Below, one piece after another: positions 1 through 29,486 of a stretch of 29,486 bases of DNA. The DNA comes from a virus: the IMG/VR virus record IMGVR_UViG_3300043137_000230, positions 1-29,486 of that record; one strand, 5' to 3'. The position numbers were made by a program, and so were the translations under genes. Below the pieces are notes generated by a model, which saw only the letters and a list, made by a program, of their open reading frames with translations, was not told where the DNA came from and made no database searches. Within the stretch, counting starts at the first letter, position 1; the number at the start of each line of letters is the position of its first letter.

Positions 1-1123
1 TAGCAATAACCTCGTGGCGACACCTAAAGGTAGGAGTACCAATAGTCCACATACGACCATGAAGACGGTGGTCTGGGTGTTCTGCTGCTTCACGAATCCA
101 TCCTTCTAGAATACCTTTACGTGCTCGTAAGGTATAGTATTCACTGATTAAAGGGGCAGCACCACCAAGAGACTCTAAGGAAGTATCAGTAATCTTTGGT
201 GACTTGTTGACGAATTTACCATTGATCTTTTCAACGTTCCATTCATCAGGTACCCATCCGATAGAGTATAAGTAGTCTTTTACGACTTCAATACTACCAA
301 CTTTTCCTTGCTCAAAGTTGATACGGCAATACGGCCCGGTAATAGGTCGATCTTCACGTCCGGACTCTTGAGTATAGCCAAAGTGTTTGACGGTAGCCAC
401 GGTGTAACAACCATCTTTACGCCAAGCAGGTTCTTTGAATTCATCTGGTTTATCTTTTTTAATACAGCGTAGACCAATCAAAGGCTCTAATACACCTTCA
501 ATACGGTCCATCTCGTTGTTCATACGTGTCAGTAACGTTTGAGCACCAGCCATATCAAAGACCCAACCCTTATTACGGATGTCAGCCTCGATAGCAGCAA
601 AGCGATTCTCTACATCAAGACCCTTAGCGTACAATGGGAATTTACCGATGATTTTCTTAGCTTCTTCTACTAAGACCTTATATACCTTAACGTTTAGTTC
701 AACGTCACGGATACAGTAAGTAAGCATTTCTTGGGTGAATCCACCTTCCCAATCATTGAACTCTAACTTAGGGAATCCAAGCTTAGAACCCCAACCTTCA
801 AGACCATGCTTATGATCTCGTTTGAACTGGTTTGTTTGAGACATGATCCATGTATCAATTACTTTTACTGACTCAGGAGGTGACCAGCCAGTAAGGTGCT
901 TAAGTACAACCAAGTCATAACCAATAAAGTTGTGACCATAAATAATATCGGCAGTACCAATAAAATGTAAACCATCATCCAAAGAAGGTAAGTTAGGGTC
1001 ATAGTCAGAAAAAGAGTGTACTTCTCCGGTGTCTGAGTTGATAGCAACCATACACCAGATTTTATTTACATGCGGCATTAGGCCATTGGTTTCAATGTCT
1101 ACGCATAGTCGGAGTTTAGTCAT
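1..1123 (-). CDS. T7-type family A DNA polymerase with 3'-5' exonuclease, N-terminal part (runs off left edge)
   Basis: Replicative DNA polymerase of the phage. The visible 374 codons have no stop and continue beyond the left edge. The exonuclease domain has all three motifs: VDIETNGL (Exo I, DxE) near residue 8, GHNFIGYD (Exo II) and YCIRDVEL (Exo III, YxxxD), so proofreading should be intact. The last visible residues, RLHGRMWTIGTPTFRC, match the start of the polymerase domain (equivalent to the T7 gp5 TGR region), but the usual TGR or THR there reads TFR. The start ATG overlaps the stop of the upstream metallopeptidase-like gene as ATGA, so the two are translationally coupled. The palm and fingers are not in view. 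Confidence 0.93.
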   Translation of the reverse strand, partial: MTKLRLCVDIETNGLMPHVNKIWCMVAINSDTGEVHSFSDYDPNLPSLDDGLHFIGTADIIYGHNFIGYDLVVLKHLTGWSPPESVKVIDTWIMSQTNQFKRDHKHGLEGWGSKLGFPKLEFNDWEGGFTQEMLTYCIRDVELNVKVYKVLVEEAKKIIGKFPLYAKGLDVENRFAAIEADIRNKGWVFDMAGAQTLLTRMNNEMDRIEGVLEPLIGLRCIKKDKPDEFKEPAWRKDGCYTVATVKHFGYTQESGREDRPITGPYCRINFEQGKVGSIEVVKDYLYSIGWVPDEWNVEKINGKFVNKSPKITDTSLESLGGAAPLISEYYTLRARKGILEGWIREAAEHPDHRLHGRMWTIGTPTFRCRHEVIA

Positions 1124-1605
1124 AAGAGTTTATCTGCATACATTACTGTGTAAAAATGTTCAAGCACACGAGCTTCTACTTCGCATGGGTCAAAGAAGTA
1201 CGATTCACGAGATGATTCTTTGTCGTATAAACATTTAGGGACTTTAAAACCATCACGACCAGTTAAATACTGGCATACATGAACGAATTCATGACACATG
1301 ATGTATAAGAATAGTTGTTTAGTGAAGAAGTTATTTTCCCATTCACTTAAGAATGGATCACGGATCTGTACTAGTACACGTCCATTATCATCTTCCCCAT
1401 GAATAGTCATTCCCATTTCTTCGTTATCATCTGCGTATTCAATACAGGCAACACTAATTTTATAATCTTTTTCTTTTAGCTTTACATTAAATCGCTTGCA
1501 ATAGTCATCAAGGATATTATAAAACACCTTAGCAATATCTTCTTCGCTAGCAGGTAAACAAGCTATTTCTATCTTTACAGTAGGGAATCGTTTATCCTTC
1601 CGCAT
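1120..1605 (-). CDS. Putative zinc metallopeptidase-like protein (HExxH)
   Basis: 161 aa. Residues 105-109 are HEFVH, the gluzincin HExxH motif with two histidine ligands and the catalytic glutamate. About 35 residues later DPCEVEARVLE offers a third ligand, E142 or E144, in the ExEA context common in phage-encoded putative metallopeptidases. There is no signal peptide or membrane segment, so it should act in the cytoplasm. It lies directly upstream of the DNA polymerase with an ATGA overlap and belongs to the replication operon. The substrate cannot be read from sequence: host protein cleavage, virion maturation, or a structural zincin-like fold without activity are all possible. Confidence 0.75.
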   Translation of the reverse strand: MRKDKRFPTVKIEIACLPASEEDIAKVFYNILDDYCKRFNVKLKEKDYKISVACIEYADDNEEMGMTIHGEDDNGRVLVQIRDPFLSEWENNFFTKQLFLYIMCHEFVHVCQYLTGRDGFKVPKCLYDKESSRESYFFDPCEVEARVLEHFYTVMYADKLL

Positions 1606-1783
1606 TTGCTTTACTCCATGTTACGTTGGGAGAGCCTAACTCAGTTAGTTCTTCTGCCATTTGCATTAAGATTTCATTTAACCCTTCAATACTTTCTTGC
1701 TGTTCTTTGATTTGGTACTGTAAGTACACAATGTAGAACAGTGAGCCTAATAGTAAAAAGTTTGTCCAGCCTTCTGTTAACAT
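1592..1783 (-). CDS. Small membrane-anchored coiled-coil protein
   Basis: 63 aa. An N-terminal hydrophobic segment (about residues 7-23, TNFLLLGSLFYIVYLQY) is followed by a Q/E/L-rich amphipathic stretch (about 24-48) that could form a short coiled coil. It resembles small phage membrane proteins of the spanin or holin kind only in architecture; the position among replication genes argues against lysis. It overlaps the metallopeptidase start by 14 nt, and its ATG overlaps the deaminase stop as TAATG. Function unknown. Confidence 0.7.
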   Translation of the reverse strand: MLTEGWTNFLLLGSLFYIVYLQYQIKEQQESIEGLNEILMQMAEELTELGSPNVTWSKANAEG

Positions 1784-2229
1784 TAAATTAATCCTGATTT
1801 AGCTAACCAAGCAGGGTCAGCAAGATTGTTTTGAGGTAGTGTTTGGTTGACACCTACACCTACTTTGGATAAGAATTTTACACCTTCCATGCATTTATAG
1901 GTATCTCGGAATACTACTCGTTTAATTCCCACACTAAAAATAAGTTTAGCACAATCAATACAAGGAGAGAGGGTGCAATACAGAGTAGACCCAACAGTAT
2001 TGCTGTTTGAACGTGCCACCTTTGCAATAGCTTGGGCTTCAGCATGGAGTACAATGTTTGTTTGAGTGTCATTGTTAGTTTTTGGAGGTGTTCCATTATA
2101 TGAGAATGAAATAATGTTATCGTCTTTGACAATTAAAGCACCGACTTTGCGGTCTTCAGCGTAAGATTGTTGAGCAATTAAGTCAGCAACTTTTAAATAA
2201 AACAGGTCCCAGTCGAGTTGTGATTTCAT
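1783..2229 (-). CDS. Deoxycytidylate (dCMP) deaminase family protein
   Basis: 148 aa, normal length for the family. It has the zinc-dependent deaminase signature: H62-A-E64 (HAEAQAI) and PC90-IDC93. The N-terminal DRKVGALIV and YNGTPP segments are typical of phage dCMP deaminases, which convert dCMP to dUMP to feed thymidylate synthesis. The neighbours are a MazG-like protein and the DNA polymerase, consistent with nucleotide-pool control. Its start overlaps the preceding 50-codon gene by ATGA. A different deoxycytidine substrate cannot be excluded. Confidence 0.9.
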   Translation of the reverse strand: MKSQLDWDLFYLKVADLIAQQSYAEDRKVGALIVKDDNIISFSYNGTPPKTNNDTQTNIVLHAEAQAIAKVARSNSNTVGSTLYCTLSPCIDCAKLIFSVGIKRVVFRDTYKCMEGVKFLSKVGVGVNQTLPQNNLADPAWLAKSGLI

Positions 2230-2378
2230 ACGTATTCCTGATAGTTTTCTTCGTATTCGCGGTCTATTGTAGAAAGTTTTTCTAATACTTCTACAAGCAT
2301 TTCATCTTGAAACACATTAGTTGGACGTTCAAAAAGCAGAGTAATTTTTACGTAGTCTTGATCGTTTTCAATAATCAT
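2226..2378 (-). CDS. Small acidic hypothetical protein (50 aa)
   Basis: Read directly from the - strand. It starts at ATG 2378, overlapping the stop of the MazG-like gene (ATGA), and its own TGA overlaps the deaminase start (ATGA). It is an acidic protein rich in E, D and Y with no recognisable domain. The double coupling and absence of gaps are the main evidence that it is a real gene. Function unknown. Confidence 0.7.
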   Translation of the reverse strand: MIIENDQDYVKITLLFERPTNVFQDEMLVEVLEKLSTIDREYEENYQEYV

Positions 2379-2644
2379 TTAAGTACTCCATGTTCTTTAT
2401 CCCATTTGTTGTAATTCATTAGCTTATGATCGTAAGCACGAGCAATATTAGTTCGATCTAATTCCCATTGTGCTGACAATAGGTTAAGCATACATTGTAG
2501 CTGTCCAATTTCTTCTTCAAGGTGGCATTTGTTTGTTATACCTGTTTCAGGATGTGGATGGTTTAAAGTAAACCGAAAAACTTTGCTGATAGCTTGGATT
2601 ACTTCAGCACATTCTTCTTGGGCTGCTACTGGGATTAGATTCAT
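2375..2644 (-). CDS. MazG-like NTP pyrophosphohydrolase-type protein
   Basis: 89 aa, all-alpha. It shows the features of small phage MazG-like proteins: QEECAEVIQAISK near residues 9-21 (EExxAE metal site) and HLEEEIGQLQCML near 42-54 (second acidic helix). Such proteins hydrolyse nucleoside triphosphates to monophosphates, either for pool sanitation or to lower (p)ppGpp. It overlaps both neighbours by ATGA and sits with the dCMP deaminase in the promoter P1 operon. The fold assignment is good; the substrate is unknown. Confidence 0.75.
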   Translation of the reverse strand: MNLIPVAAQEECAEVIQAISKVFRFTLNHPHPETGITNKCHLEEEIGQLQCMLNLLSAQWELDRTNIARAYDHKLMNYNKWDKEHGVLK

Positions 2645-2787
2645 TCTTCGATGTCCTCAATGTTTACGATTTGATATGATTCATTCTTGTTTAGTTCTGC
2701 TGACATAGAGTCAATTAAGTATTTGACTTCGTCCTCAGTGGATTCTGTTAAGAAGTATACTACTGTTGCTACTGTTTGCTTTTTCAT
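2641..2787 (-). CDS. First gene of the P1 operon, small hypothetical protein (48 aa)
   Basis: 48 aa, start ATG at 2787, only 11 nt after the predicted start site of promoter P1, so the leader is very short with GAGAA as the only ribosome-binding element. Its TGA overlaps the start of the MazG-like gene (ATGA). The protein is an alpha/beta mix rich in E and S, with no recognised domain. It is the promoter-proximal gene of the set that leads into the DNA polymerase. Confidence 0.7.
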   Translation of the reverse strand: MKKQTVATVVYFLTESTEDEVKYLIDSMSAELNKNESYQIVNIEDIEE

Positions 2788-2798
2788 GGTTTGTTCTC

Positions 2799-2815
2799 TA
2801 TAAGGTACCGACTAG
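2799..2815 (-). promoter_or_regulatory. Promoter P1, T7-like phage RNA polymerase type
   Basis: On the - strand this reads CTAGTCGGTACCTTATA followed by GAGAA, 16 of 17 matches to the consensus of the six copies. The predicted start is the G opposite 2798. It lies just beyond the stop codon of the 2819-3034 gene and points into the deaminase-polymerase operon. The 17-base length and TATA-G end mirror SP6 and T7 promoters. Confidence 0.75.
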
Positions 2816-2818
2816 GTT

Positions 2819-3034
2819 TTAAGGTTCAATTCTATCTTCAGCTATAGCATAATAGTTATGGATTAATCGGGCTGCTTCGGCATGTTGTGCTAAAGCTATA
2901 CGTTCTTTAGCTGGTTCATTAAAAAAGAATACATTACTAGTGTCTGACTCAAGATAGTTAATGAAGGACTTGTATACCTCACGAAGTTCTTGTTGAACAA
3001 CGTTGTCTACATCCATCTCAATAACATATTTCAT
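2819..3034 (-). CDS. Hypothetical protein (71 aa)
   Basis: 71 aa, predicted mostly helical, no recognised domain. Its start overlaps the stop of the preceding 83-aa gene by ATGA, with a GAGGAAGC ribosome-binding site inside that gene. Its stop codon lies four bases from promoter P1, so the gene closes one transcription unit before the next begins. Function unknown. Confidence 0.75.
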   Translation of the reverse strand: MKYVIEMDVDNVVQQELREVYKSFINYLESDTSNVFFFNEPAKERIALAQHAEAARLIHNYYAIAEDRIEP

Positions 3035-3282
3035 TTGAAAGCTTCCTCAGATGTTTTAAAGATAAAAGTATCAACAAGTAGTTTACCATCACTATTGAAT
3101 CCATTTAAAGGCACTACATAGTATCGTACAGTTGTATAAAGGATATCTTTTTCTGCACCAACAGGCATACCTATTTGAATAATAGGTTGAATGCTTTTAA
3201 CTTTCATTTGGGTTACTGTATCTTTATCACGTACATATACAGTATCGCCTACATTGTATTTGTGTTCAAATGATGTTGTCAT
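3031..3282 (-). CDS. Hypothetical beta-rich protein (83 aa), possible SH3-like fold
   Basis: 83 aa. The sequence YNVGDTVYVRDKDTVTQMKV (about residues 9-28) resembles the first strands of small SH3-like or KOW-like barrels found in many phage accessory proteins, followed by further alternating hydrophobic strands. It is preceded by AAGGAAAG seven bases before the ATG. It lies right behind the terminator of the HNH gene, so expression depends on read-through or another start. Function unknown. Confidence 0.72.
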   Translation of the reverse strand: MTTSFEHKYNVGDTVYVRDKDTVTQMKVKSIQPIIQIGMPVGAEKDILYTTVRYYVVPLNGFNSDGKLLVDTFIFKTSEEAFK

Positions 3283-3301
3283 TAGTCTTTCCTTAGTGAA
3301 T

Positions 3302-3323
3302 AAAAAACCCTCCGAAGAGGGTT
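3302..3323 (-). terminator. Rho-independent terminator after the HNH gene, UUCG loop
   Basis: On the - strand the sequence is AACCCTC-TTCG-GAGGGTT followed by TTTT: a perfect 7-bp stem with the very stable UUCG tetraloop and a T-tract. It begins 5 bases after the stop of the HNH gene, closing the P2-HNH unit. Confidence 0.88.
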
Positions 3324-3327
3324 GTGT

Positions 3328-3705
3328 TTAGGTTTCTTGTAGGTATTGAATTGCTTTTATTAGGGTTAGCTTATTGTCTTTAAATAAACCTAAAGCAATA
3401 TTACATCCGTTACAAAGGATACCTCTTACATGGCCATTTGAGTGGCAATGATCTATCACGGCACCATTTAGTTGTCTGGTTCCTACACCGAACAATACTT
3501 TTGTTTCACATATAGCACAACAATTGTCTTGTTGTTCTAACATTATTTCTCTTTCAGGTGTAGTTATTTTGTAGTTAATCCAATTATGATGGCAAGAAAA
3601 GCAGCGTTGTCTATACTGTACTTTTCCTGTTTCACTTTTGTATTTACGTTTTATAGCTTCATTACATCCATCTGATAGACATTTTCCTATTAATTCTGTA
3701 AACAT
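3328..3705 (-). CDS. Free-standing HNH endonuclease of the recombination endonuclease VII family
   Basis: 125 aa. N-terminal zinc-ribbon-like CLSDGC and CFSCHHNW, then CCAICE (about residues 72-77), and the core VIDHCHSNGHVRGILCNGC with DHCH as the HNH metal site and CxxC zinc ligands. This is the phage T4 endonuclease VII type core used by many free-standing homing-type nucleases. It has its own promoter (P2) upstream and a strong terminator downstream, so it forms a self-contained unit. An AGGAG ribosome-binding site precedes the ATG. It shares its core pattern with the HNH gene at 22231. Confidence 0.9.
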   Translation of the reverse strand: MFTELIGKCLSDGCNEAIKRKYKSETGKVQYRQRCFSCHHNWINYKITTPEREIMLEQQDNCCAICETKVLFGVGTRQLNGAVIDHCHSNGHVRGILCNGCNIALGLFKDNKLTLIKAIQYLQET

Positions 3706-3783
3706 ATTACTCCTGTTAGTATTAAGTTGGAAAGCCTATTCATAAACAGGTATGAAAGAGTAGCGAACTTTTTCAGCTTTTCC

Positions 3784-3800
3784 TATTAGGTACCAACTAG
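3784..3800 (-). promoter_or_regulatory. Promoter P2, T7-like phage RNA polymerase type
   Basis: On the - strand: CTAGTTGGTACCTAATA followed by GGAAAA, 16 of 17 consensus positions, predicted start opposite 3783. The motif overlaps the 3' end of the GIY-YIG gene: its TAATAG supplies two successive in-frame stop codons. It points into the HNH gene with a leader of about 78 nt. Confidence 0.75.
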
Positions 3801-4391
3801 ATTTGTGCTCATATTATAATACATATGGCTGTCTTTTGCTTTCAAATTAATAAGTAATTGTGTTTCAAGTTCTAACATTTCTCTGTCAGAGCCATATGCT
3901 AAAATTACTCTTTTGAAGAGGCCTGGACATTCGTTGTAGTCTTGCATAAAGCTTGTACTGCTTGCGACATATCTATCATTAGTTGTTCCCTTGTGTTTTC
4001 CGATATATTTCTTTTCTGTTGCGGTGGAGTACCAAAGATAAACAAATGACTCACCGCTGTTGCTGTAGGCGTTAGTCTTGGTAGGGACTTCTTCATGATA
4101 CTCTCCCTTGATATGGTCTTGCCATATTTCTTTTACATAAGCAACCATAGGTTTTCCCTTAGGTGCTCGCCACATTACTACAAATGAAGGACTACTCTCG
4201 TTTTCACAGAGGTATTCATAGACCCATTTATTATGGAGTCCTGTATACTCAGTGTCACCGATAGTAACTTTCACCATAGACTTACCTGAGTCGGAGGTAT
4301 ATTCTTCGACTTCATCTACAGTACATTCATAGATATCGAAGAGTTTGTCTGTACCTGCAACCCATCGTTTAACTGTCTTTATTAAGTTCAT
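3786..4391 (-). CDS. GIY-YIG endonuclease with extra N-terminal domain
   Basis: 201 aa. Residues about 1-105 are an unrecognised N-terminal domain. After it comes a GIY-YIG type core: VYLWYSTATEKKYIGKHKG carries the VYLW and YIG elements, then an R in NDRYVASS and E in LELETQLL as the expected catalytic Arg and Glu. Such proteins are usually mobile nucleases of phage genomes. The start overlaps the preceding membrane-protein gene by ATGA. The last residues, LVGT and the stop, are encoded by promoter P2, so either the gene was inserted exactly against the promoter or the promoter arose in its end. Confidence 0.82.
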   Translation of the reverse strand: MNLIKTVKRWVAGTDKLFDIYECTVDEVEEYTSDSGKSMVKVTIGDTEYTGLHNKWVYEYLCENESSPSFVVMWRAPKGKPMVAYVKEIWQDHIKGEYHEEVPTKTNAYSNSGESFVYLWYSTATEKKYIGKHKGTTNDRYVASSTSFMQDYNECPGLFKRVILAYGSDREMLELETQLLINLKAKDSHMYYNMSTNLVGT

Positions 4392-4540
4392 TGTGTTAGC
4401 ATATATAAGCCTACGTTACCGAGGGCATATCCAAAGTAGGTTATTGACATACCGATATTACCTTTAGTGAATTGTTCTATAGAGATGTATAGATACACTA
4501 AGCCAATACCGGCGATTAGCATAGGCGATTCAATTTGCAT
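4388..4540 (-). CDS. Small two-helix membrane protein
   Basis: 50 aa from the ATG at 4540; an alternative TTG start at 4597 would give 69 aa but would overlap the upstream small gene by 68 nt. Two hydrophobic segments are visible, about residues 7-20 (MLIAGIGLVYLYIS) and 29-48, so it is probably a two-pass inner-membrane protein. Neither start has a clear ribosome-binding site. Its stop overlaps the GIY-YIG start (ATGA). Function unknown. Confidence 0.55.
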   Translation of the reverse strand: MQIESPMLIAGIGLVYLYISIEQFTKGNIGMSITYFGYALGNVGLYMLTQ

Positions 4541-4664
4541 AGGATTGAGTACGTACTTCTTCGATTTCTTGAATACTTGGTAGTACAGAGAACTCAAATT
4601 CAGCTAAGAAGTTGAGTCCTTCGTATACTCGTAGACGATCTTTGAGTATAAGTACTAATCTCAC
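4530..4664 (-). CDS. Small hypothetical protein (44 aa), GTG start
   Basis: It starts at GTG 4664, which overlaps the stop of the DUF3310 gene as GTGA, the same arrangement as the ATGA junctions of its neighbours. AGGCGAA lies upstream as a weak ribosome-binding site. The product begins with a basic hydrophobic stretch (RLVLILKDRLRVYEG) and is otherwise acidic. It ends 11 bases inside the next gene. No domain is recognised. Confidence 0.5.
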   Translation of the reverse strand: MRLVLILKDRLRVYEGLNFLAEFEFSVLPSIQEIEEVRTQSYAN

Positions 4665-5083
4665 TTGAGTTCGCCTAAGAAGCCAATGATAGTACCGTCA
4701 CGCTCAAGGATTTCAAGGCAACGTGTATACCATACTACTTTACGGACTTCTTGTAGTTCGTTATCTTTCTTACCCATACGCATGAGGTACTTATAGATTT
4801 GGCCTAATAGATGTTTCTTTAAACCTTCTTTACCTAAGATAAATTCCATACATTCAATGTACTGGTAGTTACCTACGATACCTTGATAGTGATCAGGATT
4901 GATTTGGTCTTTTACAGTGGTTGTCATAGCGTTATCGATCTCCTTGTTATATGCTTTTGCGAAGGTGTTAGGCCATACTTTTTCTACGAGATATTTATCG
5001 TAGAAGTCTGCTTTGTCATCAATACCGAATTCACGTTTATAGTCTGTTGCTTTCCACAGATGTTTGTCATTATCAATATACAT
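4661..5083 (-). CDS. DUF3310 domain protein
   Basis: 140 aa from ATG 5083; another ATG at 5089 directly abuts GGAGA, so the second, with six bases spacing, is preferred. The C-terminal half contains INPDHYQG, YQYIECMEFILG and a helical GQIYKYLMRMGKKDN segment: the DUF3310 pattern, which includes T7 gp1.7, a nucleotide kinase-like phage protein. The N-terminal 55 residues are less clear. It lies in a stretch with other nucleotide-metabolism genes (deoxyribosyltransferase, MazG-like, deaminases). Confidence 0.82.
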   Translation of the reverse strand: MYIDNDKHLWKATDYKREFGIDDKADFYDKYLVEKVWPNTFAKAYNKEIDNAMTTTVKDQINPDHYQGIVGNYQYIECMEFILGKEGLKKHLLGQIYKYLMRMGKKDNELQEVRKVVWYTRCLEILERDGTIIGFLGELK

Positions 5084-5321
5084 CACCATTCTCCATAATT
5101 TTTACATCTTCATAAGGGGCTGCTACACGGCGGTAGAATTCAAGTTTAGCACCTTCAAGGGCACCTAACACATCGTTAATACGTTGGTATGATTTACCGT
5201 TTAGCATTAGGTACTGTTGGATTACTTGTGTGAATACGAAGTTTAATTCACCTGCATCCATTGGTAATGTTTCTAATTCGGGGATTAGATTTACACGTTT
5301 ATTAGGGTTGATGTAAGGCAT
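5073..5321 (-). CDS. Conserved phage protein (DUF6899-like)
   Basis: 82 aa. The pattern MPYINPNKR at the start, GELNFVFTQVIQQYL in the middle and KLEFYRRVAAPYED plus ENGDVY at the end is that of a very widespread small phage protein I associate with DUF6899; the DUF number is from memory. It is usually carried among early/replication genes. Its end overlaps the DUF3310 gene. Function unknown. Confidence 0.82.
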   Translation of the reverse strand: MPYINPNKRVNLIPELETLPMDAGELNFVFTQVIQQYLMLNGKSYQRINDVLGALEGAKLEFYRRVAAPYEDVKIMENGDVY

Positions 5322-5330
5322 TTGTTTTCT

Positions 5331-5396
5331 TTAACTATAGAACGATACTCGATACCAGATGATATATACTACAATGATTCCTAGTACTGCGATCAT
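5331..5396 (-). CDS. 21-aa single-pass membrane microprotein
   Basis: Start ATG 5396 overlaps the stop of the deoxyribosyltransferase gene (ATGA), with GGAG six bases upstream. The 21 residues are almost all hydrophobic (MIAVLGIIVVYIIWYR then VSFYS), a single transmembrane helix. It fills an otherwise empty 71-base gap with the same coupling used by its neighbours, the main argument that it is translated. Function unknown. Confidence 0.5.
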   Translation of the reverse strand: MIAVLGIIVVYIIWYRVSFYS

Positions 5397-5815
5397 AGAT
5401 ACTCCGCGATGAGTGTGTCACAAGCTTTTTCGACAGTTGAACGCCATTCAGTGACTAATGATTCAAAGAATGGATGGATAATAGAAGCATCAGCTTTGAA
5501 TGCTACTACGGGTTTACGTAGAACATACGAAGCATAGAATACTTCCATAGCAGTACCATGCTTGGCTACTGTTGGGTTATCGAGGTTGACAAGGATGATG
5601 TCAGACTCTTGAATGTCTCGTAGATCTAATTCGAAGATACGTTTCATAGCGCGTTTTTCGAAGTTATGCAGTCTTCGAGTTGGGTCTAATGTGTATACAT
5701 CATTTTGGTTTAGTTGCCATGTAGCAATGTCACGCCAACCTTTTGCTTCAGTTGATGACACATGCTCCATTGGACCTGCTAAGTAGACTGTTCTTACTGG
5801 GTGTGGTTTGTACAT
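5393..5815 (-). CDS. Nucleoside 2-deoxyribosyltransferase-like protein
   Basis: 140 aa. YLAGPM at residues 11-16 is the nucleotide-binding start of the family, LDLRDIQESD at 63-72 contains the conserved Asp, and HGTAMEVFYA around 86-95 contains the catalytic nucleophile E91. The family exchanges bases on deoxynucleosides or hydrolyses the glycosidic bond of deoxynucleotides. Its ATG overlaps the RNA ligase stop (TAATG), and AGAGG lies upstream. With the deaminases and MazG-like protein it may salvage nucleotides or supply an unusual base. Confidence 0.85.
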   Translation of the reverse strand: MYKPHPVRTVYLAGPMEHVSSTEAKGWRDIATWQLNQNDVYTLDPTRRLHNFEKRAMKRIFELDLRDIQESDIILVNLDNPTVAKHGTAMEVFYASYVLRKPVVAFKADASIIHPFFESLVTEWRSTVEKACDTLIAEYL

Positions 5816-6702
5816 TAAAATACCTCTGGTTTAAGTTCTTTAACTTTTTGAGTACACAAGTTATTTAATGTTCTGAAGTCAATCTTAGGATTTTTAAATT
5901 CTTTAAGGATGTTCCACATTTCTTCGGTGATCAGATCATAATAGACTGTATGTAATAAACGAGGGATGTATTTAGATGACCAACCTTCCATTTCATTTAC
6001 GATTTTAGCATGGACTTTATCAACAAGGTGTTTATCAACGAACTTATCAACAATCTTTTCTTCAATGATTTCACCACCGACTAATGGAGCGCCCATTTTT
6101 TTGTGGTGACTTTCTTTGAAGGCATTAGTGATTAGTTTAGCCCATGTTTGACGACCATATTTATTTTCATAAGCATAGTTTTTAATAACAATACCTTCAC
6201 CATTACCTTTACCGTCATCAATTAAGAAGAAGTTACGGTTGAGGCATTCTTGATATGTTTCATAGTTACTGTTTTTGATGATAGCGATAGGTGCAATGTA
6301 GTCTACATTTGCTGTATCGAGGATATCTTTGTATTCGTCATAGTGAAGGTACTTTTCAGAGCCACGATTATATACATCAAAGATATAGAACTTACGCCAT
6401 GCATCTTCACGGTATGTTTTAAGGCTATGGGGTACAAGCCATTCTCCGTAGAAGATTAGGTGAGGGTGTGTTTTGGTAAGTTCGATATGTGCTTTACTGA
6501 TAGACATTGCATGGTAGAAACCTGCGTTATCTGCTTCAAGAGTTAGATGACGATTACGACTACCTGCTTGGATACAGTCATTTTCATACCAGATGCTACC
6601 GTTGGTACCATCAATTTTAGGGAATACATACGAGGTACCTACTTCGATACCATCAGTTTCATCAGTGTGAAGTTTTTCTAGGTGTTGATATTTAATAAAC
6701 AT
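5815..6702 (-). CDS. RNA ligase, Rnl2-like
   Basis: 295 aa. Motif I is K29-IDGTNG, with K29 the predicted AMP-accepting lysine; IFYGEWL (about 83-89) is motif III, FYIFDVYN (105-112) motif IIIa, EGIVIKNY (169-176) motif IV and WAKLI (187-191) motif V. The nucleotidyltransferase domain is complete; a helical C-terminal domain follows. Rnl2-type ligases join 3'-OH and 5'-phosphate RNA ends in duplexes, often repairing tRNA cut by host defences. No polynucleotide kinase is visible in the window. AAGGAAC precedes the ATG, which overlaps the upstream stop (TAATG). Confidence 0.9.
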   Translation of the reverse strand: MFIKYQHLEKLHTDETDGIEVGTSYVFPKIDGTNGSIWYENDCIQAGSRNRHLTLEADNAGFYHAMSISKAHIELTKTHPHLIFYGEWLVPHSLKTYREDAWRKFYIFDVYNRGSEKYLHYDEYKDILDTANVDYIAPIAIIKNSNYETYQECLNRNFFLIDDGKGNGEGIVIKNYAYENKYGRQTWAKLITNAFKESHHKKMGAPLVGGEIIEEKIVDKFVDKHLVDKVHAKIVNEMEGWSSKYIPRLLHTVYYDLITEEMWNILKEFKNPKIDFRTLNNLCTQKVKELKPEVF

Positions 6703-7001
6703 TAGAGTTCCTTAACGATTTTTAGTACATTAGCAGTAAACCATAAGCCACCTTGTGACTCAGGTCGTTGATGACGTTCTAGGTTATTGATTTCAACCTT
6801 ACACCATACACGCTCTTTTTCTGATAGATGAGGTGCTTTAGGTTCAGCACATGCATGCCAACCGGGGCGATGAGCATAACCTTTTGTTTTATGATCTTCA
6901 GCTTGGTACCATACTCCTGTGGTTAGTTTTTGTTTACGGTTAATAAAGAGTGGTCCATAAGTACCGTCTTTACGTTTACGAAAGAGTTTATAAGCAATCA
7001 T
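6702..7001 (-). CDS. Conserved phage protein of unknown function (99 aa)
   Basis: The start was set at ATG 7001, which overlaps the upstream stop (ATGA), instead of a longer form. The pattern YKLFRKRKDGTYGPLFINR, then KGYAHRPGWHACAEP and RPESQGGLWF, occurs in a common family of small phage proteins without known function. Conserved H, C and W residues are visible, but no complete metal site. Confidence 0.8.
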   Translation of the reverse strand: MIAYKLFRKRKDGTYGPLFINRKQKLTTGVWYQAEDHKTKGYAHRPGWHACAEPKAPHLSEKERVWCKVEINNLERHQRPESQGGLWFTANVLKIVKEL

Positions 7002-7192
7002 ACTTTTTCTACCTCTGTCCATGCTGCGAAGTGGTATACGTTGTTTTGTTCATCTCTACAATGAGAATACATACCGTCAATATTGTTTAGCTTATATTTT
7101 GTTTCTGCTGTACCTTCGAGTGCGTCTGGTGGTATAGATGGTTCTTCTGTTAGCTTAAAATTATCACCACGGTTTAGTTCATACAGTTTCAT
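6998..7192 (-). CDS. Conserved phage protein of unknown function (64 aa)
   Basis: 64 aa. It starts MKLYELNRGDNFKL and ends with NIDGMYSHC and NVYHFAAWTEVE, a small beta-rich phage family that is often next to the product of the downstream gene. Its stop overlaps the start of that gene (ATGA). Probably a single small beta domain. Function unknown. Confidence 0.78.
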   Translation of the reverse strand: MKLYELNRGDNFKLTEEPSIPPDALEGTAETKYKLNNIDGMYSHCRDEQNNVYHFAAWTEVEKV

Positions 7193-7355
7193 TTGAATCT
7201 TTGTTTAGTTTATCTGCGTAGTGTTGAGCTTCTTTTTCAGTTAAGAATAGAACTGCATCAGCGTAGTTTATTTCTTTACCTGCTACACCGTAGTACATTC
7301 GGTCAAGACCTTGTCTACGGAATACTAGGTAGTGTTTTAAGTCAGGTTTCGTCAT
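7179..7355 (-). CDS. Small hypothetical protein (58 aa)
   Basis: ATG 7355 to TGA 7179, read directly from the - strand. It fills the gap between two clear genes and overlaps both by 14 nt. It is a mixed charged protein with a central YYGVAGKEINYADAVLFL segment and a C-terminal acidic/basic helix. No domain recognised. Confidence 0.65.
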   Translation of the reverse strand: MTKPDLKHYLVFRRQGLDRMYYGVAGKEINYADAVLFLTEKEAQHYADKLNKDSNETV

Positions 7356-7602
7356 TTGAGAATTCTTCTAGAAACTTTTGGATGATATAGTCTTTAATAC
7401 CTTCATCAATTAGTGGAGAGATATCACGGTTAAAATGGTCTAGTAGGAATGACATCTTTTCAATGTAGCATTCAGCAGGAAAGTCAGGTTCATTTTTAAA
7501 ACCATACGCATCAATAGAACCTAGTTCTTCAGGCGAGTAGTAGATATCACAGAGGAAGGTGATCTTAGTTTCTTCATCAAAGTAGATAAAGTCGTGGTTC
7601 AT
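7342..7602 (-). CDS. Hypothetical protein (86 aa)
   Basis: 86 aa, strongly acidic, rich in aromatic residues. No motif recognised; the second half (from about residue 45) looks helical. The start overlaps the stop of the 45-aa upstream gene by ATGA. Function unknown. Confidence 0.7.
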   Translation of the reverse strand: MNHDFIYFDEETKITFLCDIYYSPEELGSIDAYGFKNEPDFPAECYIEKMSFLLDHFNRDISPLIDEGIKDYIIQKFLEEFSNDET

Positions 7603-7736
7603 GATGATAACACCTGTACAGTCATGTTGATAGCTTGAACAATCATCATTTGTTCTTGCGGATTAAGTTGAGACCAAGGGCGGCTGTTAGGGAAGTGCTC
7701 TTGCATTTTCTTATAGTATAGTTCTATATCACTCAT
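7599..7736 (-). CDS. Small conserved phage protein (45 aa)
   Basis: ATG 7736 to TGA 7599. The product contains YYKKMQEHFPNSRPWSQLNP followed by QEQMMIVQAINM, a pattern familiar from short phage proteins: an amphipathic helix, a proline-containing turn and another helix. It overlaps both neighbours, upstream by 8 nt and downstream by ATGA. Function unknown. Confidence 0.7.
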   Translation of the reverse strand: MSDIELYYKKMQEHFPNSRPWSQLNPQEQMMIVQAINMTVQVLSS

Positions 7737-7947
7737 AGTCACCTTCTTCAGTTGCGTAGCCCATGTTATAACCTTTATCAGTCATTTGTTTTATGACGTC
7801 ATCAGGTAGGGAGAACACACCATCATAGTCAACAAGATTATCATCTTCAAACCACATACGTCCTGCGAGGTCTTCACCTACAGTGTTGTGTTCGAAGTAT
7901 TTGACGTTAGGTCTCGGTGTATCATAGATAGTAAATTTACTTAACAT
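7729..7947 (-). CDS. Hypothetical acidic protein (72 aa)
   Basis: 72 aa, rich in D and E. No domain recognised. It overlaps the upstream Cys-rich gene by 7 nt and the downstream 45-aa gene by 8 nt. Function unknown. Confidence 0.68.
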   Translation of the reverse strand: MLSKFTIYDTPRPNVKYFEHNTVGEDLAGRMWFEDDNLVDYDGVFSLPDDVIKQMTDKGYNMGYATEEGDYE

Positions 7948-8336
7948 AGTTCCTCTTTTGCTTTCTTTAGCCAGTAGATCATAGGTTGAGGGTCAGATGC
8001 GTGTGTCCATTCATACCACGGGGCTTTGTCATCGTAATCATCTTCATTATCTTCACTACAGGCATAACCTCTTACTTTAGTGATTGGGCATCCTTCACAA
8101 TTGTTTATATCATACACTTGACATAATGCACATGATGGTGCAGAGGTGTCGAAGGTATTGTCATCTTTATCATAGATGTTATAGTGACCTTTTACTAAGT
8201 CATGCTTTTTTAGGTTGTGGTCTTGAAGACCATCCCACTTATTTAGGCAGTGGTCAATTAGCTCAATATTGTTAGTGTATTCAACTTCACAAGCGTTTAC
8301 TTTGTAGAACTCATCTTTCCAAGTTTCAATAGACAT
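7941..8336 (-). CDS. Cys-cluster protein, possible zinc-binding (131 aa)
   Basis: 131 aa. A central cluster CALCQVYD then CEGCPITKVRGYAC (about residues 69-92) has two CxxC pairs plus a further Cys and could bind zinc; similar clusters occur in small phage proteins of unknown role. The flanks are acidic. An AGGA ribosome-binding site precedes the ATG. A DNA or RNA contact is possible but not shown. Confidence 0.72.
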   Translation of the reverse strand: MSIETWKDEFYKVNACEVEYTNNIELIDHCLNKWDGLQDHNLKKHDLVKGHYNIYDKDDNTFDTSAPSCALCQVYDINNCEGCPITKVRGYACSEDNEDDYDDKAPWYEWTHASDPQPMIYWLKKAKEELC

Positions 8337-8338
8337 GA

Positions 8339-8605
8339 TTAATCCTGATTTGGGTAAGGTTTATAGATAGTGTTAAGGGTTTCAAAACTACCATCATCAA
8401 ATTTGTTAATTACAGATGATGTACGAACTCGATCAGAACCCCACGCAGGGTGGTTAACAGTACGTACATGTGCTACTACATGACCGGGGTAGAGGTCTTC
8501 ATCAAAGTCAGCAATACCTTTGAAGTACACTACAGGTTTAGCTGCATCTTTTGAACGTGAATTTAGTTGTTTTCTGTATGCGAGGGCTGTGCTTAGAGTA
8601 TCCAT
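8339..8605 (-). CDS. Hypothetical protein (88 aa)
   Basis: 88 aa. The segment GHVVAHVRTVNHPAWGSDRV followed by RTSSVI resembles the core of small beta-rich phage accessory proteins, with a possible beta-hairpin. AAGGAT lies in the end of the upstream gene. No named family recognised. Confidence 0.7.
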   Translation of the reverse strand: MDTLSTALAYRKQLNSRSKDAAKPVVYFKGIADFDEDLYPGHVVAHVRTVNHPAWGSDRVRTSSVINKFDDGSFETLNTIYKPYPNQD

Positions 8606-8606
8606 A

Positions 8607-8768
8607 TTAATTATCCTTTTTAGTTACTTCTTCAACATAAACTTCACCGGGGTCATACCCGATATCAAGGTAGACTTCATCATAGACTGTTTCTTCGGAT
8701 ACTCCTGTTGTGTAGTATTCTACTGTTGAACCTGAATCATAGTTGATACATACCCAGAAATTTTTCAT
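8607..8768 (-). CDS. Small acidic hypothetical protein (53 aa)
   Basis: ATG 8768 overlaps the upstream stop (ATGA); TAA at 8607, one base before the next gene. 53 aa, acidic, rich in Y and V, predicted beta strands; no domain recognised. The end of this gene supplies the ribosome-binding site for the next. Confidence 0.65.
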   Translation of the reverse strand: MKNFWVCINYDSGSTVEYYTTGVSEETVYDEVYLDIGYDPGEVYVEEVTKKDN

Positions 8769-8989
8769 TTTTTATTTTTAAAAGAGAATGTGTCTAGGAA
8801 CATAGTACCTTTAACTTGTGGTTGATAGAAGTTAATAGCGTAGTCACTATCAAAAGGACAAGGTACAAGGAACAGATTGAACGTTAATTTTTCTTTACTC
8901 ATTAGTTTGATTAGGTCTTGTAGGTTACGTTCATCAGTGGTTGTAGCATAGGTGAATGCTGAGGCAGCAAAGAAGTGATAGTCTTTCAT
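8765..8989 (-). CDS. Hypothetical protein (74 aa)
   Basis: The start was set at ATG 8989, which overlaps the upstream TGA in the repeated KEKNT junction. 74 aa; KDYHFFAASAFTYATTTDE at the start and an aromatic strand-rich second half (MFLDTFSF). AT-rich like the rest of the early block, in contrast to its upstream neighbours. Function unknown. Confidence 0.7.
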   Translation of the reverse strand: MKDYHFFAASAFTYATTTDERNLQDLIKLMSKEKLTFNLFLVPCPFDSDYAINFYQPQVKGTMFLDTFSFKNKK

Positions 8990-9228
8990 GTGTTCTTCTC
9001 TTTGCATTTGTCACAGTCGTGGTTAACACAGCCGATCTTTGGCATGTCTTGGTCTTGCTTTGGTTGTGCATCAGGGCATTGCAAACACATTTCACCCATC
9101 TCGCATGTTTGCTTGGCTAGTGCTTCTTCTAGGGTTTTGATGCACTGCTTTACATCCGCATAAAAAGACACGTTGTCATAAACTTTGTTCAACACATCAA
9201 TCGCCAGCTTCATTGCTGCGTTACTCAT
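8986..9228 (-). CDS. Cys-rich accessory protein of the GC-richer cassette (80 aa)
   Basis: 80 aa. The N-terminal half is helical (a CIKTLEEALAK segment), the C-terminal half has CEMGEMCLQC and CVNHDCDKC, clusters that could bind zinc. It ends KEKNT, like two other genes of this cassette. GAGGTGA is the ribosome-binding site. Base composition is clearly richer in GC than the genes on either side. Similar short proteins are common in phages of Burkholderiales-type hosts. Function unknown. Confidence 0.72.
   Translation of the reverse strand: MSNAAMKLAIDVLNKVYDNVSFYADVKQCIKTLEEALAKQTCEMGEMCLQCPDAQPKQDQDMPKIGCVNHDCDKCKEKNT
8987..9004 (-). repeat. KEKNT junction box, copy c
   Basis: On the - strand CAAAGAGAAGAACACATG. 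It encodes the C-terminal KEKNT of the 8986-9228 gene, its TGA and the ATG of the 8765-8989 gene. One base differs from copies a and b. Confidence 0.85.
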
Positions 9229-9674
9229 GCTTCACCTCTTGCGCGAATTCGGTTGGCAATTCCTACTGCGGTTCCGTTTTGTGGAGGCATAGAAGTAAGG
9301 GATATGTGATGTTCATATCTACAATCATCAGCCACCTTTGCACACGCCTCACGCTCGGCTTTAATTTCCTGTTCGCGGTACTCTTGCGTGGCAGTACCAA
9401 ACTGCGTTGGCTGGTTTTCAGGGTCAAGAAACAACTGCATCCAGCGATCACGCTCTGCCGACACAGCATCTTCTAACATCTTGATGTGTGCGTTACAGCG
9501 TTCAATCTCTGGGGAGTTTTTTGCGATGATTCGATCACGCTCTTTAGCTGCTACCAGTTTGGCAAAAACTTTAAGCTCAAACTCGCATGACGTTGGCGCA
9601 TAGATTGCATTGGTCACAGAACCAATTTCAAAACCAGCTTGTCTAGCCATCTCAATAATTTCGTCTTGGGTCAT
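9225..9674 (-). CDS. Coiled-coil accessory protein of the GC-richer cassette (149 aa)
   Basis: 149 aa. It starts TQDEIIEMARQAGFE, then has a long Glu/Arg-rich helix (about residues 45-115) and ends with CAKVADDC and AIRAR-like residues (ANRIRARGEA). This layout is typical of a family of unassigned phage proteins with a variable middle. It overlaps both neighbours by four bases (ATGA). Function unknown. Confidence 0.75.
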   Translation of the reverse strand: MTQDEIIEMARQAGFEIGSVTNAIYAPTSCEFELKVFAKLVAAKERDRIIAKNSPEIERCNAHIKMLEDAVSAERDRWMQLFLDPENQPTQFGTATQEYREQEIKAEREACAKVADDCRYEHHISLTSMPPQNGTAVGIANRIRARGEA

Positions 9675-9859
9675 GCTTTTACATCCTTTGAATCAGCTTC
9701 ATAGCTGTCTTGTGCCAATTCCCACAGAGCACGTTCTTGCTTAATACCTTGTTCCACACCCATCTCTACGCCAAGCTCGTAAGCGTTCTCCATCGCTGTG
9801 ATCGTGTTCTCGTTTACTCCTACGCTGCGTAAGAGTGTTGTCATCTCTTGCTTTGTCAT
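9671..9859 (-). CDS. Helical accessory protein of the GC-richer cassette (62 aa)
   Basis: The start was set at ATG 9859, directly behind the AAGGAG box shared by three junctions, not at an upstream ATG that would lengthen it to 90 aa. 62 aa, mainly alpha-helical, with GVEMGVEQGIKQERALWE resembling the small helical partner proteins of the same phage families. The stop overlaps the next start (ATGA). Function unknown. Confidence 0.7.
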   Translation of the reverse strand: MTKQEMTTLLRSVGVNENTITAMENAYELGVEMGVEQGIKQERALWELAQDSYEADSKDVKA

Positions 9860-10026
9860 GTGTTCTTCTCCTTGACTAAGGGAATGCAATAGTTTGCTGG
9901 CAACGACCATGCAGACTCTGGCTTGGTTAGTTTTGCCACACACGCAGCTTTGTTTGGGTAAGTTTCTGCATATTGCGGGAGGCAGTTACGTGTACAAAGC
10001 ATTGTTATAAGTATCCATTCGGTCAT
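9856..10026 (-). CDS. Cys-containing accessory protein of the GC-richer cassette (56 aa)
   Basis: 56 aa, start ATG 10026. It has MTEWILITMLC at the start, CLPQYAETYPNKAAC in the middle and YCIPLVKEKNT at the end. The pattern of aromatic residues and paired cysteines resembles short phage proteins with a hydrophobic N-terminus. Both ends carry the repeated KEKNT-type junction. Function unknown. Confidence 0.65.
   Translation of the reverse strand: MTEWILITMLCTRNCLPQYAETYPNKAACVAKLTKPESAWSLPANYCIPLVKEKNT
9857..9874 (-). repeat. KEKNT junction box, copy b
   Basis: On the - strand CAAGGAGAAGAACACATG, identical to copy a over 18 bases. It contains a consensus AAGGAG ribosome-binding site, the end of the 56-aa gene and the start of the 62-aa gene. 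Confidence 0.88.
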
Positions 10027-10481
10027 GTGTTCTTCTCCTTGAGTTTGGTTTCGATGGCTCGGGCGTAAAGACGCCGCGTTTCTTTGTTGCTTGCGTCTTT
10101 TGGCCTTACTGCCATTGACTGCTCAAACGCCGCATCTTCTCCCTCATCCGTCAGCCCAACCCATGTGCGTTGTGGTGGGGTGGTGTAAAGCTTTTTGTTT
10201 TCCAAAAGCTGAGCCATTTGCACTTGCTCTAAAGTTCCGTACCAAAGGCTATTCATTGTGTCGGTAACTTCTTGGTAAGTGACGCTTGCAGGCTCACCCC
10301 CGCGCTCCGCGCTTTGCTCTTGCTGTGAATTATCTTTTTCAAGATAACTTTGGATATTTTGCTGTGACGCTTCAAACGCTTCTTCTGCACGTCGAATACG
10401 GTCTTGTCGGTCACAGTACGCTTCAAGCGCTCTTGTGTACGCCACTTGGCTTATGTAGTCTGATTCAATTGGTCGTTTCAT
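10023..10481 (-). CDS. Accessory protein of the GC-richer cassette with PPQRTWVGLTDEG motif (152 aa)
   Basis: The start was set at ATG 10481, overlapping the upstream TGA (ATGA). 152 aa. The first half is charged and helical; residues about 108-125 carry TTPPQRTWVGLTDEGED, a recurrent motif of phage proteins in proteobacteria. It ends KLKEKNT, the end shared by two other cassette genes. Function unknown. Confidence 0.72.
   Translation of the reverse strand: MKRPIESDYISQVAYTRALEAYCDRQDRIRRAEEAFEASQQNIQSYLEKDNSQQEQSAERGGEPASVTYQEVTDTMNSLWYGTLEQVQMAQLLENKKLYTTPPQRTWVGLTDEGEDAAFEQSMAVRPKDASNKETRRLYARAIETKLKEKNT
10024..10041 (-). repeat. KEKNT junction box, copy a
   Basis: On the - strand CAAGGAGAAGAACACATG. 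It joins the end of the 152-aa gene (KEKNT) to the start of the 56-aa gene, with stop and start overlapping as ATGA. Confidence 0.88.
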
Positions 10482-10684
10482 TCTGTTCTCGCTTTCAGCA
10501 TGGCGTCTGCAAAAGCATAAGCGGCTTGTGTTGTTTCTTTGATTGGTGGGATACCAGTTACCCATGCAGAAATAAGTCCGTGCATAGCCTTGGCAGCAAA
10601 GTAGTCACGGATGGTGATACCTGTGTTGTCTTTATGAACGTAGTTGTCTTCTGTGACTGGAAACGCTGGTGTGTTGTTTTTCAT
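10478..10684 (-). CDS. Small conserved phage protein (68 aa)
   Basis: 68 aa. The pattern TPAFPV near the start and GITIRDYFAAKAM in the middle, followed by AYAFADAMLKAR at the end, is very common in phage and prophage accessory regions. AAGGAAC precedes the ATG, which overlaps the upstream stop (ATGA). It is the first gene of the GC-richer cassette. Function unknown. Confidence 0.8.
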   Translation of the reverse strand: MKNNTPAFPVTEDNYVHKDNTGITIRDYFAAKAMHGLISAWVTGIPPIKETTQAAYAFADAMLKARTE

Positions 10685-10920
10685 TTAAGTTCCTTAAGGG
10701 CTTTACGAGTAGATGCAGCTGACTTTCGGTTTTTACGAATATCATTTTTCCACAAGTTTAGTTGTTCGAAATGATATGAGGTATCAATAGCATTGTTTTT
10801 ATCGGAATGCTCCCAGTGATATGCTATTTTGGCTTTATCATACGCAATGTTTAACTCGATAACATTAAGTGCCCACACAAGTTGTTTACGTGCTAGTACT
10901 TTTGTTGACTGACTAATCAT
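10681..10920 (-). CDS. Hypothetical basic protein (79 aa)
   Basis: 79 aa, basic, mostly helical, rich in K, N and W; no domain recognised. AAAGGAATCATC precedes the ATG. It has the normal low GC of the early block, so the compositional boundary of the cassette lies at its stop codon. It follows the terminator behind the ssDNA-binding protein gene. Function unknown. Confidence 0.7.
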   Translation of the reverse strand: MISQSTKVLARKQLVWALNVIELNIAYDKAKIAYHWEHSDKNNAIDTSYHFEQLNLWKNDIRKNRKSAASTRKALKELK

Positions 10921-10947
10921 GATGATTCCTTTTGGATGAGTTTGAAA

Positions 10948-10990
10948 TAAAAAGCCCGTTCAACAGACTTGTGGGTCTGCCGAAGGGCTA
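10948..10990 (-). terminator. Terminator after the ssDNA-binding protein gene
   Basis: On the - strand: GCCCTTC, an internal GG/TT mismatch, CAGAC-CCACAA-GTCTG, then GAA, a bulged C and GGGC, followed by TTTTTATTT. This long imperfect hairpin with a T-tract lies 13 bases behind the stop of the gene. Confidence 0.82.
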
Positions 10991-11002
10991 GTGTATAGTT
11001 AT

Positions 11003-11530
11003 TTAGAAGTCTGAATCTTGATGTGCTGCTGAAGGAGCACCACCGTCATCATCGAAGTCTACAAAGTTACTATTCTTTGGTTCGTACTTAACGAGGTTAG
11101 ATACTTGTACTGCAGTGAGCATTACAGAGGTACCTTCTTTGGTGACTACACCTTTAGGAGTCTTGATTTGGTAGTCTTTTAGGAATACCATAACGTTACC
11201 GAAAGAACCGTTACCGATAGTTTTTGGGTCTAGAGGTTGTTTGCTCATATCAACGACACGTACTTTAGTAGCATCTGTACCGTCTTTCTTTTGAGCTTTC
11301 TTTTTGAGGTTAATAGATACCTTACCAGTATCTTTACCGTCACGATCTTTTACAGGCTTAGTTTTACCGTAGGCTTCTAATTCTGCAGCACGAGCTTTAG
11401 GTACTTGGATAGAGATCTCGTACTGTTCAACACCGAACGGAGCTACTGGTTTGTCTAGTTTGACCCAGTGTAGTTCTACGTTGTTGATGATTTCGTTACG
11501 ACCTTCGGTGTTGTTCATAGCTTGTGTCAT
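11003..11530 (-). CDS. Single-stranded DNA-binding protein, T7 gp2.5-like
   Basis: 175 aa. The core has GNGSFGNVMVFLKDYQI and AVQVSNLVKYEP, characteristic of gp2.5-like phage ssDNA-binding proteins (OB fold), and the C-terminus is an acidic tail ending DSDF, with terminal Phe as in proteins that recruit polymerase and helicase by this tail. It coats ssDNA during replication. AAGGAAA precedes the ATG. It is closed by a terminator, and the only promoter pointing at it in the vicinity is P4, which lies beyond the opposing 11609-11998 gene. Confidence 0.85.
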   Translation of the reverse strand: MTQAMNNTEGRNEIINNVELHWVKLDKPVAPFGVEQYEISIQVPKARAAELEAYGKTKPVKDRDGKDTGKVSINLKKKAQKKDGTDATKVRVVDMSKQPLDPKTIGNGSFGNVMVFLKDYQIKTPKGVVTKEGTSVMLTAVQVSNLVKYEPKNSNFVDFDDDGGAPSAAHQDSDF

Positions 11531-11568
11531 TTGTTTTTCCTTTTGGAATATAGAAAGTTAAATTCTCG

Positions 11569-11585
11569 CTAGTCGGTACCTTATA
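11569..11585 (+). promoter_or_regulatory. Promoter P3, T7-like phage RNA polymerase type
   Basis: CTAGTCGGTACCTTATA followed by GATAAA, 16 of 17 consensus matches; predicted start G11586. It reads rightwards into the lone + strand gene at 11609 with a 23-nt leader that contains AGAGG. Being on the + strand it independently confirms that the motif follows the direction of the genes. Confidence 0.75.
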
Positions 11586-11608
11586 GATAAACACTATAGA
11601 GGTACAAA

Positions 11609-11998
11609 ATGAGCGAAGTAAAATTAGGAAAAGGGTTTAATCCCAAGTCCTTAGAGAATCTCAAGAGGATTACTCCTGAGACGGCTAGAGCAAACCAGCT
11701 GAAGAGCGTTGCAGCTAAACAGGCTAATATTGCAGCTAGAGAGCAGTTCAAGCTTAACGCTAAGAACTTTATTCAGGTTATGGATGAGCTACCTAAGCTT
11801 AGTCCATTGGATATCATGCGCATGGCTATTCATACAGCTATGGCTGAGAACAATTGGGAAGATGCTGCTCGATATGCCTCCTTATTGGCTGAGTATGAGA
11901 ATCCTAAGTTAGCCCGTATTGAGCAAACTAACACTAATCGTACTGTAGATCTTACAGACGAAGAGTTACAGAAGATTATTCAACAAGAGGGATTATAA
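11609..11998 (+). CDS. Putative small terminase subunit
   Basis: 129 aa. Basic N-terminal region, a helical middle (ELPKLSPLDIMRMAIHTA; then DAARYASLLAEYENPKLARI) and an acidic end (DLTDEELQKIIQQ). The AEYENPKLARIEQ followed by DEEL pattern is seen in small-terminase-like phage proteins; it is not a firm family match. It is the only rightward gene in the left half of the window, 4.9 kb from the large terminase. It has its own promoter (P3), AGAGG ribosome-binding site and terminator. A DNA-binding regulator is the main alternative. Confidence 0.5.
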   Translation: MSEVKLGKGFNPKSLENLKRITPETARANQLKSVAAKQANIAAREQFKLNAKNFIQVMDELPKLSPLDIMRMAIHTAMAENNWEDAARYASLLAEYENPKLARIEQTNTNRTVDLTDEELQKIIQQEGL

Positions 11999-12004
11999 AA
12001 TAAG

Positions 12005-12034
12005 AGAGAGTCAATTAAGACTCTCTTTTTATTT
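12005..12034 (+). terminator. Terminator of the lone + strand gene
   Basis: AGAGAGTC-AATTAA-GACTCTCT: a perfect 8-bp stem (12005-12026) followed by TTTTATTT, 7 bases behind the stop codon. On the opposite strand the flank TATTTTAT is also T-rich, so partial two-way action is possible. Confidence 0.9.
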
Positions 12035-12051
12035 GATTTAGAGATGTTCCC

Positions 12052-12068
12052 TATTAGGTACCGTCTAG
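12052..12068 (-). promoter_or_regulatory. Promoter P4, T7-like phage RNA polymerase type
   Basis: On the - strand: CTAGACGGTACCTAATA followed by GGGAA, 16 of 17 consensus positions, start opposite 12051. It would transcribe antisense through the lone + strand gene towards the ssDNA-binding protein gene. It lies within 3 bases of the stop of the 12071-12265 gene. Confidence 0.72.
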
Positions 12069-12070
12069 AG

Positions 12071-12265
12071 TTAGTACTTTGATTTTATGGTCCATGTTAC
12101 TTCTGCTTCATAGCATTTACTTAGCTCATAGAAGGTCATTTCGGATACATCGATATCATCTCGGATGTTATCACAGTAGTTTTTGTAGGCAAACTTTGGT
12201 TCTTTTCCGAAGGCGACATCAGCACTGTCGTTACCATCATCATCTGTTTTAACACACATCCACAT
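12071..12265 (-). CDS. Hypothetical acidic protein (64 aa)
   Basis: 64 aa, start ATG 12265 behind AAGAAAGG. It begins MWMCVKTDDDGND and is acidic through the middle. No domain recognised. It is the last gene of the P5 unit, ending beside P4. Function unknown. Confidence 0.7.
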   Translation of the reverse strand: MWMCVKTDDDGNDSADVAFGKEPKFAYKNYCDNIRDDIDVSEMTFYELSKCYEAEVTWTIKSKY

Positions 12266-12269
12266 ATAA

Positions 12270-12596
12270 TTAACCTTTCTTAGCTAAGAACAAAGCCATA
12301 CGAGTAGATAATGGGTACTGTACTTCTGAGTACATACCTTCATTCTTGTACTTTTCAGGTACATCAAGAGCAGTTAACAAGGCATGCATACTACTTACTT
12401 CAGTTGTTACTTCTGTGTGAAGCTTAGAGTAGTATTCTTTCATATTGATACAGCTTTTTAGTTCTTTATCGAGTGATTCGACTTTAGTTTTATACTCTTT
12501 ATTACTTTCATAGATAGCTTTTACTTCAGCATCAGAGAGGGTGATGTTGATTGTTTCGAGATCAGTACCAGTTACGGAGATAGAGATAGTGTTCAT
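12270..12596 (-). CDS. Hypothetical coiled-coil protein (108 aa)
   Basis: 108 aa. A short beta-like N-terminus (ISISVTGTDLETINITL) is followed by a long helix (about residues 24-75) with heptad-like spacing. No strong ribosome-binding site is visible before ATG 12596. Function unknown. Confidence 0.7.
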   Translation of the reverse strand: MNTISISVTGTDLETINITLSDAEVKAIYESNKEYKTKVESLDKELKSCINMKEYYSKLHTEVTTEVSSMHALLTALDVPEKYKNEGMYSEVQYPLSTRMALFLAKKG

Positions 12597-12605
12597 GATG
12601 TGTTT

Positions 12606-12875
12606 TTAGATTAATTCAAGAGTTTGTTTGATGCTTTTGATATCGATTGTTTTAACTTTTACTACGCGTACTCGATTTAGTTCCATAGTATCCCATGAAT
12701 CATGCATATCTTGCACAATCTTTTCTAGTGGCATATCACCGGGATAATCCCACAACATATCTTCTTCAATGATACCGTCAGCATTAACTGTGAAGATTAG
12801 GTATGTGTAACTAACTTTATTGGTGTTAGGTTTATTGCTCTTTGACACGCTGGACACGGTTTTGCTAGTAGCCAT
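12606..12875 (-). CDS. Hypothetical protein (89 aa) overlapping the deaminase gene
   Basis: 89 aa. A Ser/Lys/Asn-rich first 20 residues, then TYLIFTVNADG and MLWDYPGDMPLEK. AGGAAAG precedes ATG 12875. The first 79 bases overlap, in another frame, the segment encoding the Cys zinc ligands of the deaminase at 12797; no in-frame ATG exists nearer to the deaminase stop, so the overlap seems real. Function unknown. Confidence 0.65.
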   Translation of the reverse strand: MATSKTVSSVSKSNKPNTNKVSYTYLIFTVNADGIIEEDMLWDYPGDMPLEKIVQDMHDSWDTMELNRVRVVKVKTIDIKSIKQTLELI

Positions 12876-13108
12876 TTGTTAGACTTTCCTGTTCTGAAGA
12901 TATGAATAGAATGTGCTTTGGTTAGATCTTTACATCGGATGATAGCATCAATCTCAGCATGTAGGTATATTTTTTCAGGTAAACCTACTGCTGCAGCACA
13001 TTCAGCTTGGTACGGATGAGACTTGGTATAGTTGTTTTTACCTATACTAAGTACTCTTCCTCGTTTGTCGTAGATAATTGCTGTTAAATACTGCTTCTCC
13101 CTTTTCAT
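12797..13108 (-). CDS. Cytidine/dCMP deaminase-like protein, short form
   Basis: 103 aa. H50-A-E52 (LHAEIDAI) and KPC85-PAC88 form the zinc site and proton shuttle of the deaminase superfamily. It is shorter than the dCMP deaminase at 1783 and differs from it throughout. The end, IKLVTHT, corresponds to the strand after the Cys pair, so the domain looks complete. It overlaps the upstream gene by 62 bases. The substrate, free nucleotide or nucleic acid, is unknown. Confidence 0.75.
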   Translation of the reverse strand: MKREKQYLTAIIYDKRGRVLSIGKNNYTKSHPYQAECAAAVGLPEKIYLHAEIDAIIRCKDLTKAHSIHIFRTGKSNKWLLAKPCPACQRAINLTPIKLVTHT

Positions 13109-13460
13109 TGATTTTACCTACTATTTTGGCTTTCTTACGGTTGAACACTACTTGGTGTTTACCATATTTGACTTCTGACGTTGGAACTTCTAGGATAGCT
13201 AGTCTGTTACGATTTGCTGAATGGTGTTTTAGTTGAGATTTATTCCACCATTTAAAGAATTGCTTGAGGTCTTTGCAACCACACCAGTCTTGCTGCATTT
13301 TCATTTCAGGTATGCCATCTTGTTGAGGCGGCGGTAGTTTATTCCAGTTGGTTGATAGTTTAGTACCTTTTGGGTACTTATGGCTGAATCGATGACCACC
13401 TGATAGACGGTCACCAATGATCTCACAACGGTATATTAAGACCTTACTTTCTTTGTCCAT
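13047..13460 (-). CDS. Hypothetical basic protein (137 aa)
   Basis: The start was set at ATG 13460 behind GGAAAA, although an upstream ATG would give 145 aa. The protein is basic with many aromatic residues (RLSGGHRFSHKYPKG; KQFFKWWNKS; KYGKHQVVFNRKKAKIVGKI). Nucleic-acid binding is plausible from charge alone; no family recognised. It overlaps both neighbours (25 and 62 bases). Confidence 0.65.
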   Translation of the reverse strand: MDKESKVLIYRCEIIGDRLSGGHRFSHKYPKGTKLSTNWNKLPPPQQDGIPEMKMQQDWCGCKDLKQFFKWWNKSQLKHHSANRNRLAILEVPTSEVKYGKHQVVFNRKKAKIVGKINEKGEAVFNSNYLRQTRKST

Positions 13461-13720
13461 AACAATTTTCCATTTAAGAAACATTTTTGAATACCCGTAT
13501 CTGGATCAAATACGACTGATTCTTTTTCTTTAACTTTTTTACGAATCCTAACGATGAGTTGTCGGTAGATTTCGGAAGCGGTTTCTGGGCTTTGTGGTTG
13601 TAGTGACATTTTTCGTGAATCCATAAATTGTTTATGCTTTATGTGAGATTTATGACAGTACCAAGCTTTAAAACAAAGCATGATACATAGCCATAGGATT
13701 AGCAGTAAGAACCAGATCAT
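13436..13720 (-). CDS. Small membrane protein with cytoplasmic tail (94 aa)
   Basis: 94 aa. Residues 2-20 (IWFLLLILWLCIMLCFKAW) are a clear transmembrane helix, followed by a positively charged region, so an N-out, C-in topology is likely. The start overlaps the upstream stop (ATGA). Function unknown. Confidence 0.72.
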   Translation of the reverse strand: MIWFLLLILWLCIMLCFKAWYCHKSHIKHKQFMDSRKMSLQPQSPETASEIYRQLIVRIRKKVKEKESVVFDPDTGIQKCFLNGKLLWTKKVRS

Positions 13721-13917
13721 AAGAATTTAAGTATTTTACTCATCATTGCGGTTAGTCTGTCTCTTGAATCTGGTTCACTGTTGTATACTATTGCAGGTAT
13801 AGATACGTTGTGTCTCATCATTTCTCTGAAGTTATTTACTTCCATTTGACTTTCTAAAATTATTTCTACTGTTAGAGGTTTGAAGGTAGGATTCGTTTGG
13901 GTAGTGCTTACAATCAT
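13717..13917 (-). CDS. Hypothetical protein (66 aa)
   Basis: 66 aa. The middle LTVEIILESQMEVNNFREMM followed by HNVSIPA resembles a common short phage protein with a strand-helix-strand pattern. ATGA overlaps at both ends. Function unknown. Confidence 0.72.
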   Translation of the reverse strand: MIVSTTQTNPTFKPLTVEIILESQMEVNNFREMMRHNVSIPAIVYNSEPDSRDRLTAMMSKILKFL

Positions 13918-14198
13918 TTGAGTAACTCCACATCGATTAGTTCTTTAGTTGTTGGGTCAAAGGTTAATCTAACATTGTCTGAAGGGTACTCAGTAATGCC
14001 GGGATGGATTAGTTGAGTCTGATTATTTTTGTATTCAATTTTAGCATATTTAACAATAGGTTCTGGTTTAACACGATACTCAGCTTCGGGAACCCATGAA
14101 GGATTTGTGATGTGTACCCATGTATTATTACAAGGTATTAACATCTCAATGGTAGCACCATTAGCCCATTGAATGATTAGATCTTTGTGAATATGCAT
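13914..14198 (-). CDS. Conserved phage protein (94 aa)
   Basis: 94 aa. The pattern LIIQWANGATIEM, then NPSWVPEAEYRVKPEP, is widely found in small phage proteins that describe a beta-rich domain ending in a YRIKP-like strand. The second half has a possible extra beta-sheet region. AAGGATAA is the ribosome-binding site. Function unknown. Confidence 0.8.
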   Translation of the reverse strand: MHIHKDLIIQWANGATIEMLIPCNNTWVHITNPSWVPEAEYRVKPEPIVKYAKIEYKNNQTQLIHPGITEYPSDNVRLTFDPTTKELIDVELLK

Positions 14199-14201
14199 TA
14201 T

Positions 14202-14627
14202 TTATCCTTTGATTAACTCTACTTTAATAGGTTTACCTGAATTATCAAAAGTCACTTTGATATTATCTTCTTCAGGTGACTGATCAGCTGTAGCCCATAC
14301 GGTATTCTTATTAGGACATACATGTACATGAATATTAGCTTCACTAGTTCTCTTTACTGTTAACTCTTCTTCATTGAAATAATCATTTAGACTATTATGT
14401 TCAACGGGGAAGTCATGATGAGGTGTAGCATATGAATACATACTCTCGTACATATCATCTGTTACTTTCCTTACTTGACCCCTACCTGAGATACTTCCTG
14501 TAATAGCTACTAGGATATCTAACTGCTCTTGAGAGATATCTACTTCATATCTATTTGTCTCTTTAGTCATAGCAATAATGCTATCATTGGATTCATACTC
14601 TACATTGATGTATTGATTGACTTTCAT
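14202..14627 (-). CDS. Hypothetical acidic protein (141 aa)
   Basis: 141 aa, acidic, no named domain. The C-terminal KVTFDNSGKPIKVELIKG resembles the end of the next gene product (LTFDPTTKELIDVELLK), suggesting a shared short C-terminal beta element. It is the first gene behind promoter P5, with a leader of about 100 nt and AAGAGG before the ATG. Function unknown. Confidence 0.72.
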   Translation of the reverse strand: MKVNQYINVEYESNDSIIAMTKETNRYEVDISQEQLDILVAITGSISGRGQVRKVTDDMYESMYSYATPHHDFPVEHNSLNDYFNEEELTVKRTSEANIHVHVCPNKNTVWATADQSPEEDNIKVTFDNSGKPIKVELIKG

Positions 14628-15014
14628 TGATTAACCTCTTTGATTAGATTCATTGATGATATATTCTTATAGGTATCTTATATAATATTCTTATATAATA
14701 TAACCTAAGGGAGGGAGAAGGAATATTCCTAATAGGTACCGACTAGGGTTTAGCGCCAGCTAAAGCTGACGTAGGGAATGGAGATAGCTCATAGGAACTG
14801 TCTTTTAGGTATAAGGTCTGTTGGGGATAGTTCTTAGAGGTATATTGACTTTTGTACCCTCAAAAACTTTCCTCACAACCCCTTACTTCTCCCCAGAATC
14901 TCCGCCATGACCCTCGTTCAGGTATACTCCATGCAGAATATACTCAAGGAAGGCCATAATGGTACCTAGTAGGAGCCGTTATTGCTTGAATGTCTCCAGG
15001 TATCGGTCGTATGC
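14628..15014. other. 387-base region without a clear gene; holds P5 and short inverted repeats
   Basis: On the left is the AT-rich leader of P5. P5 is at 14730. Its first transcribed bases form the palindrome GGAATATTCC (14720-14729). Behind P5 is CAGCT-AA-AGCTG (14757-14768). The part from 14770 to 14960 has only very short open frames without ribosome-binding sites. A partial promoter-like match (GGTACCTAGTAGG) occurs at 14961. No known RNA gene is recognised. Confidence 0.6.
14730..14746 (-). promoter_or_regulatory. Promoter P5, T7-like phage RNA polymerase type
   Basis: On the - strand: CTAGTCGGTACCTATTA followed by GGAAT, 16 of 17 matches, start opposite 14729. It points into the 14627 to 12071 gene series. 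Confidence 0.75.
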
Positions 15015-15227
15015 TTAGGGAACAACGTGACCGTTGTATGCTTCTCGTTGGTACCTAGTAAGTTCTTGTAGGTATTCTGTTAAAATACTCTCTGTAGCAG
15101 GTGCTTCTACGTGATCTTTCACTATTTGTAGTGTTGTTTGATGTCCTCTTAACAAGAAGCATAGGTTATTGAGGTCTTCTGAGGACATTTCTAGGTTGAA
15201 TGTCCCTCGGTGCTTAGTTAATCTCAT
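15015..15227 (-). CDS. Hypothetical helical protein (70 aa)
   Basis: 70 aa, predicted helical (SSEDLNNLCFLLRGHQTTLQ; LTEYLQELTRYQREAYNG). A very good ribosome-binding site, AAGGAGAAG, lies in the end of the upstream small gene, and the start overlaps that gene's stop (ATGA). Function unknown. Confidence 0.72.
   Translation of the reverse strand: MRLTKHRGTFNLEMSSEDLNNLCFLLRGHQTTLQIVKDHVEAPATESILTEYLQELTRYQREAYNGHVVP
15044..15060 (+). promoter_or_regulatory. Possible promoter-like motif inside a - strand gene
   Basis: CTCGTTGGTACCTAGTA on the + strand agrees with 13-14 of 17 consensus positions. It is inside the coding sequence at 15015-15227, directed against it, and lacks the GG after the motif. 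It may be a decayed copy, an antisense promoter or chance. Confidence 0.25.
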
Positions 15228-15331
15228 GATTTCTTCTCCTTTGGTTGAGCTCTTTGTTTAAAACGATAAGAAGAGCGTTGTTTTAGCTCTTCTTCTGTGT
15301 ATTTTCTTTTAGATTCGGATGAGTTGGTCAT
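15224..15331 (-). CDS. Small basic hypothetical protein (35 aa)
   Basis: ATG 15331 to TGA 15224. Very rich in K, E, S and R. Its last codons carry the AAGGAG ribosome-binding site for the downstream gene, with stop and start overlapping. Its own start lies 23 bases inside the upstream gene and has no clear ribosome-binding site, so it is less certain. Confidence 0.5.
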   Translation of the reverse strand: MTNSSESKRKYTEEELKQRSSYRFKQRAQPKEKKS

Positions 15332-15557
15332 ATGTTGCTGTGTATTCAACCATTGTCCCCTCAAGATCTACCACAGTACACATCTGTTCGAGTGTTGCCT
15401 TGGTAGTTGCATACGCAAAAGCTACTGTGTCACCTTCTACACCTGTAGACATGAGTGCTTTACAGCCGAATTCTGCAAGAGCTTCTTCGAGTGTCTCCCA
15501 TGTAGGCATATCGAAGGCTTGTGGTGTAAGAGGATTGAGTAAGAGGTATTTAGCCAT
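15309..15557 (-). CDS. Hypothetical protein (82 aa)
   Basis: 82 aa. Alpha/beta composition: ETLEEALAEFGCKALMSTG, then a TVAFAYAT strand and DLEGTMVEYTATYDQ. No domain recognised. GAAAG lies before the ATG. Function unknown. Confidence 0.68.
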   Translation of the reverse strand: MAKYLLLNPLTPQAFDMPTWETLEEALAEFGCKALMSTGVEGDTVAFAYATTKATLEQMCTVVDLEGTMVEYTATYDQLIRI

Positions 15558-15624
15558 GATTTTCTTTCAGAGTTGGTAGTTATAGGTACATTTTTGTTGT
15601 GTTTAATGCACTTATGGGTTAGTA

Positions 15625-15954
15625 TTACTCAGCAATGATGATGTTGTAGAACCACACGTTAGGATCGTTACCACCAGCTGCTACGAACTGGAGTGTCTCT
15701 TGGTTATCGTATGCTTTCTGAAGGTCTTTAGTCAATGACTTCAACACTTCGGTGCTAACAATACGATCAATACGACATTGACGCTTACGATTATCAGAGC
15801 CTGTAGCTTCGATAGAACGAGTAGTGTCATTGTAGGTAAGTTCTTTAAGAGTGACAGGCAGAGATACACGATCTTCACCTAATGGATTGTTAGTAGAGAA
15901 TACCACATTGATCTTGTTGATTGATGTGAAAGAAGGTGTGAAAGCTTTAGTCAT
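15625..15954 (-). CDS. Hypothetical protein (109 aa)
   Basis: The start was set at ATG 15954, which has AAAGGAATCATC before it, the same start context as the gene at 10920; an upstream ATG would give 141 aa but its additional residues look like translated leader. Predicted beta-rich, no domain recognised. The ~80 bases upstream are a non-coding leader. Function unknown. Confidence 0.7.
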   Translation of the reverse strand: MTKAFTPSFTSINKINVVFSTNNPLGEDRVSLPVTLKELTYNDTTRSIEATGSDNRKRQCRIDRIVSTEVLKSLTKDLQKAYDNQETLQFVAAGGNDPNVWFYNIIIAE

Positions 15955-16036
15955 GATGATTCCTTTGATTAATGATGAAAGCTTGGTACATACCCCAAGA
16001 GGTCTCTCCGTTGTAAGCCCGAGAAGAGCCATGAGT

Positions 16037-16153
16037 TTAGTAGTAAACAACTACGTCAACCATCTCTGGTGACCATTGATTTAACTCCCTAACATCTCTT
16101 GTTTGGTAAATTAATTTACCTGTCTTCTTAAAGTACACGTAGTACATAGTCAT
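16037..16153 (-). CDS. Small hypothetical protein (38 aa)
   Basis: ATG 16153 overlaps the upstream TGA (ATGA) with AAAGGAG before it; TAA at 16037. The product starts MTMYYVYFKKTGKLIYQTRD, short beta-hairpin-like, and ends with hydrophobic and tyrosine residues. The excellent ribosome-binding site and coupling support translation. Function unknown. Confidence 0.65.
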   Translation of the reverse strand: MTMYYVYFKKTGKLIYQTRDVRELNQWSPEMVDVVVYY

Positions 16154-16341
16154 TCTCCTTTAGAAACAATCTCTTCAAACTCAGATAGCGCTAAAGCCAA
16201 CTGAGAACAAGCCATGAAGCCTGATAAGAACATGATAGCAACAAGCTTGATGTCGTAGCCGTCTCTCTCGAAACAAACTAACGCATAACGAGCTGCAGCG
16301 AACCAAACAAACAGGATAGCCCCGTGGATAGCGTACTTCAT
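16150..16341 (-). CDS. Small two-helix membrane protein, first leftward gene (63 aa)
   Basis: 63 aa from ATG 16341, preceded by the near-perfect AAGGAGGAATAT. Two hydrophobic segments (about residues 3-23 and 32-52) are separated by a short charged turn, suggesting a hairpin in the inner membrane. It is the first gene of the leftward block, facing the large divergence region. A longer in-frame reading upstream (164 aa) is an effect of the stop-free composition there. Holin-like size, but function unknown. Confidence 0.75.
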   Translation of the reverse strand: MKYAIHGAILFVWFAAARYALVCFERDGYDIKLVAIMFLSGFMACSQLALALSEFEEIVSKGE

Positions 16342-16855
16342 ATATTCCTCCTTGGATTGAAGTAACAAGAGCAAGAGCGCTCTCCACAGTCCGTAGACTG
16401 CAGAGAAAGTTCTTAAGAAAACCACAAAGCAGTGAGAGCACCAGCCAGACACAGCGAGTACACAACACCAATGAACACAGGCAACAAACCAAACACAACG
16501 CCGTACACAACGGACAACAGACACAAGCAACAGAGAACAGTGAGCAGAGAGTAGAGAGCAGACACGGGACACCTCCAAGAAGAGACAGGGCAAGAGCGCC
16601 CAGACGAGACCAGCCAGCAGCAGCCAGCGACCACCACGAGACAAGGGGGGTCACAGAACCACAACAGGGGTATACCAACAAACCTTTGATTCTTTTTCAC
16701 ACACAAAGAAAAAGATACCCATAAGAAAACACCCACCAGACTTCCCCTCAGAACCTACCCCAAAAACCTCCCTTTTAAACCCTAGAGCACCCCTAAAAAA
16801 TTATAGTATATTTTCTCCCATAAAATTATAATAAATATTACAGTAATAATTTCTA
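16342..16855. other. Divergence region: T-depleted island, C-tract array and AT-rich segment
   Basis: No gene is supported here. From 16421 to 16680 the + strand has only about 10 T in 260 bases (hand count). From 16718 to 16793 seven runs of three or four C occur every 10-14 bases with almost no G. From 16798 to 16855 the DNA is very AT-rich and contains the palindrome TATTAC-A-GTAATA (16836-16848) and two TATAAT boxes on the - strand (16800-16805, 16825-16830), possible leftward host-type promoters without clear -35 boxes. The whole lies between the leftward and rightward gene blocks; a replication origin or control region is likely. Confidence 0.7.
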
Positions 16856-16872
16856 TTAGTCGGTTCCTATTA
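16856..16872 (+). promoter_or_regulatory. Promoter P6 of the late block, T7-like phage RNA polymerase type
   Basis: TTAGTCGGTTCCTATTA followed by GGAAAA, 14 of 17 consensus matches, predicted start G16873. It reads into the large terminase gene with a 52-nt leader that contains the inverted repeat ATAACGT-ACGTTAT (stem 7, loop 8) before the AGGACAC ribosome-binding site. Confidence 0.68.
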
Positions 16873-16924
16873 GGAAAATTATTTTTATAACGTCATATAT
16901 AACGTTATTCACTAGGACACAACA

Positions 16925-18556
16925 ATGAACAACCACAAGAAGCTAGAGGCTTTAAGGGAATTAAAACGAAGAGAAAAGATTAAAGAGTATGGTGGTAACT
17001 TTGAGTTATTTGCCAAAGAACAAATTAGGATTCTCCCTAAGGACTCTCGTGAGGGGTTCCAACCTTTTGTCTTTAATGAAGCTCAACATATTGTAAATGA
17101 TGCTATTGAAAAGCAGTTAAAAGAGACTGGTAAAGTAAGAGCTATTATTTTAAAAGCCCGTCAGATGGGTCTATCTACATATACAGCTTCAAGGGTATTC
17201 TGGAAGAGTTACTTCAATAAATATAACAAGTCTGTTGTTATGGCTCACGATAGTGCCACCTCAGATGCTTTGTTTACGATGAGTAAGAACGTTATTCAGC
17301 ATATGGCTGAAGAGTTTAGACCAGAGATGAAGAAGTCTAACGCCAAAGAGATTATGTTTGAACATAATGACTCAGGATATAGACTGTATACTGCTGGATC
17401 TCCTGAAGCGGGTAGGGGTATTACGCCTACTATTGCTCACCTATCAGAGGTAGCTTTCTGGCTTCATGATGAGAAGATCTTAGCGGGTTTATTTCAGGGT
17501 ATTTCACAGGCTGACGGTACCGAAGTTATTCTTGAGAGTACGGCTAATGGTGTAGGGAACTCATTCCATCGACTATGGAAGGGTGCTGTAGATGGCACTA
17601 ACGAGTATATCCCTATCTTCGTTCCTTGGTACCTTATGTCAGAGTACCGTAGGAAGTCTCCTGAAGGGTTCGAGAGAACTACAGAAGAGGAAATACTAGT
17701 AACCAGATACCGCTTAGATAATGATCAGTTATATTGGAGAAGGTTAAAAGTAGCTGAGGGTGGTTTAGATAAATTTAAACAAGAGTACCCTAGTAACCCT
17801 GAAGAAGCCTTTATTGTTTCTGGTAGTAATGTGTTTAACGTAGAAAAATTAAGCTCTCTTGTTCCCCAACCTATTTTGTCTCAGATGGACTTTAACTTTG
17901 AGTCACAAATGATGGAGCAACAAAAGAATGGCTCGATTGAAATATTTAAGTATCCTACTTTTGAAGATTCTTTTGCTATTGGCGCTGATGTTAGTCTCGG
18001 AGTCGGGAAGGATTATTCCACGGCAGTAGTTATGAATGCGAGTAGGGAGGTATGTGCTGTATACAGAAATAATACTATTGACCCTTCTAAGTTTGGCGAT
18101 TTGTTATTTTATCTCGGTAGGTATTATAACAATGCTCTCCTTGCTGTAGAATCTAACAGCATGGGTATTGCTACGTTGAATAGATTAACTCAAATGGGTT
18201 ATGTCAATATGTACTACCAAACTAAAATGGCTAATGTGAGTAAGGAAGAAGGAACGCGTATTGGTTGGAGAACCACTATGGCGTCTAAACCAGCTATTAT
18301 TGGTTTCCTTAAGAACGCTATTGAACAGGATGACGTATGGATTCCCTCAAGAATTCTTATTGGAGAGTTAATGAATTATGTTGCTGACGATAATGGACGC
18401 ACTAATGCTATTGTTGGTCACAATGACGATACCGTTATTGCCCTAGCTATTGCTCTCGAAGTAATCCGTACCCACGGAGATAAATTAACAACTAACAAAG
18501 TATCCTTCACACAGAAGATTGGTTCATTTGAAACTGATACTACTAAATGGTTATAA
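16925..18556 (+). CDS. terL: Terminase large subunit
   Basis: 543 aa, full length. Motor of DNA packaging: ATPase with KARQMGLST at residues 77-85 (Walker A-like) and LSEVAFW around 173-179 (Walker B region), then nuclease with GADVSLGVGKDYS (D355), VESNSMG (E409) and HNDDTVIALA (Asp) as the RNase H-like metal site. First gene of the rightward late block behind P6. AGGACAC is the ribosome-binding site. The protein would act with a small terminase at the portal vertex. Confidence 0.96.
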   Translation: MNNHKKLEALRELKRREKIKEYGGNFELFAKEQIRILPKDSREGFQPFVFNEAQHIVNDAIEKQLKETGKVRAIILKARQMGLSTYTASRVFWKSYFNKYNKSVVMAHDSATSDALFTMSKNVIQHMAEEFRPEMKKSNAKEIMFEHNDSGYRLYTAGSPEAGRGITPTIAHLSEVAFWLHDEKILAGLFQGISQADGTEVILESTANGVGNSFHRLWKGAVDGTNEYIPIFVPWYLMSEYRRKSPEGFERTTEEEILVTRYRLDNDQLYWRRLKVAEGGLDKFKQEYPSNPEEAFIVSGSNVFNVEKLSSLVPQPILSQMDFNFESQMMEQQKNGSIEIFKYPTFEDSFAIGADVSLGVGKDYSTAVVMNASREVCAVYRNNTIDPSKFGDLLFYLGRYYNNALLAVESNSMGIATLNRLTQMGYVNMYYQTKMANVSKEEGTRIGWRTTMASKPAIIGFLKNAIEQDDVWIPSRILIGELMNYVADDNGRTNAIVGHNDDTVIALAIALEVIRTHGDKLTTNKVSFTQKIGSFETDTTKWL

Positions 18557-18568
18557 GGTATAAAGACT

Positions 18569-18724
18569 ATGGCAACTAAAAAAGGATTGTACGATAACAT
18601 CCATGCTAAGAGAGAGCGTATTAAAGAAGGTTCTAATGAAAAGATGAGAAAGCCTGGAACTAAAGGCGCTCCAACAAATCAGAGTTTTAAAGACTCAGCA
18701 AAAACCGCTAAGAAAGTAAAGTAA
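18569..18724 (+). CDS. Small basic conserved phage protein (51 aa)
   Basis: 51 aa, very basic. GLYDNIHAKRERIKEG followed by KMRKPGTKGAPT and FKDSAKTAKK is a common short protein between large terminase and portal in podo- and siphophages, often repeated in related forms. AAGG lies before the ATG. Probably a nucleic-acid contacting or packaging-associated protein; function not established. Confidence 0.8.
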   Translation: MATKKGLYDNIHAKRERIKEGSNEKMRKPGTKGAPTNQSFKDSAKTAKKVK

Positions 18725-18726
18725 AT

Positions 18727-18987
18727 ATGGCAAAAGATCCTCGTTTAGAGAGAGCAGGAGTATCAGGTTTTAATAAACCTAAAGCTACACCTAGTCACCC
18801 TACTAAGAGTCATGTTGTTGTTGCCAAGAGTGGTGACACAGTCAAGACTATTCGTTTTGGTGCTCAAGGCGTTAAGGGTTCACCTGATGGGTCAGCTCGT
18901 AATGAAGCTTTTAAAGCAAGACATGCTGAAAATATTGGTAAAGGCCCGTTATCCGCGGCTTACTGGGCTAACAAAGTAAAGTGGTAG
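18727..18987 (+). CDS. Conserved phage protein, DUF6321-like (86 aa)
   Basis: 86 aa. The pattern NKPKATPSHPTKSHVVVAK, then KTIRFGAQG, FKARHAENI and SAAYWANKVKW is a conserved phage family that I associate with DUF6321 (number from memory). It is basic and lies between terminase and portal, so a packaging or head role is plausible but unproved. The stop and the next start are separated by one base. Confidence 0.82.
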   Translation: MAKDPRLERAGVSGFNKPKATPSHPTKSHVVVAKSGDTVKTIRFGAQGVKGSPDGSARNEAFKARHAENIGKGPLSAAYWANKVKW

Positions 18988-18988
18988 T

Positions 18989-19132
18989 ATGGCTATTGAT
19001 TTAAAATTAACAAGTGAACAAAAGAAACAAATGAGTTCTTTTGTCAAACCAACGCCTCAAGGTAAACTAATTAACCCTCAAGAAAAGTTAGGTGAGAAGT
19101 CTCAAAAGACTCTACCTATTAGAGGTCAATAA
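18989..19132 (+). CDS. Small hypothetical protein (47 aa)
   Basis: ATG 18989 to TAA 19132, directly behind the DUF6321-like gene. 47 aa, Lys/Gln-rich, beginning with MAIDLKLTSEQKKQM and ending PIRGQ. It resembles small proteins often found between terminase and portal. The ribosome-binding site is weak. Function unknown. Confidence 0.65.
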   Translation: MAIDLKLTSEQKKQMSSFVKPTPQGKLINPQEKLGEKSQKTLPIRGQ

Positions 19133-19151
19133 AATCCCTTGTGTCCTATCC

Positions 19152-19210
19152 GTTGGCTACTCATGGCAGGGATGATAGTAGTAGCAACTAATAAAATGGT
19201 CATTGTGACC
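19152..19210 (+). other. Structured leader before the portal gene
   Basis: Two hairpins: GTT(G)GCTACT paired with AGTAGCAAC (19152-19161 with 19180-19188), then GGTCA-TTG-TGACC (19198-19210) followed by TTTGATT. The second could be a weak terminator or attenuator before the portal gene; an RNA-processing site is another option. Confidence 0.4.
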
Positions 19211-19244
19211 TTTGATTGAATGATTAAACCAAGAAAGGTTTACA

Positions 19245-21500
19245 ATGACAGATAAACAAAGTATCACTCGCTTTAAAGCGGACAGATATAAAGTAGAAGT
19301 AGGGGATGATGAACTTTTAGCCATGATTGAACAGGGTATTACTAACTCTGTAGGTGACTTTTTAAACAGTTCTGACATGGCTCGTGAACGCCAAAAAGCT
19401 ACATACGAATATGGTATGATGCCTCAGTTCCATTTGACTCCTCAGGGTGTTTCCCAAATTGTATCCTCAGATACGGTAGAGGCTATTGAGGGTTACACAG
19501 CTATCTTAGCTGAACTTATGTTTAATAACAATAGGCTAGCCCGGTTTATTCCCGCTGGTACATCCCCTAAAGACTTTCATGAAGCTAAAGCTGCTTCTGA
19601 CCTAGTTAACTACGCTATTTTTAAACAAAATAACGGATGGGAAATCCTTAATACATGGGTTAAATCTGCTTTGTTATGGAAAAACAGCATTGTTCGATGG
19701 GAATTCATTGAAGACTTTGAATATAACTTTGAAGAGTATGAGTCTATTAACCAAGATAACCTAGACATTCTGTTAGCAGATGAAGGTATTGAAGTAATGG
19801 GTCAACTCCAGTATGAGAATGAACTCACTACTGATGATGAAGGTAACGCAGTTTATGCAATGATCTACAAGAATGTAAGACTACGCCGTAAGCATAATAA
19901 AACTCGTATTCAAATCAAGAACGTTCATCCTGAATGTTTCCGTATTACACGAGATGCACATAATCTAGATGATGCTGCCTTTGTAGGTATTCAGATTGAT
20001 ATGACTCGTTCTGAGATTCGTAAGTACTTTCCTCAGATTGCAGAGAACATTAATTGGGATACTATTGGTGACGGCTCATATGATTGGGCTACCAAGTATA
20101 CCGAAGAACAGTCTGCGCGTAAACGTCTGGTAGGCGAAGAGTATTGGTTAGGTGGTAACTCACGCGAGTTATTCCCTTCAGAAGCTAACCGACAGATTAC
20201 GGTTATTGAATGTTGGCTACGCGTTGACCGTGATGGTGACGGTATTGCTGAATTAAAACACTTTATTATTGCAGGTTCCGTCATCTTACTAGAAGAAGAT
20301 TGTGAATCAATTCCCTTAGCAACTCTTTGTCCTTTCGAGGTACCTCACGAGTTCTTTGGCTTGTCGGTTGCTGACATGATTCGTCCAGCTACGTTAGCTA
20401 CTACAGCTATCCTTCGTGGCTTCGTAGAGAACGTATACTTAACTAACTACTCACCTAAACTAGCTGACCCTAACGTAGTTGACTTTAGTGCTCTTCAAAA
20501 CATGAAGCCTAAACAGATTATTGCTACTAACGGGAATCCTAATGGTGCTGTAGCTTCAATGACTCCTGACACTATTAGCACAGGTACTGTACCTCTCTTA
20601 GAGATGCTACAGACGCATAAAGAACAAGCTACAGGTTTGTCTAAGGCTGCACAAGGTTTAAATGATACCTTGTACGTATCAGGTAACAGTGAAGAAAAGA
20701 TGGCTAGAGCACAGTCTGCTGCTCAAATTCGTATCCAGTATATGGCGCGTAGGTTTGCAGAGACAGGCTTTAAGCGATTGACCGAAGGTATTTATAAAAC
20801 CCTTCGTGATAAGATGCGTGGTAAAACCATGAATTACTACGATCAAAATGATATGTTCAAGAATGTGGATCCGGGTACGTTACCCTCCAACCTCTTGTTA
20901 TACATTGATGTGGACGTAGGTGACAACTCTAACCATACTGTTATTAAAAAGATGGGTATGGTTGGTCAGCAGTTAATTCCAGCGTTACAGCAAGCAGGTG
21001 CTGGTGGTGCGGTTAACCCCGAAGCCGCTGTACGTATTGCCTGCAAAACGTTAGAAGCTTTAGATTTGGATCCGTTAGACTACTTAGTAGACTACACTGA
21101 TGCTAAGTTTAAAGAGAATGCTATGAAGTCTAGAGAAGCTGAACAACAAGCTTCTGAGAAACAAAAAGGTCTAGAAGAACAAGCCAAGCAATTGGACTTA
21201 GCACAAAGACAGGCTACGGTCGATCTTACTAATGTACAAGCTAAGAACGCTCTTCAAGATAATACAAAACAACTTATGGTTGCAATGGATAAGTCCTATC
21301 AAGAGTGGGGCAAACTCTATATTATGGCTGCTAAAGAAGGTGTTGAACCGCCTAAGCAACCTGATATTAAAGAGCTTTTGGCTATGGCCCAAGGCTTCAT
21401 TAAAGGCGATATGTCCGGTGATGCTTCCCGCCCACAAGGTGGACAAGCAATGCCTCAAGTAAATGGACCAGCCGCCTTAGGTGAACAACCACAAATGTAA
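19245..21500 (+). CDS. Portal protein, P22-like family
   Basis: 751 aa, similar in size to the P22 portal (725 aa). Recognised by the core CPFEVPHEFFGLSVADMIRP, the following ATTAILRGFVENVYLTNYSP, and GLSKAAQGLNDTLY plus the Gln/Ala-rich C-terminal coiled coil (about residues 625-690). It forms the dodecameric ring at the head vertex through which DNA enters and exits. AAGAAAGG precedes the ATG. It lies between terminase and scaffold/capsid genes as expected. The Gly/Pro/Gln-rich end looks disordered. Confidence 0.92.
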   Translation: MTDKQSITRFKADRYKVEVGDDELLAMIEQGITNSVGDFLNSSDMARERQKATYEYGMMPQFHLTPQGVSQIVSSDTVEAIEGYTAILAELMFNNNRLARFIPAGTSPKDFHEAKAASDLVNYAIFKQNNGWEILNTWVKSALLWKNSIVRWEFIEDFEYNFEEYESINQDNLDILLADEGIEVMGQLQYENELTTDDEGNAVYAMIYKNVRLRRKHNKTRIQIKNVHPECFRITRDAHNLDDAAFVGIQIDMTRSEIRKYFPQIAENINWDTIGDGSYDWATKYTEEQSARKRLVGEEYWLGGNSRELFPSEANRQITVIECWLRVDRDGDGIAELKHFIIAGSVILLEEDCESIPLATLCPFEVPHEFFGLSVADMIRPATLATTAILRGFVENVYLTNYSPKLADPNVVDFSALQNMKPKQIIATNGNPNGAVASMTPDTISTGTVPLLEMLQTHKEQATGLSKAAQGLNDTLYVSGNSEEKMARAQSAAQIRIQYMARRFAETGFKRLTEGIYKTLRDKMRGKTMNYYDQNDMFKNVDPGTLPSNLLLYIDVDVGDNSNHTVIKKMGMVGQQLIPALQQAGAGGAVNPEAAVRIACKTLEALDLDPLDYLVDYTDAKFKENAMKSREAEQQASEKQKGLEEQAKQLDLAQRQATVDLTNVQAKNALQDNTKQLMVAMDKSYQEWGKLYIMAAKEGVEPPKQPDIKELLAMAQGFIKGDMSGDASRPQGGQAMPQVNGPAALGEQPQM

Positions 21501-21506
21501 AACCCC

Positions 21507-21531
21507 GAACTTCCTCCAAAAGAGGGAGTTC
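21507..21531 (+). other. Stable hairpin behind the portal gene
   Basis: GAACTTCCTC-CAAAA-GAGGGAGTTC: a 10-bp stem with one G-T pair, without a following T-tract. It lies 7 bases behind the portal stop and 18 bases before the next ATG, which has no close ribosome-binding site. An RNA-processing or stabilising element is more likely than a terminator. Confidence 0.55.
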
Positions 21532-21548
21532 ACCTAACACTTAAAATA

Positions 21549-21914
21549 ATGGACAAATATAAAGAAGGCTTTCAGAAGAGAACAAAGCCAAAAATGAACC
21601 ATGATACTGGTGAATATATTGTTGAACCGTTCCGTGATGCGCAAGTATCACTAGGTAAAGCAGAGTTTGCAGTACGAGAACGAGAACAATTCTTTGGCGA
21701 AGCATATTCAGAGATCTTAGCAGATCTCTTTGTTACTTGGTTAAAGACTGAACCTCACGCTGTTAAAGAGCGAGAGTTCCTATACCATACAGCTATGGCA
21801 TTAGGTAGCGTTAAAGAAAAGCTTGTAGGTATTGAAATGCTTGGTAACAACATTAAATACATGAACAAGTTAAAACAAGAAGCCAAAGAAGAGGGCAAAG
21901 AAAATAATGAATAA
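21549..21914 (+). CDS. Hypothetical protein of the head module (121 aa)
   Basis: 121 aa. Charged, predicted helical, with RDAQVSLGKAEFAVREREQF and ALGSVKEKLVGIEMLGNNI. Present between portal and scaffold, where related phages carry small unassigned head-assembly proteins. No ribosome-binding site close to ATG 21549 is visible. Its end overlaps the next gene by 8 nt. Function unknown. Confidence 0.72.
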   Translation: MDKYKEGFQKRTKPKMNHDTGEYIVEPFRDAQVSLGKAEFAVREREQFFGEAYSEILADLFVTWLKTEPHAVKEREFLYHTAMALGSVKEKLVGIEMLGNNIKYMNKLKQEAKEEGKENNE

Positions 21915-22164
21915 ATACGTTAAAGCAAGAGAAGTTCTAGTTCGTTCACGAGACGAAGTATTAGGTGAACTCGTTCGTGCAGGTGAGAGTGGTGGTGTGG
22001 GTCTATCCCAGCGTTTCGCCCCTATTCTTGTTAACTTGCAAAGTGCTGTCGAAGCAATTGATCGCATTACGGGTAACACAGTTGAAGCAAAAGAAAATTT
22101 TGCTGAGAAAATGAAGGCTGCTAAAGCAGTCAAAGCAGCTGAAAAAGCTGTTACTAAAGAATAA
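21907..22164 (+). CDS. Hypothetical helical protein (85 aa)
   Basis: 85 aa, basic and helical, with an Ala/Lys-rich end (KMKAAKAVKAAEKAVTKE). It lies between portal and scaffold. The composition of the end suggests DNA or capsid interaction, but no family is recognised. GAGGGCAAAGAAAATA precedes the ATG. Function unknown. Confidence 0.7.
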   Translation: MNKYVKAREVLVRSRDEVLGELVRAGESGGVGLSQRFAPILVNLQSAVEAIDRITGNTVEAKENFAEKMKAAKAVKAAEKAVTKE

Positions 22165-22230
22165 GGCGAACAGGGTAGCTCCCTTGCTTAAGCTTTCCCT
22201 TAAGCTAGCCAATTAACAGGAAAGTGTTAT

Positions 22231-22608
22231 ATGGATAAAGAATCAGAAAAACAGCGCCATAAAGATAAGTATTACAAAAATAGAAATAGCCATTTAGCTC
22301 AAAAGAAAGAATATGAAAAGACATATTCAGAGCGTAGGGCTATTCTAACCTTGATGCGTAAATATGGACTTACTGAAAAGTCAGCAAAAAAATTTTATTT
22401 AGATTCTATGAAGACGTGTGATTGTTGTAAAATAGAATGGAACCCCAGTACACATACACGGAGGTTTGCTATTGATCACGATCACGACACAGGTGCTATA
22501 CGTGGGATTTTGTGTCATCCATGTAATGCTTCGTTAGGACTTTTAGAAGAGTCAACAGAACGAATGAAACAATTAATTTTATATACAGAAGATTTCTGTA
22601 ATAAATAA
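22231..22608 (+). CDS. Free-standing HNH endonuclease of the recombination endonuclease VII family
   Basis: 125 aa. A basic N-terminal region, then CDCCKIEW (about residues 68-75), then FAIDHDHDTGAIRGILCHPC with DHDHD as the metal-binding core and CxxC zinc ligands. The same core pattern as the HNH protein at 3328 (DHCH and RGILCNGC), so they are paralogous or independent arrivals of one family. Inserted between portal-associated and scaffold genes, with its own AGGAAAG ribosome-binding site. Probably mobile, with no structural role. Confidence 0.9.
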   Translation: MDKESEKQRHKDKYYKNRNSHLAQKKEYEKTYSERRAILTLMRKYGLTEKSAKKFYLDSMKTCDCCKIEWNPSTHTRRFAIDHDHDTGAIRGILCHPCNASLGLLEESTERMKQLILYTEDFCNK

Positions 22609-22619
22609 GGACACAAGAA

Positions 22620-23759
22620 ATGAAAAACAATTTAGACTATCTCTCTACCAATACCCCTGCCTCAGAAGTGAGCAGTGCGAGTTTTGATGACGGAAGTGTA
22701 AGTGTAGATTTGGAAGCAAAAAGTCTTGATGACATTCTACGTAATAGCCCGGCAGCTAAAATGCTCGGCTTAGAATCTCTACCAGAAGAAGACGAAAGCG
22801 TCCCAAATCCAGATGAAGAGTCGGAAGAAGAAGAAGCCCAAGAGAACGACTCAGAGTCTGAAAATGACCTAGATGAAAATGAGGAATCAAACGATTCTGA
22901 AGAAGAGAAAGTTGATGAGGATGACAAGTCTACCCAAGATTCAGAACTACCTTCCGAAGAAGAGATTGATTGGGAATACAAAGTACCCGTCACTGTTGAC
23001 GGTAAAACTGAGTATGTATCCCTAGAAGAAATCCGTAAGGGTTATTCTACTGATAAGCATCTATCTCAAAAAGGGCGCGAATTAGGCGAACTGAAGAAAC
23101 AGATCGACACAGAAAGAAATGAAAAGCTTAAGGAATTAATTACGCTTGGCTCAGTTGTTAATGAAGAGTTAACTGCTGTAGAAACCAAGTTTGCAAATGA
23201 GTATCATAAGATTAAGGGTGAAATCGATAAAGCCCGTGAAGAAGGTGATACTTACACTGCTCGTGAATTAAAAGAGAAGCTTGAAGAAACTCAAGAAAAA
23301 TATTGGAACGCACGTAATAAGCGTGAAGAAAATACTAATAAGGTAGCTGAACAATTTAAAGCACAACAAGCGGAACAGGAACAAGCGTTACTGAAAGCGT
23401 ACCAGGATAATATTACGAAAGTAATCCCGGATTACTCAGATAAAGTTGCTGTATCAATTCGCGAATTTGCTATTAAAGAAGGTATTCCTGAAGAATTATT
23501 GAGTGTAGTATATGATGTTAACGTTGTTAAATTTATCAACGACTATCGTAAACTAAAAACAGCCAAAGATACTGGTGAAGTTAAGCGTAAAGCTGCCCCA
23601 AGCGTTAAGTCGGTTCCCACGAAAAATGGTCAACCTGCAGCGAAAAAGGTACAGCAAGCTGTAACTGAAAACCGTTCTAAGGTTCTTTCTGGTCAAGGAT
23701 CAAAACAAGACGAATTAGATTTTCTAAAACGTATTTCTTCCGTAAGCAAAAAATTGTAA
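22620..23759 (+). CDS. Probable capsid scaffold protein
   Basis: 379 aa. A strongly acidic Glu/Asp/Ser-rich stretch (about residues 54-118), then KVPVTVDGKTEYVSLEEI, then a long charged coiled coil (about 150-265), and a basic C-terminal part (from about 320). This layout and the position directly before the major capsid gene are those of scaffold proteins, which guide capsid assembly and then leave. No protease motif is visible. AGGACACAAGAA precedes the ATG. Confidence 0.8.
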   Translation: MKNNLDYLSTNTPASEVSSASFDDGSVSVDLEAKSLDDILRNSPAAKMLGLESLPEEDESVPNPDEESEEEEAQENDSESENDLDENEESNDSEEEKVDEDDKSTQDSELPSEEEIDWEYKVPVTVDGKTEYVSLEEIRKGYSTDKHLSQKGRELGELKKQIDTERNEKLKELITLGSVVNEELTAVETKFANEYHKIKGEIDKAREEGDTYTARELKEKLEETQEKYWNARNKREENTNKVAEQFKAQQAEQEQALLKAYQDNITKVIPDYSDKVAVSIREFAIKEGIPEELLSVVYDVNVVKFINDYRKLKTAKDTGEVKRKAAPSVKSVPTKNGQPAAKKVQQAVTENRSKVLSGQGSKQDELDFLKRISSVSKKL

Positions 23760-23788
23760 ATCAAATTTTCACTTAAAGGAAAAATAAA

Positions 23789-24904
23789 ATGGCTGGTAAT
23801 AACTTTGCAACTGGTGGTCCTAAGGCCGCCGCACGTAGCGCTTCCGCTACTGGTAATGCTGTCAACGCGGGTGAACGCGAAGACTTGGCTAACTTCATCT
23901 CAATGATTAGCCGCGATGAAACTCCTTTCTTGTCCTCAATCGGCAAGACTAAGGCTACTGCAGTTTTCCACGAATGGCAAACTGACGAATTGGCTGCTCC
24001 TGCTTCTGCTGCTGTTGCTGAAGGCGTATCATACGCTACTCAGAACTCTGCTCAAGGTGCAGAGCCATTCCGTACTCGTTTGGGTAACTACACTCAGATC
24101 AACTCTAAGACTGTTACCGTAACTGGTACTAAGCGTGCTGTTGATCAAGCTGGTGTTGCTGACGAATACGCATATCAACTTAAGAAGCGTGGTACTGAAT
24201 TGCGCCGTGACGTTGAGTTTGACTTAACAAACTCATGGAACAGCTCAACAGGTTCTGGTACCCGTAAATTCGGTGGCTACCAAGCTTGGGTTAACTACAC
24301 CGCAGCTACAACTACCCCTGCTACTGCTTTGAACGTGTTGACTACCCCTTCAGAGTATACTGCACCTACTAACCCAGGTGGTGGTATTGCTGGTACCTTT
24401 GCTACTGTTACTTCTGCTGATAAGAACAGCTTACAGTTGTCACACGTTGACACCGTAATGCAAGCTATCTACGAGAACGGTGGTAAGGCCACTAAACTAA
24501 TGTTGTCTCCTGCTAACCGCCGTGTATTCTCAGCTAAGGCTCAGTCTGCTGGTTCAAGCACAAGCAACGCCGGTGACGGTAACGTTCGCCGTAACATCGA
24601 CGCTGACGGTAAACTCCGTCAGTCAGTTGAAGTTTACATGTCTGACTTCGGTGACATCATGGTTGTTCCTAACTACGTAATGGGTATTTCTAATACTTCT
24701 ATTTCTGGTTTGGATCAAGCTGCTAACTTCAGCGCGTTCTTGTACGACCCAATGTGGTTTAGCTACGCTTCACTACGTCCTCTACAAGAAGTTGACCTCG
24801 GTCAGCTTGGTGACTCTATCATCGGCCAGATCGTTGAAGAGGGTACCTTAGAGTGCAGAAATCCAAAAGGCGCAGGGCTTATTTTCGGTTTGTCTGGCGC
24901 TTAA
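23789..24904 (+). CDS. Major capsid protein, SU10 type
   Basis: 371 aa. It resembles the SU10-type major head proteins: REDLANFISMISRDETPFLS near residues 30-49, TKRAVDQAGVADEYAYQL, RDVEFDLTN, and near the end the DFGDIMVVPNYVM strand. It is an HK97-fold shell protein. Composition is richer in GC than its neighbours, with consistent use of C-ending codons (GTC, AAC, GAC), as expected for the most highly expressed gene. AAAGGAAA precedes the ATG and a strong terminator follows. Confidence 0.9.
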   Translation: MAGNNFATGGPKAAARSASATGNAVNAGEREDLANFISMISRDETPFLSSIGKTKATAVFHEWQTDELAAPASAAVAEGVSYATQNSAQGAEPFRTRLGNYTQINSKTVTVTGTKRAVDQAGVADEYAYQLKKRGTELRRDVEFDLTNSWNSSTGSGTRKFGGYQAWVNYTAATTTPATALNVLTTPSEYTAPTNPGGGIAGTFATVTSADKNSLQLSHVDTVMQAIYENGGKATKLMLSPANRRVFSAKAQSAGSSTSNAGDGNVRRNIDADGKLRQSVEVYMSDFGDIMVVPNYVMGISNTSISGLDQAANFSAFLYDPMWFSYASLRPLQEVDLGQLGDSIIGQIVEEGTLECRNPKGAGLIFGLSGA

Positions 24905-24928
24905 TTTAGCGTTAGCTTAATCGGCACC

Positions 24929-24967
24929 AATAGGGGTAGGATATAATGTCCTATCCCTATTTTATTT
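24929..24967 (+). terminator. Terminator behind the major capsid gene
   Basis: A 13-bp stem, AATAGGGGTAGGA paired with TCCTATCCCTATT (one G-T pair), loop of 7, then TTTATTT. It separates the capsid gene from the HNH gene and the downstream head-tail genes. Confidence 0.88.
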
Positions 24968-24976
24968 GAGAATATA

Positions 24977-25357
24977 ATGGAATTAAAAATTTGTAGAACA
25001 TGCCAAGAAGAATTATCTATTGATGACTTTTGTGTATTATCTAGAAACCGCAAAAGTGGTATTAAATACAACTGTGATTGTAACAAATGCCGAGCAACGC
25101 GTAGACGCGAAAATTCTAAACAAACTAAAGCACTAGCGGTAGAATATAAAGGTGGTAAGTGTAACGACTGTTTACAAGCAGTTCATCAGGCAGCTTTTGA
25201 ATTTCACCATTTAAATCCAAAAACAAAAGAGAAAGACCCTACTCATTTTTTAAATGATAGAGCTATTCTTACCGATAAAGCTAAACAAGAATTAGACAAG
25301 TGCGTTTTACTATGTGCAAATTGCCATAGAGTACGTCACTTCTCAGATTTAATATAA
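24977..25357 (+). CDS. Free-standing HNH endonuclease
   Basis: 126 aa. The N-terminus carries CRTCQEEL and a second Cys pair (CDCNKC), a zinc-ribbon-like element. The core is FHHLNPKTKEKD followed by KCVLLCANCHRVRH, an HNH motif with CxxC ligands, unlike the endonuclease VII type at 22231. It begins 10 bases behind the capsid terminator with only a weak ribosome-binding site. Position next to the conserved capsid gene is typical of homing nucleases. Confidence 0.88.
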   Translation: MELKICRTCQEELSIDDFCVLSRNRKSGIKYNCDCNKCRATRRRENSKQTKALAVEYKGGKCNDCLQAVHQAAFEFHHLNPKTKEKDPTHFLNDRAILTDKAKQELDKCVLLCANCHRVRHFSDLI

Positions 25358-25368
25358 AGGAAAACAAA

Positions 25369-25656
25369 ATGGAATTTCTAAGAATTACCGCAACAGACGG
25401 AACTCGACAATATATCCCTGATAATTATGTCGTTAATATTGCTACTACCGCCGATGGTGCAGATGCTGGCTCTAACTATGCTGCTCCAAAAGTTACTCGT
25501 GGTCGTATCAGCCAAGTAAAATACTATGATGGTGCTAATACTACTGCAGGTGCTTTAGTTGTAACTGCTGTTAGCGCTTATGCATCTGGCGGTATTTTAT
25601 ATGAGTATGGCTGTTTCACTATTGATGGTGGATTTAGCGCTGCTTTAAAGAATTAA
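25369..25656 (+). CDS. Small protein of the head module (95 aa)
   Basis: 95 aa, predicted beta-rich: FLRITATDGTRQYIPDNYVV, then TRGRISQVKYYDGA. Small proteins of this type follow the major capsid gene in related head modules, where decoration or head-completion roles are possible. AAAGGAAAAC precedes the ATG. No firm family. Confidence 0.7.
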   Translation: MEFLRITATDGTRQYIPDNYVVNIATTADGADAGSNYAAPKVTRGRISQVKYYDGANTTAGALVVTAVSAYASGGILYEYGCFTIDGGFSAALKN

Positions 25657-25671
25657 ATATAAGAGGACACA

Positions 25672-25995
25672 ATGGGGTTTTTATCACAAGACAATAATAA
25701 AAATAGTTTCACAGTTAAGACTAATGAGACTGATTTTAAATTAGAACAAGACGTTCAAGCATACAAAGACTATGCTGCTCAACAAAGATTACTAGATGAA
25801 GAATCGCATTCAGCGCGACAATACCGTTCATACGCTATTTTGCCTGATATTGTATGTATTGATATTCTAACAAAATACGGAATGGATATTCATTCACCTG
25901 ACTTTATGAATCACCCAGCTAATTTAACTAAGTTAAGAAAAATCATTGATCAAGATTATCCAATGTTAAAAACATCAACAATTAAATCATTATAA
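25672..25995 (+). CDS. Hypothetical protein of the head module (107 aa)
   Basis: 107 aa. It starts with an Asn/Lys-rich region (MGFLSQDNNKN), has a helical middle and AILPDIVCIDILTKYGMDI followed by HSPDFMNHP. Similar short proteins lie upstream of adaptor genes in SU10-type modules. GAGGACA precedes the ATG. Its stop overlaps the GIY-YIG start by one base (TAATG). Function unknown. Confidence 0.72.
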   Translation: MGFLSQDNNKNSFTVKTNETDFKLEQDVQAYKDYAAQQRLLDEESHSARQYRSYAILPDIVCIDILTKYGMDIHSPDFMNHPANLTKLRKIIDQDYPMLKTSTIKSL

Positions 25996-26507
25996 TGAAC
26001 TACGTTTACTGGATCCGAACAAAAGAGCAAACAGATTATAATACCGAGGGATACATCGGTGTAACTAATAATTTATCTTTAAGAAAAATACAACATAAAA
26101 GAATGGACGGGTCTAGTAAACATCTTTACAATGCAATTAAAAAATATGGTTGGAATAATTTAATTGTTGATGTAATTTGGATGGATGAAGATCTTGAATT
26201 TATTTTACTTATAGAACAACAATTAAGACTTACCCCTAAAATTGGCTGGAATATTGTGGAAGGTGGTGGCAAGCCGCCTTCATGGTTAGGTAAAACTCAT
26301 TCTAATAAAACAAAAAACAAAATAGGTGATGCTCATCGTAATAAAGGTTTTACCTTTAGGTGTACTAACCTTTTAACAAGTGAATCTTTCATTGCAAAAA
26401 TAGCAGAACTACAGCAACTAGGTTTTAACCGAGCGCATGTTCACAAGGTTGCATCTGGGCAAAGTAGATCACACAAAAATTATACATTTGAAAGGATTTC
26501 CCTATGA
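25995..26507 (+). CDS. GIY-YIG homing endonuclease with DNA-binding motifs
   Basis: 170 aa. The core is MNYVYWIRTKE and EGYIGVTNN (VYWI and YIG elements), R30 in SLRKIQHKR, and E in LIEQQLR as the catalytic Glu. It continues with GKTHSNKTKNKIGDAHRNKG (NUMOD3-like DNA-binding repeat) and a C-terminal helix-turn-helix-like segment ELQQLGFNRAHVHKVASGQ. The start has no ribosome-binding site and relies on the upstream stop overlap; the end carries the AAAGGA ribosome-binding site for the adaptor gene and overlaps it by ATGA. It is inserted exactly between two structural genes. Confidence 0.9.
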   Translation: MNYVYWIRTKEQTDYNTEGYIGVTNNLSLRKIQHKRMDGSSKHLYNAIKKYGWNNLIVDVIWMDEDLEFILLIEQQLRLTPKIGWNIVEGGGKPPSWLGKTHSNKTKNKIGDAHRNKGFTFRCTNLLTSESFIAKIAELQQLGFNRAHVHKVASGQSRSHKNYTFERISL

Positions 26508-27418
26508 GTACACCTAAATTTGACGCACTAGTTGCAAAAGTAAGAGACTGGTCAAATAAACCCGAAGTACAAACTATTCCCGACAGCGTCATTCAAGATT
26601 GCCTATCTTATTCTGCAGATGAATGTTACCGACAATTAAGAATTCCACCATTAGAATCTTCTGTAATTTACACTGTTACAGCAAACGATAACGTAGGTGA
26701 AAACAGTGCAGGATTACCTTATGGTAACGCTTACACTTCCTTTGTAATACCTGAAGATCTAACTCAATTTGTGTTTGTAAGAACTGTTGCCCAAAATAAT
26801 ATGGGCACTACATACTCAACCTACCCTTCTAATGTTAGTAAAGTGTTTAATGAAGTAACGGACAAACGTACTTTCTTTGATCTTTACGGTGAAAAATATT
26901 CCGTATACAATTGGATGTGGAAAGAAGATAAAATCTATATTCACCCCCAATTAGCTGTGGGTGCTCAATTAGAAATTCATTATTACAAACGACTGCCTGC
27001 GTTAGATGCGTTATATAGTGTAGTTCCTGTAAATTACCTTATTGGTTTAGCTGATTCAGCCCAGCCTTATTTGACACTAACAGGTGTAACAACAGACACT
27101 CCTTTGTATTTTTCTACAGCAGCAGGTGTTACTAAATGCTTTGCTACTTTAGCAGAAGCTACAGCTTATAACCCAACTGTTACTACTAAGTACTATATTG
27201 GTAAAGAAGTATCTAATTGGTTAAGAGATTCAAATGAAAGATTAGTTGTATGGGGTGGCTTATACAACTTAGGTGCGTACTTATTTGACCAGACAATGGA
27301 ACAAAGATACGAGAAAAGATTTACTGAAACATTACTCTCAATGAATAAAGAAGAGAAATGGCGTAGAGCCTCTGGTGGTAACGTTCAAGTTAACTTTAAC
27401 ACTAATGGTTTAATTTAA
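26504..27418 (+). CDS. Head-tail adaptor protein, SU10 type
   Basis: 304 aa. The N-terminal pattern FDALVAKVRDWSNKPEVQTI followed by DSVIQDCLSYSADECYRQLR, and later FVFVRTVAQN and YNWMWKEDKIYIHP, match the SU10-type adaptor family, which forms a ring below the portal. The WKEDKIYIHP and EIHYYKRLP strands are typical. The GIY-YIG gene upstream ends in its ribosome-binding site. The tail fibre gene follows. Confidence 0.82.
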   Translation: MSTPKFDALVAKVRDWSNKPEVQTIPDSVIQDCLSYSADECYRQLRIPPLESSVIYTVTANDNVGENSAGLPYGNAYTSFVIPEDLTQFVFVRTVAQNNMGTTYSTYPSNVSKVFNEVTDKRTFFDLYGEKYSVYNWMWKEDKIYIHPQLAVGAQLEIHYYKRLPALDALYSVVPVNYLIGLADSAQPYLTLTGVTTDTPLYFSTAAGVTKCFATLAEATAYNPTVTTKYYIGKEVSNWLRDSNERLVVWGGLYNLGAYLFDQTMEQRYEKRFTETLLSMNKEEKWRRASGGNVQVNFNTNGLI

Positions 27419-27427
27419 GGAGCAACA

Positions 27428-29486
27428 ATGGGATATGAATTAAAACCCGGTACAACTGCCAGTGTTTCTGCGGGTGGTGAATACGACAACATGGATACTA
27501 CAACTTCAGGTTTGTATCCAAATATTGCGGCTGATGCTGCTTCTCAGGCAGTAGTTAGTGCTGCCGCTGCTGCAGTTTCCGCAACTAATGCCGCTGCTTC
27601 AGCCACTAGCGCAACAAGTTCAGCAACGTCTGCAACTACTTCCGCATCTAACGCTGCTAATTCTGCTACTTCAGCTGCAGCTAGCGCATCATCTGCTACA
27701 ACTTCTGCAGCTACTGCCACTACACAAGCCGCCTCTGCTGTAGCAAGTGCAGCTTCTGCAACAACTTCTGCAGCTACTGCTACTACTGAAGCTGCACAGG
27801 CTTCTACATCTGCTTCTGCTGCTGCTACTTCTGCAACTAATGCTGCTACTTCTGAAACAAACGCTTTAAGCTATAAAAACTCAGCTCAAACTTCAGCTAA
27901 CAATGCCGCATCAAGCGCATCTAACGCTGCTGCTTCTGAAGGTAATGCTTTAACTTCCAAGAATGTTGCTGCAACAAGTGCTACTAATGCTGCTACTTCT
28001 GAAGCAAATGCACTTACTTCTAAGAATGATGCTGCATCTTCAGCTACTGCTGCTGCAACAAGTGCATCTAACGCTGTTACATCTGCTACAACAGCTACTA
28101 CTCAAGCTGCTAATGCAACTACAAGTGCTTCAGCTAGCGCATCTTCTGCAAGTGCTGCTCAAGCTGCTGCTGATCAAGCTTTAGCTGCTTTTGATAATTT
28201 TGATGATAAGTATCTAGGTGAAAAATCAGCAGACCCAACAGTTGATAACGATGGTAATGCTCTTGTAACTGGTGCATTGTATTTTAATAATGTTCTTAAC
28301 ATTATGAAAGTCTATACGGGATCCGTGTGGGTAGCTGCTTACGCTTCTTTATCAGGCGCGTTGATTGCAGCAAACAACCTATCAGACTTAACTAACGTCG
28401 TTTCAGCTAGATCTAACTTAGGTTTAGGTACTGCTGCAACCACTGATAGTACAGCTTATGCAACTGCTGCACAAGGTACAAAGGCAGATTCTGCATTACA
28501 ACCTAATACAAACATTGCAATTAATAGAGAATTAGTTGGGCCAGCCGCTTCAGCTAATTATACACGATTCCCTAATGCGCTTTCTGTTGTATCTAACACA
28601 GATTCAAGCATTCAACAAAACGAAAGCCTTTATATTGGCCAAATAGCAGAAGCTGTTTCGGTTGGTGATACATGGGCTTCAGGTGTGTATGGGGTAGGTT
28701 ATACTAGCTCTACAGGTACAGGTCGTGGTACAGGTGTTACGGGTGAAGGTCACGTATCTTCAGCTACTGACACAGGCGTTGCGGTAGGTGTACGTGGTTA
28801 CTCACATGACGTTCGCTCAGGTAACTACAATATTGGCTTATATGGTGATGCTGCTAACAGTACTGCTACTACTTATGGTGGTAACGTTGCTTTGTTTTTA
28901 GCTAACGGTAACATTGTTACTTCTTCTGCTGCTGCCAAAACTTGGTACATGGGTGGAAACATTACGTTTGATGGTCAAGGTACTGCCAAAACTATTGGTG
29001 TTACTAACGGTGCTGTATTTGCTTTAGGTACTCCCTCAAGCGGTACATTGACTAATGCTACAGGTCTTCCTGTGGCAACAGGTATTTCTGGCTTAGGTAC
29101 AGGAATTGCTACTGCACTTGCTATAAATACAGGAAGTACTGGTGCGCCTGTTTTGTTTAATGGTGCTTTAGGTACTCCAACAAGCGGTACAGTAACTAAC
29201 CTAACAGGTACTGCTTCAATTAACATTAACGGCACTGTAGGCGCTACCACAGCTACTACAGGTGCTTTTACTACCCTGACCACCTCTAGCACAGTAACGC
29301 ATAATGGCGGCACAGCAAACGGCGTAGCCTACCTCAATGGCTCTAAGGTGCTGACTACTGGTAGTGCGCTGACGTTTGATGGGACTAACTTTGGTGTCGG
29401 GACAAGTTCGCCTGCTTCAAAACTGGATGTAATTGGCGCTGGGGCTTTTCGAGTTGATGGCTCTGGCTCTACAACCCCTCTAATTC
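27428..29486 (+). CDS. Tail fibre protein, N-terminal part (runs off right edge)
   Basis: 686 complete codons without a stop to the window end; AAGGAG precedes ATG 27428. After a short N-terminal head region there is a long Ala/Ser/Thr stretch (about residues 35-250) with heptad-type repeats, as in trimeric coiled-coil fibre shafts. Then FDDKYLGEKSADPTVDNDG and LYFNNVLNIMKVYTGSVWV, a common fibre linker, ANNLSDLTNVVSARSNLGLG, and further beta-rich Gly/Thr repeats (GTPSSGTLTNATGLPVATG and a second similar copy). The last 75 residues are GC-richer. The receptor-binding tip and any S74-type chaperone lie beyond the edge. Confidence 0.9.
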   Translation, partial: MGYELKPGTTASVSAGGEYDNMDTTTSGLYPNIAADAASQAVVSAAAAAVSATNAAASATSATSSATSATTSASNAANSATSAAASASSATTSAATATTQAASAVASAASATTSAATATTEAAQASTSASAAATSATNAATSETNALSYKNSAQTSANNAASSASNAAASEGNALTSKNVAATSATNAATSEANALTSKNDAASSATAAATSASNAVTSATTATTQAANATTSASASASSASAAQAAADQALAAFDNFDDKYLGEKSADPTVDNDGNALVTGALYFNNVLNIMKVYTGSVWVAAYASLSGALIAANNLSDLTNVVSARSNLGLGTAATTDSTAYATAAQGTKADSALQPNTNIAINRELVGPAASANYTRFPNALSVVSNTDSSIQQNESLYIGQIAEAVSVGDTWASGVYGVGYTSSTGTGRGTGVTGEGHVSSATDTGVAVGVRGYSHDVRSGNYNIGLYGDAANSTATTYGGNVALFLANGNIVTSSAAAKTWYMGGNITFDGQGTAKTIGVTNGAVFALGTPSSGTLTNATGLPVATGISGLGTGIATALAINTGSTGAPVLFNGALGTPTSGTVTNLTGTASININGTVGATTATTGAFTTLTTSSTVTHNGGTANGVAYLNGSKVLTTGSALTFDGTNFGVGTSSPASKLDVIGAGAFRVDGSGSTTPLI
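27851..28072 (+). repeat. Imperfect 63- and 84-base repeats in the fibre shaft
   Basis: The protein repeats NALSYKNSAQ, NALTSKNVAA and NALTSKNDAA, spaced 28 and 21 residues apart, i.e. multiples of seven. The DNA copies (GCTGCTACTTCTGAA-type blocks) drive this. It is a coiled-coil repeat array that can lengthen or shorten by recombination. Confidence 0.75.

Follow-up and report, generated by a model that had tools for sequence, protein, structure and literature searches.

Promoters of the single-subunit RNA polymerases (RNAPs) of phages T7, T3, K11 and SP6 comprise 17 bases and a start purine, with a variable segment at −12 to −8 and a conserved TATA-like segment at −5 to −1. These phages belong to the Autographiviridae, a family in which the genome is about 40 kb long, the genes lie on a single strand and the head genes are of T7 type. 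In T7 RNAP, published contacts are those of residue N748 with −10/−11, R756 with −9 and Q758 with −8 (PMC5937735). EM1 RNAP, a single-subunit phage enzyme from an elephant-dung metagenome, has its own promoter in its 41-kb phage genome, tested in vitro; this promoter, TCAGAAGTCACACTATAA, is 67% identical to that of T7 (PMC9596486). On that description, EM1 resembles the system presented here as a metagenomic single-subunit phage RNAP with a promoter from its own genome, and its promoter sequence is unlike our element. RNAPs 1575 and 2049, single-subunit enzymes obtained by metagenome mining, have promoters that were inferred from genomic data sets and compared with those of T7 and SP6; natural co-variation of RNAP and promoter, which we describe below, does not feature in the excerpts of that source (PMC13029058).

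The window analysed here is the whole of the 29,486-nt viral record IMGVR_UViG_3300043137_000230. It contains six copies of an element with the consensus YTAGTCGGTACCTAATA followed by G. An earlier note on this DNA had reported six such copies, and each was recovered at its reported position and strand with G as the next base. Its statement that five copies match at 16 of 17 positions was wrong, as two match at all 17 and three at 16; its 14 of 17 for the late copy was correct. Relative to CTAGTCGGTACCTWATA, there are no mismatches at 2799 and 11569, one each at 3784, 12052 and 14730, and three at 16856. Allowing up to three mismatches, the window has seven places, compared with a mean of 0.10 in dinucleotide shuffles (maximum 2, n = 100); the seventh, at 15044 (+) with three mismatches, falls within ORF 15015-15227 (−) and is probably a chance occurrence. 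The element shares with the T7, T3, K11 and SP6 promoters the length of 17 bases plus a purine, the variable −12 to −8 segment and the TATA-like end. Its specificity bases CGGTA and left part TAG are presumably unlike those of these four promoters.

The candidate promoter at 2798..2815 (−; CTAGTCGGTACCTTATA plus G, predicted +1 at 2798) lies upstream of leftward genes encoding a MazG-like protein and, further on, a family A DNA polymerase, which is cut by the window edge after its 5′ part (2..1123, −) and continues on an overlapping contig. Read leftward, this copy (2815-2799) starts 4 bases after ORF 2819-3034, and a short ORF begins 11 bases past its predicted +1. By synteny its counterparts lie at 48998 (+) in the related contig G004 and at 59841 (−) in G006, with distances to the next called gene of 153 and 154 bases, respectively, and 154 bases in the window. 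A second candidate at 3783..3800 (−; CTAGTTGGTACCTAATA plus G) overlaps the 3′ end of ORF 3786-4391, positions 3784-3800 sharing bases with its last codons. This ORF is GIY-YIG-like by eye and has no Pfam match, and an endonuclease VII-like gene (3328-3705) adjoins the copy on its other side. At up to one mismatch, G004 has no counterpart at the equivalent place.

Two candidate copies face each other across a 129-aa, small-terminase-like ORF (11609..11998, +). One, at 11569..11586 (+; CTAGTCGGTACCTTATA plus G), is 23 bases upstream of the ORF; the other, at 12051..12068 (−; CTAGACGGTACCTAATA plus G), faces its 3′ end and, read leftward (12068-12052), starts 3 bases after ORF 12071-12265. Pfam and PHROG searches gave no family match for this ORF, and its designation as a small terminase is a guess from its C-terminal sequence and its place. 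The first gene to the left of the facing copy and the plus-strand ORF encodes a Gp2.5-like single-stranded DNA-binding protein (11003..11530, −; phrog_112, 1.5e-14; no Pfam match), and the copy at 12051..12068 would drive this gene (11530-11003) and more leftward genes. A small-RNA reading of the hairpin after the facing copy was set aside, as this hairpin is not uniform over the 18 records folded. The remaining candidates are at 14729..14746 (−; CTAGTCGGTACCTATTA plus G), upstream of leftward ORF 14627-14202, and at 16856..16873 (+; TTAGTCGGTTCCTATTA plus G), 52 bases upstream of the large terminase gene (16925..18556, +; Terminase_6N, 1.1e-6; Terminase_6C, 5.3e-5) and ahead of packaging and structural genes. 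ORF positions around the copies thus bear out the description of them as lying between genes or at gene ends. The further claim that orientation follows the genes behind each copy holds for five of the six and fails for 12052 (−), which faces the 3′ end of the plus-strand ORF; this facing arrangement is conserved among related records.

No RNAP had been seen in the window, and a PF00940 search of it likewise gave no match, the record being a 29.5-kb fragment. The proposed search of the rest of the genome for a single-subunit RNAP led to a gene on G023, a 38-kb contig that overlaps window positions 1-9459 end to end with 100% identity over 9459 bases. Past the DNA polymerase gene, this contig runs on to a primase-helicase gene and then, 4.28 kb to the left of window position 1, to a gene encoding a 734-aa T7-like single-subunit RNAP (PF00940, 1.4e-56; PHROG RNA polymerase, 4e-100). 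G023 holds three more copies of the element, one of which, CTAGTCGGTACCTAATAC, begins 44 bases after the last base of the RNAP gene. The best PDB fold matches of the protein are T7 RNAP; 1cez, the complex with the T7 promoter, ranks fifth by E-value (TM 0.69). Its sole Pfam match spans residues 313-709, the N-terminal part having no match. The DGS and HDSF motifs align with those of T7, and the catalytic aspartates corresponding to T7 D537 and D812 are D430 and D667, which are invariant in 31 sequences. The specificity loop aligns weakly with that of T7, and pLDDT values below 50 at residues 590-604, 606-620 and 627-635 make the AlphaFold model unreliable in this region. An RNAP is encoded in all 16 of the related contigs of at least 58 kb found here, and one scan identified 470 stretches encoding relatives of the enzyme.

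Like T7, T3, K11 and SP6, this virus therefore has a likely cognate single-subunit RNAP of family PF00940, although the enzyme is 734 aa in length versus 883 aa. The phage is not a member of the Autographiviridae: unlike that family, it has genes on both strands, an SU10-type portal (7.6e-126) and capsid (9.9e-73), and long relatives of 58-64 kb. A megablast search of window positions 1-25000 against named phages gave no match. In the collection searched, the closest named phage is Roseobacter phage CRP-7 (MK613349; terminase 58.8%, RNAP 31.5%), which shares the gene order DNA polymerase, exonuclease, primase, RNAP. In the main text of the CRP-7 paper, which describes a T7-like RNAP, the word "promoter" is absent (PMC6918029).

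The distribution of the element was also determined across related phages. In 15 records of clade A, the lineage carrying this form, called genes contain 9 of the 105 copies and the other 96 are non-genic, compared with 4,038 of 30,000 random points (13.5%) outside genes. Two outcomes that the earlier note had named as counting against its reading, the lack of a single-subunit RNAP in the genome and random placement of copies inside genes, are thus not seen. Among the 96 non-genic copies, 79 are co-directional with the next gene, versus 2,021 of the 4,038 random points, and 17 do not point at the next called gene. In 18 of 20 records, the large terminase gene is preceded by a copy at a distance of 27-68 bases; the small-terminase-like ORF is preceded by one in all 20 and faced by one in 18. 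The element is asymmetric and about 17 bases long, and its TATA-like end precedes a start base that is the purine G at 79 of 94 non-genic clade-A sites and C at the other 15. C at +1 is unusual for this class of RNAP, and the sites bearing it include many copies just after the RNAP gene.

Lineages that differ in the specificity loop of their RNAP have another form of the element at the equivalent sites: the copies remain with their genes, and their sequences are altered together. The altered forms contain GTCCCC in clade B, GCTCTAA in clade C and GGCCCC in one further lineage. Among the 16 records of at least 58 kb, 13 have the A element and the other three the B element, with no overlap, and none of 23 records has two of types A, B and C. 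Elements A and B share the initiation part TAATA, in place of which clade C has CTAARGG; base −10 in clade B is variable (T at 17, A at 3 and G at 2 of 22 sites). To compare element and enzyme, we used 72 different RNAP loci, obtained from 80 by dropping L224 and L227 (cut short), adding L121 and merging identical proteins. With Met or Thr at the position equivalent to T7 Gln758, the exact A element is present at 41 of 56 loci and the CCCC type at none; with Arg or Asn, the A element is present at none of 10 and the CCCC type at all 10, although 41/56 and 10/10 overstate the number of events because related sequences are not independent. The six loci with Ser have neither type. Among the 15 Met/Thr loci lacking an exact A element, some are short and some have variants; at one of the 15, L164 (Thr), a lone CC-type near-match lies inside the RNAP gene.

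In these alignments, CC at −9/−8 accompanies Arg or Asn at the Gln758 position. As judged from the sequences, the combination of Arg with CC arose at least twice, in clade B and separately in L216; the relatives of L216 that bear Met (L211 and L214/L215) lack CC at these positions. L216 has GG at −11/−10, as in clade A, and CC at −9/−8, as in clade B, and looks like an intermediate. Promoter and polymerase have almost certainly changed together in these related phages. Because the element co-varies with the RNAP specificity loop, the promoter reading is independently supported, and together with the RNAP on G023 and the non-random placement this upholds the main proposal of the earlier note, a promoter for a T7-like RNAP. 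We consider it very probable that each of the six copies, spanning −17 to +1, serves as a promoter for the T7-type single-subunit RNAP encoded by this phage. Directly observed are the copies and where they lie, the RNAP gene on a contig of the same virus, and the way in which element and loop change together between lineages; from these we infer a promoter of T7 type with a new specificity, in phages that do not belong to the T7 group.

The palindromic core GGTACC had raised the alternative of a repressor operator, that is, a dyad bound by a phage repressor or activator. The core is indeed palindromic at 68 of 94 sites and the outer TA...TA mostly symmetric (81/94 and 94/94), although the search pattern favours such symmetry. 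When only TA, GGTACC and TA were fixed, none of 61 places was symmetric at the three free positions per side, with GNC or GNT as the left triplet in 46 and TAA, TTA or TAT as the right one in 60. The dyad is broken by the core variants GGTTCC (13), GGAACC (7), GGTACA (3), GGTGCC (2) and GGAGCC (1); the B element at the same sites is clearly non-palindromic, and copies mostly point along genes. A dyad operator was thus rejected on the symmetry scan, which did not find two-fold half-site symmetry, and we regard it as very improbable. Co-directional intergenic placement would look alike for host RNA polymerase promoters used with a phage-encoded sigma factor or activator, the phage RNAP acting elsewhere; such an arrangement is slightly less probable still, as it leaves the change of the element with the RNAP loop, including the separate change in L216, unexplained. 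The least probable explanation is a mobile or recombination repeat, or an origin or primase site, located between genes by chance. The setting of copy 3784, between endonuclease VII-like and GIY-YIG-looking genes and not kept in G004, would suit such a repeat, but the other copies hold the same genes across lineages with their sequence changing as a set, and strand follows the genes.

De novo motif searches were in part consistent with these assignments. The first were mostly swamped by coding repeats, yet yielded the L216/G018 element. Restricted to non-coding DNA, the search ranked the lineage's element first in G006, G018 and G003 and tied for first in G015 (4 of 7), and not first in G017, G019 or CRP-7; scored against base composition, it was first in G003, G015, G017 and G019. 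CRP-7 has no A element at up to two mismatches and no B or C element. Its candidate TATAGTCCMYTATTA, which ties for first with a ribosome-binding-site-like repeat under base-composition scoring, lies upstream of five genes, in one case 15 bases before the RNAP gene; at up to three mismatches it occurs 7 times versus 5 and 5 in two controls, making it only suggestive as a promoter element. An initial guess for CRP-7, CCGAGTTCCTTATTAG, matched in full once and with 4 mismatches five times, and one for clade C, AACCCCTTATA, had a single copy; both were discarded. In the literature searched, GGTACCTAATAG was not found, shorter pieces of the element gave no title on phage promoters among the matches listed, and no description of the element was found in titles and abstract openings, though one may still be published.

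Binding by the enzyme, the start site, the strength and timing of the promoters and what host polymerase contributes are inferred. If the system works like that of T7, the specificity loop would recognise bases from about −12 to −8 (CGGTA), the duplex would open at TAATA (−5 to −1), and transcripts would begin at the G after position 17. The first RNAP would be made by host polymerase. The phage enzyme would transcribe leftwards through replication genes, its own gene and ribonucleotide reductase, and rightwards, from separate copies, through the small-terminase-like ORF and through the large terminase and structural genes.

We lean modestly towards a broader proposal, that in one lineage of uncultured phages the whole promoter set has repeatedly changed together with the RNAP, following a code that can be read in part. 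Under this code, −9/−8 would be set by the residue at the T7 Gln758 position (Met/Thr with mostly TA; Arg/Asn with CC, Arg independently twice), and the residues aligned with T7 742 and 754 would bias −10 (towards G for Gln or Phe combined with Asp, and mostly towards T for His combined with Lys or a similar residue), such that close relatives coexist with mutually blind transcription systems. If true, these phages would provide several natural pairs of RNAP and promoter with new specificities from outside the T7 group, which could serve as orthogonal expression parts, and a natural series for how a phage changes its polymerase specificity and all of its promoters together, and operons would become annotatable in a large uncultured group.

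The 29,486-base window, a complete IMG/VR record, is a fragment of a podovirus-like phage. Its left arm carries, on the minus strand, a family A DNA polymerase truncated at the boundary of the window (its untruncated gene, in the overlapping contig G023, matches Pfam DNA_pol_A), Gp2.5-like ssDNA-binding and MazG-like proteins (Pfam/PHROGs), and an endonuclease VII-like gene at 3328-3705 confirmed by Pfam and PHROGs; profile matches place the large terminase (16925-18556), SU10-type portal and SU10-type capsid on the plus strand of the right arm. Small endonuclease VII-, HNH- and GIY-YIG-like genes are dispersed between the phage genes, with nuclease-like genes judged by eye at 3786-4391 (a Pfam search of which gave no match), 22231-22608, 24977-25357 and 25995-26507.

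The six copies of CTAGTCGGTACCTWATA followed by G claimed in the earlier note were all recovered, each at its claimed position, and the window holds seven places within three mismatches of CTAGTCGGTACCTWATA, versus 0.10 in shuffles. That note had seen no RNA polymerase in the window, where a PF00940 search likewise found no match, and had proposed seeking a single-subunit enzyme elsewhere; one is present on G023 (IMGVR_UViG_3300043103_000108; 38,425 bases) at 13741-15945 (734 aa; PF00940, 1.4e-56), 4,282 bases beyond the window's edge. Window positions 1-9459 align to G023 with no mismatches and no gaps, the overlap extending between base 1 of the window and base 1 of the contig, and because of this 9.46-kb identity we take the two records to be one virus population. 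Beyond the window, G023 continues with the rest of the DNA polymerase, a gene that we read as exonuclease-like, a primase-helicase and the RNA polymerase, and bears further element copies at 15989 (+), 44 bases past the last base of the polymerase gene, 18265 (+) and 36101 (-). Scanning IMG/VR with the element and the terminase as queries yielded 22 stretches and 80 loci, and a T7-like single-subunit RNA polymerase occurs in all 16 distinct contigs of at least 58 kb from these scans (element alone, 4; both queries, 1; terminase alone, 11), including G005, where the gene is divided between the two contig ends; G023 is shorter than this set.

At up to one mismatch, NTAGNCGGWWCMTWWTAS has 105 sites in 15 clade A records (858,290 bases), two of them double-counted owing to the overlap between the window and G023, and the reversed and complemented patterns have one each. 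When a simple ORF rule is used for gene calling, 96 of the 105 sites fall outside genes, as against 4,038 of 30,000 random points, and 79 of the 96 share the direction of the next gene (random points, 2,021/4,038). When 20 of the 23 records (without CRP-7, G018 and G023) were scanned around the terminase, each with its own lineage's element, all 20 had a gene-direction copy upstream of the small-terminase-like ORF, 18-166 bases from the aligned start, and 18 had one 27-68 bases upstream of the large terminase; G003 has its copy at 236 bases and G002 has none.

A facing copy lies beyond the 3′ end of the small-terminase-like ORF (window 11609-11998, +) in 18 of these 20 records, being absent from G003 and G017. 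Within window 11569-12068, two predicted promoter copies point at each other with the ORF between them, and a hairpin and T run (about 12003-12035) separate its stop from the facing copy. The pair is kept in clades A and B and is absent from the single clade C record. This arrangement would give rise to RNA antisense to the ORF, or to polymerase collision.

The GGTACC core is retained in 68 of 94 non-genic sites. Because the pattern behind these sites fixes some positions, symmetry was tested with TANNNGGTACCNNNTA, which finds 61 places in 14 records; none is symmetric at the free positions, which rules out the element as a dyad. The +1 base is C in 15 of the 94 sites, and base -10 varies in clade B (T 17, A 3, G 2; 22 sites). 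The copy right after the polymerase gene often reads TAATAC, with C at the expected start base (15989-16006 of L277, the G023 locus, and polymerase 3′ ends of many loci). In L277, a B12-dependent ribonucleotide reductase-like gene (16035-17903) comes immediately after the polymerase gene and this copy.

The element and the specificity loop of the polymerase change together. Upstream of the terminase, 34 of the 80 loci were inspected, and an A-like element (22) or AGTAGTCCCCTAATAG or GACGTCCCCTAATAG (12) stands at a similar distance. Of the 16 long records, only G009 (6 copies), G010 (7) and G015 (7) contain the B element at two mismatches or fewer, its reversed control giving two matches, in other records; the 13 remaining long records have the A element. 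Across all 23 records, A occurs in 17, B in 3 and C in 1, never two types together; searches of CRP-7 and G018 found none of the three. In a quick tree the polymerases of the B records form one clade, and their loop reads KHRGTIRGIPGNPKGRIRHV, versus KQRGTIKGIxGNKDGRVMHV in most of A. The M/R position aligns with T7 Q758 in a profile alignment that is weak across the loop, and PMC5937735 reports that Q758 contacts -8. Among 72 different polymerase loci, the 56 with Met or Thr at this position have the exact A element in 41 cases and the CCCC type in none, the ten with Arg (7) or Asn (3) have the CCCC type in 10/10 and the exact A element in 0/10, and the six with Ser have neither. L216 bears Arg and elements reading AGCAGGCCCCTAATA or near variants, yet clusters in the quick tree with L208 (GGTACC cores, plus one GGCACC), L211 (GGTACC and GGTGCC), L213 (sole match GGAGCC) and L214, whose polymerase is identical to that of L215 (GGTGCC, GGTTCC and GGAGCC); CC at -9/-8 therefore went with Arg twice.

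In the Ser clade the loop is shorter by two residues, and the element is GCCCWGCTCTAARGG, often preceded by TTA. G017 has five non-coding copies (0.03 expected) and, at up to one mismatch, a total of six, of which one is within a called gene and one lies 27 bases before the large terminase; six of seven other Ser-clade loci have one or two, and a scan of the 3-kb L223 found no copy. CRP-7 (MK613349; L127/L128), the closest named phage in the collection searched, has Asn at the Gln758 equivalent and a candidate promoter, TATAGTCCMYTATTAAAAGG, at record positions 2025+, 7146+, 14763+, 38267- and 57217- (one copy reads TGTAG), at a frequency not clearly above controls; it shares GTCC at -11 to -8 with the clade B element. 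A model of the RNA polymerase (mean pLDDT 82, but poor in the specificity loop) matches the T7 promoter complex 1cez with a TM of 0.69 by query length.

Literature searches found no description of this specificity or of a natural series of matched switches; the T7-type promoter is itself an already known kind. Judged from sequence, the best reading of the element is that it serves as promoter for the phage's own T7-type RNA polymerase.

Follow-up and report, generated by a model that had tools for sequence, protein, structure and literature searches.

The T-depleted island at the point where two gene blocks diverge in this phage is real. It consists of the leader and the first small gene of a leftward early transcript and is nearly free of A in the RNA sense, and its reading as a bare control element is rejected. 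The window, i.e., the whole stretch of DNA analysed (29,486 nucleotides), is a 29.5-kb viral record from a podovirus-like phage with SU10-type portal and capsid proteins and a terminase.

Composition and Layout of the Island

On the plus strand, T occurs 10 times in the 260 nt at 16421–16680 and 9 times in the 240 nt at 16441–16680, which exactly reproduces the counts of the first-pass annotation and places the island, as stated there, where the two gene blocks diverge. The T-poorest segment has its optimum at 16415–16670 (8 T in 256 nt), with a log-likelihood score of 67 compared with 14 for the next-best T-poor stretch, and the window holds only one such island. The binomial probability of its T count is approximately 1e-29 to 1e-31, and when the whole window was simulated 200 times with an order-2 Markov model, the T-poorest 256-nt segment had 50 T.

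Read on the minus strand from the terminase start, a rightward T7-like promoter is followed by an AT-rich stretch with a leftward TATAAT-like element, the C-poor leader, the box CTTTGTGTGTGAAAAAGAATCA, and the A-free tract with its leader and 50-aa gene. The features of this region are as follows:

16857–16877, plus strand: TAGTCGGTTCCTATTAGGAAA, a putative T7-like promoter of the phage for transcription of the terminase block
16800–16805, minus strand: candidate -10 element TATAAT of a putative leftward host promoter
16671–16858, minus strand: C-poor, G/T-rich leader adjoining the island, G-depleted on the plus strand (10 G in 188 nt); the same in relatives
16687–16708, minus strand: conserved box CTTTGTGTGTGAAAAAGAATCA, immediately upstream of the A-free tract (alignment of relatives)
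16415–16670, minus strand: the A-free tract, part of the leftward early RNA and T-free when read on the plus strand; kept in relatives
16645–16650, minus strand: conserved run of six C residues, with invariant CCCC columns in a 48-locus alignment
16566–16670, minus strand: untranslated A-free leader; the corresponding leader segment has 4–6% A over 62 loci
About 16572–16576, minus strand: Shine-Dalgarno site GGAGG of the first early gene
16413–16565, minus strand: first early gene, GTG start, encoding a 50-aa hydrophobic protein (homologs in family 19; dN/dS 0.23 against L002)
16369–16412, minus strand: stem-loop of the GAGCGCTCTTGCTC type past the first gene
16150–16341, minus strand: second early gene (63 aa), with ordinary A content (A 0.20)

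The box is also present in recognisable form at distant loci of the T-free half. Part of it, together with the bases after it (16676–16692 in the window), resembles an IHF site (AATCAANNNNTTG) by eye, in some relatives only. Stem-loops of the GAGCGNTCTTGCTC type, at 16369–16412 in the window and in relatives, sit before several early genes and resemble the T7 processing sites between early genes.

The first-pass annotation held that no gene explains the island and that three long leftward frames in it exist only because the strand cannot form stop codons. The frame at 16413–16565 proved to be a gene: it is preceded by a Shine-Dalgarno site, has homologs and shows a dN/dS below 1. The gene alone is nevertheless an insufficient explanation of the depletion, since this extends to the untranslated leader, to synonymous sites and to start codons.

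The dN/dS of the window gene was 0.23 against its counterpart at locus L002, with a median of 0.50 within its family of four. In two other island gene families, the medians were approximately 0.29 (family 4, the conserved first-gene family) and 0.24 (family 13). Related genes in the islands are thus under purifying selection, with dN/dS of about 0.25–0.3. The family 4 proteins had no confident Pfam match, the window 50-aa protein had no PHROG match, and neither had a match in PADLOC.

Conservation Among Relatives

Among close terminase relatives whose upstream sequence is long enough, nearly all carry the island. Two loci (L072 and L076) have none, but they offer just 401 and 320 nt upstream, and a few other loci end early. 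All 12 near-complete genomes have the island, and scanning five of these over the whole record gave a single strong island per genome; G012 also has another T-poor stretch, which is far weaker. Many distant relatives also carry it, including some with approximately 60% identity (12 T in 1046 nt in L181 and 4 T in 677 nt in L186). The comparison of related loci demonstrated that T-depletion is strand-specific and is kept while the sequence changes; it appears to be under selection, as the first-pass annotation had suggested. The length is not fixed as supposed there, however, since the islands of relatives range from about 116 nt up to 905 nt.

Roseobacter phage CRP-7, which is in culture, contains only 15 A in 737 nt at 57347–58083, including a 200-nt run without A. 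The gene on its A-free strand is read, by eye and alignment and at low identity, as distantly related to family 4. The annotated gp72 of CRP-7 (MK613349; 141–836 of locus L081) sits on the T-less strand, where stop codons cannot form; it is probably spurious, and the real gene is more likely the one on the other strand (113–499 of L081). The passages on CRP-7 that were consulted do not mention the pattern.

In the A-free half of the phage family, the tracts end in a T run in L187 and L209 and otherwise mostly at stem-loops or within a gene. The terminases of L182 and L184 are neighbours on the tree; a strong T-free island is present in L184, whereas L182 has none near its terminase and only a weak T-poor stretch (8 T in 121 nt) elsewhere in its 18-kb record. 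Gene presence and absence across 12 genomes identified no single factor that follows island strength. Direct end repeats of 121 nt in G001 and 57 nt in G005 are consistent with circular assembly of complete genomes.

Base-by-Base Avoidance of Adenine

Adenine is avoided base by base in the RNA sense, i.e., thymine in the template, throughout the leader and the one or two small genes that come first in the leftward early block, and the avoidance fades over 1–1.5 kb. Across 62 distinct loci, A in the RNA-sense strand rises smoothly from 4% at 80–120 nt past the box to approximately 30% by 1–1.2 kb. At fourfold sites, A accounts for 0.4% in A-free genes versus about 35% in the remaining early block. 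When starts were chosen by a simple Shine-Dalgarno rule, the A-poor genes near the box started with GTG (21), ATG (15) or TTG (6), compared with ATG (219), GTG (6) and TTG (1) for distant genes. The avoidance is weaker in one subgroup (L035, L037, L049, L050, L054, and L064).

Copies of one gene family within the same genome contain 3–5% A near the promoter versus 28–30% far from it (fractions of 0.03 versus 0.28 in L058 and 0.05 versus 0.30 in L065). These undepleted distal copies also count against the idea that the island simply results from encoding small proteins that are hydrophobic or of low complexity. The encoded proteins are indeed hydrophobic or Ala/Ser/Val-rich, but the leader, synonymous sites and start codons share the depletion; the leader and fourfold sites already refute this account, and we regard it as practically untenable.

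A mutational process tied to strong early transcription and clearing the promoter-proximal non-template strand of A (or G) would account for the gradient and for the near-total loss at neutral sites. However, the replacement of lost A differs by site, being mostly T and G at fourfold sites and C and G in the leader, the sister halves lose different bases, and 13 genomes contained no reverse transcriptase, which makes such a bias quite improbable. The absence of reverse transcriptase in these 13 genomes also led us to reject a diversity-generating retroelement, a system that shares the adenine-specific loss but differs in this enzyme and in that the sister clade here loses G.

No k-mer or motif was enriched inside the island. 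A primase-site reading was rejected, with GTC at 0.99 of expectation, as was avoidance of UV dimers in the template, with no special avoidance at GG/CC steps. The island had no Rfam match at gathering score and no conserved RNA fold: RNAalifold gave 0 pairs and no covarying structure, and the fold z-score was 0.19.

Transcription Programme

A single-subunit phage RNA polymerase is encoded in 14 of 14 genomes or records. A repeated phage promoter of about 21–23 nt, TAGTCGGTACCTAATAGGRAA, was found in the window and nine relatives; at this stringency it was not found in G003, G004, G007, and CRP-7. In the window, TAGTCGGTACCTAATAGGRAA sites lie at 2794, 3779, 11570, 12047, 14725, and 16857, in both orientations. 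The first leftward phage-type promoter of the window lies 2.2 kb past the terminase start, and the nearest one in G001, G005, G009, G010, G011, and G012 lies approximately 2.2–5.6 kb past it; G002, G006, and G008 have none before 20 kb. No leftward phage-type promoter was seen upstream of the island. These promoter positions suggest that the unit is read by the host RNA polymerase before the T7-like polymerase of the phage takes over.

The island adjoins a T7-like promoter with AT-rich DNA after it, a position that also fits a replication origin or single-stranded protein-loading site, as proposed earlier, or an R-loop, and an antisense transcript would give stable hybrids. In a nearest-neighbour calculation, however, the energy of the sense hybrid was no better than baseline. 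The island is coding and without a motif, its end mostly tracks gene ends, stem-loops and terminators, and the constraint follows a transcription unit that, in the sister clade, lacks G and mostly ends at terminators. We therefore consider an origin or loading site highly improbable.

A Sister Half Without G

In the relatives of L227, the corresponding unit is C-free on the plus strand and so G-free in the RNA sense (6 G in 956 nt, 3 in 721, and 4 in 680). In G033, six successive 100-nt blocks contain no G, and the tract starts at a TATAAT-like element. Twenty tract ends were displayed, of which two are truncated at the contig end (L272 and L279) and two run into the next gene (L273 and L286). 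Among the 16 readable ends, 13 were judged by eye to lie at or beside an intrinsic terminator, taken as a GC stem-loop followed by a T run, or a T run alone in three (L247, L248, and L252). Two tracts end without a terminator (L293 and L303), and the irregular L313 was not counted. In a TerL tree of 53 representatives, the 23 T-free rows and the 10 C-free rows are split without mixing by a branch with support of 99/94; rows scored as having neither include some just below the threshold and some, CRP-7 being an example, whose island may be located beyond the retrieved part of the record.

A constraint that begins close to the 5′ end of one RNA and runs along it, stops at a terminator in most of the G-free half and acts on single nucleotides could reflect protection of the first early mRNA, which would avoid the base cut by a host or phage ribonuclease, A in one half and G in the other. 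Such a nuclease would need specificity for one lone base. The Shine-Dalgarno site, however, retains G or A exactly where cuts would hurt most, and later early genes are unprotected; protection at the RNA level thus appears unlikely.

The two halves also differ in their pyrimidine enzymes. A gene of the thymidylate synthase (TS) family (PF00303; E value, 2.8e-61) is present in seven of eight records of the C-free half. In seven translated proteins of this half, Asp replaces the pyrimidine-binding Asn of TS (RSGDWMVGxPSD versus RSxDVFLGxPFN). Asp at this position is the signature of a cytosine substrate, and Asn is found in TS and dUMP hydroxymethylase (PMC5175136). The signature points to a dCMP-type enzyme. 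Reading G033 gene by gene placed a MazG-type pyrophosphohydrolase after the TS-family gene.

Neither TS nor ThyX was found in 13 genomes of the A-free half, and a thymidylate synthase route to modified thymine was rejected for this half accordingly. No recognised thymine-modifying enzyme of a known kind was found there. A deoxyribosyltransferase-like protein and a DUF6899 protein are instead present in all 15 complete or near-complete genomes of the A-free half and missing from the C-free half. The window genes for these two proteins, and for two further nucleotide enzymes, are as follows:

5393–5815, minus strand: nucleoside 2-deoxyribosyltransferase-like protein, present in all complete genomes of the T-free half tested
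5073–5321, minus strand: DUF6899 protein, with the same distribution
2375–2644, minus strand: MazG-like NTP pyrophosphohydrolase (weak Pfam match, clearer PHROG match)
1783–2229, minus strand: dCMP deaminase

The window also encodes a small stand-alone deaminase (12797–13108), a second dCMP-deaminase-like protein, and an RNA ligase in the early block (5815–6702), possibly for RNA repair.

These clade-specific pyrimidine enzymes are left unexplained if the first unit is simply transcribed while ATP (or GTP) is scarce and is written without that nucleotide. Scarcity would account for the avoidance of a single base and for the effect of promoter distance. ATP is normally the most abundant NTP, however, and translation needs both ATP and GTP, so that we consider this explanation very unlikely.

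A Possible Link to Modified DNA

The missing template base is T in one half and C in the other, both pyrimidines, and the C-free half carries a cytosine-type enzyme; from these observations we propose that whichever pyrimidine a phage alters in its own DNA is kept out of the template of the unit that the host transcribes first. Each half would alter one pyrimidine of its virion DNA, cytosine in the G-free half and thymine in the A-free half. The altered template base would slow the host RNA polymerase, or host enzymes would attack it and leave abasic sites. With no altered base in its template, the first unit could then be transcribed at once and yield the first small proteins. The composition pattern, gene content and conservation are well supported; this cause is a hypothesis, to which we give somewhat less than an even chance.

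Several observations favour avoidance of an altered pyrimidine. The effect concerns a single base and involves no motif, A is shunned alike in leader, codons and start codons, and the effect depends on distance. The identity of the base partitions with the TerL halves, the enzymes are clade-specific, and no leftward phage promoter lies upstream. The TATAAT-like start in G033 and the terminators, judged by eye, at most readable ends of the C-free units point the same way. Other observations count against it. The C-poor upstream leader still has A (template T), which would require either initiation of transcription close to the box or tolerance of a small number of these bases. The A-free half also yielded no thymine-modifying enzyme of a known kind. 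G034 has the dCMP-type enzyme and no G-free unit, G037 is a weak case, and G022 has neither a T-free nor a C-free island. The association of island and enzyme is confounded with phylogeny, resting on one deep split. The host polymerase reads known modified phages such as T4. Pseudomonas phage M6 is described in the literature as thymine-hypermodified, but its genome has no T-free or A-free island; M6 also differs in having a TS-family gene, which the A-free half lacks.

Comparison With Known Systems and Significance

The arrangement resembles the early region of T7-like (Autographiviridae-type) phages in its early genes, apparently read by the host polymerase, its single-subunit RNA polymerase, its T7-like promoters and its stem-loops between early genes. 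It differs in the SU10-type portal and capsid proteins and in the position of the RNA polymerase gene, about 20 kb from the island. The T7 early genes are not, to our knowledge, devoid of any base. The Asp-signature enzyme of the C-free half, which lies beside a pyrophosphohydrolase in G033, recalls the T4-type replacement of cytosine by way of dCMP hydroxymethylase, and we know of no early unit of T4 that lacks a single base. A limited keyword search of open-access literature found nothing on single-base-free early genes. Nor are we aware of any other phage family in which one nucleotide is purged throughout from protein-coding genes, including synonymous and untranslated sites.

The purge described here reaches up to a kilobase and is kept across a broad phage family. 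It may follow a family-wide rule, which we advance tentatively and as rather less than an even prospect: the first early unit would use only three of the four letters, the omitted one depending on which base the phage replaces in its DNA, and the sequence would thereby report a modification of thymine in one half and of cytosine in the other. The alternation between A-free and G-free units in sister groups makes the cause testable in cultured phage. If the avoided base is indeed the one that is modified, base composition would by itself disclose DNA modifications in phages that have not been cultured, and it would show a cost of such modification for transcription by the host.
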